From: Pectobacterium colocasium
GTDB taxonomy: Bacteria; Pseudomonadota; Gammaproteobacteria; Enterobacterales; Enterobacteriaceae
Reading direction: 5' to 3'
Assembly (NCBI RefSeq): GCF_020181655.1
Contig: NZ_CP084032.1
Coordinates: 682,001 to 746,000 of the forward strand
Length of the DNA: 64,000 nucleotides
Of the stretch, positions 1 to 64,000 are shown piece after piece. A program made the position numbers and the translations under genes. The notes beneath the pieces are model-generated. The model ran no database searches, was not told the DNA's origin, and saw nothing but the letters and a program-made list of their open reading frames with translations. Each line of letters opens with the position of its first letter. Position 1 is the stretch's first letter.

Positions 1-79
1 CCTCAGCATAGGTCAGGTAGCCTTGCTCCTTACCACGGGTGACAAGCAGCTTCAGCTGTGACTGCGGGTTTTGCTCCAT
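1..79 (-). CDS. rpoD: RNA polymerase sigma-70 factor, N-terminal fragment
   Basis: Only the first 26 codons lie in the window; the gene runs off the left edge. The reading from the ATG at 79 starts MEQNPQSQLKLLVTRGKEQG, the start of the housekeeping sigma factor RpoD (region 1.1). It is the last gene of the macromolecular synthesis operon rpsU-dnaG-rpoD, read leftwards, 154 nt after the dnaG stop. The spacer holds a short hairpin (191-207), as expected for a processed intercistronic RNA. Identification is from the peptide and the operon context. Confidence 0.93.
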   Translation of the reverse strand, partial: MEQNPQSQLKLLVTRGKEQGYLTYAE

Positions 80-233
80 AAGACGGTATCCACACTTCAG
101 AGTATTTGGGTTGGTGTCGGTCAGCGTAGTTCGCTAACAATAGCATTAGGGGTATTTTTCTTATCGCCGCGGCCCCTGTAGCGGCTCTTTGCAGGGCTCA
201 ACCCTGCTATTTATCGGCAATTAAGCCTCTGTA

Positions 234-1988
234 TCAGTGTTTTCTGGTCAACGCCAGTTGCAACGACCAAAGCTCTTTTTTTTCTTTGGCGTTGAGCCCG
301 TGCGTTCTGTCACGGGCAATCAATGTTTCTTGTCGCTGTTTCAACAGCTGATCGTAGAGCTCTGCCAGACTGATTCTGAACTTCTCGTCGAGCTCTTCCT
401 CTACGATCATATGGTTCCATGAAGCCATGGTTTCAAGCTGCTTGCGGTACTTGCTGTCGCGATATTTTTCCAACAGCAAACCCATGTTCATTCCCGGGCT
501 GGCGTTGCAGGTTTTCACCAAATCCTGAAACAGCGATAAACCAGCCACTTTGTCTTCTTCAATCCCTTCCAGCGCAAGGTCAGGAACCTCTGCCGCCAGC
601 CTGGGGTTTTGTACTAAAAGTCCTATAAGTATACGCATAGTTGTGACTTTTAGTTGCGGCGGCTGGTAAGGCTGCGCCTGCTCTGCCATTTTAGGCAGTA
701 GCCTGTCCAACTGGCTGTCGTCCAAAATACCTAGCTTGTTGCCGAGCTGCTGGCGCAAATAGAGCCGCAGCGTTTCTCCCGGTACCTGGCCTATCAGCGG
801 CAGCGCCAGCGTGCTGAGCTTGGTACGGCCATCGGGAGAACTCATATCCACCTGCTGTTGCAGCGTTTCAAACAGAAACTGCGACAGCGGCAGAGCGTGT
901 TCCATACGCTGTTCAAAGGCGGCTTTGCCCTCTTTACGTACCAGCGTGTCGGGATCTTCACCGTCCGGCAGAAACATAAAGCGTAGCTGACGACCATCGT
1001 TCAAATAGGGTAGCGCAGTTTCCAGCGCGCGCCATGCCGCTTCGCGTCCGGCACGGTCTCCGTCATAACAACACACCACTAGATCGGTGGCGCGAAAGAG
1101 TAACTGAATGTGATCGGCGGTCGTCGAAGTACCCAGCGACGCCACCGCATAATCAATACCAAACTGCGCCAGCGCCACGACATCCATATAGCCTTCAACA
1201 ACCAAAAGTCGCTTTAGCTCCGCGTGGCTTTGCTGCGCTTCATACAGGCCGTACAACTGGCGACCTTTATGAAAAATCTCTGTTTCTGGCGAGTTAAGGT
1301 ACTTTGGCGTACCGTCGCCTAATACTCGTCCGCCGAAAGCAATCACTCGCCCCCGTTTGTCGCGAATGGGGAACATCACTCGCTCGCGGAAGCGATCATA
1401 CGTTCGGCCTTGATCGTTAGTCACCAGCATGCCGGCATCGTTCAATGTGCTGCGGTCATCATTATTGCGGCCAAAGCGCTTTAAGACGTTATCCCAGCCG
1501 GGCGGAGCGAAGCCGATCGCAAAATGGCTGATAACCTCTGCGCTTAAACCGCGCTGTTGCAGATACTGCAACGCTGGCGTACCGACTGACTGGCTTAGTG
1601 CTTGCTGATAGAACCCGCTGAGCTGCCCCATCAATTCGTATAGACTTTGTCGCTGGTGACGCTCTAACTGGGTTGGGCCAGTGCCGCTTTCATAAGGCAC
1701 TTCGAGGCCGTATTGGGTGGCCAGTTCTTCAATGGTTTCAACGAATTCGAGACGATCGTAATTCATCAAAAAATCAATGGCGTTGCCGTGTGCGCCACAG
1801 CCAAAACAGTGGTAGAACTGTTTGTCACCGTTTACGGTGAATGAGGGGGTTTTTTCGTGATGGAACGGACAGCACGCATGGTAGTTTTTGCCCTGCTTTT
1901 TCAGTTTGACACGCGCGTCAATGAGATCGACGATGTCGGTGCGCGCCAGCAGGTCATTAATAAATACGCGTGGGATTCGTCCAGCCAT
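234..1988 (-). CDS. dnaG: DNA primase
   Basis: Synthesises RNA primers at the replication fork. The 584-residue product is close to the E. coli length of 581. The N-terminal CHC2 zinc finger is visible as C40, H43, C61 and C64. The catalytic core and TOPRIM fold follow, with the acidic motif VVEGYMDVVA and then YDGDRAGREA near residues 260-320. The C-terminal third is the helical region that binds the replicative helicase DnaB. The start at 1988 gives the usual MAGRIPR N-terminus. It is the middle gene of rpsU-dnaG-rpoD, so primase is made with S21 and sigma-70. A hairpin upstream probably limits read-through from rpsU. Confidence 0.97.
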   Translation of the reverse strand: MAGRIPRVFINDLLARTDIVDLIDARVKLKKQGKNYHACCPFHHEKTPSFTVNGDKQFYHCFGCGAHGNAIDFLMNYDRLEFVETIEELATQYGLEVPYESGTGPTQLERHQRQSLYELMGQLSGFYQQALSQSVGTPALQYLQQRGLSAEVISHFAIGFAPPGWDNVLKRFGRNNDDRSTLNDAGMLVTNDQGRTYDRFRERVMFPIRDKRGRVIAFGGRVLGDGTPKYLNSPETEIFHKGRQLYGLYEAQQSHAELKRLLVVEGYMDVVALAQFGIDYAVASLGTSTTADHIQLLFRATDLVVCCYDGDRAGREAAWRALETALPYLNDGRQLRFMFLPDGEDPDTLVRKEGKAAFEQRMEHALPLSQFLFETLQQQVDMSSPDGRTKLSTLALPLIGQVPGETLRLYLRQQLGNKLGILDDSQLDRLLPKMAEQAQPYQPPQLKVTTMRILIGLLVQNPRLAAEVPDLALEGIEEDKVAGLSLFQDLVKTCNASPGMNMGLLLEKYRDSKYRKQLETMASWNHMIVEEELDEKFRISLAELYDQLLKQRQETLIARDRTHGLNAKEKKELWSLQLALTRKH

Positions 1989-2050
1989 AAGCCCCTGATG
2001 TATATCTTTCTGTAAGGTGGTTACATTGGATATAGCTTATAAACGACAAC

Positions 2051-2082
2051 AAGCCGCGCTTCCTTTCGGAAAGCACGGCCTT
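2051..2082 (-). terminator. rpsU-dnaG intercistronic hairpin (partial terminator)
   Basis: Read on the minus strand, a long GC-rich stem (13-15 bases per arm, one bulge, GAAA loop region) lies between rpsU and dnaG and is followed by a U-rich stretch. The E. coli operon has an attenuating terminator (T1) at this place that makes S21 more abundant than primase; the same role is inferred here. Confidence 0.6.
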
Positions 2083-2141
2083 CGTATGCAACTGCTAAGT
2101 CTGCGGATTAATCACGCGTTGGAGGGAAACCCTCCTGAAAA

Positions 2142-2369
<228 letters not shown>

Positions 2370-2424
2370 TCAATAAATTCGGTTTGCCGCTGGCCTTGTG
2401 CCAGCCTTTTCAAAATGGTGCGGA

Positions 2425-2454
2425 ATTCTACTGCAAACGTGACGCCTTTGTAAA
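2425..2454 (-). promoter_or_regulatory. Predicted sigma-70 promoter of rpsU-dnaG-rpoD
   Basis: On the minus strand TTTACA (2454-2449), an 18-bp spacer and TAGAAT (2430-2425) match -35 and -10 boxes. The start would fall near 2418, giving a leader of about 60 nt before rpsU. E. coli has several tandem promoters here; others further upstream (2460-2560) cannot be excluded. Confidence 0.55.
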
Positions 2455-2584
2455 GCATTGTGGTGATCATAAAACACCCAACCACGGCCAGCGCAGAAAT
2501 CAGGGAGCTTATGGTAGACTATCCACAGTTTGAAGCAAGCAGCATTCAACGAGCGCTTGTATCGTCATCAAAGTAGGAACAGCA

Positions 2585-3598
2585 ATGCGTGTATTGGGTA
2601 TCGAAACATCCTGTGATGAAACCGGCGTGGCCATTTATGACACAGAAACCGGTTTGCTCGCCAATCAGTTATACAGCCAGGTCAAATTACATGCTGATTA
2701 CGGTGGTGTCGTGCCTGAGCTTGCCTCACGCGATCACGTGCGTAAAACGGTTCCATTAATTCAGGCTGCGCTGCGTGAAGCCGGGTTGCAGGCAAGCGAC
2801 ATCAATGGTGTGGCTTATACCGCTGGTCCTGGTTTGGTTGGCGCGTTACTGGTGGGGGCGACGGTTGGACGTTCTCTGGCGTTTGCCTGGGATGTGCCAG
2901 CAATTCCTGTGCACCATATGGAAGGGCATTTGCTGGCGCCGATGCTGGAAGATAATCCACCGGCGTTTCCCTTCGTGGCGCTGCTGGTTTCTGGTGGACA
3001 TACGCAGCTCATCAGCGTAACGGGCATTGGTGAATACCGTTTACTGGGCGAGTCGATTGATGACGCCGCGGGCGAAGCGTTTGATAAAACGGCGAAACTG
3101 CTGGGGCTGGATTATCCCGGTGGCCCGATGCTGTCGAAGATGGCGCAGACGGGGGATTCGCAGCGCTTTACGTTTCCGCGCCCAATGACCGATCGACCTG
3201 GGCTGGATTTCAGCTTCTCTGGGCTAAAAACGTTTGCTGCCAATACGATTCGGAGCAACGGCGATGACGATCAAACGCGTGCCGACATTGCTCGCGCATT
3301 TGAAGATGCCGTTGTGGATACGCTGGCTATCAAGTGTCGTCGTGCGCTGGATGAAACGGGCTTTAAGCGACTGGTCATGGCGGGGGGCGTGAGTGCAAAC
3401 CGGACGCTACGCCAGCGCTTAGGTGAAGTGATGGCAAAACGTGGCGGCGAAGTGTTTTATGCGCGTCCTGAATTCTGTACGGATAATGGTGCGATGATTG
3501 CCTATGCGGGCAGTGTACGTCTGATGCACGGCGCCAGCCAGACGCTGGGGGTATCCGTTAGACCACGTTGGCCGTTGGCTGAACTGCCCGCGGTGTGA
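2585..3598 (+). CDS. tsaD: tRNA N6-threonylcarbamoyltransferase TsaD
   Basis: Transfers threonylcarbamoyl to A37 of ANN-decoding tRNAs (t6A) in complex with TsaB and TsaE. The 337-residue length is that of the E. coli protein (YgjD/Gcp). ASKHA-fold signatures are visible: [17 protein letters not shown] at the start, VPELASRDH, the metal-binding HHMEGH motif around residues 110-115, [10 protein letters not shown], and a C-terminal [12 protein letters not shown] followed by [12 protein letters not shown]. Divergent from the rpsU operon, as in E. coli, and convergent with argR across a perfect hairpin. Confidence 0.97.
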
Positions 3599-3615
3599 GC
3601 GTTTTGGCAATAATT

Positions 3616-3642
3616 GCTACGTGTAGCGATCCTACACGTAGC
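3616..3642. terminator. Inverted repeat between convergent tsaD and argR
   Basis: Perfect 11-bp arms (GCTACGTGTAG and its complement) around the 5-nt loop CGATC, placed between two convergent genes. No clear T-run follows on either strand, so it may be a weak or Rho-assisted bidirectional terminator, or a REP-like palindrome. A similar palindrome built on GTAGCGCTGC stands at 7114-7136 between two other convergent genes. Confidence 0.5.
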
Positions 3643-3706
3643 AAAGAAAACGTAGCGAAAATACTCAGTAAAAAACGAGTAATAAAAACGATAGCGAGCG
3701 GGTGAG

Positions 3707-5582
<1,876 letters not shown>

Positions 5583-5608
5583 TTGCGATTGTTAACAATA
5601 CGCAGAAT

Positions 5609-5646
5609 AAAAGCCGGAGATAGTGATCTCCGGCTTTTCTTTTTTA
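5609..5646 (+). terminator. Rho-independent terminator of mdh
   Basis: A 12-bp perfect stem (AAAAGCCGGAGA with its complement, 6-nt loop) is followed by TCTTTTTT. It overlaps the 3' end of the convergent gene at 5644. Confidence 0.9.
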
Positions 5647-5907
5647 ATCGGGGCGGATGAGTTTTTTTCTGTCGATAAGCTCATTGGTTTCCGGATCGTA
5701 ATACCGGCTGGGCCAAATCTCTGAGGGGTGAATATTCAACGCATCGGCAATAAGCCATTCCCCCTTGGGCCAGGGGCGTGAGAGCGCGTTAGCTAACGTA
5801 GATGAGCTTAATCCGGCCGCTCGCGATACTGCCGCCAGCGTCGTGTTTTTCTTGCGCAGTGCAGCAATGATATCAGCGGGATGCCAGTCTTGTTTCCTTA
5901 AAATCAT
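5644..5907 (-). CDS. sfsB: Ner-like (Nlp/SfsB family) DNA-binding regulator
   Basis: 87-residue HTH protein of the Mu Ner / Nlp family. The pattern WHPADIIAALRKK, TLAAVSRAAGLSSSTLANAL and WPKGEWLIADALNIHPSEIW is the Ner winged/HTH layout. In E. coli the homologue nlp (sfsB) also lies next to ispB and was named for stimulating maltose metabolism in crp* strains; its physiological role is unclear. Here it is convergent with mdh and upstream of two Mu-type HTH genes on the other strand. Family is confident; the symbol rests on similarity and synteny. Confidence 0.8.
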   Translation of the reverse strand: MILRKQDWHPADIIAALRKKNTTLAAVSRAAGLSSSTLANALSRPWPKGEWLIADALNIHPSEIWPSRYYDPETNELIDRKKLIRPD

Positions 5908-6094
5908 ATTCCTTCCCTTATTTGCTATAAGACGACTGTAGATTAGTGGTATAAATAACGGATGTTAGTTATATGCCGAGCTAACATGACATTATTATTT
6001 GGAAATAATATAGCATTAATTTTCCTTAAAATTCTCAATTAATTTCCAAATAAGCGCGTTTTTGTTAGGGATGGCACTATCAGGATGAAAGGCA

Positions 6095-6481
6095 ATGAAA
6101 AAAGAGTGGTTTGCTACCAGCGAATTGGTTGGAGTCGGCGGCCTTCCGAAATCAAGACAAGGATTGAATAAGCGCGCCCGTGAGGATGGATGGGAGAAGC
6201 GTCGCCGTAAAGGCGTCCAGGGAAGAGGAGTGGAGTACTCAATTCACAGCTTACCGGATACGGTAAAAAAATCCCTATTACTCGAAATCGAGCCTTCCGT
6301 CTACTCGGCCAAGCAACCTGCGGCTCTGGCGGTATGGATGCAGATTTATCAGCAACTATCTGAAAAAGAAAGAGATGAGCTAGTCGCTTATATTCTTCGC
6401 GTCGGCGTATCGACGACGCTGAGCCAGTTGGGTATTACACCGTCGGATGAAGAACCTATCTCATCAATGGAGATTGACTGA
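6095..6481 (+). CDS. Mu-type HTH DNA-binding protein (copy 1)
   Basis: 128 residues. The first ~65 match the Mu-type DNA-binding fold found at the N-terminus of MuA transposase and Mu repressor: EWFATSELVGVGGLPKS, LNKRAREDGWEKRRRKG, QGRGVEYSIHSLP. The remaining ~60 residues form a helical tail (VWMQIYQQLSEKERDELVAY) with no catalytic transposase domain. A paralogue with the same layout lies 250 nt downstream. Probably a stand-alone transcription regulator of phage origin; its targets are unknown. The start is the ATG in AATGAAAAAAGAG, with GGATGAAAGG upstream. Confidence 0.8.
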   Translation: MKKEWFATSELVGVGGLPKSRQGLNKRAREDGWEKRRRKGVQGRGVEYSIHSLPDTVKKSLLLEIEPSVYSAKQPAALAVWMQIYQQLSEKERDELVAYILRVGVSTTLSQLGITPSDEEPISSMEID

Positions 6482-6727
6482 GCTATAGGGAGTGGGTTCC
6501 CTGATTGCCCATCTGTGGTGAAGAAGGAACCTGCATTTTCTTTCGGTTTACCGTATTACTCTGGGCGCGATGTTTTAGCATCGCACTGGATTTAATCATT
6601 TCTTTATTACTTAGGTGTGCCGGTAACGTGTAAAAGTTAGCGGTTTAGGTAATTATAGTCTATTATATGGAAACTTTTGGGCGAGTTGACGTAATGCCTG
6701 TTCAAAACAAACAAGGGAGTGACGAGT

Positions 6728-7102
6728 ATGGACAAAGAATGGTTTGCAACAAGTGAGCTGGTTGGCGTAGGTGGATTGCCGAAGTCACCGCAGGGGCTGA
6801 ACAAACGGGCGCGAGACGACGGTTGGGAAAAGCGCAGAAGGAAAGGGGTTCAAGGGCGTGGTGTCGAATATTCTATTCGTAGTTTGCCGAACGAGGTCAG
6901 GAATTCTCTGCTCGTAAGAGAGAACCCGCCAACAGAATATTACCGCATCGATAATGAGCCGACCCTGTTGTCATCGTGGGTGCATATTTTCCATCAACTT
7001 TCTGTTGATGAACGAACCCGGCTGATCAATTTCATCTTGCGTGAAGGGACGATAGCGATGTTGTCTCGGCTGGATGAGGTCCCCATCGACCAGACTGCCT
7101 AG
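6728..7102 (+). CDS. Mu-type HTH DNA-binding protein (copy 2)
   Basis: 124 residues, a clear paralogue of the gene at 6095: EWFATSELVGVGGLPKS is identical, followed by QGLNKRARDDGWEKRRRKG and QGRGVEYSIRSLP. The C-terminal helical part (SWVHIFHQLSVDERTRLINF) is diverged but aligns. A GTG at 6719 would extend it by three codons; I prefer the ATG at 6728 because AGGGAG sits about 10 nt before it but almost touches the GTG. The 246-nt gap between the copies is AT-rich with no further ORF, so this copy may have its own promoter. Confidence 0.8.
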   Translation: MDKEWFATSELVGVGGLPKSPQGLNKRARDDGWEKRRRKGVQGRGVEYSIRSLPNEVRNSLLVRENPPTEYYRIDNEPTLLSSWVHIFHQLSVDERTRLINFILREGTIAMLSRLDEVPIDQTA

Positions 7103-7113
7103 TCTGCGAACGA

Positions 7114-7136
7114 GTAGCGCTGCAAGGCAGCGCTAC
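7114..7136. terminator. Inverted repeat between convergent genes
   Basis: Perfect 10-bp stem (GTAGCGCTGC) with an AAG loop between the Mu-type HTH gene and ispB. No T-run follows, so termination is only plausible. Confidence 0.4.
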
Positions 7137-7188
7137 GTAGATTGAACCAGACACGATTGAAGCAGATACATAGTACCTTACACCACGA

Positions 7189-8160
7189 TTAGAAATCGCG
7201 CTGTACGGCTAAGTGGGCAAGGCCTTCTAGCGCCATACGGTATGGTGTTTCCGGTAGTTGCTGTAGTGCGCTAATCGCTTTATCTGCCTCTTCTTCGGCC
7301 CGCTGACGCGTATAATCAAGCGAACCACACTGCTGCATGGCGGCAAGCACTGGTTCCAGTAGGTGGCGTCCGTTTCCTTCTTCAATTGCCTGACGAATCA
7401 GCGCACTCTGTTCTGTATTGCCATTACGCATGGCGTGCAGTAGTGGCAGCGTTGGCTTGCCCTCATTAAGATCATCGCCCGTGTTTTTGCCCAGCGTTTT
7501 TCCGTCTGCACTGTAATCAAGCAGATCGTCAATTAACTGGAACGCGGTGCCCAGGTAGCGGCCGTAGTCCTGGAGCGCTTTCTCTTGCTCTGGCGTCGCG
7601 CCCGCAAGGATGGATGAAGATTGTGCGGCGGCTTCAAATAAACGAGCCGTTTTGCTGTAAATGACGCGCATATAACTTTCTTCGGTAATATCTGGGTCGT
7701 TGCAGTTCATTAACTGCAAGACTTCGCCTTCGGCAATCACGTTTACCGCTTCCGACATGAGTGCCAGAACACGTAACGATTCAAGGCTGGTCATCATCTG
7801 GAAGGCGCGGGTATAAATGAAATCCCCAACCAAAACGCTCGCGGCATTGCCAAAGGCGGCATTGGCCGTCGCTTTACCCCGACGCATGTCAGATTCGTCT
7901 ACCACGTCATCATGTAGCAGTGTTGCGGTATGGATAAATTCGATCAGTGCAGCAACAGTGACGTGTTTATCACCGCTATAGTCGAGGGCTCTGGCGGCCA
8001 GAACAGCAATCATAGGGCGTATACGTTTTCCACCGCCGCTGATGATGTAATGTCCAAGTTGGTTGATCAAAACGACGTCGGAATTCAGTTGTTCAAGAAT
8101 GACGTTATTAACAACTGCCATATCTTGCGCGGTTAATGTTGTAATTTGTTCTAGATTCAT
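7189..8160 (-). CDS. ispB: Octaprenyl diphosphate synthase
   Basis: Trans-isoprenyl chain elongation to the C40 side chain of ubiquinone and menaquinone. Both aspartate-rich motifs are present: HDDVVDESDMRRG (first) and IDDLLDYSAD (second). GGGKRIRPM gives the pyrophosphate-binding Lys/Arg. The ATG at 8160 gives 323 residues starting MNLEQITTLTAQDM, matching E. coli; a TTG at 8172 would add four residues and is less likely. Divergent from rplU-rpmA, the classic arrangement. Confidence 0.96.
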   Translation of the reverse strand: MNLEQITTLTAQDMAVVNNVILEQLNSDVVLINQLGHYIISGGGKRIRPMIAVLAARALDYSGDKHVTVAALIEFIHTATLLHDDVVDESDMRRGKATANAAFGNAASVLVGDFIYTRAFQMMTSLESLRVLALMSEAVNVIAEGEVLQLMNCNDPDITEESYMRVIYSKTARLFEAAAQSSSILAGATPEQEKALQDYGRYLGTAFQLIDDLLDYSADGKTLGKNTGDDLNEGKPTLPLLHAMRNGNTEQSALIRQAIEEGNGRHLLEPVLAAMQQCGSLDYTRQRAEEEADKAISALQQLPETPYRMALEGLAHLAVQRDF

Positions 8161-8315
8161 GGTTTGTGCCAACGTATGTCTTCAACACTGCCGTAAGATT
8201 GCTGTTGCATATCGGCAAGATGGAACTTATTGCGCCGATTGTACTTGAAAAATGAGAGAGATAAACGGCAGTTCATACGTTGTATTCTTTTTCTTCACAT
8301 CCGTTGATTATACAC

Positions 8316-8344
8316 TTGTCATCCGCAGTATTTTTGCGTAGAAT
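8316..8344 (+). promoter_or_regulatory. Predicted sigma-70 promoter of rplU-rpmA
   Basis: TTGTCA (8316-8321), a 17-bp spacer and TAGAAT (8339-8344), followed by the GC-rich discriminator TCGCGCCC typical of stringently controlled ribosomal promoters. Transcription would begin near 8352, about 65 nt before rplU. Confidence 0.75.
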
Positions 8345-8369
8345 TCGCGCCCTATTATGAATATTTATA

Positions 8370-8728
<359 letters not shown>

Positions 8729-8747
8729 GATTAGGAGAGCGGATTAA

Positions 8748-9005
8748 ATGGCACACAAAAAAGCTGGCGGTTCAACCCGTAACGGTCGTGACTCCAATGC
8801 ACAACGTCTGGGCGTAAAACGTTTTGGCGGCGAAAGTGTACTGGCTGGTAACATCATCGTTCGTCAACGTGGCACCAAATTCCACGCAGGAACTAACGTT
8901 GGCTGCGGGAAAGACCACACTCTGTTTGCTTTGACTGATGGTAAAGTTCAGTTTGAAGTTAAAGGCCCAAAAAACCGTAAATATATCAGCATCGTTGCTG
9001 AATAA
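8748..9005 (+). CDS. rpmA: 50S ribosomal protein L27
   Basis: 85 residues starting [20 protein letters not shown], whose flexible N-terminal tail reaches the peptidyl transferase centre. Length and sequence match enterobacterial L27. AGGAGAG precedes the ATG. Second gene of rplU-rpmA, closed by a strong terminator. Confidence 0.98.
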
Positions 9006-9031
9006 TTTTTCGCGTTAGGTCTTACGGATTC

Positions 9032-9060
9032 AAGCCCCGCAATTCTTTGCGGGGCTTTTT
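9032..9060 (+). terminator. Rho-independent terminator after rpmA
   Basis: 11-bp stem AAGCCCCGCAA / TTGCGGGGCTT with a short loop and a T-run. Separates the ribosomal genes from yhbE. Confidence 0.9.
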
Positions 9061-9094
9061 ACATTCTGATTCTGAGTAAACCATCTGGGTAAGT

Positions 9095-10057
9095 ATGAAT
9101 ACTAAACAGCAGACGGGTATCGGCCTTTGTCTGGCGTTGACTACGGCAGTTTGCTGGGGGGCGCTACCGATAGCCATGAAACAGGTTCTGGTGGTAATGG
9201 AACCTTATACGATTGTTTGGTATCGTTTTTTTATCGCCTCGATTGGACTCGGCATTATTCTGTCATACCGTAAGAATTTACCGCCAATGCGGGTTTTCCG
9301 GCATCGGCGTTGGTGGATTTTGCTACTGATCGCGACGGCTGGACTACTGGGTAACTTTGTTTTCTTTAGCTCGTCTCTGCAATATCTAAGTCCGACAGCG
9401 TCTCAGGTTATCGGGCAGCTTTCTCCTGTTGGTATGATGTTCGCCAGCGTACTTATCCTAAAGGAAAAGATGCGTGGCACGCAGGTCATTGGCGCGATCA
9501 TGCTGATCTGCGGCCTGATCCTGTTCTTTAATACCAGCCTGATTGAGATTTTTACCCGGCTGACGGACTACACGCTGGGTGTGCTGTTAGGCGTCTGTGC
9601 TTCGGCGGTATGGGTATCCTATGGCGTAGCGCAGAAGGTGCTGTTGCGGCGTCTGACATCACAGCAAATTCTGTTTCTGCTATATGTGCTTTGCGTCGTG
9701 TTTATTACGCCTTTTACCAAGCTTGAGGCTATTTTCCAACTGAGCAACTGGCAGCTTATCTGCCTGCTATTCTGCGGTGCGAATACATTAATTGGGTATG
9801 GTGCGCTTGCGGAGGCCATGGCACGCTGGCAGGCGTCGCAGGTGAGTGCCGTCATTACGCTGACGCCGCTGTTTACGCTGTTGTTTTCCGATCTACTGGC
9901 GTTGGGGTGGCCGGCTTTCTTTGCTGCGCCAGTGCTGAACTGGGTTGGCTACCTGGGCGCTTTTGTCGTGGTTGCCGGTGCGATGTTTTCTGCTATCGGA
10001 CATCGTTTCTTACCCGGTAAGAAAGAACCTGTGCCGCCATTGAGGGTGCAGAAGTAG
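9095..10057 (+). CDS. yhbE: EamA/DMT-family inner-membrane transporter
   Basis: 320 residues with about ten hydrophobic segments in two repeated EamA halves; the sequence begins with a membrane helix at residues 9-28 and ends in a short basic tail. It occupies the position of E. coli yhbE (321 residues) between rpmA and obgE. The substrate is unknown; drug/metabolite transporters of this class export small solutes. Position and length support the symbol. Confidence 0.85.
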   Translation: MNTKQQTGIGLCLALTTAVCWGALPIAMKQVLVVMEPYTIVWYRFFIASIGLGIILSYRKNLPPMRVFRHRRWWILLLIATAGLLGNFVFFSSSLQYLSPTASQVIGQLSPVGMMFASVLILKEKMRGTQVIGAIMLICGLILFFNTSLIEIFTRLTDYTLGVLLGVCASAVWVSYGVAQKVLLRRLTSQQILFLLYVLCVVFITPFTKLEAIFQLSNWQLICLLFCGANTLIGYGALAEAMARWQASQVSAVITLTPLFTLLFSDLLALGWPAFFAAPVLNWVGYLGAFVVVAGAMFSAIGHRFLPGKKEPVPPLRVQK

Positions 10058-10284
10058 CCTGAGAGATACGTATTGCAGAGGGGCACAGACGCCTTTTGAC
10101 ATTCTGCATGTGTTGCTTATTTTTAATACAGATGAAATTATTGGAGCAGGCAGGTACAATCCGCTCCTTTGCTGGAATGCGTTCTGGTGCGTCAGTTTTT
10201 TTAATGGTGAGTAGAAATACGCTACATGCCGTAAAATCAAAAAGTTACGCCAAGAAGAACCAATAACAAGCCTAAAACACGTAG

Positions 10285-11490
<1,206 letters not shown>

Positions 11491-11521
11491 TGCGTTCTTC
11501 TGCTAGTTAATGCTCGCTTAT

Positions 11522-11562
11522 TGCGGCCTTATCCCATCAGGGTAAGGCCGCATTCTTATTTT
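11522..11562 (+). terminator. Rho-independent terminator of obgE
   Basis: 13-bp stem (TGCGGCCTTA-T-CCC paired with GGGTAAGGCCGCA, one bulged T, ATCA loop) followed by TTCTTATTTT. Lies between convergent obgE and dacB. Confidence 0.85.
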
Positions 11563-12994
11563 AATTGTTCTGATAAATGTCTTTGTAGAGGCGACTTTCA
11601 AATCGCACCAGAGGGACACGGCGTGCGCGTTGGTCTTCTGGCGGCACTGCATAACCGGACAGGAACTGAACGAATGCCATGCGCTGACCACTCGCGGTGG
11701 TGATGAAGCCTGCCAGATTATATACGCCCTGTAGTGCCCCGGTTTTCGCCGAAACCTTGCCATCAACGCCAGCTTCATGCAGGCCGCCACGATAGCGCAG
11801 CGTGCCGTCATAGCCGGAAAGTGGAAGCATGGTGATGTAATTCAATTCATTATCGTGCTGTGCGATGTACTGCAATACCTGCATCATCGTTTCTGGCGAA
11901 ATCAGGTTGTGTCGTGACAGGCCTGAACCATCAACAACAATGCTGTTTCCTAAATCCACACCTGCTTTCTGACGCAGAATCTGGCGTACGGCATCTGCGC
12001 CGGCACGCCATGTACCCGGCACGCTAAAGCGCTCATGCCCAATGGTACGGAAAACCGTATCGGCAATCATATTGTCCGATTTTTTCAGCATGATAGTGAG
12101 CAGATCGTGCAGTGGCGCGGATTGTGTCTGAGCCAGAACGCTCCCCGCGGCTCCTGGCTGCGTCTGACGACGAAGGCTGCCCTTGATGCGAATATCTGCT
12201 TGCTGAAGCTCATCTTTAACAATCGCGCCGGCATAACTGGCCCCATCCTGAATCGCGAACGCCAGCGGAAGCGGCTCTGTGCGCTGAGTCAAACAGCCTG
12301 TAAGCGTAAAACGATTCAGTTCCCCAGGAACCACATCCAGTTCGCAATATTGCGCATCAGACGAGCCTTTAGCCAGCGTGCGGACCTCGCTGAACATTTG
12401 CACTGGATAATAGGATGCAACGCGGATAAACGCATTGTCGCCCGCTTTAGGCGCGCTGTAGAGTGAGACGGAGAAGCAGTTACGATCGACAATCGCGGCG
12501 CCCGGTGGGGCGCTGAAGCACTGGGTCATGTCGTTCCAGGGCCAGCCCGGCGCTTTATCGTGACTGGCGAATACCGAGGTATCGATTAGCACATCCCCTG
12601 CGATTTCCTGTATCCCGCGCTTTCTTAATTCTTGCACCATGTTCCGTATTTGCTGGCGCTTAAGTGTTGGATCGCCGCTAAACCGCACGATGAGGTTACC
12701 GTTTAGCATACCGCTGGTGACAGGGCCATGGCTTTCCATCGTAGTGATGAATCGATAGTCTGGACCCAATTGTAGTAATGCAGCTAATGCGGTTATCACC
12801 TTTTGTGTACTGGCGGGAAGCGCCATTTGCTGGCTATTGAAGGCCATGCTGGGTGTTGTTGAGCCAACTTTTTGTACCAATAGCGCCAGATTGGCGCCGT
12901 CTGGTAAATATTGGCGATGATCCTCAACAGAAGCTGCATTGGCATGCAGAACAAAAGCGCAGGCAAGTCCGGTAACAATCGATGAAAAACGCAT
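11561..12994 (-). CDS. dacB: D-alanyl-D-alanine carboxypeptidase/endopeptidase PBP4
   Basis: Periplasmic penicillin-binding protein that trims pentapeptides and cleaves cross-links. The 477 residues equal E. coli DacB. A signal peptide is evident (residues 1-20, cleavage near HANA-AS). The active-site motifs are S62-T-Q-K65, KSDNM, and SAKTGALQG near the C-terminus. Convergent with obgE, divergent from greA. Confidence 0.96.
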   Translation of the reverse strand: MRFSSIVTGLACAFVLHANAASVEDHRQYLPDGANLALLVQKVGSTTPSMAFNSQQMALPASTQKVITALAALLQLGPDYRFITTMESHGPVTSGMLNGNLIVRFSGDPTLKRQQIRNMVQELRKRGIQEIAGDVLIDTSVFASHDKAPGWPWNDMTQCFSAPPGAAIVDRNCFSVSLYSAPKAGDNAFIRVASYYPVQMFSEVRTLAKGSSDAQYCELDVVPGELNRFTLTGCLTQRTEPLPLAFAIQDGASYAGAIVKDELQQADIRIKGSLRRQTQPGAAGSVLAQTQSAPLHDLLTIMLKKSDNMIADTVFRTIGHERFSVPGTWRAGADAVRQILRQKAGVDLGNSIVVDGSGLSRHNLISPETMMQVLQYIAQHDNELNYITMLPLSGYDGTLRYRGGLHEAGVDGKVSAKTGALQGVYNLAGFITTASGQRMAFVQFLSGYAVPPEDQRARRVPLVRFESRLYKDIYQNN

Positions 12995-13262
12995 AATCTC
13001 AGCTAAGAACGGGGTAACGTGTGGTCATACTACGGCGCAACAAGGTCTAAAGTAAACGATGACCCTCATTGAACTCTGGGGTAAAATACGTATCAAAATG
13101 CAAAACCGCTGCCAGCCTGGAAATTTTATTCCGGGGCTGGTTGCTTTTGCTTTATGTCCAGTGAGGACTGGCACGTTGCAGAGACTCCGTCGCCTTTGAT
13201 TTTTAGCGCGTCAGGATGACGATTATTTGAGTCTTACGGACTTTTTTAGAGGTATAGACAAT

Positions 13263-13739
13263 ATGAAACAATTTCCGATGACCTTGCGTGGTGCTGAAAA
13301 ATTGCGCGAAGAGCTTGACCACCTGAAATCTGTGCGTCGACCTGAGATTATTGCAGCCATTGCTGAAGCGCGTGAGCACGGCGATCTGAAAGAAAATGCA
13401 GAATACCACGCCGCACGCGAGCAGCAGGGCTTTTGTGAAGGGCGCATTCAAGACATTGAAGCGAAGCTGTCTAACGCACAGGTTATCGATGTCACGAAGA
13501 TGACGGCGAACGGACGTGTTATTTTTGGCGCAACGGTAACCGTGATGAACCTGGATAATGAAGAAGAACAAACCTACCGGATTGTTGGCGATGATGAGGC
13601 GGATTTTAAGCAGAATCTGATCTCTGTCAATTCCCCGATTGCGCGTGGGCTGATCGGCAAAGAGGAAGATGACGTTGTGGTCATCCGTACGCCGGGCGGC
13701 GATGTGGAATATGAGATCCTGAAGGTCGAATATCTGTAA
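13263..13739 (+). CDS. greA: Transcript cleavage factor GreA
   Basis: 158 residues, the E. coli length. The N-terminal coiled coil enters the RNA polymerase secondary channel; its tip carries the acidic [15 protein letters not shown]. The C-terminal FKBP-like domain contains [16 protein letters not shown] and [14 protein letters not shown]. It rescues backtracked polymerase by inducing transcript cleavage. The ATG at 13263 follows AGAGGT at normal distance; a longer start at 13227 is rejected. Confidence 0.97.
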
Positions 13740-13786
13740 ATTTTGCTGGGTTGTTGATTAAAACAGCAAAAATTGTAAAGAAAAGA

Positions 13787-13812
13787 AAAAGGCCGCTTGC
13801 GGCCTTTTCTCT
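13787..13812 (+). terminator. Rho-independent terminator of greA
   Basis: 10-bp stem AAAAGGCCGC / GCGGCCTTTT with a TT loop (larger in the folded RNA), then TCT. An A-run precedes it, so it may also serve yhbY on the other strand. Confidence 0.85.
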
Positions 13813-13867
13813 AACCGAGAGGCATGGCACCTTTCCGTTAAAACTGAGTATCCTGAAATAAAAAGTG

Positions 13868-14161
13868 TTATCGTGGTAACACAATTTTACGTTCTTTCGC
13901 AGGACGGTACAGCACCAGCGTGTGGCCGATGACCTGAACGTTAGCGGCACCTGTTTCACGAACAATGGCCTCGACAATCAAGGCTTTGGTTTCGCGATCT
14001 TCTGTCGCTACTTTTATCTTGATCAGTTCATGATGCGCCAATGCTTGTTCGATCTCAGCCAAAACACCTTCGGTGAGACCGTTATTGCCCAGCATGACAA
14101 CCGGTTTTAGCGGATGTGCCAAGCCTTTCAGGTGTTGTTTTTGTTTATTACTTAGGTTCAT
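13868..14161 (-). CDS. yhbY: CRM-domain ribosome assembly protein YhbY
   Basis: 97 residues, the E. coli length. The single CRM RNA-binding domain shows the KPVVMLGNNGLTEGV loop (GxxG motif) and KIKVATEDRETKALI. The family binds pre-50S particles. Divergent from rlmE, whose product methylates 23S rRNA, as in E. coli. Confidence 0.95.
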   Translation of the reverse strand: MNLSNKQKQHLKGLAHPLKPVVMLGNNGLTEGVLAEIEQALAHHELIKIKVATEDRETKALIVEAIVRETGAANVQVIGHTLVLYRPAKERKIVLPR

Positions 14162-14304
14162 TGTCTTTTTTACTTAGGTTGGGATTGAAAACGGGTCATT
14201 CTACCGCCATCTCATGATTATAACCAATTTGACTGTTCTGATTGGTAATATGTGAGAAGTTTCTCCCCACCACGAGCGTGTTACTGAGAATAGTTGGAAA
14301 ATCG

Positions 14305-14934
14305 ATGGCGAATAAAAAGCGTTCTGCAAGTTCCAGTCGCTGGTTGCAGGAACACTTTAGCGATAAATATGTGCAGCAGGCCCAGAAAAAAGGGCTGCGC
14401 TCACGTGCTTGGTTTAAACTTGACGAAATACAACAGAGCGACAAACTGTTTAAACCCGGTATGACGGTTGTGGATTTAGGCGCTGCACCTGGCGGTTGGT
14501 CACAGTATGTGGTCACGCAAATTGGTGGAAATGGTCGAATTATCGCGTGCGATATTTTACCGATGGATCCGATTGTTGGCGTCGATTTCCTGCAAGGGGA
14601 CTTTCGTGATGAACTGGTCCTCAAAGCCTTGCTCGAAAGGGTTGGCGATAGCAAAGTTCAGGTGGTGATGTCTGACATGGCCCCTAACATGAGTGGTACA
14701 CCAGCCGTTGATATTCCGAAATCGATGTATCTGGTTGAATTAGCACTTGGTATGTGTCGGGATGTATTAGCGCCAGGCGGAAGTTTCCTGGTGAAAGTGT
14801 TTCAGGGAGAAGGTTTTGATGAATACCTACGGGAAATTCGCTCCCTGTTTACGAAAGTGAAAATTCGTAAACCAGACGCCTCACGTGCCCGGTCTCGTGA
14901 AGTGTATATTGTAGCGACAGGGCGGAAACTGTAG
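14305..14934 (+). CDS. rlmE: 23S rRNA 2'-O-ribose U2552 methyltransferase
   Basis: Also called FtsJ/RrmJ. 209 residues as in E. coli. The SAM-binding motif [13 protein letters not shown] and the catalytic Asp in [10 protein letters not shown] are clear, as is the catalytic Lys in [10 protein letters not shown]. Heat-shock controlled in E. coli together with ftsH, which follows 47 nt downstream. The ATG at 14305 gives [11 protein letters not shown]; in-frame codons from 14242 lie in the leader. Confidence 0.97.
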
Positions 14935-14981
14935 TACCCTAACGCTGTTTTTTAACACAGTTGTAATATGAGGTTAATCCC

Positions 14982-16952
14982 TTGAGTGACATGGCGAAAA
15001 ACCTAATTCTCTGGTTAGTCATCGCAGTGGTGCTGATGTCTGTTTTCCAGAGCTTTGGGCCCAGCGAGTCGAATGGCCGTAGGGTGGATTATTCAACCTT
15101 CTTGACTGAAGTGAATCAGGATCAGGTCCGTGAAGCACGTATTAACGGGCGTGAGATCAGTGTTATCAAAAAAGACAGCAACAGATACACGACTTACATT
15201 CCTGTCAATGACCCCAAGCTACTGGATAACCTGCTAACGAAGAATGTGAAAGTCGTTGGTGAGCCACCGGAAGAGCCAAGCCTGTTGGCTTCTATCTTTA
15301 TTTCCTGGTTCCCGATGCTGCTACTCATTGGCGTCTGGATCTTCTTCATGCGTCAAATGCAAGGCGGCGGCGGTAAAGGTGCCATGTCCTTCGGCAAGAG
15401 CAAAGCGCGTATGCTGACTGAAGATCAGATCAAGACGACGTTTGCTGATGTTGCTGGTTGCGACGAAGCGAAGGAAGAGGTTAGCGAACTGGTTGAGTAC
15501 CTGCGTGAACCTAGCCGTTTCCAGAAGTTGGGCGGTAAGATTCCGAAAGGTATTCTGATGGTCGGCCCGCCGGGAACCGGTAAAACGCTGCTGGCGAAGG
15601 CGATTGCTGGTGAAGCGAAAGTCCCTTTCTTTACGATTTCCGGTTCTGACTTCGTTGAAATGTTTGTTGGTGTTGGTGCTTCTCGCGTTCGTGATATGTT
15701 CGAACAGGCGAAGAAAGCGGCACCTTGTATCATCTTTATCGATGAAATCGATGCCGTTGGCCGTCAGCGTGGTGCAGGTTTAGGCGGTGGTCACGATGAA
15801 CGTGAACAAACGCTGAACCAAATGCTGGTTGAGATGGACGGCTTTGAAGGCAACGAAGGCATTATTGTTATCGCGGCGACGAACCGTCCCGATGTGCTTG
15901 ACCCAGCTTTGTTGCGTCCCGGTCGTTTTGACCGTCAGGTTGTGGTTGGCCTGCCGGATGTTCGCGGTCGTGAACAGATTTTGAAAGTGCATATGCGTCG
16001 CGTACCGCTGTCTCCCGATATCGATGCGTCAGTGATTGCGCGTGGGACTCCAGGTTTCTCTGGTGCGGACTTGGCTAACCTGGTTAACGAAGCCGCATTG
16101 TTCTCTGCTCGTGGTAATAAACGTGTCGTTTCGATGGTCGAATTCGAGAAAGCGAAAGACAAAATCATGATGGGTGCCGAGCGCCGTTCCATGGTTATGA
16201 CTGAAAAGCAGAAAGAATCGACGGCATACCATGAAGCCGGTCACGCTATCATTGGTCGTCTGGTGCCAGAGCACGATCCGGTTCATAAAGTGACGATCAT
16301 CCCACGTGGTCGTGCGCTGGGCGTGACGTTCTTCCTGCCTGAAGGTGATGCGATCAGTGCCAGCCGTCAGAAATTGGAAAGCCAGATCTCTACGCTGTAC
16401 GGTGGTCGACTGGCTGAAGAAATCATTTACGGCGTGGAGCATGTTTCGACTGGCGCGTCTAATGACATCAAAGTCGCAACGTCGATTGCTCGTAACATGG
16501 TGACGCAGTGGGGTTTCTCTGAAAAATTGGGTCCATTGCTTTATGCAGAAGAAGAGGGCGAAGTATTCCTTGGCCGTTCTGTCGCAAAAGCCAAACACAT
16601 GTCAGATGAAACGGCGCGTATCATCGATCAGGAAGTGAAATCACTGATTGAACGTAACTATGTGCGTGCTCGTGAGCTGTTGATGGCAAATATGGACATC
16701 CTTCACTCAATGAAAGATGCGTTGATGAAGTATGAAACCATTGATGCGCCGCAGATTGACGATTTGATGGGTCGCAAGAAAGAGGTTCGTCCGCCTGCGG
16801 GCTGGGAAGCATCTCGTTCTGACAACGATTCCAGCAACGGCGGTGGGACACCTAAAGCCCCTACGCCAGTGGATGAGCCGCAAACACCTAATTCTGATTC
16901 CGGTAACACGACTCCCGGTAACCCCCTGTCTGAGCAAGCGGACGACAAATAA
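14982..16952 (+). CDS. ftsH: ATP-dependent zinc metalloprotease FtsH
   Basis: Membrane-anchored AAA protease that degrades LpxC, sigma-32 and misassembled membrane proteins. Two N-terminal TM helices (~4-24 and ~98-122) flank the periplasmic domain. The AAA module shows Walker A GPPGTGKT, Walker B IIFIDEID and the second region of homology [18 protein letters not shown]; zinc site HEAGH. The TTG start at 14982 (MSDMAKN) has AGG at 6-9 nt upstream; the ATG at 14991 (MAKN) is the alternative and differs by three residues. At 656 residues it is slightly longer than E. coli because of a Pro/Ser/Asn-rich C-terminal tail. Confidence 0.97.
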
Positions 16953-16981
16953 TTCGCCTGCGATTGATATCGGTAATTCAC

Positions 16982-17010
16982 AAAACCCCAGCTCAGGCTG
17001 GGGTTTTTTA
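16982..17010 (+). terminator. Rho-independent terminator of ftsH
   Basis: 11-bp stem AAAACCCCAGC / GCTGGGGTTTT with a TCAG loop and T-run, separating ftsH from folP. Confidence 0.88.
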
Positions 17011-17069
17011 CTGAGAATGTTCTTCGAATCACCTTTCATGCTAACTACACCAGAATGCGGAGGTAAATC

Positions 17070-17903
17070 ATGCAACTGGTTGCCAGAGACTCAACGCTGG
17101 ATCTTTCCTGTCCACGTATCATGGGTATTCTTAACGTCACGCCGGACTCTTTTTCCGATGGCGGAAAACACAACAAGCTTGATGCGGCATTACTGCATGT
17201 TCAGGAGATGGTTAACGCTGGTGCGGCCCTGATCGATATTGGCGGTGAATCAACACGCCCTGGGGCAGATGAGGTGAGCACGGAAGAAGAGTTGGAACGT
17301 GTGGTGCCTGTCGTTGAGGCCATCGCTAAGCGGTTTGATGTCTGGATCTCGGTCGATACTTCAAAGCCGGAAGTCATGACGGCGTCAGCGCTGGCAGGTG
17401 CACATCTGATTAATGATATTCGCGCTTTGCAAGAGCCAGGTGCGCTGGAAGCGGCGGCGGCAACGGGGCTACCTGTGTGTCTGATGCACATGCAGGGGAT
17501 GCCGAGAACCATGCAGCATAAGCCGCATTATGATGACCTGATGCAGGACATCGGCAATTTCTTGCAACAGCAGATTGATCGCTGCGTGAACGCCAATATT
17601 CCGAAAAGTAAGCTATTGCTGGATCCTGGGTTCGGATTCGGTAAGAATCTTGCCCATAATTATGCGCTTCTGGCTCGCCTGAGCGAATTACATCGTTTTG
17701 AACTGCCGCTTCTGGTGGGGATGTCGAGGAAATCCATGATTGGACAACTCCTTAATGTGCCGCCTGCGCAGCGTGTTCATGGTAGTGTTGCCTGTGCTGT
17801 GATCGCGGCGATGCAGGGAGCACAGATTATTCGCGTGCACGATGTTAAAGAAACGGCTGATGCCATGCGCATTGTTGAGGCGACCCTTTCTGCGAAGGAA
17901 TAA
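17070..17903 (+). CDS. folP: Dihydropteroate synthase
   Basis: Condenses p-aminobenzoate with hydroxymethyl-dihydropterin diphosphate; the sulfonamide target. TIM barrel of 277 residues (E. coli 282). Signatures: [26 protein letters not shown], the pterin-site Asp in [11 protein letters not shown], and [11 protein letters not shown]. Seven nt separate its stop from glmM, so the two are co-transcribed. Confidence 0.96.
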
Positions 17904-17910
17904 AAACGAG

Positions 17911-19248
17911 ATGAGTAACCGCAAATATTTTGGTACCGATGGCGTGCGTGGCAAGGTTGGTAATACACCGATTACCCCTGATTTTGTGCTTAAACTGGGT
18001 TGGGCTGCGGGGAAAGTGCTCGCACGGCATGGTTCTCGTAAGATTATTATCGGCAAAGATACCCGCATTTCAGGCTACATGCTGGAGTCTGCGTTGGAAG
18101 CCGGGCTGGCAGCGGCGGGGTTGTCGGCTTCTTTTACTGGCCCGATGCCGACGCCAGCGGTTGCTTATCTCACCCGCACGTTCCGTGCAGAAGCGGGTAT
18201 CGTTATTTCTGCTTCTCATAACCCGTATTACGACAACGGTATTAAATTCTTCTCAATTGACGGTACCAAGTTGCCGGATGACGTAGAAGAAGCAATAGAA
18301 GCGGAACTGGAAAAACCGCTGACGTGTGTTGAGTCTGCTGAATTAGGCAAAGCCAGCCGCATTGTTGACGCCGCTGGTCGCTACATCGAGTTTTGTAAGG
18401 GTACGTTCCCGAGCGAACTGAGTCTCAATGGTTTAAAGATTGTCGTCGATTGCGCCAATGGTGCGACCTATCATATCGCCCCCAGCGTATTACGCGAGCT
18501 TGGTGCTAAAGTCATCGCAATTGGCTGTGAACCGGATGGCATGAATATCAATGAAGAGTGCGGGGCGACCGACGTCAGGCTACTGCAGGCTCGCGTGCTG
18601 GCTGAGAAAGCGGATGTTGGCCTCGCGTTTGACGGCGATGGCGATCGGCTCATCATGGTCGACCATTTGGGCAACAAAGTCGATGGCGACCAGATTCTGT
18701 ATATCATCGCCCGTGAAGGTTTACGCCAAGGGCAACTGCGTGGCGGTGCCGTGGGCACGCTGATGAGTAACATGGGGCTTGAGGTGGCATTAAAGCAGCT
18801 GGGCATCCCGTTTGCTCGCGCCAAGGTGGGCGATCGCTATGTATTAGAAATGATGCAGGCAAAAGGGTGGCGCATTGGTGCAGAAAACTCCGGCCATGTC
18901 ATCTTGCTCGACAAAACGACGACGGGCGACGGTGTGATTGCTGGTTTGCAGGTTCTTACCGCGATAGTGAGAAATCATATGAGTCTGCATGATTTATGCA
19001 GCGGTATGAAGCTGTTTCCACAGATCCTGGTCAACGTACGGTTTACGGGAGAAAACGACCCGCTGGAAGATAAAAACGTTCAGCAGATTACGCAGGATGT
19101 GGAAAAAGAATTGGCCGGACGCGGGCGGGTGTTGCTGCGTAAATCCGGTACTGAGCCGCTTATCCGTGTCATGGTTGAGGGTGAACAGGAAGAGACCGTT
19201 ATCGCGCTGGCAAACCGCATTGCCGATGCGGTGAAAGCTGTTGGTTGA
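17911..19248 (+). CDS. glmM: Phosphoglucosamine mutase
   Basis: Converts glucosamine-6-P to glucosamine-1-P for peptidoglycan and LPS precursors. 445 residues as in E. coli. The phosphoserine loop is [12 protein letters not shown], the Mg-binding loop is DGDGDRLIM, and the C-terminal phosphate-binding loop is [15 protein letters not shown]. The ATG at 17911 ([11 protein letters not shown]) is the conserved start; upstream codons overlap folP. Confidence 0.97.
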
Positions 19249-19276
19249 GGTTTTTTTGATTAACCAATCAGGCAGA

Positions 19277-19448
19277 TATAATACTGTTCACTTAAGCGTA
19301 GATTTAGAGGGAAACACGGTGATGAGGTTCCCGCCGGGATACCTCGCACCGTGGTAGCCCCCGGTATCTCGATTCTTAAACGATCGGCATTAAATCAGGC
19401 AGATAGGGCTTTTGGCATGCATCTTGTGCCGAAAGCCGCTGTTTTTTT
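19277..19448 (+). ncRNA. Structured transcription unit upstream of secG (candidate sRNA or attenuated leader)
   Basis: The 377-nt glmM-secG gap contains a TATAAT (19277-19282) with T-rich -35 candidates (TTTTGA or TTTGAT) 16-17 bp before it, then an almost fully paired hairpin at 19315-19353 (CACGGTG/CACCGTG and GAGGT/ACCTC arms), and at 19407-19448 a strong terminator (GGCTTTTGGCA paired with TGCCGAAAGCC, then a T-run). A transcript of about 160 nt is implied. It contains an 11-codon ORF, MRFPPGYLAPW, at 19322-19357 with AGAGGG 10 nt upstream. It may be a free sRNA or a secG leader with attenuation. No expression evidence is available. Confidence 0.45.
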
Positions 19449-19625
19449 CTGCAATCAACCCGCGGTGACCAAATTACCCTTGCGTACGTTACATCCTTTG
19501 GTTAGTATTCAGACCCGCTTGATAAGGGATGTTTGAGACATCTGACTTGCGGAATGACGCGCGGTTTGCCGCCAGAATATAGCATTCTCCATGAGACATG
19601 GAGAAAACGGTTAACAGGTACGACT

Positions 19626-19958
19626 ATGTACGAAGCTCTATTAGTGATTTTCCTGTTAGTATCGATCGGGCTGGTTGCCTTGATCATGCTTCAGCAGGGT
19701 AAAGGTGCTGATATGGGAGCCTCGTTCGGAGCAGGTGCTTCTGCCACTTTGTTCGGTTCGAGCGGCTCTGGTAATTTCATGACCCGCATGACGGCGATAC
19801 TGGCGACCCTGTTCTTCATTATCAGCCTCATTCTGGGCAACCTGAGTTCGCTGCAGAAAAAAGGCGGTGCTTGGGATAACCTGAGCCAGCCTGAAAAAGT
19901 CGAGCAGACGACAACGCCTGCTGCGCCTTCAACGCCGGCGAGTGACATTCCGAAGTAA
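19626..19958 (+). CDS. secG: Protein translocase subunit SecG
   Basis: 110 residues, as in E. coli; auxiliary subunit of SecYEG that assists SecA cycling. Two TM helices (about 2-21 and 53-73) flank the conserved cytoplasmic loop GKGADMGASFGAGASATLFGS compressed between them. The Pro/Thr-rich C-terminus is normal. The ATG at 19626 is chosen by family length; upstream in-frame codons lie in the leader. tRNA-Leu follows 24 nt after its stop, as in E. coli. Confidence 0.96.
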   Translation: MYEALLVIFLLVSIGLVALIMLQQGKGADMGASFGAGASATLFGSSGSGNFMTRMTAILATLFFIISLILGNLSSLQKKGGAWDNLSQPEKVEQTTTPAAPSTPASDIPK

Positions 19959-19982
19959 GCGTTTTAAAGTAGTAATTGTGAT

Positions 19983-20069
19983 GCCGTGGTGGTGGAATTG
20001 GTAGACACGCTACCTTGAGGTGGTAGTGCCCGATTGGGCTTACGGGTTCAAGTCCCGTCCTCGGTACCA
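19983..20069 (+). tRNA. leuU: tRNA-Leu, anticodon GAG
   Basis: 87-nt class II tRNA with encoded CCA. The anticodon stem CTACC/GGTAG holds the loop TTGAGGT (GAG at 20017-20019). A long variable arm and the T-loop GGTTCAAGTCC are present. It lies immediately after secG as in E. coli leuU. The acceptor arm reads GCCGTGG against CCTCGGT, which leaves a U-U opposition at 5/68 where E. coli has A-U; see findings. The left edge of the accessory island follows. Confidence 0.95.
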
Positions 20070-20073
20070 ACAT

Positions 20074-20106
20074 AAAAAATAGACGTCAATGGACGTCTAT
20101 TTTTTT
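20074..20106. terminator. Bidirectional terminator after leuU
   Basis: 14-bp perfect stem (AAAAAATAGACGTC, AATG loop) with a T-run on each strand, so it ends leuU rightwards and the minus-strand island operon leftwards. Confidence 0.9.
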
Positions 20107-20131
20107 GTCTTTAATTTCTGGTCTCAGCGCT

Positions 20132-21148
20132 TTACAGGCGCACCAACTGCTTGCCGAAGTGTTTACTGTCTAATAAGTCGATAAAGGCTTGAGGCGCATT
20201 CTCTATTCCCTCAATAATGTTCTCTCGATATTTTAATCGCCCTTTCTCAACGGCATCGAGTAGCCAAATGTCCGCTTCTGCGTAGTCTTTGAACCACTCA
20301 GTGACGAGAAAAAATCGGCTCAGAGGGGCTTCGGGCAAAGAAGAGAAAAATGCCACCGGGCTTGAAGCATCAACATCATGCCCTTGATTATAGAGTGCCG
20401 CGCTGCCACAAACAGGAACTCTGGCACCTTCGTTAAGCAACCTGGCAACGAAGAGAGAAACTCTGCCACCAACATTTTCAAAATAGATGTCAATTCCGTT
20501 GGGACAAGCAGCTCGCAAGGCCTGATCTAAACCAGCTTCTTTATAATTAATACAAGTATCAAACCCAAGAGTCTCAACGACATAACGGCATTTTTCTTCG
20601 CTGCCCGCCAAGCCGACCACGCGACACCCTGCTTGTTTGCCTAGCTGTCCGACGGCTGAACCGACACCTCCTGATGCAGCGGATACCACCAACGTTTCTC
20701 CTGCTTTGGGTTTGGCTATTTTATTCAGGCCAAAATAAGCGGAACGTCCTGGTGTTCCTGCGGCCCCCAAAAAAATAGAAGGTGATAGAGCCGTCGGCAG
20801 TACGCGGTGTGTAATAAAATCCTGAGGCGTACCGACATAGTATTTCTGCCAGCCTGAAAAGGTAAATACGCAGTCTCCAACCTGAAATTTTGGATTTTTT
20901 GTTGCTACGATATTGCCTATTGTTTCCCCTTGAATAACCTCTCCGAGCTTGATAGTGCTAACAAAGGCCGTATTTCTACTGAGTCGAGCGCGCGTGTATT
21001 GGTCAATAGATAGCCACTTATTTTCAACTATGTATTCGCCGGGTTGTAACGCATTGATATGGCGTTCATCAAGCCTAAAGTGTTCTAACTGGGCTGGGCC
21101 ATCAGGATGGTGAGCGAGTACGATTAGTTTATTTGTTAACGGGTTCAT
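20132..21148 (-). CDS. MDR-family NADPH-dependent oxidoreductase (zinc-independent)
   Basis: 338 residues from the ATG at 21148, which follows AGGGA; an upstream ATG at 21169 would add seven residues. Medium-chain reductase fold: N-terminal GroES-like part with ENKWLSIDQYTRARLS, then the nucleotide-binding VVSAASGGVGSAVGQLGKQAGCR. It resembles the leukotriene-B4/prostaglandin reductase and CurA group, which reduce activated C=C bonds. Last gene of the minus-strand NRPS/PKS run, 47 nt after the membrane protein. A tailoring or trans-enoyl-reductase role is inference. No structural zinc cysteine cluster is evident. Confidence 0.82.
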   Translation of the reverse strand: MNPLTNKLIVLAHHPDGPAQLEHFRLDERHINALQPGEYIVENKWLSIDQYTRARLSRNTAFVSTIKLGEVIQGETIGNIVATKNPKFQVGDCVFTFSGWQKYYVGTPQDFITHRVLPTALSPSIFLGAAGTPGRSAYFGLNKIAKPKAGETLVVSAASGGVGSAVGQLGKQAGCRVVGLAGSEEKCRYVVETLGFDTCINYKEAGLDQALRAACPNGIDIYFENVGGRVSLFVARLLNEGARVPVCGSAALYNQGHDVDASSPVAFFSSLPEAPLSRFFLVTEWFKDYAEADIWLLDAVEKGRLKYRENIIEGIENAPQAFIDLLDSKHFGKQLVRL

Positions 21149-21195
21149 AATATTCCCTATATTCATCATTCATTACGCATGACTTGATGGCTGGT

Positions 21196-21822
21196 TCAGA
21201 CAGCGTCATCTTGCGCATGTGAGGACCAGCGATATTTTGGCCATTTGAAGCTGAAAATGACGAGCAACAATGTTAGAGGCCAACCGCTGATCAGGACGAG
21301 GGTATCCATTGGTAATCCAGGCCGGAGTGAAAGGGTATAAATGACGATGGCTTTTATCAGATAGGCCACAATCCAGACCAATGAGACTTCGTTCCATATT
21401 TTGGTGTACCGTGGGGTGCCATAGTGAGGAAGTGTTTTTAGTCTTGGCGTAGCTTGTTCCGCTAGTGTCTGTATGACTGGACGCCCGAGCATGCTGTAAA
21501 TGCTGAAGATAATCACGGTGGACATTGCGCCGCTGACGGATAAAAAGACGCTCTCCTGCCTGATATCAAACAGCATATACCCTTCCAAATAAAGATAATG
21601 GCTTAGGCCTGAAACCAAAATAAGGGCGATGATCGGCAAGTAGCCTTTCCACCGACTGATATATTGCAGGACACCAGAATAGATAGCTGTAATTAATAAT
21701 GCAGCTCCTGCCCCCCATTGCCAGAAAGCGATATTGTAAATAATAATTGGTAAGATAATGGTTAGGATGGCATCGCGTGATACCAGATATTGCCAAACGG
21801 TTAACGACGGTGTATCGCTCAT
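21196..21822 (-). CDS. Multi-span membrane protein, VC0807-like
   Basis: 208 residues with about five to six hydrophobic segments (around 14-32, 34-55, 58-80, 90-112, 145-165, 175-195) and a cytoplasmic-type C-terminus. It resembles the VC0807 family of small inner-membrane proteins of unknown function. GGAG lies just before the ATG. It sits 65 nt downstream of the TE-containing NRPS and before the reductase, so it may take part in export, immunity or lipid anchoring of the product; none of these is shown by the sequence. Confidence 0.7.
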   Translation of the reverse strand: MSDTPSLTVWQYLVSRDAILTIILPIIIYNIAFWQWGAGAALLITAIYSGVLQYISRWKGYLPIIALILVSGLSHYLYLEGYMLFDIRQESVFLSVSGAMSTVIIFSIYSMLGRPVIQTLAEQATPRLKTLPHYGTPRYTKIWNEVSLVWIVAYLIKAIVIYTLSLRPGLPMDTLVLISGWPLTLLLVIFSFKWPKYRWSSHAQDDAV

Positions 21823-21887
21823 TTGCTTCTCCTCGCTTATGTGATCAAACCGCCGTTAAACATTTGAAACCGCAGACGGCGGATGTG

Positions 21888-24800
21888 TTATCGCAATACG
21901 CGCTTTAGCTTCTCTGCTATGCGTGAAATATGCGGTGCGTTCATCATTGAGATATGATCGCCAGAAGCTGCCAGCACGGTCAGACATCCTTCAGTCAGGC
22001 GATGCCACCCTAACCCGGATTCGGGCAGGCGGATTCGCCCAGGTAAAATATCCTCCGCTTCGACGACCAGTAGGTTTCCAGGGTAAGGTTCGCTACGGTA
22101 GGTCTCTGCTGCGTAAATATGTGATTGTAAGATATTGAGAAAATCCTGAAATTCTTGTGGCCCAATCTCGTCAGGAACTAGCCCCACTCGCTTAAACTCT
22201 GCCAGAAAGCGTGTTGTGCGCTGCTCATTACTCATGCCTAGAAGCGACTTCTCTGAAAGATCGAAAGATGCACCGGTAAACAAAGCCACTTTATGCGCAA
22301 AGTACGCCAGACGTTCAGCCTCGCTCATGCCTGCTGAGCCGTCGATGTTGATCTCTGGTGCAGGTTGGTCCAACACTAATACCGTAGGCGTTATGCCTTT
22401 TTTCGCGAGCTGCTGCGCCATTTCAAAAGCGATAGTTGCGCCGAGAGACCATCCTCCGAGTACCAGACGAGAGCGATGAACGATGTCGCCAGCTTCTGAG
22501 AGGTAGAACGCGGCAAGCGTTTTGATATCGGCGTTATAAGGCTGGTTAACGCTGAAATCAGGCACTTGAATACCGTATATGGGGTAGCGCTCGCCCAATT
22601 CACGCGCCAGCGCGGAATAGCACAGCACGTTACCGCCAGCGGGGTGGATCAAAAGCAACGTGGGTTTATCTTCTGGCTGACCACGGTTGATTGTCACCCT
22701 TGCGGTTTGAGTCTGGGTGCCTTTTTCTTCAATCACACGCGCCAACTGGGCAATGCTGCTGTTCTCGAACAACTGCCCCAGAGACAGGGATGTCCCAAAA
22801 TGCTGATTAACGCTCAGGATGAGCTTTAATGCGCTGAGAGAATTCCCGCCAAGGATAAAGAAGCTCTCCTGCGTATCAATCGTCTCGCTTTGTAAAATGT
22901 CGCGATAAATTTCATGTAGGTCATGTTCACGCTGATTTTCTGGGGCATGGAATGCTACGCGCTTTTCTACTGAGGGCAGGGGTAACGCAGCATAATTTAT
23001 CTTACCGCTGGCGGTTAATGGCATCGCTTCTAGCCATACCCAGTGTTCTGGCTGCATATAGTCTGGCAGTTTTTTTTGCAGCGCCGTTTTAACTTTGGCC
23101 TGACTAGGTTCATCAATGCCGCACAGGTACGCGGTTAAGACCGTTTCCCCGTGGGGAAGCGTGTTTTGTTTAATCGCTACGTGAGTCGCATTAGCCACCT
23201 GTTGTAATGCCTGTTCGATCTCTGCCAGCTCAACGCGGTAGCCGCGTACTTTAACCTGGCGATCCAACCGTCCCATAAATTCAAGATTGCCGTCAGGCAG
23301 GAAACGGCCTTTGTCACCGCTGCGATAAAGCCGTTCGCCCTCAAGGTAAGGGTGAGGAATAAAGCGTGCGTTATTTTGATCTGGCAGGCCAATGTACCCT
23401 TCTGCGACATGCGAGCCGCCCAGATAAATTTCACCCGGTAAGCCAGTCGGAACGAGCTGCTGATAAGGATCGAGCAGCAGGACATGGCTATCGGTCAGAG
23501 GTTTCCCGATGGGTAAGTAATTACCGGCGATCGCGTTAAGATCTTCTGGCACCGGATAGGTAGTGACGCCGACCGTACATTCGGTTGGGCCATAATGATT
23601 GAGGATGCGGCAAGACGTTCGAAACTCTCGTACACGCTTGATGAGTGACAGAGGAACGCGTTCCCCACCGATAACCAGCAACTGACGAGGTAATAACGCT
23701 TCAGCCTGTGGTGACGTTAATAACGTCGCTAAATGCGACGGCGTGATCTTGATGCAATCTACCGGATAGCGCGCCAGATAAGCGAACAGCTCTTGTGGGG
23801 AGCGGAGTAATTCCGTGCTGATCACGTCCAACTGACCCTGGTGAATCAGTGCAGGAAACAGCACCGTGTGTGCTAAGTCCGTTGTGAAGGATGAAAACAT
23901 GCCGTAGCGGGCATCGGGCGGCAGGTTGAGCACGGGCTGAATAGCCTGACAGTAGTGGCTTAGCTGTGAGTGTTTGACCCGAACGCCCTTGGGTTTGCCG
24001 GTACTGCCCGAGGTATAAATGATGTAAGCCGGGCCATCCGTCACGGTTTGTGACTGAGCGGGGTTGCTTACTGGCATGGCGCTGCGGTTTTGTCTTACGT
24101 AGAGGCAGGGGAGCTTATCACCGGGCGCCTGTTCGTCGATGATGACGCAGCGGGCAGCTGAATTTTGCAGGATGAACTCAACATGCAGCGCAGGGAGATC
24201 GATATCGATTGGAACGTAGCATCCACCTGCTTTTAACACGGCCAGAATCGCGACGACGTAATACTCGCTTTTAGGCATGAACAGCGCGACACACTCCCCA
24301 TGAGCAATGCCGTCTTTCTGGAGCTGATGAGCCAGCTGGTTCGCTCGCTCATTGAGCTGAGCATAGCTGAATGTACGGCCTTCACAGCGAACCGCGATGG
24401 CATCGGGATGTTGTTGTACCTGTTGTTCAAACTGCCGATGAACCGCGGGCGGGAATGTGCTAGCGGCCGGCTGGCATTGTGCGATTGTCGCCCGACGCTC
24501 TTCGTCGCCTAACAGCGAAAGATCCCGCACGGTGAGCTGCGGTTGGTTAATTAAGGTCTCAAGCGTCGCTCGCAAGTCATTCAGCATGCGTCGGACAGTA
24601 TTGCTGGAAAATAACGCGCTGCTGTAGTTCATGGTGAACAGTAGGCCGTTGCTATCTTTATCTTCTTCTACCCATAAGTTGAGATCCAGTTTTGCAGTGC
24701 CGTAATCCACTTTTAACGGTTTATATTTGAACCCGCCATGGCTGCTGTGAAAATGGGGGAAGACCTGATACGTCAAGATTGCCTGGAAGATTGGATTGAT

Positions 24801-25964
24801 CTGGGGATTACGCACATAGGTAATCTCATCCAGAATATAGTTGAACGGCACATCCTGATATCTCAGAGTTTCTTCACATTCGACGCGCACGTCCTCAATC
24901 AGCGAAGCGATACTGGCATCAGGATCGATATCAAAGCGTAATGGTAGGGTGTTCATGAATAACCCCATCATATTTTGCGTGGCCGGTAAATTGCGGTTGG
25001 CAAACGGTGCGCCGATGATGATTTCCTGCTGTCCGCTATATTTATGCAGCAGGAGTTGGTATGCCGTGAGGATAACGTGGAATTGCGTTGCCTGATGCTG
25101 TGCCGCACAGGTTTGCAAACGCTGACAGAAAGAGGAGTCAAAGAATTGGCTGGTGATGCTGCCTGCGGTGCTCATTTTGGCTGGACGAGGGTAGTCTGTT
25201 GCCAGCTCTAACTGCCCCGTGATGCCATCCAACCTCTTAGCCCAATAGGACAGTCCTGTCTGGTATTCGCCCTCGCTATACCACCGATCTTCTGCCAGTG
25301 CGTAATCGGCGAACTGGAGCATTTTCTCGATAGGTAATGTCCCCCCTTGTAACAAACGGAAATAATTTTCCATCAGCATTTTGAAGAACACATTGACCGT
25401 CCACCCGTCGGAAATAATGTGATGAAAGGTCAGGAACAGGACATAATCATGCTGATGAATTTTGGCCATATGGAGATAAACCAAGGGGCCATTCTCCAGA
25501 TCAAAAACAATATTTCCTTTCACTTTGGCAGTTTCTGAAACGTATTTTTCAAGCTCTTCTTCGCTGAACGCGGAGATATCCTCGAAGCTAAACGGAAAAG
25601 ACATATCGTTGGCGATGTGTTGACACACATCGTTATCGACCAGCCGGAATGTTGTACGCAGAATGTCATGTTGTTGCATCAGATAGTCGAGCGTTTGCTG
25701 TACTCGCTGTGGCTCCATGTCGTGCTCGATCCTGCAGGCAAGCACATACGGATTATTATAAACCAGGCTATCGTCAAGGTATTGGGAGAGCATCCAGATA
25801 CGCTTCTGCGCGCTGGTCATGGGGAAATGGACTCTGCCTGGAGTGGCGTGCGGAGTAATGGTTTTACCTGAGGATGTATTGCTCGCTTTCTTCTTTTCTC
25901 TGGCCAGTTTTTTGAGTTCATCCAGGCTAAGCGAGGTCAGTTTTGCGGTGGGAAGCTGCGTCAT
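21888..25964 (-). CDS. Nonribosomal peptide synthetase, C-A(Asp)-T-TE
   Basis: 1358 residues in one terminating module. Residues 1-45 form a charged helical tail that may dock to the upstream PKS. Condensation domain ~45-480 with HHIISDG at 181-187. Adenylation domain ~505-1000 with YTSGSTGKPKG (650-660), NHYGPTE (789-795) and YRSGD (880-884). Specificity residues by alignment to GrsA-Phe: D696, L697, T700, K739, V764, G766, H790, V798, G799, K988, i.e. DLTKVGHVGK, one conservative change from the known aspartate code. Carrier Ser1042 in LGGNSL. Thioesterase from ~1100 with GWSLG (Ser1173) and a C-terminal catalytic His in SGDHIS. It receives the chain from the PKS and releases it. Confidence 0.93.
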   Translation of the reverse strand: MTQLPTAKLTSLSLDELKKLAREKKKASNTSSGKTITPHATPGRVHFPMTSAQKRIWMLSQYLDDSLVYNNPYVLACRIEHDMEPQRVQQTLDYLMQQHDILRTTFRLVDNDVCQHIANDMSFPFSFEDISAFSEEELEKYVSETAKVKGNIVFDLENGPLVYLHMAKIHQHDYVLFLTFHHIISDGWTVNVFFKMLMENYFRLLQGGTLPIEKMLQFADYALAEDRWYSEGEYQTGLSYWAKRLDGITGQLELATDYPRPAKMSTAGSITSQFFDSSFCQRLQTCAAQHQATQFHVILTAYQLLLHKYSGQQEIIIGAPFANRNLPATQNMMGLFMNTLPLRFDIDPDASIASLIEDVRVECEETLRYQDVPFNYILDEITYVRNPQINPIFQAILTYQVFPHFHSSHGGFKYKPLKVDYGTAKLDLNLWVEEDKDSNGLLFTMNYSSALFSSNTVRRMLNDLRATLETLINQPQLTVRDLSLLGDEERRATIAQCQPAASTFPPAVHRQFEQQVQQHPDAIAVRCEGRTFSYAQLNERANQLAHQLQKDGIAHGECVALFMPKSEYYVVAILAVLKAGGCYVPIDIDLPALHVEFILQNSAARCVIIDEQAPGDKLPCLYVRQNRSAMPVSNPAQSQTVTDGPAYIIYTSGSTGKPKGVRVKHSQLSHYCQAIQPVLNLPPDARYGMFSSFTTDLAHTVLFPALIHQGQLDVISTELLRSPQELFAYLARYPVDCIKITPSHLATLLTSPQAEALLPRQLLVIGGERVPLSLIKRVREFRTSCRILNHYGPTECTVGVTTYPVPEDLNAIAGNYLPIGKPLTDSHVLLLDPYQQLVPTGLPGEIYLGGSHVAEGYIGLPDQNNARFIPHPYLEGERLYRSGDKGRFLPDGNLEFMGRLDRQVKVRGYRVELAEIEQALQQVANATHVAIKQNTLPHGETVLTAYLCGIDEPSQAKVKTALQKKLPDYMQPEHWVWLEAMPLTASGKINYAALPLPSVEKRVAFHAPENQREHDLHEIYRDILQSETIDTQESFFILGGNSLSALKLILSVNQHFGTSLSLGQLFENSSIAQLARVIEEKGTQTQTARVTINRGQPEDKPTLLLIHPAGGNVLCYSALARELGERYPIYGIQVPDFSVNQPYNADIKTLAAFYLSEAGDIVHRSRLVLGGWSLGATIAFEMAQQLAKKGITPTVLVLDQPAPEINIDGSAGMSEAERLAYFAHKVALFTGASFDLSEKSLLGMSNEQRTTRFLAEFKRVGLVPDEIGPQEFQDFLNILQSHIYAAETYRSEPYPGNLLVVEAEDILPGRIRLPESGLGWHRLTEGCLTVLAASGDHISMMNAPHISRIAEKLKRVLR

Positions 25965-26043
25965 TATCGAGTCTCATTTTGTGATAGTCGGTTTTTTACA
26001 GTAGCGGCCGCCTTCGAGATACATTCCGAAGGCGGCCGTGCGC

Positions 26044-29000
26044 TTATTCCTGCAATAAGGTTTCCAGTTCAGTAAGGATCAGCGTTGCTAACCCTTGCAC
26101 GGTCTGGTTCTGGTAAAAGAGATCAACACGGATATCGATTTCAAAGATGCCCGAAACGGTAGATACAACCTGTACTGCCAGCAGCGAATTTCCGCCCAGT
26201 TCAGTAAAGCTATCGTTAACGCCGATACCCGAAATCCCCAGAATGGACTGCCAGACTTTGACGATCTCTTTCTCAATGTCATTTTCTGGTGCAACGTAAT
26301 CCACAGAAAGAGCGGGTCTGGCATATCCTTCCGTAGCATCGCTATCCTGCAAGATGAACTCAGGCGTTTCCTGCTCAGGGATCGACTCATAAATGAGCTG
26401 GTCCAGATCGCTGGTAACAACGACTAACTGTTCAAATTCCAGATGTGCGAGCTGGCGTTTTATTGCATCCAGCCCTTCTGGCAACAGAATGTCTTTATCT
26501 GCCAAATTCACTTTTACTGCGGCTTTCGCTGCTGTTGATGTGTTTTCGGATGTAGCGAGTTGGTTGCCCATCGTCATCTTCATCAGCGTGTAATTTTCCA
26601 GTACCAGCAGCGGAACGCCCTCTGGTGAAAGGAACGTGATATCCATGACGATGGCGTTATCCTGCGGCTGATAAGCCTGCTTGAGCCTGACGTGGACGTA
26701 ACACTCTTGCCCCAGTGGCGATAAGAAGGTCATCTTGCCATAGCTGATAGGCAGGAAATTTTCCTGTGTAATCAGCGCCAGACAGGATATTGCCGTGGCA
26801 TCAATCAGCGCAGGGTGGTATGGGTAGCGGGTCAGATCGTGCGTATAGTCGTTACTCAGCACCTTGTGGATCAGCCATTCGTTATGACCTTGAACGATCT
26901 CACGGTGGTTGTTCCAGCGCTGGCTGAACGACAGGAAATTTTCACCCGTGTTGGCATTGTCCAGCTCAGTGATAAACGGCGCGTAGGGAACCTTCGTGGT
27001 GCAGCGCTGTTTAATGGCATCAGTCGATAGTGGTGTAAGGTCAACCGTTGGCGCGCCGTGGGCGATTCCACCGAAGGCGTGCTCTTGCCATGCTAGTTCA
27101 AGTACACCTCGAGTCTTGAGGCTGAACTTATAGCCTTTCCCCTCTGACGTGATGAATAGCCTCATCTGTCGTGGCCAGGCGTCGGTATAGATAACGGGCT
27201 TAGTCAGCATCAGGTTTTTGACCTGAAGGCTTTCCTGAGGCTTAAAGCACGTCATGAACTCATGCAGCAGCGATAAGATCGTTGCTCCCACCAATGAGGG
27301 CTGTTTCGCAAGGCGGTGCTCATCAATAACCCAGTCGTTTACGGTGAGGTTGACCTGATAGATTTCCTGCATATTTTCACGTGCAATGAGCGTGAGTAAG
27401 TCCCCCGTGATTGCCTCAGCTACAGGCATTTTGCTGTTTTTCTTCTCTTCTAACTGTTTGTTCCAACGGGCAGCCATGCCGACATCGCCCCATTGTCCCC
27501 AATTTATTGATACCGTGCGGCCACGACGATGCTGGTTGCGATAATGTGCAAAGGCATCCATAAACGCGTTGCCAGAGCAGTAATCGATGCGGGCTTCATC
27601 GCCCACAATTGCGGTAATGGAGGAGAACAGAATAAAGAAGTCAGGCTGCTTGTCTTGCAGCAGCTCATCCAGAATGAGCGAACCTGCGACTTTAGGATCG
27701 AGCACGTTGGCGCAATCGGCGTCGCTCTTCAAAGGAATGATGCCGCCACCTGGTACACCCGCAGTATGGAACACCCCATCGATATGCGGGAATGTGGATA
27801 GCATGCTGCGCATTCCCTGATAGTCACAGACATCCACCGGTGCTAAATGCACTGCGTTGCCATGCGCTTCCAGACGTAAAATGCTTGCCAGTTTTTCACT
27901 GGTAGGATCATCGACAGGGTGCTGTTGGATCCAATTGTGCCATGCTTCACGCGGCGGTAGAGCGGAACGATATGTCAGAATTATCGTTGCGTTACTTGTT
28001 TCACTCAGATGATTGGCGACCAGTATTCCTAGGCCGCCAAGGCCACCAGTAATCAGGTAAACACCGTCATTTTTTATCTCAACAGGGTCGCCTATCGTGT
28101 CCTCTTCCAAATGCACGGCCTGATAACTTTCTTCCCAGCGCTGGTTTCCGCGGTAAGCCACCAGGTTGCCGTGTGTTGCGATATGGCTTTCTGCAATCAG
28201 ACAGTGGGCAAATTCATCAAGCTGTTCGGCGTTTTGTTTGAGATCGATATCCACCAGGTGGCATTGCACTTCAGGATATTCGTGATAGAACACGCGCGAA
28301 GGCCCGACCAGTAACGCATTCTCTGGGGAAGCGATGCGTTCCCCCATCACGCTGAACGTGTTGCTGGTGGCGAAGGTCACATGCAGATCGTCCAGTAAAT
28401 TCTCGTTCACCAGCGCCTGCTGGAGATAGAGGGCTGGGTAGAACGCGTTCAGCGGCGAGGAGAGATAAGTGTGCTCAAGCGGCTGGACCTGTTCCGCTGC
28501 CGTCAGGTTCCATAGGTACAGGATACGTGATGGGCGTAACCCTTGTTCTGTCAGGCTTTTCAGTAGCTGGACGTAGTCAGTGCGCGAGGATGCGTTGAGG
28601 GTGTATCGGCCTTCGGAAAGCGCTTCCTGATACTGTGTTCCCGGGCTGACGAAAAAGACCTTATGCCCGTCTTTTTCCAGCAATTGCTTTGCACGTTCGG
28701 CGATACCCAACGTATCCGTCAGGAGCAGCCAGCAGGTGTTCTCTGCTTCAACGCGTTTGCCCGCCATATATTTCGCTGGAATGGTTTTCTTCCAGGTCGG
28801 CATATAAAACCAATCGCCGATGTCCGCCTGTTTCCGCTTTTTAGCCTTAACGGATTGCTCACTTTGCGCATCAGAGCTGGCTGACGACAGCGCCGGCAGG
28901 GCGAAGCGTTTACGCTCGAAAGGATAGCCGGGCAGCGGGATGCGGCGACGGTGCTGTTCTGGATGATGCTGATGCCAGGGAACGTTTACGCCGCTTGCCC

Positions 29001-31545
29001 AAAGCGCGCCGAGCGTTGAGAGCAGATGCTCGCCGGATAACGCAACATCTTTTGCCGTGGGTAATGAAGCATAAATCAAGGCACCATCTTCTGCGCTGAA
29101 ATGCTGCTTGGCGGACGACTCCAGTGAACGCCCCGGTCCAACTTCAAGGAACACGAAGTCATGATGTTCGTCAGCCATCAGCGTTTTGAAGCCATGAGAG
29201 AACAGAACGGTGTTGCGAACGTGCTCAACCCAATAATCGCTGCTTTTAGCGATGTCTTCACTCAGCCATTCGCCGTTGACGGTCGAGACAATAGGGATTT
29301 TCGGCGCATGGAGCTTGATGCTGTCGATGACCTTTTTGAAGGCAGGCAGCATGGGTTCCATCATGTGTGAGTGGAACGCGTGTGAAGTATCCAGATGTTT
29401 GCAGAAGACATTGCTGTCTTCCAACTGCTGTTGGAAACGTGCGACATCGTTTGAAGCACCGGCGATGACGCAGAGTCCAGGGTAGTTAACCGCCGCAATT
29501 TCCAGCTTGCTGCCGTGAAGTTTGGCCTTCAAGCTCTCTTCATCGAGCAGAACAGCAAGCATATCCCCTGCGGGCAATGCCTGTACCATCTTGCCCCGCA
29601 GCGCCACGGCTTTCAGCGCATCTTCCAGTGAGAACACGCCGGAAAGACAGGCTGCCACGTATTCCCCCACGCTGTGCCCAATCATGACATCCGGCTGAAT
29701 GCCCCACGACATCCACAGTTTTGCCAGACTGTACTCCACCACGAACAGGGATGGCTGGGTAAACTGGGTTTCATTGATTCGGGACTCGGCGGTATCGTCG
29801 CTGTCCTGAAAAATAATTGACGTCAGATTGACGTCCAGAATCGGTTCCAGATAGTCACAGCATTGATCCATGCTCGCCCTGAAGACGTCGTAGGTGTCGT
29901 ACAGTTCACGCGCCATATTGACATACTGGTTGCCCTGCCCTGGGAACATAAACACGACGGATTTTTGGTTTTTCCCCTGCTGCGTCACCACCAGTGAAGG
30001 CTGATCCAGCTTGGCTAGCAGGGCATCGCGATCCTTCCCGATAATGGCTGTGCTGTGAGAGAACCTTTGTCTCCCTACCTGTAGGGTGTAGGCGATATCT
30101 GCCAGATTGGCATCGTCATGCGCACTGAGGTACTCACGCAGGCGATGTTTCATGTCTTCCAGCGCCGTGCGGCTTTTCGCGGAGAAAGGGAAAACCAGCA
30201 GATTGTCGTCATGAGTATCGCTAGCTTTTAGCGGTGGTGCTGCTTCCAGAATGATGCAGGCATTGGTGCCGCCGACGCCAAAAGAGTTCACCAGTGCGCG
30301 GTGCGGTGTTTCCGACGGTTCCAGTTCACTGAGTTCGGTATTCATGATGAACGGGCTGGTTTCGAACTCAATGTTAGGATTTGGCGATTCGAAATGGAGA
30401 GAGGCGGGTAACTTGCCGGTTTCCAGCGCCAGTGAGGCTTTGATGAGGCTGGCCATGCCAGATGCCGCGTCCGTATGGCCGATGTTGGTTTTCACCGAAC
30501 CCAGACGGCAATACTGGGTTTTGTCGGTATATTCCTGAAACGTCTGTGTGAGCGAGGTGAATTCAATAGGATCGCCTAGCGCCGTCGCGGTGCCGTGAGC
30601 TTCAACAAAGTTGATGGTAGCGGGATCAAGCTCCGCATTAGCGATCGCCTGTTTGGCAACGGCGATTTGTCCGCTGATGCTCGGTGCGGTAAAACCGGCT
30701 TTCAGGTTACCATCGTTATTCACTGCGCCGCCTTTCAGCACGGCGTAAATATGGTCGCCGTCGCGTACGGCGTCATTCAGACGTTTCAATAACACCACGC
30801 CAGCACCACGACTGAATACCGTACCGTTGGCTCGCGAGTCGAAGGCATAGCAACGGCCATCGGCGGATTCCATACCGCCTTGCATATAGGAGTAACCCCG
30901 GCGCTCTGGCGTATCCACGGAAACGCCGCCTGCGACGATCAGATCGCTTTCCCCATTCAGCAGGCTGTTCATACCCATCACGACGGCGACCATCGCAGTT
31001 GAACAAGCGGTTTGTACGTTAACACTTGGCCCTTTGAGGTTGAGCTTGTAAGACACTCGGGTCGTTACGTAATCTTTATCATTGTTGGTGACGACCGATG
31101 CGCCGCTGGCGTACTTCTGTACTTCAGGATGGGCATTTGCTTTACTCAAATGCCAGGCGGTTCCCGTTCCGCCGAATATACCCACTTTTCCAGGGTAGGT
31201 GGCAGGGACGTAGCCGGCATCTTCAAACGCGTGCCAGCAACATTCCAAAAAGACACGATGCTGTGGATCCATAATTTCGGCATCGCGGGGCGTAATATCA
31301 AAAAAATTAGCGTCAAAGTGCTGTGCGTTGCCCAAAATTCCCCGGCGGCGAATATAGTTGGGCGAGGCGATCATCTCTTCTTCAATGCCTGACTCCCTCA
31401 GTTCTTCTTCACTGAATGTGCTGATCGTCTCCACGCCGTCCAACAGGTTTTGCCAAAATATCGCGGTATCTTCTGCTCCGGGAAAGCGCGCCGACATGCC
31501 TACAATGGCAATATCCTTATCGCGGAACTGTTCTTGCTGTTTCAT
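26044..31545 (-). CDS. Type I polyketide synthase, KS-AT-KR-DH-ACP
   Basis: 1833 residues. Ketosynthase ~10-435 with Cys181 (TACSTA), His317 (EAHGTA) and His357 (NIGHTD). Acyltransferase ~530-830 with GHSVGEY (Ser625) and HAFH at 722-725, the malonyl-CoA signature. A structural reductase half spans ~915-1150; the active ketoreductase ~1155-1390 has TGGLGGLG, Ser1309 and Tyr1322. A PS-DH-like domain follows at ~1400-1660 with a candidate catalytic His1410 and Asp1582 in HPALIDA; the Gly of the usual HxxxGxxxxP motif is replaced. ACP ~1755-1830 with Ser1787 (LGGNSL). The order KR before DH is unusual. The ATG has GAGGT 7 nt upstream. Adds one reduced C2 unit between two amino-acid steps. Confidence 0.93.
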   Translation of the reverse strand: MKQQEQFRDKDIAIVGMSARFPGAEDTAIFWQNLLDGVETISTFSEEELRESGIEEEMIASPNYIRRRGILGNAQHFDANFFDITPRDAEIMDPQHRVFLECCWHAFEDAGYVPATYPGKVGIFGGTGTAWHLSKANAHPEVQKYASGASVVTNNDKDYVTTRVSYKLNLKGPSVNVQTACSTAMVAVVMGMNSLLNGESDLIVAGGVSVDTPERRGYSYMQGGMESADGRCYAFDSRANGTVFSRGAGVVLLKRLNDAVRDGDHIYAVLKGGAVNNDGNLKAGFTAPSISGQIAVAKQAIANAELDPATINFVEAHGTATALGDPIEFTSLTQTFQEYTDKTQYCRLGSVKTNIGHTDAASGMASLIKASLALETGKLPASLHFESPNPNIEFETSPFIMNTELSELEPSETPHRALVNSFGVGGTNACIILEAAPPLKASDTHDDNLLVFPFSAKSRTALEDMKHRLREYLSAHDDANLADIAYTLQVGRQRFSHSTAIIGKDRDALLAKLDQPSLVVTQQGKNQKSVVFMFPGQGNQYVNMARELYDTYDVFRASMDQCCDYLEPILDVNLTSIIFQDSDDTAESRINETQFTQPSLFVVEYSLAKLWMSWGIQPDVMIGHSVGEYVAACLSGVFSLEDALKAVALRGKMVQALPAGDMLAVLLDEESLKAKLHGSKLEIAAVNYPGLCVIAGASNDVARFQQQLEDSNVFCKHLDTSHAFHSHMMEPMLPAFKKVIDSIKLHAPKIPIVSTVNGEWLSEDIAKSSDYWVEHVRNTVLFSHGFKTLMADEHHDFVFLEVGPGRSLESSAKQHFSAEDGALIYASLPTAKDVALSGEHLLSTLGALWASGVNVPWHQHHPEQHRRRIPLPGYPFERKRFALPALSSASSDAQSEQSVKAKKRKQADIGDWFYMPTWKKTIPAKYMAGKRVEAENTCWLLLTDTLGIAERAKQLLEKDGHKVFFVSPGTQYQEALSEGRYTLNASSRTDYVQLLKSLTEQGLRPSRILYLWNLTAAEQVQPLEHTYLSSPLNAFYPALYLQQALVNENLLDDLHVTFATSNTFSVMGERIASPENALLVGPSRVFYHEYPEVQCHLVDIDLKQNAEQLDEFAHCLIAESHIATHGNLVAYRGNQRWEESYQAVHLEEDTIGDPVEIKNDGVYLITGGLGGLGILVANHLSETSNATIILTYRSALPPREAWHNWIQQHPVDDPTSEKLASILRLEAHGNAVHLAPVDVCDYQGMRSMLSTFPHIDGVFHTAGVPGGGIIPLKSDADCANVLDPKVAGSLILDELLQDKQPDFFILFSSITAIVGDEARIDYCSGNAFMDAFAHYRNQHRRGRTVSINWGQWGDVGMAARWNKQLEEKKNSKMPVAEAITGDLLTLIARENMQEIYQVNLTVNDWVIDEHRLAKQPSLVGATILSLLHEFMTCFKPQESLQVKNLMLTKPVIYTDAWPRQMRLFITSEGKGYKFSLKTRGVLELAWQEHAFGGIAHGAPTVDLTPLSTDAIKQRCTTKVPYAPFITELDNANTGENFLSFSQRWNNHREIVQGHNEWLIHKVLSNDYTHDLTRYPYHPALIDATAISCLALITQENFLPISYGKMTFLSPLGQECYVHVRLKQAYQPQDNAIVMDITFLSPEGVPLLVLENYTLMKMTMGNQLATSENTSTAAKAAVKVNLADKDILLPEGLDAIKRQLAHLEFEQLVVVTSDLDQLIYESIPEQETPEFILQDSDATEGYARPALSVDYVAPENDIEKEIVKVWQSILGISGIGVNDSFTELGGNSLLAVQVVSTVSGIFEIDIRVDLFYQNQTVQGLATLILTELETLLQE

Positions 31546-31684
31546 TTAATTACCTCAACGTGAATATATTCGCCTCCTTTCACGGCGCAGGCCGTTAACC
31601 TTCTCTCTCTGAATATTTTCCAGAGAAAAAAAGGTCGACGTCCTACGCCGTGAATATAGAAGGGACAACTAAATTAAACGTGAA

Positions 31685-31954
31685 TTACTTTTTGCTACCC
31701 GCGATTTCAGCAGTAATCTGGCTGATGATACTTTGCAGGCCAGATGCTGATGGATGTTGCAATGATGCTTTGATTGAAACAGGAATAGCAGGAACAGACT
31801 TCGTCCCCCAATATTTTCTGACATAAGGGAGGACTTTCTGGCCAATCGCATAATAGTTAGCGGGCTTGGATGAATTTTGGTGACTCAGTACAACTTTAAT
31901 TGCCGAAGCCACCTTCGCTTTTACTACTGCGGAATTCAATTTATTTGCAGACAT
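31685..31954 (-). CDS. Small basic protein of unknown function in the NRPS/PKS run
   Basis: 89 residues from the ATG at 31954, which has AGGTGG 7 nt upstream; a longer start at 31999 lacks a ribosome site. The product is Lys/Ser/Ala-rich (MSANKLNSAVVKAKVASAIK at the start; ISQITAEIAGSKK at the end), with no Cys, no TM segment and no signal peptide. I do not recognise it: it is not MbtH-like and has no carrier-protein Ser motif. Placed directly upstream of the PKS and in the same direction, it is probably part of the pathway. Confidence 0.6.
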   Translation of the reverse strand: MSANKLNSAVVKAKVASAIKVVLSHQNSSKPANYYAIGQKVLPYVRKYWGTKSVPAIPVSIKASLQHPSASGLQSIISQITAEIAGSKK

Positions 31955-32031
31955 GGTATTACCACCTATTATCAGTGAAATAAGGATGATGAAATGCATT
32001 ACCCATTACAGGGCGGTTATTCCCCTGGAGT

Positions 32032-33398
<1,367 letters not shown>

Positions 33399-33417
33399 AA
33401 TACGATTTTGGACGTAA

Positions 33418-33690
33418 TTACTTCTTGCTGCTTGATTTCCCAGCGTGTATTTCGCTAATACGCTTGCTTAGCATCTGTACCGTTGGGTATTGGAATAAAT
33501 CAACAATAGAGATCGGTGACTCCATTTTGTTTTTTATTTCCCGATAAACTTTGGACATAAGCAGAGAGTTTCCTCCTGCATCGAAGAAATTCTCTTGAAT
33601 AGAGACCTGCGGATTATTGAGTACGGTTCGCCAGATAGAAATAATATTTTTTTCTATCTCGGAAGGTAATATTGCTTTGTCGTTTGACAT
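33418..33690 (-). CDS. Free-standing peptidyl/acyl carrier protein
   Basis: 90 residues, the size of one carrier domain. The phosphopantetheine site is Ser42 in FFDAGGNSLLM. Helix-rich with a Lys-rich C-terminus. Ten nt separate it from the upstream A-domain gene, so the pair should act together: the adenylation protein loads this carrier. A phosphopantetheinyl transferase is not encoded in the window and must come from elsewhere. Followed by the IS110 insertion. Confidence 0.9.
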   Translation of the reverse strand: MSNDKAILPSEIEKNIISIWRTVLNNPQVSIQENFFDAGGNSLLMSKVYREIKNKMESPISIVDLFQYPTVQMLSKRISEIHAGKSSSKK

Positions 33691-33700
33691 TTTTTCACCA

Positions 33701-35212
33701 TTAGTTATTTACATAGGAACACAGTTTGGATTTATCAATTTTTCCATTGGGATGCGTGGGCATTTTTTCCAACGCGACGAAATGGGAAGGCACCATGAAG
33801 AAAGGCAGGATCTTGGCAAGGTGTGCTTTTATCTCCTGAATATCGATGCGCTTTTGATGCCGTAATACATAAAACGCGGAGAGCGATGGCGCTACGCTTT
33901 CCGGGCGCTTTTCGAGAATAACGGCGGCGTGGTTAATTTGTGGCAGCGCCTGCAAGTGCGTTTCTATTTCCGCCAGCTCAATACGGTGTCCGCGTAATTT
34001 AACCTGGCTGTCTATTCGTCCAATGAACTCCAGCACGCCATCGGCTCGTTGCTTAACCCAGTCACCGGTTCTATACATTTTCTGCCCAGACTGATGGCTA
34101 AACGGATCATCGACAAATCGTTCCTGCGTCAGCTTTTCTGCATGCAGGTAGCCTTTGGCCAGAATATCTCCTGCCAGATAGAGCTCGCCGCTTTCCCCGG
34201 CACCGACAGGCTGCTGCGCGTCGTCCAGTACATAAGCGATGGCGTGCGGGATTGGTCTGCCAATCGGGGCAATTTTCTCCTCTGCTCCCGGCTGGCAGTG
34301 CCAGTGGCAGGCAAATATTGTGGCCTCGGTTGGGCCGTAGAGGTTGTGGATTTTCCTCGGATATTGCAGGGAAAGATCGTTAACCAGTGTTTGATCGAGC
34401 GCCTCGCCGCCAGAAAAGATATGGCATAGGGATGTGCAGCGGGATAGCACGTGTGCATCGACAATAACGCGCAGCGCCGTCGGTACGAATTGAGCAACCG
34501 TGACCTGATGGCGGCACATAAATTCTGCCAGCAATAGCGGATCGTACTTGGCGTCTTCGGTGATCACCGCACAGCTGGCTCCGGCGATCAGCGGCCAGAA
34601 AATTTCCCACACCGAGACGTCAAAACTGAACGTGGATTGATTAAGTACAACGTCTTCGTGATGCAGTCCGAAGGCGCTTTGCATCCATGCCAGATAATTG
34701 ATCACCGTGCGATGACTGACCATAACACCCTTTGGCGTTCCGGTAGAACCGGAGGTATACATCACGTAGCACAGGTCTTCCTCGCTGACGGTGGGAAGCG
34801 CTGGGGTAGCCTGTGTGCTCAGATCGAGCTGGTTGATGTCAACGATCTCACGGTGGCCCGGCGCTAGCTTAAGCGCGTGTTCATCGTCAGTGATCACCAG
34901 ACGTGCATCGGCATGATTGACCATATAATCCAGACGCTCGTGTGGATAGTAAGGATCAAGCGGTAAATAGCACGCACCGGTTTTCAATACGCCGAGCAGG
35001 CTGACGATCAGATTCGGGCTTTTATTCAAATAAATACCGACAACATCCTTCGGCTTTACGCCCCGCAGCAATAGCTCGCTCGCCATGGTGTTTGCACGTT
35101 GTTCCAATTGCCGATAGGTCAATATTTCGGTATCGCTTCTCAGGGCGATGGCGTCCGGCGTCTGATGCCACTGCTGTTCAAATAAGGTATGGAGCACTCT
35201 TGCCGATGCCAT
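33701..35212 (-). CDS. Free-standing amino-acid adenylation protein
   Basis: 503 residues forming one complete A domain: YTSGSTGTPKG (152-162), NLYGPTEATIF (290-300), YRTGDW, and the A10 lysine in HPNGKIDKSKL. Specificity residues by alignment to GrsA-Phe read D198, V199, W202, Q241, F266, G268, L291, I299, F300, Lys, i.e. DVWQFGLIFK. D198 indicates an alpha-amino acid. The code has features I recall for Gln and Gly activators but no clean match, so the substrate is left open. GAGG precedes the ATG. Partner of the carrier protein 10 nt downstream. Confidence 0.92.
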   Translation of the reverse strand: MASARVLHTLFEQQWHQTPDAIALRSDTEILTYRQLEQRANTMASELLLRGVKPKDVVGIYLNKSPNLIVSLLGVLKTGACYLPLDPYYPHERLDYMVNHADARLVITDDEHALKLAPGHREIVDINQLDLSTQATPALPTVSEEDLCYVMYTSGSTGTPKGVMVSHRTVINYLAWMQSAFGLHHEDVVLNQSTFSFDVSVWEIFWPLIAGASCAVITEDAKYDPLLLAEFMCRHQVTVAQFVPTALRVIVDAHVLSRCTSLCHIFSGGEALDQTLVNDLSLQYPRKIHNLYGPTEATIFACHWHCQPGAEEKIAPIGRPIPHAIAYVLDDAQQPVGAGESGELYLAGDILAKGYLHAEKLTQERFVDDPFSHQSGQKMYRTGDWVKQRADGVLEFIGRIDSQVKLRGHRIELAEIETHLQALPQINHAAVILEKRPESVAPSLSAFYVLRHQKRIDIQEIKAHLAKILPFFMVPSHFVALEKMPTHPNGKIDKSKLCSYVNN

Positions 35213-35313
35213 GATCTGATCCTCTGGTGATGCCAGGGGTCACGCCGGGCATCCTTTTACGCGTTATGCAGGTACGGCACACAGGTGCTATGCCGCTGAG
35301 TAATGTGCTGTGA

Positions 35314-35943
35314 TTATGATGATGCTTCTTGCTGCTCCGCAGATGCGGGTGGGGCTATGTTTTCTGCTGTCTGTAACACGTTTTCCCCTGCGGGAGTGCT
35401 GGGTCTGGTTGCGGCATCGGTCAGAAAATCGATAACACGCATGAGCACTTCAGGCGCGGGTTGGCGTTTTACCTGCGTGTGAATGCTGTATTTAGCGCGT
35501 GTATCTGTAGCCCGGGTTTGCGCCGACTTGTGTGAGACCCGACCGGCCATTTTGACCTTGAAAGGTCCCCACCCCAGTGCAGCGGCCAGATTGCCGTCTT
35601 CTCCGGTGTCATCAGATGACGATTCGCTCTGTGTCACTTCAAGTTCGAAGTCGATTGTCCCTTCTTCAATAGAAATAATCGGATGGGTAATGGCGGCAAT
35701 GAGCGGTATGCGCATCGTTTTTGTCACCGCGCCTTTTGCGACTCCGCTTTCATCAATAAGCGTTTCGTCGTAATCGAATTGGATAGCAACGGCTTTATTA
35801 TTCTGAATGCATACGGATAATAAAAAATCCGTATAGGCTTTGCTGGCTTGAACCTGTGCGTTAATCATTGCCTGTAAAGGCCCGCTAATCATATTTTCCA
35901 GTGGTAATGCATTAATAACCGAACCGATAAATTGCGAATCCAT
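35314..35943 (-). CDS. DUF2589-like protein (copy 1)
   Basis: 209 residues from the ATG at 35943, with GGAGG 5 nt upstream; the in-frame start four codons earlier is weaker. No signal peptide, TM helix or Cys-rich motif beyond one Cys. Features: N-terminal helix (SVINALPLENMISGPLQAMI, QASKAYTDFL), a beta-rich middle, the acidic stretch SESSSDDTGEDG, and the conserved end PAPEVLMRVIDFLTDA. The same layout occurs in the product at 40567. I assign it to the DUF2589 family from memory; function unknown. First gene of the minus-strand synthetase run, 101 nt before the A-domain gene. Confidence 0.65.
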   Translation of the reverse strand: MDSQFIGSVINALPLENMISGPLQAMINAQVQASKAYTDFLLSVCIQNNKAVAIQFDYDETLIDESGVAKGAVTKTMRIPLIAAITHPIISIEEGTIDFELEVTQSESSSDDTGEDGNLAAALGWGPFKVKMAGRVSHKSAQTRATDTRAKYSIHTQVKRQPAPEVLMRVIDFLTDAATRPSTPAGENVLQTAENIAPPASAEQQEASS

Positions 35944-35955
35944 CGGAACCTCCAA

Positions 35956-36268
35956 TTATCTGCGAATAGAGTGTGATGCACTGTCAATAAAAAATAGCAA
36001 AGGGAAGGGAAAAGAATACCCGTCAGGGTACAGGGGGACTTTCGCATTCTGGCATAGTCCCTTTGGGATATAGGCAATAATGTCTTTTATTTGTTAAACC
36101 CATACTCAGGCATGCGCGTTATTTTATGTGTCTTTCCTGGTATTAGCATGACGACCCCATCGTTACGTATTCTCATTTTTACAACATTAATTTTTCACCG
36201 TGTGAGATACCGGACGTTGCGTTAGAACCATTCCCGTAAAAAGCATCCTTTTACAATATGGAAGGAAA
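35956..36268. promoter_or_regulatory. Divergent control region of the synthetase island
   Basis: The 313-nt AT-rich gap must hold the promoters for the rightward A-T-C synthetase and the leftward operon. It contains a 14-bp palindrome TACCCGTCAGGGTA (36017-36030) and, directly beside it, a longer inverted repeat with arms GGGACT/AGTCCC (36035-36061). These are candidate operators or a leader hairpin of the leftward transcript. No confident -35/-10 pair was found. Confidence 0.45.
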
Positions 36269-39200
36269 ATGATGAAGAATAGAAAAACGGTCTTTGAAAT
36301 TATCTCTGAATGGTCACTGAAAAGCCCCGATAAGACGGCGGTGGAATTTAACGGCGACAGCCTGAACTATCAACAAATAGAATCACGGTCACGCCTTCTG
36401 GCCGATTACCTTTTATCACACTACCCGAATAATAAACGTGGCAGAATTGCCGTCTATCTGGAGCCTGGGGTCATGATGCCGGTGGTCTTGCTGGCTATTT
36501 TAAAAGCCGGATATACCTATGTTCCGCTCTCACATTTTCACCCGTCAGAAAGAATCATTCAGATTCTTGATGACTCGTCGGCATTTTTACTTATTTCCAC
36601 GCGCTCGATGGTAAATAAAACGGCTATCGATAATGTTTTCTCCTCTACGCTCGTGTTAGAGGATATTCATTATCCCACTGAGCCGGCAGCCGTGCTGCCA
36701 TCCGTTTGTGAAAACGATCTCGCCTATATTCTCTATACCTCCGGCTCTACCGGGAAGCCAAAAGGGGTGGCCATTGAGCATCGAAATCTGAGTTATTATC
36801 TGAACTGGTTTAATGAGGATGTGTGGCCAGAGACGCGTGCGACGCTCCCTCTGACATCGTCACTCAGTTTTGCTGCCGCTGTGACACAGCTTTACGCCCC
36901 TTTATTACGTGGCGACACGCTGTTTATTTTGCCCGCCGATAGCTTGAATGAACCGGACGTTTTATTACGCTGGCACCAGCAGCATCCGGACGGCGCCATT
37001 TACTGTGTGCCGACCGTTTGGGATGAACTGCTGCGCTATCAGGCGACTTCTTCTCACGTGTGGGCGTTACCCAAAACCGTTTTTCTCTCTGGTGAACCTG
37101 TCTCTTTTGATTTAAAAGAGCGCACATTCCAGCAGATCCCGGATGTCAGGCTCTTTAATCTGTATGGCCCGACGGAAACGACGGCCAACTGCTCGTTTGC
37201 CGAATTGGTGCCGGGAAAAGAGGTGACGCTCGGTAAGGCTCTGCGTGGTAGCGAAATTCTGATCGTGGATGAGAATCTGTGTCCTGTGGCTGAAGGGGAA
37301 GAAGGGGAGATTTGCGCCTTCGGTGAAGGCGTCGCCCGTGGCTACATTAATCGCGACGAATTAACGCAACAGCGTTTCTTTACTCATGAGCGAGCCGGTA
37401 AAAGCGACTGGGGACACCGCACGGGCGATCTGGGAAAAAGGACGCCGGACGGGGAGATCGTCTATCTGGGGCGTATCGATCGCCAGATTAAGATTAATGG
37501 CATTCGTATTGAGCCCGAAGAGATCGAAATCGTGTTACGCCAGCATGGCGATATCGACAACGCGCTGGTGCGGCCGATTCAGGAAAACGGGCGTCAGCGT
37601 CTGGTGGCCTATCTGGTAAGCCGTAATCCATCGCTTGCCACGAACGATTTACGTCGCTTCTTGCAGGATAAATTGCCACGAGCGATGCATCCGTCCCATT
37701 TTATTATGCTGGAAACGCTGCCCAAGTTGCCTAACGGGAAATTGGATGTCAGCCGGCTGCCTGCGCCTTGTCCGCAGCGCCCTGAGTTGGGATATCCGGT
37801 TAAAACCGCAGGCAATGAGCTGGAACAGGAACTGACTGACATCTGGCAGGATGTGCTTGGTTTTCGTGAGCTCGGCGCCAACGATAACTTTTTTGATTTA
37901 GGGGGGGATTCGCTTCAGGCGATGAACGCCAGGCGACTGATTCGAAAACGACTGTTTAGCGACATCGATTATCCGTTGTTTTTCAACAACGCGACCCCTC
38001 ATCTGCTTGCTTTCATCGTCCCTTACTATGTTAACGATGACGAGCCCACGCTTGATGAGGGTAAAACGGATATCGAGGCGCTCACACCATCATCTCAGCA
38101 GCGTTATTTTCTGACGCTGGATCAGCTCAGTCCGGATCCGTCGGTCTACCAATTGGCTTTTCGCCTGACGATAGACGGTACACTGGATGAATCTGCGGTG
38201 GAATGGAGTCTTGGGCGTATTCTGGAAGGTAATCCGGTATTGAGGACGCGCTTCGATCTGGATCGTCTGCAATGCCTTGAGGGGGATTATCCTGTCGGGG
38301 CGATCCCGATTGAACGACTGACGGCTTTCTCTACCGGCGGGCTGGCGAATACGCTGAGCGACCAGCAACTGCTGGATCTGGTCAATACACCGGAGATGGA
38401 TTTAGAACATTCTCCGCTTATCTGTTTTCATCTGGTCTCGCTGGCGGCGCAACGGCATATTCTGCTGGGACGCGTGCACCATACCGTATTCGATCATGAC
38501 GCGATTGGCTTATTCTTCAATCAATTTATTGATTACATCCGCGCTTATAGCGCGGGCGATCGCAGCTATCGAATAGGCAGTGAAGAGCGCTATCTGCGCT
38601 ATCGTCAACAGCAGCGGCGTACTAAAGATCAGTGCTACCCAAGAGAGCGGCAGTTTTGGCTGGATAAAATGGAGGCTTACCTGGCTGCGGGTGCTGATGC
38701 GACGGCATTTCCTCTTAGTGAAAGCAAGGAGGGAGAAAATTATTGGTGTATTTTGTCTGATACGTTAACGCAGGCGATAAAGCACTATGCCCAGCAGCAT
38801 CGCACAACGCCATTTGTCTGCATGCTGACCGCTTTCAACCTGCTGCTCAAAACGACAAACTACCGTCATGTGCCCATCGGTATTCCGGTGTCGAACCGTA
38901 TGCTGGCGGAAAACGCCACGACGATAGGCTGTTTCGTGAATATGGTGACCTACTATGATGATTCGCCCACTCAGGAGTCTTTCAGCACGCTTTTGGCCCG
39001 TGGCCAGAATAAGATCCATGCCATTTTGGACAATCAGACATTGCCCTATGATGTGTTAATGGCCGATGTTCGCGCCAGAGGATGGTCTGATAAGCTGCGT
39101 TTCCCTGTCAGTTTTAACTATTTGACCGCTATGCCGCCGGCCGTACAGATCAATGAGACTGCATATCAGATCGCGGATATTGCTAATCATCAGGCTCGAC

Positions 39201-39367
39201 TGGATTTGACGCTCTCTGTTTATGACGATGACGCACTGACGCTGTGTTTTAATTATCAGCTGGCGGCGTTTAAAGCGGAAGATATTGCCACTCTGTCTCA
39301 TCAGTACCATCAAATTCTCATGGATATCGTACAGCCAAACGGGACGCCCTTGTACGGCAACCGGTAG
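36269..39367 (+). CDS. Nonribosomal peptide synthetase, A-T-C
   Basis: 1032 residues. Adenylation domain ~8-500 with YTSGSTGKPKG (156-166), NLYGPTE (297-303), HRTGDLG and K491 in PNGKLD. The residue matching GrsA Asp235, which binds the alpha-amino group, is Ala202 (SFAAAVT, 200-206), so the substrate is probably not an ordinary alpha-amino acid. Other code positions read A203, T206, Y245, F272, S274, L298, A306, N307. Carrier domain Ser548 in LGGDSL. Condensation domain ~605-1025 with HHTVFDH at 737-743 (the usual Gly is His). No thioesterase. Starts at ATG 36269; ATG 36272 has better spacing to AAGGA. As A-T-C it can initiate and pass its acyl group to a separate aminoacyl carrier. Confidence 0.93.
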   Translation: MMKNRKTVFEIISEWSLKSPDKTAVEFNGDSLNYQQIESRSRLLADYLLSHYPNNKRGRIAVYLEPGVMMPVVLLAILKAGYTYVPLSHFHPSERIIQILDDSSAFLLISTRSMVNKTAIDNVFSSTLVLEDIHYPTEPAAVLPSVCENDLAYILYTSGSTGKPKGVAIEHRNLSYYLNWFNEDVWPETRATLPLTSSLSFAAAVTQLYAPLLRGDTLFILPADSLNEPDVLLRWHQQHPDGAIYCVPTVWDELLRYQATSSHVWALPKTVFLSGEPVSFDLKERTFQQIPDVRLFNLYGPTETTANCSFAELVPGKEVTLGKALRGSEILIVDENLCPVAEGEEGEICAFGEGVARGYINRDELTQQRFFTHERAGKSDWGHRTGDLGKRTPDGEIVYLGRIDRQIKINGIRIEPEEIEIVLRQHGDIDNALVRPIQENGRQRLVAYLVSRNPSLATNDLRRFLQDKLPRAMHPSHFIMLETLPKLPNGKLDVSRLPAPCPQRPELGYPVKTAGNELEQELTDIWQDVLGFRELGANDNFFDLGGDSLQAMNARRLIRKRLFSDIDYPLFFNNATPHLLAFIVPYYVNDDEPTLDEGKTDIEALTPSSQQRYFLTLDQLSPDPSVYQLAFRLTIDGTLDESAVEWSLGRILEGNPVLRTRFDLDRLQCLEGDYPVGAIPIERLTAFSTGGLANTLSDQQLLDLVNTPEMDLEHSPLICFHLVSLAAQRHILLGRVHHTVFDHDAIGLFFNQFIDYIRAYSAGDRSYRIGSEERYLRYRQQQRRTKDQCYPRERQFWLDKMEAYLAAGADATAFPLSESKEGENYWCILSDTLTQAIKHYAQQHRTTPFVCMLTAFNLLLKTTNYRHVPIGIPVSNRMLAENATTIGCFVNMVTYYDDSPTQESFSTLLARGQNKIHAILDNQTLPYDVLMADVRARGWSDKLRFPVSFNYLTAMPPAVQINETAYQIADIANHQARLDLTLSVYDDDALTLCFNYQLAAFKAEDIATLSHQYHQILMDIVQPNGTPLYGNR

Positions 39368-39377
39368 GTAATGCTTA

Positions 39378-39514
39378 CGAAGGCGCCCGAACTGTGGCGC
39401 CTTCGCTAAGAGGGCTTGCATGTAGATGCTGGTTTCATGAGCCACGCACTGATGAGATGGTTGAACGTGTCAGGAAGGAGAATGTGGTAGCAGGAAGGCG
39501 GTGCCTTCCTGCTA
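39378..39514. terminator. Hairpins after the A-T-C synthetase
   Basis: Two strong hairpins follow the stop: 39378-39406 (GAAGGCGCC/GGCGCCTTC) and a perfect 12-bp stem at 39488-39514 (TAGCAGGAAGGC, GGT loop). Neither has a clear T-run. They probably separate the synthetase from the convergent lysis-type genes. The rest of the gap to 39624 carries two copies of TGAGACTAATT and nothing else I recognise. Confidence 0.45.
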
Positions 39515-39624
39515 TATGAGCGACGTACGGCTGAGAACAGGTATTCTTGAGTACGTTTATTGGTGAGACTAATTGTTGATGATAATAGCTATTGATGAGA
39601 CTAATTATTTATGAGAGCCATGCA

Positions 39625-40056
39625 CTAATGGTCTGACGAGCTTTTGTCATCGGGTGTTTTTTCCCGAGCTTCATTGATCGAATGAACACCTTTTGTCGCC
39701 TGCTTGATTTCCGACGCGACATCCAGGATGTCGTTATTCTCTCGATAGCTGAAGAAGTTTGCCAGCAGCGTAACTAAACCCACACTAATAGCACCAACCA
39801 GATAACCTAGCCCTATTGCATTCTCCATTTTATTGATATTCACGTGCAGCAATTCGGCAATAATACCGACCAATGAGAATGCTGCTGAAATGCTGATGAT
39901 GATAATAATTAATATCGAGACAACTTTGTCATAATTATTCAGTTTCTGCGGTCGCCAAAAGAAGGAAATACTGAGGCCGCCGAATAATCCTGAAATTGAT
40001 GCAATAATATCGCTGACTAGAATGCCATAGATTAGAGGATAGGTTGAAAGATCCAT
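39625..40056 (-). CDS. Three-TM holin-like membrane protein
   Basis: 143 residues. Three hydrophobic segments at about 6-34, 45-70 and 79-104 are followed by a charged soluble tail (ASEIKQATKGVHSINEAREK, then Asp/Ser-rich). That topology and the placement 56 nt downstream of a lysozyme gene resemble a class I holin or a holin-like release protein, but no family signature is recognised and it is longer than most holins. A weak GGA lies before the ATG. Phage remnant is an alternative, though no other phage genes are nearby. Confidence 0.55.
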   Translation of the reverse strand: MDLSTYPLIYGILVSDIIASISGLFGGLSISFFWRPQKLNNYDKVVSILIIIIISISAAFSLVGIIAELLHVNINKMENAIGLGYLVGAISVGLVTLLANFFSYRENNDILDVASEIKQATKGVHSINEAREKTPDDKSSSDH

Positions 40057-40112
40057 AATATGTCCGTGATAATATTTTCTATGAAAGGGGCGTTTTCGCG
40101 TTTTTTTGAATA

Positions 40113-40574
40113 TTAGCTCGGTGTGACGGGCTGTAGGAAAAGCGCCTTTTCTGCTTCTCTACGGCGTAGAAGACCTTCCACGACTTGTTCACCATCTTTG
40201 TCCCAGCGTGGAAATTGATCGGCTGCGGCATCATAGTTACCTTGATTCAGCAGGCGTAATAATGTCGACGTTTCCAGACTTTCTACGCCCAGATTGTAGG
40301 TAAATGATGTTAGTGCACCAAATTGGTTTCCGTTGAGATCAACGTTCACATAATGCTGTACACCGGTTTCCGCCGTCTTTAAGTCCTGACGTAACAGTAA
40401 GTCGGCTTCCTGAAGGGTAATACCGTTATCAAAATTTTCGTGTGGCAGTATCAGATGTCCATATCCAATAGTCCATCTGCCAGCGGTATCGAGATACTTT
40501 GTTAATCTCAATCCTTCAAAGCTCTTAATAAGATCGAGACCAGCTTCATTGATCGTTTCAGGAATGTTAGCCAT
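40113..40574 (-). CDS. T4-type lysozyme (glycoside hydrolase family 24)
   Basis: 153 residues with the family's E-8-D-5-T catalytic triad: E20, D29 and T35 in SFEGLRLTKYLDTAGRWTIG. Further family landmarks are LTSFTYNLG and LLRRREAEKALF. It cleaves the glycan backbone of peptidoglycan. There is no signal peptide and no N-terminal TM anchor, so it would need a holin or another pore to reach the wall. Its first eight bases overlap the end of the DUF2589-like gene upstream, and the holin-like gene follows. Confidence 0.92.
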   Translation of the reverse strand: MANIPETINEAGLDLIKSFEGLRLTKYLDTAGRWTIGYGHLILPHENFDNGITLQEADLLLRQDLKTAETGVQHYVNVDLNGNQFGALTSFTYNLGVESLETSTLLRLLNQGNYDAAADQFPRWDKDGEQVVEGLLRRREAEKALFLQPVTPS

Positions 40575-41163
40575 TGTTTTTTTCCTCTTGTGTTATTTGG
40601 GGGAGAACGAGATTGGTATAGTCATCAATTAATCGCATGAGGCTTTCAGGGGGGGCGAGCGCAGTGAACTGCATTTCTATATCGATGTGCTGACTATTTC
40701 TGCCTTTTTTGTTTTTGCCTGAAGGCGACATACTGACGTGAAAATTGCTGACGTTATAATCGTCTAAAGGCGAGGCTATTTCGTCCTTGCTTACCGCATC
40801 GGTCCTCACTGTCATTTGCACTTTCATTTTTTCCAGCATCAACCCCCTTGGAGTAGAAAGGGCAACCAGTGGCAGCTCGATGTGGTGTCGAGAATCGAGT
40901 TGAATAGAAACCGTCTTTGGCGTTAACGCACCATCAGCGTCACGTTCAAAAAAAGGATCGAGCGTTTGTTGGTATTGGTGAGCGATAAATTGATTGGCTG
41001 CGGTAGCGGCATGCTGCATGCCGCGAGCAATATCTGCTAATGTTAGCGCCTTTGATGATGACGTCACGCGATCGTTTAGCGTGGAATGGGGGTTTTCCCC
41101 TTGGGGGGGCTCGACATTCTCTGGTTTTTTATTTTTTCCCGTTATCCAATTTTTGAATGACAT
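40567..41163 (-). CDS. DUF2589-like protein (copy 2)
   Basis: 198 residues. Lys/Pro-rich N-terminus (residues 1-30), helix LADIARGMQHAATAANQFIA, a beta-rich core, and PPESLMRLIDDYTNLVLPQ near the end, which aligns with PAPEVLMRVIDFLTDA of the copy at 35314. No signal peptide, no TM segment, no Cys. GGAGAGAG precedes the ATG at 41163. It overlaps the lysozyme start by 8 nt, so translation of the two is coupled. Function unknown. Confidence 0.65.
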   Translation of the reverse strand: MSFKNWITGKNKKPENVEPPQGENPHSTLNDRVTSSSKALTLADIARGMQHAATAANQFIAHQYQQTLDPFFERDADGALTPKTVSIQLDSRHHIELPLVALSTPRGLMLEKMKVQMTVRTDAVSKDEIASPLDDYNVSNFHVSMSPSGKNKKGRNSQHIDIEMQFTALAPPESLMRLIDDYTNLVLPQITQEEKNNG

Positions 41164-41596
41164 ACTCTCTCCTTATCTTATTTTCCAATCGCTAAAAATA
41201 AAAACCCTGGAGGAAAATAAATGACAGTTTGAGAAAACGTTAACAATTAATTAAAGAATAATATATCAGTCATTGTGGTAGCGATAGCATGCAATACGAC
41301 ATAGGCCATTTATTCCAATTTTAAAGATTTATTGCGCTAAAGGTTTTATACATTTATGAAATCATTACGCTATTAGGGCTTATTTTGAGATAATATTTCA
41401 TTGCTAATGGTATTCTTCTTTGGGGATTTTATCTGAAGTTATCATGTCAGTATGCGTTAATAAATATGACCAAGTCTATAAGGTAAACGGCATATGCCAA
41501 ATGGCGTGACATCATATCTTTCAAGATGGACTAAAACTTCTTAGAGGGCATTTTCAAATATGGCATTTTAAAATAAAGGTAAATGGAGATTGCACA
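41164..41596. promoter_or_regulatory. Divergent AT-rich control region
   Basis: 433 nt without a credible ORF between the minus-strand DUF2589/lysozyme/holin genes and the plus-strand LuxR-type gene. Very AT-rich compared with the core genes. No clear operator or promoter pair stood out. Confidence 0.35.
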
Positions 41597-42211
41597 GTGA
41601 ATGTTGTTATTATTGACAAATCCCCTGTTTTCATTCAGGGCTTATCTGTTGGGCTGAATGATTTTATGCACAATGTCAATATTGTTGGCGTAAAGGAAAT
41701 TGACGATGTATGGCCTTGCCTTGAGGGGATGAAAAACGCTTTTATTTTGCTAAATTGTAATAAAGAAAATGGAGAATACAGTTTTTTCCTGGAAACGCTG
41801 CATGAGAAATATATTGGTGTTAGTGTGATTATTATGGTTGATTCTATTGAAAGACATATTTTGAATAACTATCTGAAACACCATGTTATGGGGGTCGTTC
41901 TTAAAACATCGCCCGTTGATTCTATTGCTCAGGCATTAAAAACCGTATCGATGGGTATGGTCTGTTTACCTGATGATGGCGTGATCTATGAAGGATGGAG
42001 TGTCGATAACAGCGTAAAAGGCAAACTGAGTGAAAGGCAGCATGAGGTTCTGCAACTGATTGCATCAGGCGCTTCTAATAAACAGATTAGCCGGACATTA
42101 AACATCAGTGCAGGAACGGTGAAGTCGCATTTGGAGTCAATTTTCAGGCGACTTAATGTGCGTAACAGAACACAGGCTGCGATCGTACTATTAGAAGAAG
42201 AGCGAAGATAA
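41597..42211 (+). CDS. LuxR-type transcription regulator with atypical receiver
   Basis: 204 residues from a GTG start at 41597 with GGAGA about 8 nt upstream. The C-terminal LuxR/FixJ HTH (~138-200) is complete: LSERQHEVLQLIASGASNKQ, SAGTVKSHLESIFRRLNVRN. The N-terminal ~125 residues look like a NarL-type receiver (MNVVIIDKSPVFIQGLSVGL), but the phospho-acceptor position reads Asn53 in FILLNCN and only one of the paired acidic residues (D7) is present. Phosphorylation is therefore unlikely. No histidine kinase is adjacent. Probable local regulator of the island; low codon adaptation and AT-rich surroundings suggest transfer. Confidence 0.88.
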   Translation: MNVVIIDKSPVFIQGLSVGLNDFMHNVNIVGVKEIDDVWPCLEGMKNAFILLNCNKENGEYSFFLETLHEKYIGVSVIIMVDSIERHILNNYLKHHVMGVVLKTSPVDSIAQALKTVSMGMVCLPDDGVIYEGWSVDNSVKGKLSERQHEVLQLIASGASNKQISRTLNISAGTVKSHLESIFRRLNVRNRTQAAIVLLEEERR

Positions 42212-42439
42212 GTTAGCAAAAGATAAGTTCGAAGAATAAAAACAGATTTTATCCCAGTACATTATTTAGCTATTGCTTGTTTTAAGCATCAGGGAATCCC
42301 CACTATATTATCTACTCTTGGCATCCGTGCCTTTCTTCAACAGCGGTTCTGCGTTATGTCTAGCGTGACGATGCAAGAGCGGTTTGTAAAAGTGTGGCCA
42401 CTATCGCCGCGGTTGCTGCTTTCTGGTGGCCGGTGCGTC
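42212..42439. other. Intergenic stretch at the right edge of the island
   Basis: About 230 nt between the LuxR-type gene and the metY promoter. The AT-rich composition of the island changes to core-like composition around 42340-42400. I see no integrase, no direct repeat of the leuU 3' end and no other feature here. Confidence 0.4.
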
Positions 42440-42468
42440 TTGACAAAGGGGCGCATTGCGCGTATAAG
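42440..42468 (+). promoter_or_regulatory. Predicted sigma-70 promoter of the metY-nusA operon
   Basis: TTGACA (42440-42445), a 17-bp spacer and TATAAG (42463-42468): near-consensus, as expected for a tRNA-led operon. Transcription would start about 70 nt before metY. Confidence 0.8.
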
Positions 42469-42543
42469 AGTCGCCTTCGAACCAATCCTATGGATGACTT
42501 GCATTTCTGGAGTTGTCAGCGTAGTATTTGCCACGTTTTCGGA

Positions 42544-42620
<77 letters not shown>

Positions 42621-42757
42621 CTTAACTTCCAGTAAAGTGTTTTTTCAAATACGTTCTTCACTCAATTTCTATCTCTTTTTGCAGTGATTTTTGAAAAAAT
42701 CCTTCACCGAAAGTTATGCCGCGTTGGTTTGCGGCATTAGGGTCCAGTTGCATAAAG

Positions 42758-42779
42758 CCCCGATTTTTCGGGGTTTTTT
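42758..42779 (+). terminator. Rho-independent attenuator between metY and rimP
   Basis: Stem CCCCGA/TCGGGG, TTTT loop, six T. It lies in the leader of the nusA operon after the tRNA; in E. coli leader terminators here give partial read-through, which is inferred here too. Confidence 0.85.
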
Positions 42780-42838
42780 GTTATTTGGCAACAAACAACT
42801 GGGCTATTAGGCCCTTTTTTTATGTCTTGGGGGTGGGC

Positions 42839-43291
42839 TTGTCCACATTAGAGCAAAAATTAACAGAGATGATTTCAGCACCCGTTGCCGCATTAGGCTA
42901 CGAATTAGTTGGGATTGAGTTCATCCGCAGTCGCCAATCGACACTGCGTATCTATATTGATAGTGAAGATGGCATCACTGTTGATGATTGTGCTGATGTC
43001 AGCCACCAGGTCAGTGCGGTATTGGACGTCGAAGATCCAATCACTGTCGCCTATAACCTGGAGGTTTCGTCTCCAGGGCTTGAGCGTCCCTTGTTCACGG
43101 TAGAACATTATCTGCGTTTCATCGGTGAAGAGGTGACAGTGGTACTGCGTATGGCAGTCCAGAATCGCCGTAAATGGTTGGGTGTAATCAAAGCTGTTGA
43201 CGGCGAAATGATCACCATAACAGTGGAAGGCAAAGATGAAGTATTCGCGCTGAGCAACATCCAGAAAGCGAATCTTGTACCCCACTTTTAA
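42839..43291 (+). CDS. rimP: Ribosome maturation factor RimP
   Basis: 150 residues with the E. coli length, from a TTG start ([19 protein letters not shown]). It assists 30S assembly. Conserved [20 protein letters not shown] and [19 protein letters not shown] are clear. A GTG/TTG choice upstream at 42716 is rejected because the terminator lies between. Start of the coding part of the operon; 21 nt before nusA. Confidence 0.96.
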
Positions 43292-43312
43292 AGTTTGGAT
43301 GAGGCAACTAGG

Positions 43313-44842
43313 ATGAACAAAGAGATTCTGGCTGTTGTTGAAGCAGTTTCCAATGAGAAAGCCGTCCCGCGCGAGAAGATTTTTGAAGCGCTGGAAACCG
43401 CACTGGCGACAGCGACCAAGAAAAAATACGAGCAGGAAATTGATGTCCGCGTGAGTATCGATCGCAAAACGGGCGATTTTGATACCTTCCGTCGCTGGTT
43501 AGTCGTGAATGAAGTCACTCAACCAACGCGCGAGATTACGCTTGAAGCTGCGCAGTTTGAAGATCCTTCTCTTGATATTGGCGGTTATGTTGAAGATCAA
43601 ATCGAATCTGTAACCTTTGACCGTATTACGACGCAAACGGCAAAACAGGTTATCGTACAGAAAGTTCGTGAAGCCGAACGTGCGATGGTTGTTGATCAGT
43701 TCCGTGAGCAAGAAGGCGAGATTATCACCGGTGTCGTGAAGAAGGTGAACCGTGATAATATTTCGCTTGAAGTCAGACCAATCGATGGCTCTAACACCAG
43801 CGCAGAAGCGGTAATCGGCCGTGAAGATATGCTGCCTCGTGAAAATTTCCGCCCTGGCGACCGTATTCGTGGCGTACTGTATTCTGTTCGTCCTGAAGCT
43901 CGCGGTGCTCAACTGTTTGTCAGCCGTTCCCGTCCGGAAATGCTGGTTGAACTCTTCCGCATTGAAGTGCCAGAAATCGGTGAAGAAGTCATCGAGATTA
44001 AGGCCGCGGCCCGCGATCCGGGTTCACGTGCGAAAATTGCAGTGAAGACGAATGACAAGCGTATCGATCCTGTCGGCGCGTGTGTGGGTATGCGTGGTGC
44101 GCGCGTGCAGGCGGTTTCCAGTGAACTGGGCGGCGAGCGTATTGACATCATTCTGTGGGATGACAACCCTGCACAGTTTGTGATCAATGCTATGGCGCCT
44201 GCCGATGTTGTCTCGATCGTGGTTGATGAAGATACCTGCACGATGGATATCGCCGTTGAGTCGAGCAACCTGGCTCAGGCGATTGGTCGTAACGGGCAAA
44301 ACGTACGTTTGGCTTCCCAACTGCTGAAACAGCATCGTTCAGACGACCGTTGGGAACTGAACGTGATGACAGTGGAAGATCTTCAAGCCAAGCATCAGGC
44401 TGAAGCACATGCCGCAATCGACGTCTTTACCAAGCATCTTGATATTGATGACGAGTTTGCCACCGTGCTGGTTGAAGAAGGTTTCTCCTCACTTGAAGAA
44501 CTGGCCTACGTGCCAATCAAGGAATTGCTGGCTATCGAAGGCCTTGATGAAGAAACCGTTGAAGCATTGCGTGAGCGTGCGAAAGCCGCATTAACCACGC
44601 TGGCACTGGCGCATGAAGAAAGCCTGGGTGACGGTCAACCTGCTGAAGACTTGCTTAGCTTGCCTGGGCTGTCGCGTGAGTTGGCGTTCAAACTTGCTGC
44701 GATCGGTGTTTGTACGCTGGAAGATCTTGCTGAACAGGGCGTTGACGACCTGACAGATATTGAAGAACTCAATGATGAGCAAGCGGGCGAATTGATTATG
44801 GCCGCACGTAATATCTGTTGGTTTGGCGACGACAACGAATAA
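43313..44842 (+). CDS. nusA: Transcription termination/antitermination factor NusA
   Basis: Binds RNA polymerase and modulates pausing and termination. Domains in order: N-terminal RNAP-binding (1-130), S1 (~135-200), KH1, KH2, and two acidic AR repeats ending in ICWFGDDNE. 509 residues against 495 in E. coli: compared with my recollection of the E. coli protein, about six extra residues lie in S1 (RPIDGSNTS) and about seven after KH2 (LKQHRSDDR). The ATG at 43313 with AGGCAACTAGG upstream is the family start; TTG at 43295 overlaps the RimP tail and is rejected. Confidence 0.97.
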
Positions 44843-44867
44843 CGAACTGTAGCAGGAAAGGAACAGC

Positions 44868-47570
44868 ATGACAGATGTAACCGTAAAATCGCTGGCCGCA
44901 GAGATTCAAACTCCGGTTGACCGCCTGATACAGCAGTTTGCTGATGCGGGAATGACCAAGTCTGCATCGGACGCTGTGACCCAGCATGAAAAAGAAACAT
45001 TATTGGCGCACCTGAACCGCGATCGCGGTAATGCTGCGCAGGGTAAACTGACGCTGCAACGTAAAACGCGCAGCACGCTAAATGTCCCTAGCACTGGCGG
45101 TAAAAGTAAGTCGGTGCAGATCGAAGTCCGCAAGACACGCACTTATGTAAAACGCGATCCGATTGATGCCCAACAGGCGGAAGAGGAAGAGCAGGCACGG
45201 CGTGAAGCGGAAGAACAGGCACAACGTGCCGCTGAAGAGCAAGCTAAACGCGAGGCCGAACTGCGCGAAGCTGCTGAGAAAGCGAAACGTGCTGCCGACG
45301 AGCAAGCCAAACGTGAAGCCGCTGAAAAAGCTAAGCGTGATGTAGCGGAAAAAGAAAAAGTGACGAACCAACAAAACGAAAATATGACCAAGCCGGCTCA
45401 GGCCGAGAAAGCGAAGCGCGAAGCGGAAGCTGCCGAACTTAAGCGTAAAGCGGAAGAAGCGGCACGTCTGAAAGTTGAAGAAGAAGCCCGTCGCATTGCT
45501 GAAGAAGCCCGTCGTATGGCCGAAGAGAATGCCGGACGTTGGGAAGCGGAAAGCGCTAAACCTGAAGAGTCTGCCGATTATCATGTGACGACGTCTCATC
45601 ATGCCCGTGAAGCGGAAGATGAGAATGACCGTCAGGTTGAAGGCGAACGCCGCAGCCGCAGCCGCGCTGGCAAAGTGACCAAACAGAAGAAAGGCAATCG
45701 CCAGTCTGAGTCCAAAGCTGACCGCGAAGAAGCGCGTGCTGTTACCCGTGGCGGTAAAGGCAAGCGTAAGCCAAGCTCACTGCAACAGAGCTTCAATAAG
45801 CCTGTGCAGGCGGTTAACCGTGATGTTGTGATTGGTGAAACGGTTACTGTTGCTGAACTGGCTAACAAAATGGCCGTTAAAGGCTCTCAGGTCATCAAAG
45901 TGATGATGAAACTGGGCGCAATGGCAACGATCAACCAGGTTATCGACCAGGAAACCGCGCAACTTGTTGCGGAAGAGATGGGTCATAAAGTCATCCTGCG
46001 TCGTGAGAACGAGCTGGAAGAAGCGGTAATGAGCGACCGTGATACGGGGGTTGCAGCAGAAGCGCGTGCCCCTGTCGTCACCATCATGGGTCACGTTGAC
46101 CACGGTAAAACCTCTCTGCTTGACTATATTCGTTCAACCAAGGTCGCAGCGGGTGAAGCGGGTGGGATTACCCAGCACATCGGTGCTTACCACGTTGAAA
46201 CTGACAATGGCATGATTACGTTCCTGGATACACCGGGACACGCCGCGTTTACCGCAATGCGTGCTCGTGGTGCTCAGGCAACGGATATCGTGGTACTGGT
46301 TGTGGCGGCGGATGACGGCGTAATGCCTCAGACCATCGAAGCTATCCAGCACGCGAAAGCCGCTCAGGTTCCGGTTGTGGTTGCAGTCAACAAAATCGAT
46401 AAACCTGAAGCCGATCCCGATCGTGTGAAAACCGAACTGTCTCAGTACGGCGTTATGCCGGAAGAGTGGGGCGGCGAATCTCAGTTTGTCCACGTATCTG
46501 CTAAAGCCGGTACGGGCATCGACGAACTGCTGGATGCGATTCTGTTGCAGGCCGAAGTTTTGGAACTGAAAGCCGTCCGTAGCGGCATGGCAAACGGTGT
46601 AGTGATCGAATCCTTCCTGGATAAAGGTCGTGGCCCGGTTGCAACCGTACTGGTTCGCGAAGGTACGCTGAATAAAGGCGACATCGTTCTGTGCGGTTTC
46701 GAATATGGCCGTGTTCGTGCGATGCGTGATGAATTAGGTCGCGAAATTACATCTGCGGGTCCTTCTATTCCTGTCGAAATTCTTGGTCTGTCCGGTGTGC
46801 CTGCCGCAGGTGATGAGGCGACGGTTGTTCGTGACGAGAAGAAAGCGCGTGAAGTGGCCTTGTATCGTCAGGGTAAATTCCGTGAAGTTAAACTGGCTCG
46901 TCAGCAGAAATCTAAACTGGAAAACATGTTTGCCAACATGACGGAAGGTGAAGTTTCTGAACTGAACATCGTGCTTAAATCTGACGTTCAGGGTTCTTGT
47001 GAAGCGATTTCCGATTCACTGCAGAAACTGTCTACTGATGAAGTGAAAGTGAAGATCGTGGGTTCCGGTGTGGGCGGTATCACAGAAACGGACGCCACGC
47101 TGGCAGCCGCTTCGAATGCGATTATCCTTGGCTTTAACGTTCGTGCAGATGCATCAGCACGCCGCATCGTGGAATCAGAAAGCCTGGATCTGCGTTATTA
47201 TTCCGTCATTTACGACTTGCTTGATGAAGTTAAACAGGCGATGAGCGGTATGTTGGCGCCGGAGTACAAGCAAGAGATTATCGGTCTGGCCGAAGTCCGT
47301 GATGTCTTTAAATCACCGAAATTTGGCGCTATCGCTGGTTGTATGGTGACGGAAGGTATCGTTAAGCGTCACAACAAGATCCGCGTACTGCGTGACAACG
47401 TGGTGATCTACGAAGGCGAGCTGGAATCTCTGCGCCGCTTCAAAGATGACGTTAACGAAGTTCGTAACGGTATGGAATGTGGTATCGGCGTGAAGAACTA
47501 CAACGACGTTCGCCCTGGCGATATGATCGAAGTCTTTGAAACGATTGAGATCAAACGTACGATCGCGTAA
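44868..47570 (+). CDS. infB: Translation initiation factor IF-2
   Basis: GTPase that brings fMet-tRNA to the 30S subunit. 900 residues (E. coli 890). The N-terminal IF2-N domain is followed by a long Ala/Glu/Lys/Arg-rich charged helix (~105-230) and a basic linker. The G domain starts at ~405 with [12 protein letters not shown], then [12 protein letters not shown] and [12 protein letters not shown]. The C-terminal fMet-tRNA binding domain ends [11 protein letters not shown]. 25 nt after nusA. Confidence 0.97.
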
Positions 47571-47644
47571 TCCGTTTTCAGCGACGACGTAAGTGATTCG
47601 TAAGGGGGGCCTAGTGCCCCCCGATTTTTACTGGAGAATTTATC

Positions 47645-48043
47645 ATGGCAAAAGAATTCAGCCGCACCCAGCGCGTTGCGCAGGAAATGCAAAAAGAAAT
47701 CGCCATTATCATTCAGCGTGAAGTGAAAGATCCGCGTATCGGTATGGCGACCGTATCCGGTGTGGAAGTTTCTCGCGATCTGGCGTATGCCAAAGTTTTT
47801 GTGACCTTCCTGAATGATAACGAGCCAGAACAAGTTAAAACGGCAATAAAAGCACTTCAGGATGCGTCTGGCTTTATTCGTACCCTGGTTGGCAAGGCAA
47901 TGCGTCTGCGTGTTGTTCCGGCCCTGACCTTCTCCTACGACAATTCGTTGGTTGAAGGGATGAGAATGTCCAATCTGGTGACCAATGTGGTCAGAAACGA
48001 TACGGAACGTCGTTCTGTGACGGGCGAAGATCAGGAGGATTAA
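47645..48043 (+). CDS. rbfA: Ribosome-binding factor A
   Basis: 132 residues; KH-like cold-shock factor needed for late 30S maturation and 16S 5'-end processing. It begins [20 protein letters not shown] and ends with an acidic tail. The TAA stop overlaps the truB ATG by one base (TAATG), so translation is coupled. Confidence 0.96.
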
Positions 48044-48987
48044 TGAGTCGTCCTCGTCGTCGCGGCCGTGATATACACGGCGTATTGCTCGTAGATAAGC
48101 CGCAAGGCGTGTCGTCTAATGATGTTTTACAGAAGGTAAAACGGATTTTTAACGCCAACAGAGCGGGTCATACGGGGGCGTTGGATCCACTAGCCACCGG
48201 TATGTTGCCGATTTGCCTTGGGGAAGCGACGAAATTTTCCCAATACCTGCTGGATTCAGATAAGCGCTACCGCGTTATTGCTCGCCTTGGGCAACGAACC
48301 GACACCTCCGATGCCGACGGTAACGTGATTGAAGAACGTGCGATTGGTTTTTCTGCAACGGAACTGGAGCAGGCGCTGGAAGGCTTTCGCGGTACCACGC
48401 AGCAAGTGCCATCCATGTACTCTGCGCTGAAGTATCAGGGGCGTAAGCTGTATGAGTATGCTCGCCAGGGGCTGACGGTTCCGCGCGAAGCGCGTGACAT
48501 CACCGTGTACGAACTGCAGTTCATCCGCTGGGAAGGCGATGAGCTGGAACTGGAGATCCATTGTTCGAAAGGGACGTACATCCGCACCATTATTGACGAT
48601 TTGGGCGAAAAGCTGGGCTGTGGCGCACATGTGATTTACCTGCGGCGTTTGCAGGTTGCCACCTATCCTATCGAAAGAATGGTGACGCTGGAGCAGTTAG
48701 CCGCATTGGTCGAGCAGGCTCAGGCGCAAGAACTCTCGCCTTCACTGAGTCTCGATCCTCTGCTTATGCCGATGGAAAGCCCGGTCATTGATTTTCCTGA
48801 AGTGAATTTGACACCCGTTGTCGCTGGTTATTTGAAGCTGGGACAGCCTGTTCAGGCCGCGAATGCGCCGCTGAACGGTATGGTGAGAATCACCGAAGGC
48901 GACGCGCACAAGTTTATCGGTATGGGTGAAATTGACGGTGATGGCCGCGTTGCGCCACGGCGTCTGGTTGTTGAGTTTCTGGTGTAA
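48043..48987 (+). CDS. truB: tRNA pseudouridine-55 synthase
   Basis: 314 residues (E. coli 314). The catalytic Asp lies in [18 protein letters not shown]. Other conserved blocks are [20 protein letters not shown] and [13 protein letters not shown], and a C-terminal PUA domain. It makes the psi55 of the T-loop. Coupled to rbfA by a one-base overlap. Confidence 0.97.
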
Positions 48988-49109
48988 ACCCGCCTGTTGC
49001 TGCCTTGCTATCGCGGAACGCTGAGGGTAGAATAGCGCGGCTTGACTATTGGGTGGCTGAATTAGAGATCGGCGCCTGTTTTTTTATCTATAATGTTTGG
49101 AGTATTACA

Positions 49110-49379
49110 ATGTCTCTAAGTGTTGAAGCTAAAGCTAAAATCGTAGCAGACTTCGGTCGTGGCACTAACGATAGTGGTTCTACTGAAGTTCAGGTTGCTT
49201 TGCTGACTGCGCAGATCAACCATCTGCAAGGCCACTTTTCTGAGCACAAAAAAGATCACCACAGCCGTCGTGGTCTGCTGCGTATGGTTTCTCAGCGTCG
49301 TAAGCTGCTGGACTACCTGAAGCGTAAAGATGTAGCACGTTACACCAGCCTGATCGAACGTCTGGGTCTGCGTCGCTAA
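49110..49379 (+). CDS. rpsO: 30S ribosomal protein S15
   Basis: 89 residues, as in E. coli: [20 protein letters not shown] to IERLGLRR. A primary 16S binder. GGAG precedes the ATG at 49110; upstream in-frame codons from 49005 are leader. Its 120-nt upstream gap should contain the S15 autoregulatory leader and probably its own promoter. Confidence 0.98.
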
Positions 49380-49399
49380 GTCTTCTGAGTTTCAGTAGG

Positions 49400-49426
49400 A
49401 AGGGGCCTCTTTTGGCCCCTTTCTTC
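49400..49426 (+). terminator. Rho-independent terminator of rpsO
   Basis: 8-bp stem AAGGGGCC/GGCCCCTT followed by TCTTCT. Partial read-through into pnp is expected, as in E. coli. Confidence 0.85.
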
Positions 49427-49496
49427 TAGGAAGCGTTAGCAAAACAGAGTAGTGTATTGTTGTTAATAGGATCTTTCATTACAGAGGTTCGCGCGG

Positions 49497-49543
49497 CTAA
49501 TGAGAGGCTTTATCTGCATGAGCAAGATAAGGGTTGTCATTAG
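49497..49543 (+). promoter_or_regulatory. pnp leader hairpin (RNase III processing site)
   Basis: A long imperfect stem: 19-base arms beginning CTAATGA and ending TCATTAG, with one internal loop. In E. coli RNase III cuts such a duplex in the pnp leader and PNPase then represses its own synthesis; the position about 85 nt before pnp fits. The same rpsO-pnp interval holds the sRNA SraG in E. coli. Confidence 0.65.
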
Positions 49544-49628
49544 TCGTGAGGATGTAGTGTAAAGGTCGGGAGTTCACTGGCGCGTTTATCTTGAATACGT
49601 GTAGCGCGCCCCAGCTAAGGATATTATT

Positions 49629-51749
49629 TTGCTGAATCCGATCGTTCGTAAGTTTCAATATGGTCAGCATACCGTTACGTTAGAAACCGGTATGATGGCA
49701 CGCCAGGCTACCGCCGCTGTGATGGTAAGCATGGATGACACCGCGGTATTCGTTACTGTGGTCGGCGCGAAAAACGCCAAACCCGGCCAAAGTTTCTTCC
49801 CATTAACGGTTAACTATCAGGAGCGTACCTACGCTGCTGGACGTTTCCCAGGTGGTTTTTTCCGCCGTGAAGGCCGTCCAAGCGAAGGCGAAACGCTGAT
49901 TTCTCGCCTGATCGACCGTCCAATCCGCCCTCTGTTCCCAGAAGGTTTCCTGAATGAAGTTCAGGTGATTGCAACCGTAGTTTCCGTTAACCCACAGGTT
50001 AACCCTGACATCGTTGCCATGATTGGTGCCTCTGCGGCGCTGAGCCTGTCCGGTATCCCGTTCAGCGGCCCTATCGGTGCGGCGCGCGTTGGCTACCTGA
50101 ACGACCAGTATGTCCTGAACCCAACGACGGATGAGCTGAAAGAGAGTCGTCTGGATCTGGTGGTTGCAGGTACAGAAGGCGCGGTTCTGATGGTGGAATC
50201 CGAAGCCGATCTGCTGAGTGAAGATCAGATGCTGGGCGCAGTGGTATTTGGTCACGATCAACAACAAGTTGTGATTGAAAACATCAACGCTCTGGTTGCC
50301 GAAGCGGGCAAACCGAAGTGGGAATGGCATGCGCCAGAAGTGAATGTTTCTTTAGAGCAGCGCGTACAGGCTCTGTCTGAAGCACGTTTGGGTGACGCTT
50401 ACCGCATCACTGAAAAACAAGAGCGTTATGCACAAGTTGACGTCATCAAAGCTGACGTTGAAGCTGCTCTGCTGGCAGAAGATGACACGCTGAACGCGGG
50501 TGAAATCCAGGAAATCCTGGGCAACGTCGAGAAAAACGTTGTGCGTAGCCGCGTACTGGCTGGCGAACCGCGTATCGATGGCCGTGAAAAAGACATGATT
50601 CGTGGCCTGGATGTGCGTACTGGCGTACTGCCTCGTACCCACGGTTCTGCGCTGTTCACCCGTGGTGAAACGCAGGCGTTGGTAACGGCTACGCTGGGTA
50701 CTGAGCGTGATGCGCAGACCATCGACGAGCTGACGGGTGAGCGTACCGATCGCTTCCTGCTGCACTACAACTTCCCTCCGTACTCTGTTGGTGAAACCGG
50801 TATGGTGGGTTCACCGAAGCGTCGTGAAATCGGTCACGGTCGTCTGGCTAAGCGTGGCGTATTGGCCGTTATGCCGAAGGCGAGCGAGTTCCCGTACACC
50901 GTACGTGTGGTGTCTGAAATCACGGAATCCAACGGTTCTTCCTCCATGGCGTCTGTCTGCGGTGCTTCTCTGGCACTGATGGATGCGGGCGTGCCGATTA
51001 AATCAGCCGTTGCGGGTATCGCGATGGGGCTGGTGAAAGAAGGCGACAACTTTGTTGTTCTGTCCGACATTCTGGGTGACGAAGACCACCTGGGTGATAT
51101 GGACTTCAAAGTTGCTGGTAGCCGTGAAGGTATCACCGCGCTGCAGATGGATATCAAGATCGAAGGGATTACCCGTGAGATCATGCAGGTTGCGTTGAAT
51201 CAGGCCAAAGGTGCGCGTTTGCACATTCTGGGCGTGATGGAACAGGCGATCAGCACGCCACGTGGCGATATCTCTGAATTTGCACCACGTATTCACACGA
51301 TCAAGATCAGCACCGATAAGATCAAAGATGTCATCGGTAAAGGTGGTTCTGTGATTCGTGCGCTGACGGAAGAAACCGGCACCACCATTGAAATCGAAGA
51401 CGATGGTACTGTGAAGATTGCTTCAACCGACGGTGAAAAAGCGAAACACGCGATTCGTCGTATTGAAGAGATCACCGCTGAAATCGAAGTTGGCCGCGTG
51501 TATCAGGGTAAAGTTACCCGCATCGTTGACTTTGGTGCTTTCGTCGCTATCGGTGGCGGCAAAGAAGGCCTGGTGCATATTTCTCAGATCGCCGACAAGC
51601 GCGTAGAGAAAGTGACTGACTACCTGCAAATGGGTCAGGAAGTGCCGGTCAAGGTTCTGGAAGTTGATCGTCAGGGCCGCGTGCGCTTAAGCATCAAAGA
51701 AGCAACGGCGCAAACTCAGGAAGCGGCAGCCCCGTCTTCTGAGGAATAA
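49629..51749 (+). CDS. pnp: Polyribonucleotide nucleotidyltransferase (PNPase)
   Basis: 3'-5' phosphorolytic exoribonuclease of the degradosome. 706 residues from a TTG start ([20 protein letters not shown]), the start also used in E. coli. Two RNase PH-like cores ([40 protein letters not shown]), then a KH domain ([17 protein letters not shown]) and an S1 domain ([15 protein letters not shown]). The acidic short tail is normal. Confidence 0.97.
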
Positions 51750-51771
51750 CGACTGTTAGAAAACGGTCTTA

Positions 51772-51805
51772 TGGCACCTTGTCTAATTATCATGGCAAGG
51801 TGCCA
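51772..51805 (+). terminator. Hairpin between pnp and nlpI
   Basis: Perfect 10-bp stem TGGCACCTTG/CAAGGTGCCA without a T-run; a likely 3'-end stabilising or Rho-assisted structure for pnp mRNA. Confidence 0.5.
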
Positions 51806-51889
51806 CGTGTATCGTAAGGGTATGGATGTCCTTGCGTTGAGCGGTCCGGGACAGGATGTTCATCCAATGTTTGTCTTCGGGAGTGGGAA

Positions 51890-52774
51890 ATGAAGCCTTT
51901 CTTGCGCTGGTGTTATGTTGCAACAGCACTCATGCTGGCAGGATGCAGCAACACGGATTGGCGTAAAGACGCAGTATTGGCGATTCCGTTACAGCCTACT
52001 TTACAGCAAGAAGTGATTCTGGCACGCATGGAACAAATCCTTGCAAGCCGGGCATTAACCGATGATGAGCGAGCACAGCTATTATATGAGCGCGGAGTGC
52101 TGTATGATAGTCTCGGGTTACGGGCATTGGCGCGGAATGATTTTTCACAAGCGCTGACGATCCGCCCTGATATTCCAGAAGTTTTTAACTATTTGGGTAT
52201 CTATTTAACGCAGGCTGGCAATTTTGATGCTGCCTATGAAGCGTTTGATTCTGTACTAGAGCTTGATCCAACTTACAATTACGCGCGTTTAAACCGGGGC
52301 ATCGCTTTGTATTACGGCGGTCGCTACCTGTTAGCGCAGGATGATCTGCTGGCGTTTTATCGAGACGATCCGAATGATCCTTTCCGTTCGTTGTGGCTGT
52401 ATCTTGTGGAGCGAGAAATCAATCCAGAGACGGCCAAAGTTGCGTTGAAGAAACGCTATGACGACGCCAAGAAAGGGCCTTGGGGATGGAATATTGTCGA
52501 ATTCTACCTAGGTGGTATCAGTGAAAAAACACTGATGCAGCGTTTACAGGAAGAAGCTACGGATAACACTTCGCTCGCTGAGCATCTCAGTGAAACTGAC
52601 TTCTATTTAGGTAAGCACTACCTAAGTCTGGGGGACAAGAACACCGCCTTGGCGCTGTTCAAGCTGACGGTTGCCAACAACGTCCATAACTTTGTTGAGC
52701 ACCGCTATGCATTGTTGGAATTGGCGCTATTAGGCCAAGAGCAAGACGACCTATCAGGATCGGACCAGCAATAG
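51890..52774 (+). CDS. nlpI: Outer-membrane lipoprotein NlpI
   Basis: 294 residues as in E. coli. The lipoprotein signal [20 protein letters not shown] has its acylated Cys at residue 19. TPR repeats follow ([40 protein letters not shown]). In E. coli NlpI is an adaptor that brings the protease Prc to the endopeptidase MepS. Located between pnp and deaD, the usual order. Confidence 0.96.
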
Positions 52775-52811
52775 CTGACGAACACGTAATCAGCCTGAAA
52801 AACTTCGGTTA

Positions 52812-52838
52812 TCACCTTCACGGGTGAGGGCTTTTTTG
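52812..52838 (+). terminator. Probable terminator of nlpI
   Basis: A short stem (TCACC/GGTGA, 5 bp) followed by GGGCTTTTTTG. The stem is weak, but the T-run and position fit. Confidence 0.45.
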
Positions 52839-52948
52839 TTCGCTTTTTAATCCAATTTGAGCCGGTTCACACTTTTCAATGAAAATGACTGAAAATTTTC
52901 ACGACGAGTTATGTAGACTGGCCGCCATGTGTAATGAGGCACGTGTAC

Positions 52949-54838
52949 ATGACTGATTTAGTAACTTCTTTTGCCGATTTGGGGCTGAACACCTCTATCC
53001 TTAACGCCCTGACTGACTTGGGCTATGAAAAACCGTCTCCGATTCAGGCGGAATGTATTCCTCACCTGCTGAACGGTCGCGATGTGCTGGGTATGGCACA
53101 GACCGGTAGCGGTAAAACTGCAGCGTTCTCTCTGCCATTACTGAACAACCTGAAACCTGAACTTAAAGCACCACAGATTTTGGTGCTGGCACCGACCCGT
53201 GAGCTGGCGGTGCAGGTAGCAGAGGCCTGCAATGACTTCTCCAAACATATGCATGGCGTGAATGTCGTCGCACTGTACGGCGGTCAACGCTATGACGTGC
53301 AACTGCGCGCGCTGCGTGGCGGAGCACAGATCGTTGTGGGTACGCCGGGCCGTCTGCTGGATCACCTGAAACGCGGTACGCTGGATCTGTCCAACCTGAG
53401 TGGTCTGGTGCTGGACGAAGCTGATGAAATGCTGCGTATGGGCTTCATCGAAGATGTTGAAAACATCATGGCTCAGATCCCTGCTCAACATCAGACTGCG
53501 CTGTTCTCTGCGACCATGCCGGAAGCGATTCGCCGCATTACGCGCCGTTTCATGAAAGATCCGCAAGAAGTTCGGATTCAATCCAGCATTACTACGCGCC
53601 CAGACATCAGCCAGAGCTACTGGACGGTGCACGGTATGCGTAAAAATGAAGCGCTGGTGCGTTTCCTGGAAGCGGAAGATTTTGATGCGGCGATTATTTT
53701 CGTTCGTACCAAGAATGCGACGCTGGAAGTAGCTGAAGCCCTGGAGCGTAGCGGTTACAACAGCGCTGCGCTGAATGGTGACATGAACCAGGCGCTGCGT
53801 GAGCAAACGCTGGAGCGCCTGAAAGATGGTCGTCTTGATATCCTGATCGCGACCGACGTTGCGGCGCGTGGTCTGGACGTTGAACGTATCAGCCTGGTAG
53901 TCAACTACGATATCCCGATGGATGCCGAGTCTTACGTTCACCGTATTGGCCGTACTGGCCGTGCGGGTCGTGCTGGCCGTGCTCTGCTGTTTGTTGAAAA
54001 CCGTGAACGTCGCCTGTTGCGCAACGTTGAGCGCACAATGAAGCTGACCATTCCTGAAGTGGAATTGCCAAATGCAGAATTGCTGGGTCAACGCCGTCTG
54101 GCCAAGTTTGCCGCTAAAGTACAGCAACAGCTGGAAAGCAGCGATCTGGATATGTACCGTGCGCTGCTGACGAAACTGCAACCGCAGGAAGAGTTGGATG
54201 TTGAAACGCTGGCTGCCGCGTTGCTGAAAATGGCGCAGGGCGAACGTCCTCTGATTCTGCCACCCGATCCGGTATTCCGTCCTCGTCGCGAATTCCGCGA
54301 TCGTGATGAGTCTCGCAGTGATTCACGTGGCGATCGTCGTCGTGAGCCTCGCGATTCCCGTGAACCTCGTGACGGCGATCGCCCGCAGCGTCGTGAGCGT
54401 CGTGATGCTGGTGAGATGGAACTGTATCGTATCGAAGTGGGTCGTGATGACGGCGTTGAAGTTCGTCACATTGTTGGCGCAATTGCCAACGAAGGTGATA
54501 TCAGCAGCCGCTACATCGGTAACATCAAGCTGTTCGCGTCTCACTCGACGATCGAACTGCCGAAAGGTATGCCGGGCGACCTGTTATCGCACTTTACTCG
54601 CACGCGTATTCTGAACAAACCGATGAACATGCAGTTGCTGGGTGATGCTCAGCCGCACGAACGTCGTGGCGGTGGCCGTCCTGGTGGCGAACGCCGTGAT
54701 GGCGCAGCGCCACGTCGCTCTTTCGGCGGTGGTGAACGTCGTGAAGGTAACGGTGGTGAGCGTCGCGAGCGTTCTTTCAACCGTGATAACCGTGACGGTG
54801 CTTCACGCGCTCCACGCCGTCGTCCTGCTGACGCGTAA
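52949..54838 (+). CDS. deaD: DEAD-box ATP-dependent RNA helicase DeaD/CsdA
   Basis: 629 residues; cold-shock helicase in 50S assembly and mRNA turnover. Motifs: Q motif near [13 protein letters not shown], motif [10 protein letters not shown], motif [10 protein letters not shown], motif III SATMP, motif [16 protein letters not shown] dimerisation and RNA-binding part follows ([20 protein letters not shown]), then an Arg/Gly-rich basic tail. Start [13 protein letters not shown] at 52949; the longer in-frame start at 52934 is unsupported. Confidence 0.97.
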
Positions 54839-54893
54839 GCTTCACTTCAGCTTGTTTCAATACAGGCTGTTGTAATAACAGCAGCTTCAATGC

Positions 54894-54923
54894 AAAACGA
54901 CCCGTTTCAGGGTCGTTTTTTTT
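54894..54923 (+). terminator. Rho-independent terminator of deaD
   Basis: 10-bp stem AAAACGACCC/GGGTCGTTTT with a GTTTCA loop and a T8 run. Confidence 0.9.
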
Positions 54924-54949
54924 GGCTAAAGCCAATCCATCAATGTGTG

Positions 54950-55957
54950 TTACAGCGTTTGCCGGACATCCATCGCGATCTCAAATGATTGCAGGCGTGC
55001 CTGATGGTCAAATATTTGACCATTGATCATCACTTCATCCGCCCGCGTTTCTCGCAAAAGACTCTGCAATCCATGACGTACCTTGGCGCGATCGCCAACG
55101 ATCGACAGCCGTAATGCTTGATCCGCACCAAACTGTTCGGCAGGTGATCCGACTGTGTCGATGTTTTCTACTGGAGCGGGCAGCGGGCCCGGTGTGCCGC
55201 GGCGCAGGTTGATGAACTGCTGCTGCATCGAGGTAAATAGGAAACGCGCATCCCGATCGCTCTCTGCCGCAACTACATTGACGCATACCATTGCGTAAGG
55301 TTTGGCGTGGGTGGCTGAAGGAATAAAGTGCTCGCGATAGAGCCGGAACGCTTCCAGCAACATATCGGGCGCGAAATGGGCGGCGAAGGCAAAAGGTAAT
55401 CCCAGTCTTGCGGCCAACTGCGCGCTGTACAGGCTGGAACCCAATAGCCAGATCGGCACGTGTAAACCTTGTCCCGGAACGGCTTGTACTGGCTGGCCCG
55501 GCTGTGTATCGGCGAAGTAGCGTTGCAATTCCTGCACGTCGCGTGGGAAATCTTCAATATCGGCATTCAGGTGACGGCGCAGCGCCATCATGGTGCGCTG
55601 GTCGGTGCCGGGCGCTCGGCCTAATCCCAAATCGATACGGCCGGGATACAACGACTCCAGCGTACCAAATTGCTCGGCGATGACGAGCGGTGAGTGGTTT
55701 GGCAGCATTACGCCGCCAGAACCGAGACGAATGCGCGCCGTTCCCGAGGCAAGGTAGCCGAGCAGCACGGATGTTGCTGCGCTGGCGATACCCGTCATGC
55801 TGTGGTGTTCCGCCAGCCAATAGCGGTGATAGCCCCATTTTTCTGTATGTTGTGCCAGATCCAGCGAGCGATGGAAGGCGTCACGTGCTGTCGCACCTTG
55901 CGGAATAGGCGCAAGATCGAGGACGGAAAACACAGTAGATTGCGAAGATGTGGACAT
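54950..55957 (-). CDS. yhbW: LLM-class flavin-dependent oxidoreductase YhbW
   Basis: 335 residues from the ATG at 55957 (MSTSSQ), the length of E. coli YhbW; a longer start at 55990 is not needed. Luciferase-like TIM barrel with [36 protein letters not shown] and [12 protein letters not shown]. No LuxB-like partner is present. The substrate is unknown. It follows ubiUV but faces its own promoter region. Confidence 0.9.
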
Positions 55958-56088
55958 AATATGGCTCACTTTGTTGTTCACTGACTCCACCCATTCGGTG
56001 GATGCTAATGCCGTCAGTCAATGATGAAAGTCAGAGCAGTATGCGGCAATCTGGCACTTATACGTAGTTCAAAGGTGCGTTTGAGAAA

Positions 56089-56106
56089 AGGGCGGCTGGC
56101 CGCCCT
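56089..56106 (-). terminator. Rho-independent terminator of ubiUV
   Basis: Perfect 8-bp stem AGGGCGGC/GCCGCCCT with a two-base centre; on the minus strand a TTTTCTC tract follows. Confidence 0.75.
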
Positions 56107-56119
56107 GATAGGAAGTGAG

Positions 56120-56998
56120 TTATTGAACGAGTTCAAGGCCGGCGACGCGGCGCCAGTAACCGTTGCAATCAGCCTGATTTTCCAGGGCTAGCGGTGCCGT
56201 CCCTTGTTCATTGGCGCGGAATTTATCCAGCATCGCCAGCGTGCTGATATCGTTCGGCGACAGCCGGACAATATCGACCAGATCCTGCATTGATGTCAGT
56301 TCGTTGCCGAGGTTGTAGCAATAGCCGCTTTGCGTCTGGATGCCATTCAGGACAAAGACCTGTTGGTTCTCCTGCGACAGCATTTTTCGGCCCTGCGGGT
56401 AGTTAAGGCAGCAGGTTTCACATTCGTCTTTTGGTCTATCTTCTGAACGCGCGGTGAAGCAGCGGGCGGAATAGGCCAGCGGCAAATGGCCGTAGCTGAG
56501 CACTTCCACTTCAAACTGATGGCGAAAGCCAAGTTCGTCACACTGGTTCAACAGGTTTTGTAGCCAGTCACGAGAGAGTTCGACCGGCATGCACCAGCGC
56601 ACCATGCCTTGTTTATGCAGGACTCGCAGGGTGTAAGCGTTGTAGCAATTGAGCGCGTGTCCGGCGACAAACGGCAGACGGCGTTCAGCGGCGATGTTGA
56701 CCGCACCCAGATCGTTCGCTTCCAGCAAAAATTCGCCGTTTTCCACATAGCGCTTCAGTTCCGTGAGTTCAGACGGAGCCTGTAACAGCGCGAGCGTCGA
56801 GATCACCACCTGTTTGCCGCTGTTTGCGACCTCACGGGCCACGCTGAACCAGTCCGCGACCTTCATCAGGCGGCGCTTGCTACACACCGTCTCGCCGAGA
56901 TAAATGATATCGGCGCTGCTGTTCACTGCGGCCTGATAAAATGTCTCGACGTCCTCTTTCGGCCAATAGTAGAGGATATTCCCTAATGCGTATTTCAT
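56120..56998 (-). CDS. ubiV: O2-independent ubiquinone hydroxylation protein UbiV
   Basis: 292 residues from the ATG at 56998, preceded by GGGAGA; E. coli length. U32-peptidase-like fold binding a [4Fe-4S] cluster. The expected cysteines are present in GETVCSKRR, ARCFTARSED and DECETCC. UbiV and UbiU form a heterodimer that hydroxylates the ubiquinone ring without oxygen. Eleven nt after ubiU. Confidence 0.95.
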   Translation of the reverse strand: MKYALGNILYYWPKEDVETFYQAAVNSSADIIYLGETVCSKRRLMKVADWFSVAREVANSGKQVVISTLALLQAPSELTELKRYVENGEFLLEANDLGAVNIAAERRLPFVAGHALNCYNAYTLRVLHKQGMVRWCMPVELSRDWLQNLLNQCDELGFRHQFEVEVLSYGHLPLAYSARCFTARSEDRPKDECETCCLNYPQGRKMLSQENQQVFVLNGIQTQSGYCYNLGNELTSMQDLVDIVRLSPNDISTLAMLDKFRANEQGTAPLALENQADCNGYWRRVAGLELVQ

Positions 56999-57009
56999 GT
57001 GTTCTCCCG

Positions 57010-58005
57010 CTACTGCCATTTACGGTGATAAGCGCCGAGTGTGGTCTGCGTACCTTCAGCCACCGCACCTAACGCATCCATCCATGCTTGAGTTGGTACA
57101 AATGCTTCAGGATTGGCACGGCAGCGATCGATAGCCTGTCGCCACACCTGCGTAATCTGGCTGACGTAGGCCGGGCTACGCTGGCGACCCTCTATCTTCA
57201 CGGAGGCAATATTGGCGGCCATCAACTCAGGCAGCAGTTCCAGCGTGTTCAGGCTGGTGGGTTCTTCCAGCGCGTGATAGCGCTGCCCATCGACTAAATA
57301 GCGGCCTTTGCACAGAGTGGGATAACCGGCGTTCTCATCGTCCTGATAGCGGTCGATCAGAATATTGTTCAGGCGCGACTCCATGCCGTTTTCCGTCTGC
57401 TGCCAGCGTACAAATCGCGCGGGTGAGCAGGCACCTACGGTATTCGGTGATTCACCGGTCAGATAAGAAGAGAGATAGCAGCGGCCTTCCGCCATGATGC
57501 ACAGGCTACCGAAGGCGAACACTTCGAGCGGCACCGGACTGGTGCGGGCGATTTGCTTCACCTGATGGATGGACAGCACGCGCGGCAGCACAATGCGTGA
57601 GACATCAAAATGACGATGATAGAAACGGATCGCTTCGGTGTTTGTCGCCGACGCCTGTACTGACACGTGGCGTTCGATGTGGGGATAGCGTTCGGCGGCA
57701 TATTCCAGCATCGCGAGATCGGCAAGGATCAGCACGTCGGCGCCGATTTGTGCCGCCATGTCCACGGCGCGCTGCCAGCGCTGATAGCCGTCCGGGTGAG
57801 CAAATGTATTGATGGCGATATGCAGCTTACGCCGGTGGCGATGCACGTATTCACGCGCTTCCTGTAGTTTCTTATCGGTAAAATTCAGCCCGGCAAAATG
57901 ACGTGCGTTGGTGTCGTCCTTCAGGCCGATATAGACCGCATCTGCGCCATTATCGATGGCAGCTTTCAGTGCCGGCAGGTTACCGGCGGGGCAAAGCAGT
58001 TCCAT
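57010..58005 (-). CDS. ubiU: O2-independent ubiquinone hydroxylation protein UbiU
   Basis: 331 residues from the ATG at 58005 (MELLCPAGNLPALKAAIDNG), matching E. coli UbiU; the 17-codon upstream extension is rejected. The four cluster cysteines lie in FGSLCIMAEGRCYLSSYL, TVGACSPARF and YPTLCKGRY. Partner of UbiV. Divergent from ubiT, the third protein of the anaerobic ubiquinone route. Confidence 0.96.
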   Translation of the reverse strand: MELLCPAGNLPALKAAIDNGADAVYIGLKDDTNARHFAGLNFTDKKLQEAREYVHRHRRKLHIAINTFAHPDGYQRWQRAVDMAAQIGADVLILADLAMLEYAAERYPHIERHVSVQASATNTEAIRFYHRHFDVSRIVLPRVLSIHQVKQIARTSPVPLEVFAFGSLCIMAEGRCYLSSYLTGESPNTVGACSPARFVRWQQTENGMESRLNNILIDRYQDDENAGYPTLCKGRYLVDGQRYHALEEPTSLNTLELLPELMAANIASVKIEGRQRSPAYVSQITQVWRQAIDRCRANPEAFVPTQAWMDALGAVAEGTQTTLGAYHRKWQ

Positions 58006-58379
58006 ACACAATCCTTCATTAATCCCTTCAGGGCCGCAGGGGCTCAGTACGATCAATGATGTTCAGACTGACTCGCAGTGGATGTCGGGCACTCTGCCTG
58101 CCATGCTGCGCGCCGCCGCAGGCGATATTGAGAACCGCCTCGACGATTTTTATCAGTCGATGAATGTTGTTAACGATTGGGAATCTTAATTAACCCATCC
58201 GGTAAGGACTTTGATTTAAGGCAGTTTATGGTGCTAATCGTCGCGCCAGGACAAAATCTGTTGGGCATAATCGGATAACCGACTAAATTATTGACATAGA
58301 CCTCTTCCGCTTGCGGTGGATGTGGCAAAATGCTTGCAGATTATCTGAACAGTCAGACTGCTTTAAGAGGAGTACGCCA
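58006..58379. promoter_or_regulatory. ubiU-ubiT divergent control region
   Basis: 374 nt between divergent genes of one pathway. In E. coli this set responds to anaerobiosis through FNR. I find only a TTGAT half-site (58211-58215), not a full FNR palindrome, so FNR control is not shown here. A 35-codon ORF at 58082-58189 is visible but unsupported. Confidence 0.4.
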
Positions 58380-58904
58380 GTGTTGGAAAAACTACGAGCG
58401 CAGATTGTGCGTCAGGGACCGAGCTTATTAGGTAAGCCACTCAAGTTCACTCCCTTTGCGCTACAGCGTCAGGTTTTGGAACAGATGTTGGGCTGGCAGT
58501 TCCGTCAGGCGCTGGAAGAGGGCGATCTGGCATTTCTCGAAAGCCGTTGGCTGAAGATTGAGGTGCGTGATGTTGGCCTGCAATGGTTTATGACGCTGCG
58601 CGATGGTCGTCTGGCGGTGAGCCACGACGAGACGCCCGATGTCAGCTTCAGTGCAGACGCGAACGATCTGATTTTGATCGCCGCGCGTAAAGAAGATCCC
58701 GACACGCTGTTTTTCCAGCGTCGTCTGCGCATTGAGGGTGATACTGAGTTAGGTTTGTATGTGAAGAACCTGATGGATGCCATTGAGCTGGAAGCCATGC
58801 CCGCGCCGCTGCGTATTGGCCTGCTGCAACTGGCTAATTTTGTGGAAGCCGGTTTACAGGAGGGCGTAGTGCAAACGACGAATCACGCGCCAGTATCATG
58901 TTAG
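58380..58904 (+). CDS. ubiT: Ubiquinone biosynthesis accessory factor UbiT
   Basis: 174 residues from the GTG at 58380, preceded by GAGGAG; same length as E. coli YhbT. SCP2 sterol-carrier-like lipid-binding domain (FSADANDLILIAARKEDPDT, GDTELGLYVKNLMDAIELE). It serves the O2-independent ubiquinone pathway with UbiU and UbiV. Its stop overlaps yhbS by 7 nt. Confidence 0.94.
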   Translation: MLEKLRAQIVRQGPSLLGKPLKFTPFALQRQVLEQMLGWQFRQALEEGDLAFLESRWLKIEVRDVGLQWFMTLRDGRLAVSHDETPDVSFSADANDLILIAARKEDPDTLFFQRRLRIEGDTELGLYVKNLMDAIELEAMPAPLRIGLLQLANFVEAGLQEGVVQTTNHAPVSC

Positions 58905-59440
58905 TTCGGGTCGAAATCCCCGTCGATGCCGCAGGGATCGACAGCTTATTGCGCCGTGCTTTTCCAACGGGAGCGGAAGCGGATCTGGTTCATCAACTGC
59001 GTGAAGATGGTTTATTGACGCTCGGCGTCGTGGCAACCGACGATGAAGGCGGCGTAGTGGGCTACGCGGCATTCAGCCCGGTGCTGATCGACGGTGAGGA
59101 TCGACAGTGGGTGGCGCTTGCGCCGCTGGCGGTAGAAGAGAGCCTGCGCCGACAGGGCGTGGGAGAGAAGCTGGTTTACGAAGGGTTGGATGCGCTGAAT
59201 GAATTTAGCTACACCGCCGTCGTCGTGCTGGGCGAGCCAGCGTACTACTCTCGCTTTGGCTTCGTTCCGGCGACAGAGCACCAGTTGCATTGTCGCTGGC
59301 CAGACAGTGAGTCCGCTTTTCAGGTCTACCCACTGGCGGACAACCATGTTGTCGTCGAAGGGCACTCTGAGAGCGAAAGCGGCTTTGAAAGCGCGAGCGG
59401 GCTGGTTGAATACGCCGAACCGTTTAACCGCTTTCTCTAG
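58898..59440 (+). CDS. yhbS: GNAT-family N-acetyltransferase YhbS
   Basis: 180 residues (E. coli 167; the extra residues are in the Ser/Glu-rich C-terminal part). The acetyl-CoA motif is LAVEESLRRQGVGEKLVYEG; YYSRFGFVPA is also conserved. Overlaps ubiT by 7 nt (ATGTTAG), so translation is coupled. The substrate is not established. Confidence 0.92.
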   Translation: MLVRVEIPVDAAGIDSLLRRAFPTGAEADLVHQLREDGLLTLGVVATDDEGGVVGYAAFSPVLIDGEDRQWVALAPLAVEESLRRQGVGEKLVYEGLDALNEFSYTAVVVLGEPAYYSRFGFVPATEHQLHCRWPDSESAFQVYPLADNHVVVEGHSESESGFESASGLVEYAEPFNRFL

Positions 59441-59451
59441 TTGATAGCGTA

Positions 59452-59751
59452 TCAATACAAATTGTTTGAAATACAAAGCGTCTGAGGCTGGTCTTGTACC
59501 AGCCTTTCTTTTTGGCTTTTACTGAGTTGCTTAATGCGATGCTCCAGTTTGAGTGCGTTGGAGCGATCACCCACCAGACAGTGAAACGCCAGCGTTAATT
59601 CCCCTTTTCCCCGCAGCGCTTTTGCCCCTTTCCCCGTTTGATGCTCGTTCAGACGACGGCTGACATCCGTGGTGATCCCCGTATACAGCGCTCCGCTGAC
59701 CGTGCGCAGTATGTACAGATACCAGAGGGAATGTTCGGTGTGTTCAGTCAT
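59452..59751 (-). CDS. yhbQ: GIY-YIG nuclease-superfamily protein YhbQ
   Basis: 99 residues, a minimal GIY-YIG domain: [37 protein letters not shown], and the catalytic-type Glu in [12 protein letters not shown]. Members of this family have been linked to DNA repair and structure-specific cleavage, but the cellular role is uncertain. Convergent with yhbS, with an 11-nt gap. Confidence 0.93.
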
Positions 59752-59821
59752 GGTGTGTTCTGTAGATTATTGTTTGAAAAAGTGGTTTGACACAGCTAAA
59801 CATAAATAGCACCTCACACCA

Positions 59822-59901
59822 ATCGTATTTCAAATAACGAGTATTTCAAACAACGAGTATTTCAAACCACGTGCATTTCAAAGCACTTGCCTTTCAAAGA
59901 A
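59822..59901. repeat. Five tandem copies of a 16-bp repeat
   Basis: Units at 59822, 59838, 59854, 59870 and 59886 share the core pattern cgNgtatttcaaacaa, with TTTCAAA in every unit at an exact 16-bp step. Divergence grows to the right. It lies in the otherwise empty gap between yhbQ and the deo promoter. Confidence 0.85.
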
Positions 59902-60120
59902 TGGACACGGCATCACATTACTGGCTGTTATTCAAAGACATCTATTTCTTTTACGGATAGGGAAAAACGTATGGCACTGAAGCGATATATACCGCTCGCG
60001 CTGGCTGTCACTGGCGTTAAGTTGCTGAGTGCCCGCATTGGTTCAACAGGTAGTCGGTGCCCATGTGCTGTAGACAACGCTGTCAGCATGATTCCCCAGA
60101 CTGACCTTATTCAGGGAAGT

Positions 60121-60225
60121 GTGTGTGATTAAAATCACATATAATCACTATCTATTGCATTTCTCTTACATCAAGTGTGAATGAATGCACAAAATAGTCT
60201 GTCATGGCGTGTTCAAATGTCTGAC
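60121..60225 (+). promoter_or_regulatory. deo promoter region with two CRP sites and a possible CytR site
   Basis: TGTGATTAAAATCACA (60124-60139) is a perfect CRP palindrome. A second site, TGTGA-N6-GCACA, stands at 60176-60191. Their centres are 52 bp apart, almost the spacing of the twin CRP sites at E. coli deoP2 where CytR binds between them; a TTGCAT half-site lies between them here (60155-60160). TCAAAT (60213-60218) is a possible -10, placing the proximal CRP site near -41. The remaining ~215 nt to deoC is leader. The flanking 59902-60120 shows nothing clear. Confidence 0.65.
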
Positions 60226-60440
60226 GGGTTCAAGTTTTTAAGCCGTTTCTTTCGGTGTTGAAATCATCACAGGATGAAGGGCAGAGGAAGGCTGATTGCG
60301 GTGAGAAGGATCTTAGTGCCGCTACAGGTTGTTTCTCCTGAGCGCTATCTTCAAGGAACCAAGTCCGCTCGCCAAACGTGCTGGTTTACACCAGTTAATG
60401 TTCAGGGCCGGTTAGACCGGCTGACGAGTTGGAGTGTTGT

Positions 60441-61220
60441 ATGACCAAGCTGACCACGGCCGCGCAACGTGCGCTGGCGCTGATGGATTTAACCACGCTG
60501 AATGAAGATGATACGGATGAAAAAGTGACGGTGCTCTGCCGTCAGGCGAATAGCCCGGCAGGGAAAACGGCTGCTATCTGTATCTATCCACGTTTTATCC
60601 CCTTGGCGAAAAAGATCCTGCGTGAGCAAGGTACGCCGGATATTCGTATTGCGACGGTAACCAACTTCCCGCACGGCAATGATGATGTTGAGATTGCGGT
60701 TGCAGAAACGAAGGCGGCAATCGCTTACGGCGCTGATGAAGTTGATGTCGTGTTCCCTTACCGTGCACTGATGGCAGGCAATGCTCACATCGGTTTTGAA
60801 CTGGTGAAGGCGTGCAAAACGGTGTGTCAGGATGCCCATGTGCTGTTGAAAGTGATCATCGAAACGGGCGAATTGAAACAGGATGCGCTGATTCGTCAGG
60901 CGAGTGAAATTGCCATTGATGCGGGTGCGGATTTCATTAAAACCTCAACCGGTAAAGTGCCCGTGAACGCGACGCCGGAGAGTGCGGCGATCATGTTGAA
61001 AACGATCCGCGATAAAGGTGTAGGCGATCACGTTGGTTTTAAAGCGGCGGGTGGTGTGCGTAACGCGGAAGATGCCGCCATCTATCTGCAACTGGCGGAC
61101 GATATCATGGGGGCTGAATGGGCGACGGCGCAGCATTTTCGCTTTGGTGCCTCCAGCCTGTTGGCAAGCCTGCTGACCACGCTCGGCCACGGAACCGCGA
61201 CTCCGCAAGGTAGTTACTAA
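60441..61220 (+). CDS. deoC: Deoxyribose-phosphate aldolase
   Basis: Cleaves deoxyribose-5-P to acetaldehyde and glyceraldehyde-3-P. 259 residues from the ATG at 60441, the E. coli length. The Schiff-base lysine is in [10 protein letters not shown] and the second catalytic lysine in [11 protein letters not shown] (usually KPAGG; here KAAGG). GEADEVDV-type motif reads [14 protein letters not shown]. First gene of deoCAB(D). Confidence 0.96.
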
Positions 61221-61349
61221 TCACGCACAGACGGTGCGCGATTTTATTCGTGACAACATTTTGTTTATGAAAGCATTTTTGCAAAACAGCAAATGCACTC
61301 GCAGCGACAGGCTGCGGAGCCATATCCGAATTCATCAGGAGTACAGACT

Positions 61350-62678
61350 TTGTTGCTGATTCAGGAAATTATTCGTAAGAAGCGTGACGGAAAAGCACTG
61401 AGTGAAGAAGAAATCCGCTTCTTTATCAACGGTATTCGTGACAATACCGTCTCCGAAGGCCAGATTGCGGCTCTGGCGATGACCATTTATTTTCATGACA
61501 TGTCGATGGATGAACGCGTGGCGCTGACGCTGGCGATGCGTGATTCCGGCACAGTGCTGGACTGGAAAAGCCTGAACCTGAACGGCCCTCTGGTGGACAA
61601 ACACTCTACCGGCGGCGTGGGCGATGTGACGTCGCTGATGCTGGGGCCGATGGTCGCTGCCTGCGGGGGCTACGTCCCGATGATCTCCGGGCGTGGTTTA
61701 GGCCATACCGGCGGCACGTTGGATAAGCTCGAAGCGATTCCTGGGCTGGATATCTTCCCGAACGATGACGATTTTCGCCGCATCATCCAGCAGGTTGGCG
61801 TCGCAATCATTGGGCAAACCTCCTCGCTGGCACCGGCGGATAAACGCTTTTATGCCACGCGTGACATTACCGCCACGGTCGATTCCATCCCGTTAATCAC
61901 CGCGTCGATTCTGGCGAAGAAGCTGGCTGAAGGGCTGGATGCGCTGGTGATGGACGTTAAAGTGGGTTCCGGGGCGTTCATGCCGACCTATGAACTGTCC
62001 GAGCAACTGGCACAGGCGATTGTCGGCGTAGCGAACAACGCAGGATGCCGTACCAGCGCATTGCTGACTGACATGAATCAGGTGCTGGCCTCTAGCGCAG
62101 GCAACGCGCTGGAAGTGCGGGAAGCCGTGCGTTTCCTGACGGGGGAGAGCCGCAATCCGCGCCTGTATGATGTTACTATGGCGCTCTGTGGCGAGATGCT
62201 GTTGGCGGGCGGGCTGGCAAGCTCGGCGGACGACGCGCAATCACGCTTACAGGCCGTGTTGGATAACGGCAAAGCTGCCGACGTCTTTGGCCGCATGGTT
62301 GCCGCACAGCGTGGCCCTGGCGATTTTGTCGAACACTACGATCGCTACCTGCCAGTGGCGACATTAAGTAAGCCGGTGTTCGCGATGCGTGAAGGCATCG
62401 TGACCGCGATGGACACGCGCGCGCTGGGCATGGCCGTCGTCTCGCTGGGTGGCGGACGCCGTCAGGCTACCGATACGATCGATTACAGCGTCGGTCTGGA
62501 TAGCATGATCAGCCTGGGTGAGCGCGTTGATGCGCAGCGCCCGCTGGCGGTGATCCATGCCAATACGGAAGCGCAATGGCAGCAGGCGGCAAATGAGGTT
62601 CGCGCCGCAATCCAACTGGGCGACACTGCGCCAGAAAAGACCCCAATGGTCTATCGTCGGGTGAGCGCAGAAGCGTGA
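61350..62678 (+). CDS. deoA: Thymidine phosphorylase
   Basis: Phosphorolysis of thymidine to thymine and deoxyribose-1-P. 442 residues from the TTG at 61350 ([14 protein letters not shown]), with AGGAG 8 nt upstream; this matches the E. coli start, two residues longer overall. Phosphate and substrate motifs: [18 protein letters not shown] and [16 protein letters not shown]. The region 61293-61349 is leader. Confidence 0.95.
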
Positions 62679-62766
62679 TCGCCAGAGTGGGGTAGTGATT
62701 GTTTTGAATTGATGTTCCCCTGTCGGTAGATAGGGCGTTAGCGCAGAACTGCGCAGGAGAGAAAGA

Positions 62767-63990
62767 ATGAAACGTGCATATATTATGGTTCTTGACTCGT
62801 TTGGTATCGGCAGCAGTGCGGATGCAGAACGTTTTGGCGATGTAGGGTCGGATACGCTGGGCCATATCGCTCAGGCGTGTGCGGCAGGAACGGCGGATAA
62901 AGGGCGCAGCGGCCCGCTGCATTTGCCGAACCTGAGCCGTCTGGGACTGGGTAAAGCCGCTGAGGCCTCAACGGGAACGTTCCCGGCAGGATTGGATGAA
63001 AACGCGGACATCATCGGTGCTTACGCGCACGCCAGTGAAATCTCTTCGGGTAAAGATACGCCGTCGGGCCACTGGGAAATTGCCGGTGTGCCTGTCCTGT
63101 TCGACTGGGGCTATTTTAAAGATGAAGAGAACAGTTTTCCGCAGGCGTTGCTGGATAAATTGGTAGAACGTGCCAATCTGCCGGGTTATCTGGGCAATTG
63201 CCACTCTTCCGGCACGGTGATTCTGGATCAGCTTGCTGAAGAGCACATGAAAACCGGCAAGCCGATTTTCTACACCTCTGCGGATTCCGTGTTCCAGATT
63301 GCCTGCCATGAAGAAACATTCGGTCTGGATAAGCTGTACGAACTGTGTGAAATTGCCCGCGAAGAGCTGACCGAAGGGGGCTACAACATCGGGCGTGTGA
63401 TCGCACGTCCGTTTATCGGCGATAAACCCGGCAACTTCGAACGAACCGGCAATCGTCACGATCTGGCCGTTGAACCGCCAGCGCCGACCATTCTGAAAAA
63501 GATGGTGGAGGAAAAAGGTGGCGAAGTGGTTTCGGTCGGTAAAATTGCGGATATCTACGCGCAGGTCGGCATCACGAAGAAAGTGAAAGCAACCGGCATT
63601 GATGCGCTGTTTGACGCCACGCTGAAAGAGATGGATAGCGCGGGCGACAACACCATCGTATTTACCAATTTTGTTGATTTCGATTCTGCCTACGGCCACC
63701 GTCGCGATATTCCGGGCTATGCTGCCGCATTGGAGCTGTTTGACCGCCGCCTGCCTGAAATGCTGTCCCGCGTGAAAGGCGACGACATCCTGATTCTGAC
63801 GGCCGACCACGGCTGCGACCCAAGCTGGCACGGCACCGATCACACCCGTGAGAACGTCCCGGTGTTGATCTATGGCCCGAACGTGAAGCCGGGCTCATAC
63901 GGCCACCGTGAAACCTTCGCCGATATCGGGCAGACGGTTGCGACCTACTTTGGCCTGTCGCCTATGGACTACGGTAAATCGATACTGTAA
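62767..63990 (+). CDS. deoB: Phosphopentomutase
   Basis: Interconverts (deoxy)ribose-1-P and -5-P, linking DeoA to DeoC. 407 residues as in E. coli. Alkaline-phosphatase-type metal sites are visible: [14 protein letters not shown] at the start, [14 protein letters not shown], and [27 protein letters not shown] precedes the ATG. The stop lies 10 nt before the window end; deoD would be expected next. Confidence 0.96.
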
Positions 63991-64000
63991 AACACACCGT

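Follow-up and report, generated by a model that had tools for sequence, protein, structure and literature searches.

A conserved orphan NRPS-PKS locus interleaved with a lysozyme/DUF2589 cassette in Pectobacterium

The stretch of Pectobacterium DNA analysed here (64,000 nt; hereafter the window) carries a conserved orphan hybrid NRPS-PKS locus, and its product probably serves as an interference metabolite that is produced along with a lysozyme cassette. This suggestion follows from two observations: in Pectobacterium and Brenneria the biosynthetic genes are interleaved with the cassette, and the pump of related clusters is absent from the locus. A preliminary description had proposed an undescribed and apparently complete assembly line. 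On the best reading the line is real, orphan, and built of known enzyme types. Its genes and domains lie where they had been placed, as ORF and Pfam checks confirmed (Table 1), and include A, C, T, TE, KS, AT, and ACP domains with catalytic residues, as in a hybrid NRPS/cis-AT type I PKS. With regard to novelty, no description of the cluster was found in the literature searched, which excludes most subscription papers, and MIBiG lay outside the comparison. A pangenome study lists NRPSs among the genes confined to virulent P. brasiliense isolates, and the available part of it leaves unspecified which ones (PMC8045196). Completeness is to be taken with reservations, in view of an IS110 element between carrier and PKS and of the absence from the locus of the exporter that relatives outside Pectobacterium and Brenneria have.

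Table 1. Features of the locus, with positions in the window.
Feature	Position	Strand	Basis or remark
NADPH-dependent enone/alkenal reductase, medium-chain dehydrogenase type, curcumin-reductase-like	20132..21169	-	PF16884/PF00107; PDB 5zxn; possible tailoring enzyme
Membrane protein, five hydrophobic segments	21196..21822	-	present in exporter-type clusters too
NRPS C-A(Asp-type)-T-TE	21888..25964	-	Pfam, A code
PKS KS-AT-KR-DH-ACP	26044..31545	-	Pfam, catalytic residues
Small basic protein, 89 aa	31685..31954	-	between carrier and PKS
IS110 family transposase of inserted element	32248..33294	-	between carrier and PKS
Free carrier T1, lone PP-binding	33418..33690	-	Pfam; one protein with A1 in relatives
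Free adenylation enzyme A1, code DVWQFGLIF	33701..35212	-	Pfam
DUF2589 protein 1, next gene upstream of A1	35314..35946	-	PF11655, 80.8 bits
NRPS A0-T0-C1, loading and first condensation	36269..39367	+	Pfam, A code
Possible holin, a membrane protein with three hydrophobic segments	39625..40056	-	sequence
Phage-type lysozyme (endolysin)	40113..40574	-	PF00959, 149.9 bits; PHROG 7
DUF2589 protein 2	40567..41163	-	PF11655, 55 bits
LuxR/NarL-type regulator	41597..42211	+	PF00196

The locus extends to position 42211; the interval first described omits the linked genes at 39625-42211, and the IS110 element, the small ORF at 31685-31954, and the DUF2589 gene at 35314-35946 also went unmentioned there. 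Several matches fall under their cut-offs: the reductase scores 337 bits against NCBIfam NF058644 (cut-off 440), the A C-terminal subdomain of the NRPS at 21888-25964 scores 22.4 against 24.5 in Pfam, the membrane protein at 21196..21822 has a weak VC0807-family match, and all NCBIfam response-regulator models that match the LuxR/NarL-type gene do so below threshold.

Independent support for the proposed linear order (A-T-C, A-T, PKS, C-A-T-TE) comes from collinear orthologous clusters in Xenorhabdus (L011, L017), Shewanella (L006, L016), and Prodigiosinella (L055), in which A1 and T1 are fused into one protein. Together with the conserved codes, these orthologs also bear out the claims that each activity occurs once and that the last module is of the Asp type. 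They share with the window the four synthase proteins, their order, the A codes, and the membrane protein, but they differ in the A1-T1 fusion, in carrying an EmrB-type exporter, and in standing without the lysozyme cassette; both Xenorhabdus operons, unlike the window, are also without the reductase. An EmrB-type transporter was found in all 7 clusters read outside Pectobacterium and Brenneria and an HlyD adaptor in 6 of these 7 (the L010 contig runs out first), whereas neither was found in the locus stretch searched in the window and in seven Pectobacterium/Brenneria loci. The small basic protein gene occupies the same carrier/PKS interval in Pectobacterium and Brenneria and was seen in none of the exporter-type clusters L006, L008, L010, L011, L016, and L017; its predicted structure (9 sequences) is poor, with mean pLDDT 53.7 and pTM 0.32. 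In the PKS tree, the sequences of Pectobacterium and Brenneria group together as one clade with a local support of 1.000, and the lineages among which this clade is nested include exporter types.

The idea of a cluster confined to this strain was rejected, as the PKS is carried by 13 of 25 Pectobacterium species genomes. Two of these copies are broken (G020 and PL152/G021), G002 retains relics, and nine Pectobacterium genomes have neither cassette nor cluster at the site, so that many lineages can do without the product. A search for further orthologs in 369 sampled gammaproteobacterial genomes gave, the window's own aside, 7 matches at 36-43% identity. The locus marks out an orphan compound family common to bacteria that live as plant pathogens, as insect symbionts, and in the sea, and the predicted scaffold could be searched for by mass spectrometry. 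The cluster was rightly set apart from solanimycin of Dickeya, likewise a soft-rot hybrid NRPS/PKS product: sol, in the part of its report available, comprises a trans-AT PKS, three NRPSs, a P450, and a MATE exporter, whereas the PKS here is cis-AT and the locus is without an exporter (PMC9765074). A1 scores 414 bits against the SolG model, far under the 2200 cut-off.

In the window and in the seven Pectobacterium/Brenneria loci, the biosynthetic genes are interspersed with those of a LuxR-type protein, a DUF2589 pair, a lysozyme of phage type, and a putative holin, and all 13 PKS-bearing Pectobacterium genomes also carry the DUF2589 1 and lysozyme genes. The lysozyme has an E20-D29-T35 triad and no hydrophobic leader. 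The name Holin stands on at least 2 of 27 UniRef homologs of the possible holin, which matched no holin family in Pfam, PHROGs, or NCBIfam, and neither Pfam nor PHROGs recognised a spanin among the window ORFs examined. DUF2589, which one paper in the literature searched mentions by name, keeps ~60% identity across 39 aligned proteins; its structure prediction from these is poor (mean pLDDT 52.6, pTM 0.34). It matched none of 50,697 phage records and 4 of 72,556 plasmid records. In a PADLOC screen for anti-phage defence, the LuxR-type gene drew helix-turn-helix matches and the small protein a single marginal one.

Elsewhere the cassette keeps other company. In two other Pectobacterium genomes it adjoins, at the same site, a thiazole/oxazole peptide operon, which was assigned in L040 by matching ORF sizes only. 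The operon of L039, which lies outside the window, encodes SagB-, SagC-, and SagD-type enzymes like those of thiazole/oxazole-modified microcins (SagD 291 bits, cut-off 219; SagB 149, cut-off 78.4; the SagC-like match, at 83, is below its 187.7 cut-off). In other genera the cassette borders an RNase-A-like secreted protein or unclassified ORFs resembling cysteine peptidases. A general pairing of DUF2589 with lysozyme was considered and dropped, since by profile a lysozyme was labelled in 2 of 20 neighbourhoods of an order-wide sample. Within the close DUF2589 subfamily the profile labelled a lysozyme in 12 of 13 loci. A tblastn repeat that covered five close-subfamily loci recovered the one missed, that of L078, which a longer false ORF had hidden, and also revealed a lysozyme in Burkholderia L090, where the profile had given none.

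It could be argued that the line works but that the LuxR, DUF2589, lysozyme, and membrane protein genes belong to a separate locus, of antibacterial or envelope function, that has the insertion hot spot alone in common with it, with the pump encoded elsewhere. We give this alternative somewhat less than an even chance. It is favored by the occurrence of the cassette without NRPS-PKS genes in further genera and, within Pectobacterium, at a different site of G015, by the opposite strands of the A-T-C gene and the cassette, whose two intergenic regions share no regulatory motif among 9-12-mers, and by the nine Pectobacterium genomes in which both are absent at the site. However, DUF2589 1 shares the strand of A1 and precedes it by 101 bases in the window, and it keeps this place in the seven Pectobacterium/Brenneria loci; an intact cassette without a biosynthetic operon was seen at the site in none of the 25 Pectobacterium genomes; and among the clusters read, the exporter is missing from precisely those that have the cassette.

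We retain the reading that the metabolite is probably made together with the cassette. If this link is right, natural-product biosynthesis would be joined to a lysis-type release, the persistence of a pump-less cluster would be explained, and the well conserved family DUF2589 would gain a first role. As a more tentative hypothesis, which we consider possible rather than likely, the linkage and the missing exporter might reflect a general lysis cassette that swaps its cargo. Such a cassette would consist of a LuxR-type gene, paired DUF2589 genes, an endolysin, and usually a holin-like protein, and would occur in Enterobacterales and in one or more Burkholderia. In Pectobacteriaceae it would have captured a biosynthetic cargo, either the NRPS-PKS genes (13 of 25 Pectobacterium genomes, and Brenneria) or the thiazole/oxazole operon (two Pectobacterium genomes). 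We speculate that the EmrB/HlyD exporter could have been lost because the NRPS-PKS product now leaves by way of programmed lysis in a fraction of the cells. If true, this would be a holin/endolysin-type release system that serves small-molecule natural products and in which DUF2589 is a component not described before. Type 10 secretion loci (Serratia ChiWXYZ, Y. entomophaga YenLC) place endolysin, holin, and regulator beside their cargo, much as an endolysin, a possible holin, and a regulator lie beside the biosynthetic genes in the window, although the holin call there is weak, no spanin was recognised by Pfam or PHROGs, and the cargo would be a small-molecule biosynthetic operon; the DUF2589 pair is not named for them in the part of the source available (PMC10847048). 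The PF00959 and PHROG 7 matches and the E-D-T triad of the lysozyme are those of an endolysin, as Type 10 systems have, a likeness in working and not a class assignment.

The amino-binding Asp is absent from the A0 code of the window (AATYFSLAN), consistent with an acyl substrate and thereby with the acyl start proposed earlier. The A0 pattern is kept and the A1 code is identical in 14 of 14 loci read, window left out, and the A2 code (DLTKVGHVG) in 13 of these 14, the exception being Shewanella L016. We take the A2 code to be an Asp code. The A0 and A1 codes matched no verifiable substrate. The nearest PDB chain to A1, linear gramicidin synthase, is not decisive for its substrate, which might be glycine or alanine. 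In the proposed scheme, A0 would activate a carboxylic acid without an alpha-amino group and load it on T0, and C1 would couple it to the amino acid that A1 loads on T1. KS-AT would add one malonyl unit, and KR, probably with DH, would turn the keto group into an alkene, yielding a vinylogous amino acid, which C2 would couple to aspartate before TE frees the product; the reductase at 20132-21169 may afterwards reduce the double bond.

Syrbactin (syringolin, glidobactin) lines have an acyl start, an amino acid, a malonyl extension with KR and DH, a last amino acid, and a TE, and are defined by a terminal Lys-type module closing a 12-membered lactam. The window resembles them in its predicted acyl start, amino acid, last amino acid, and TE and, as judged from its domains and the DH dyad, in a single predicted malonyl extension of a carrier-bound aminoacyl unit by way of KR and DH, which would give a vinylogous amino acid, but differs in A0-T0 loading, in split proteins, in KR preceding DH, and in a last module that is of the Asp type in the window and in 13 of 14 loci, not of the Lys type.

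All 32 aligned PKS proteins, the one from the window and 31 chosen from the 120 homologs listed, have identical catalytic residues (KS C181/H317/H357, AT S625/H725, KR Y1322/N1326, DH H1410/D1582, ACP S1787). An inactive DH would leave a beta-hydroxy group (a statine-like unit) in place of the alkene. The HxxxGxxxxP motif is degenerate across the family, the domain follows KR, and its N-terminal half is under the Pfam cut-off (21.4 against 27). Nevertheless, the His/Asp dyad is kept in all 32 proteins and the operon includes an enone/alkenal-type reductase, and we regard this outcome as rather unlikely.

It is still more doubtful that the gene run is silent or dying here, with IS110 uncoupling A1-T1 from the PKS-NRPS so that no product is made: the element, with 3 further copies in the genome (4 in all), lies at a carrier/PKS site that is free of it in the seven Pectobacterium/Brenneria loci read, and copies are broken in G020 and PL152 and reduced to relics in G002, but all assembly-line ORFs in the window are open, the catalytic residues are intact, and the element sits in intergenic DNA in the orientation of the operon. 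In this strain the element may have polar effects on the genes for PKS and NRPS. The core biosynthetic genes are, by sequence comparison, under purifying selection, with dN/dS of 0.015-0.151 for seven genes in 27 of 28 comparisons against three Pectobacterium loci and one Brenneria locus (dS against Brenneria at least 1.4; reductase against Brenneria left out). In addition, the phosphopantetheinyl transferase family PF01648 has two matches in the genome.

The window (682001-746000 of a single-contig genome of 4.91 Mb, closest among named organisms to Pectobacterium) carries a single conserved locus bounded by secG and tRNA-Leu on one side and by tRNA-Met, rimP and nusA on the other. Pfam searches bear out the genes and domains that the preliminary description had assigned to the hybrid NRPS/PKS assembly line, and the domain order of the PKS, KS-AT-KR-DH-ACP, which puts the dehydratase behind the ketoreductase, is genuine. 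Catalytic residues are invariant across all PKS domains, including H1410 and D1582 of the dehydratase, in 32 of 32 aligned proteins (that of the window and 31 picked from 120 listed homologs, shorter listed relatives being excluded). Set against P. aroidearum, P. carotovorum, P. peruviense and Brenneria alni, the seven biosynthetic genes gave dN/dS values of 0.015-0.151 in 27 of 28 comparisons; for the reductase against Brenneria no value was computable. The assembly line is thus genuine and conserved. As far as could be searched it is an orphan, with no description found in the literature consulted, including passages of PMC8045196, PMC10991766, PMC9765074, PMC9125672 and PMC10847048.

Coordinates of features in the window and in fetched loci
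Feature	Locus	Position	Remark
tRNA-Leu (with secG)	window	19983-20069	locus boundary
Reductase and membrane protein	window	20132-21822	
Small basic protein	window	31685-31954	
tRNA-Met (then rimP-nusA)	window	42544-42620	locus boundary
Lysozyme gene	L004, P. peruviense	3261-3719	one in-frame stop
Thiazole/oxazole-modified peptide operon	L039	2128-8623	precursor-like ORF with Cys-rich end, SagB/C/D-type enzymes, C70-like peptidase
Thiazole/oxazole-modified peptide operon	L040	6639-13157	beside same cassette
Cassette at another site	L042, Pectobacterium G015	6329-10833	
DUF2589 genes, lysozyme gene and fusion gene	L044, Pectobacterium G005	8105-12703	
ORF beside distant DUF2589 pair	L060	7491-8063	
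ORF beside distant DUF2589 pair	L062	6809-7405	
DUF2589 pair, lysozyme gene and weak LuxR match	L090, Burkholderia stagnalis replicon	9108-12009	

The linear order proposed earlier finds independent support in collinear relatives with A1 and T1 fused: in Xenorhabdus (L011, L017), Shewanella (L006, L016, the two examined in detail for gene order) and Prodigiosinella (L055), A-T-C, A1-T1, PKS and C-A-T-TE follow one another on one strand, and A1-T1 is a single protein of ~600 residues. Specificity codes, with positions transferred by alignment, were compared in the 14 loci with the whole line (excluding the partial L012, the broken L013 and the distant L014, L015 and L018). A1 reads DVWQFGLIF and A0 reads A-A-[TSA]-Y-[FL]-S-L-A-N in all 14, and A2 reads DLTK[VI]GH[VI]G in 13, the exception being Shewanella L016 (DSVKVGHVA); the codes are kept even in lineages whose A-T-C proteins are just 34-36% identical to the window's. 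An aspartate of A domains normally binds the substrate amino group, as in GrsA. The A0 code lacks this residue, so that the starter probably has no alpha-amino group, in keeping with the acyl start suggested before, and the A2 code fits the proposed aspartate module.

The PKS is present in 13 of 25 Pectobacterium species genomes, with an open frame in 11, a broken one in G020 and a fragmented one in G021 (strain PL152); G002 holds relics of the line only. The site was examined directly in 20 genomes, and G000, G003, G012, G018 and G023 were placed from the window and other genome searches. Nine of the 25 lack the cassette there (a LuxR-type gene, DUF2589 gene 2, a phage-type lysozyme gene, a membrane-protein gene and DUF2589 gene 1, immediately upstream of A1). 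In six of these (G001, G005, G011, G014, G015, G016) the site is bounded by secG and rimP, with a reductase remnant in G015 and, in G016, a fragment that resembles the PKS at 39%; in G009, G010 and G019 the fetched stretch ended short of rimP. In G006 and G007 the site does hold the cassette, and next to it an operon of SagD-, SagB- and SagC-type genes (families searched in the G007 copy) and a Cys-rich precursor-like ORF replaces the NRPS-PKS.

Within the gene run, the reductase and membrane protein share 96-97% identity with those of P. zantedeschiae and 79-89% with those of other Pectobacterium loci, against 90% with P. zantedeschiae for the PKS; recombination at the reductase end therefore seems likely. 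The small basic protein had the highest dN/dS of the tested genes in three of four comparisons (0.11-0.38 overall), and its allele is divergent in P. zantedeschiae and in G020. Between the carrier gene and this small ORF sits an IS110 element, which runs in the same direction as the line genes and has three further copies elsewhere in the genome (99-100% identical). Its left flank aligns over 49 bases, carrier gene end included, to P. aroidearum and P. carotovorum, and its right flank to P. aroidearum as far as the small ORF. The element may lower PKS and NRPS expression in this strain.

The cassette also occurs beyond this locus. Among 14 neighbourhoods of close DUF2589 relatives, which represent few genera and are not independent of one another (all 13 in the same family outside Pectobacterium, two of them Brenneria, and one of Burkholderia stagnalis), a lysozyme gene adjoins in 14, a LuxR-type gene in 13 (L083 is cut by a contig end; the Burkholderia copy is 29% identical) and a membrane-protein match in 11 (none in L086, L087 and L090; a fragment only in L078). 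Since the 25 Pectobacterium genomes contain 27 lysozyme matches (E up to 1e-20), chance adjacency should be rare; for DUF2589 as a whole the association is far looser, with a lysozyme gene in 2 of 20 neighbourhoods sampled across the order. The joint occurrence of a DUF2589 pair, lysozyme gene and weak LuxR match in L090 extends the cassette to Betaproteobacteria. In L044, a gene fusing an M20 peptidase to a LuxR-type domain has a lysozyme gene and two genes for DUF2589 proteins beside it.

All seven clusters examined outside Pectobacterium and Brenneria include an EmrB-type transporter (342 bits in Xenorhabdus, cut-off 230), and six an HlyD adaptor, the seventh contig ending first. The same search, covering the window and fetched stretches rather than whole genomes, found neither in the 64 kb of the window, in Pectobacterium/Brenneria loci L001-L005, L007 and L009, or in the partial L012. 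In the PKS tree Pectobacterium and Brenneria group together (local support 1.000), and exporter types are among the lineages around them, as judged from the gene contexts of leaves other than those of Vibrio, Marinomonas, Rosenbergiella, Celerinatantimonas, X. griffiniae, a Yersinia MAG and a second P. aroidearum protein (79% identity). DUF2589 was found in both Brenneria genomes and one of four Shewanella genomes, and not in the other three, the Prodigiosinella genome or either Xenorhabdus genome.

On the basis of gene content, exporter absence and linkage, we hypothesize that the product might be released by lysis. The lysozyme has an E-D-T triad without a hydrophobic leader. The membrane protein has three hydrophobic segments (two, by the same measure, in its G015 relative), and at least 2 of its 27 homologs bear the UniRef name Holin. 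However, the holin call is weak, with no holin family matched in Pfam, PHROGs or NCBIfam; some cassettes lack the membrane protein; no spanins were recognised; a stop codon interrupts the lysozyme match in G017 (P. peruviense) and in the relic G002; and small molecules seldom require lysis. The constant lysozyme adjacency bears on linkage, not release, and therefore leaves the odds of release by lysis unchanged.

Other cargo accompanies the cassette elsewhere, none being recognised in L071 and L087. ORFs bearing the motif CG[GA]Y[AS]L, cysteine peptidase-like by eye, occur in L082, L084, L085 and L086 (no Pfam match in the three tested, L082, L084 and L086). In L042 the cassette is accompanied by a secreted RNase-A-like protein and a second secreted protein, barnase-like by eye, that matched nothing in Pfam, PHROGs or NCBIfam. 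A profile built up iteratively from the protein of G015 detected secreted RNase-A-like ORFs in L076, L077, L079, L081 and L084; Pfam matches were weak (22.6 bits in L076, 20.8 in L042; cut-off 27), and an NCBIfam search of L042 gave none. Beside the more distant DUF2589 pairs of L060 and L062 lies an ORF whose start looks, by eye, like a pesticin-type muramidase.
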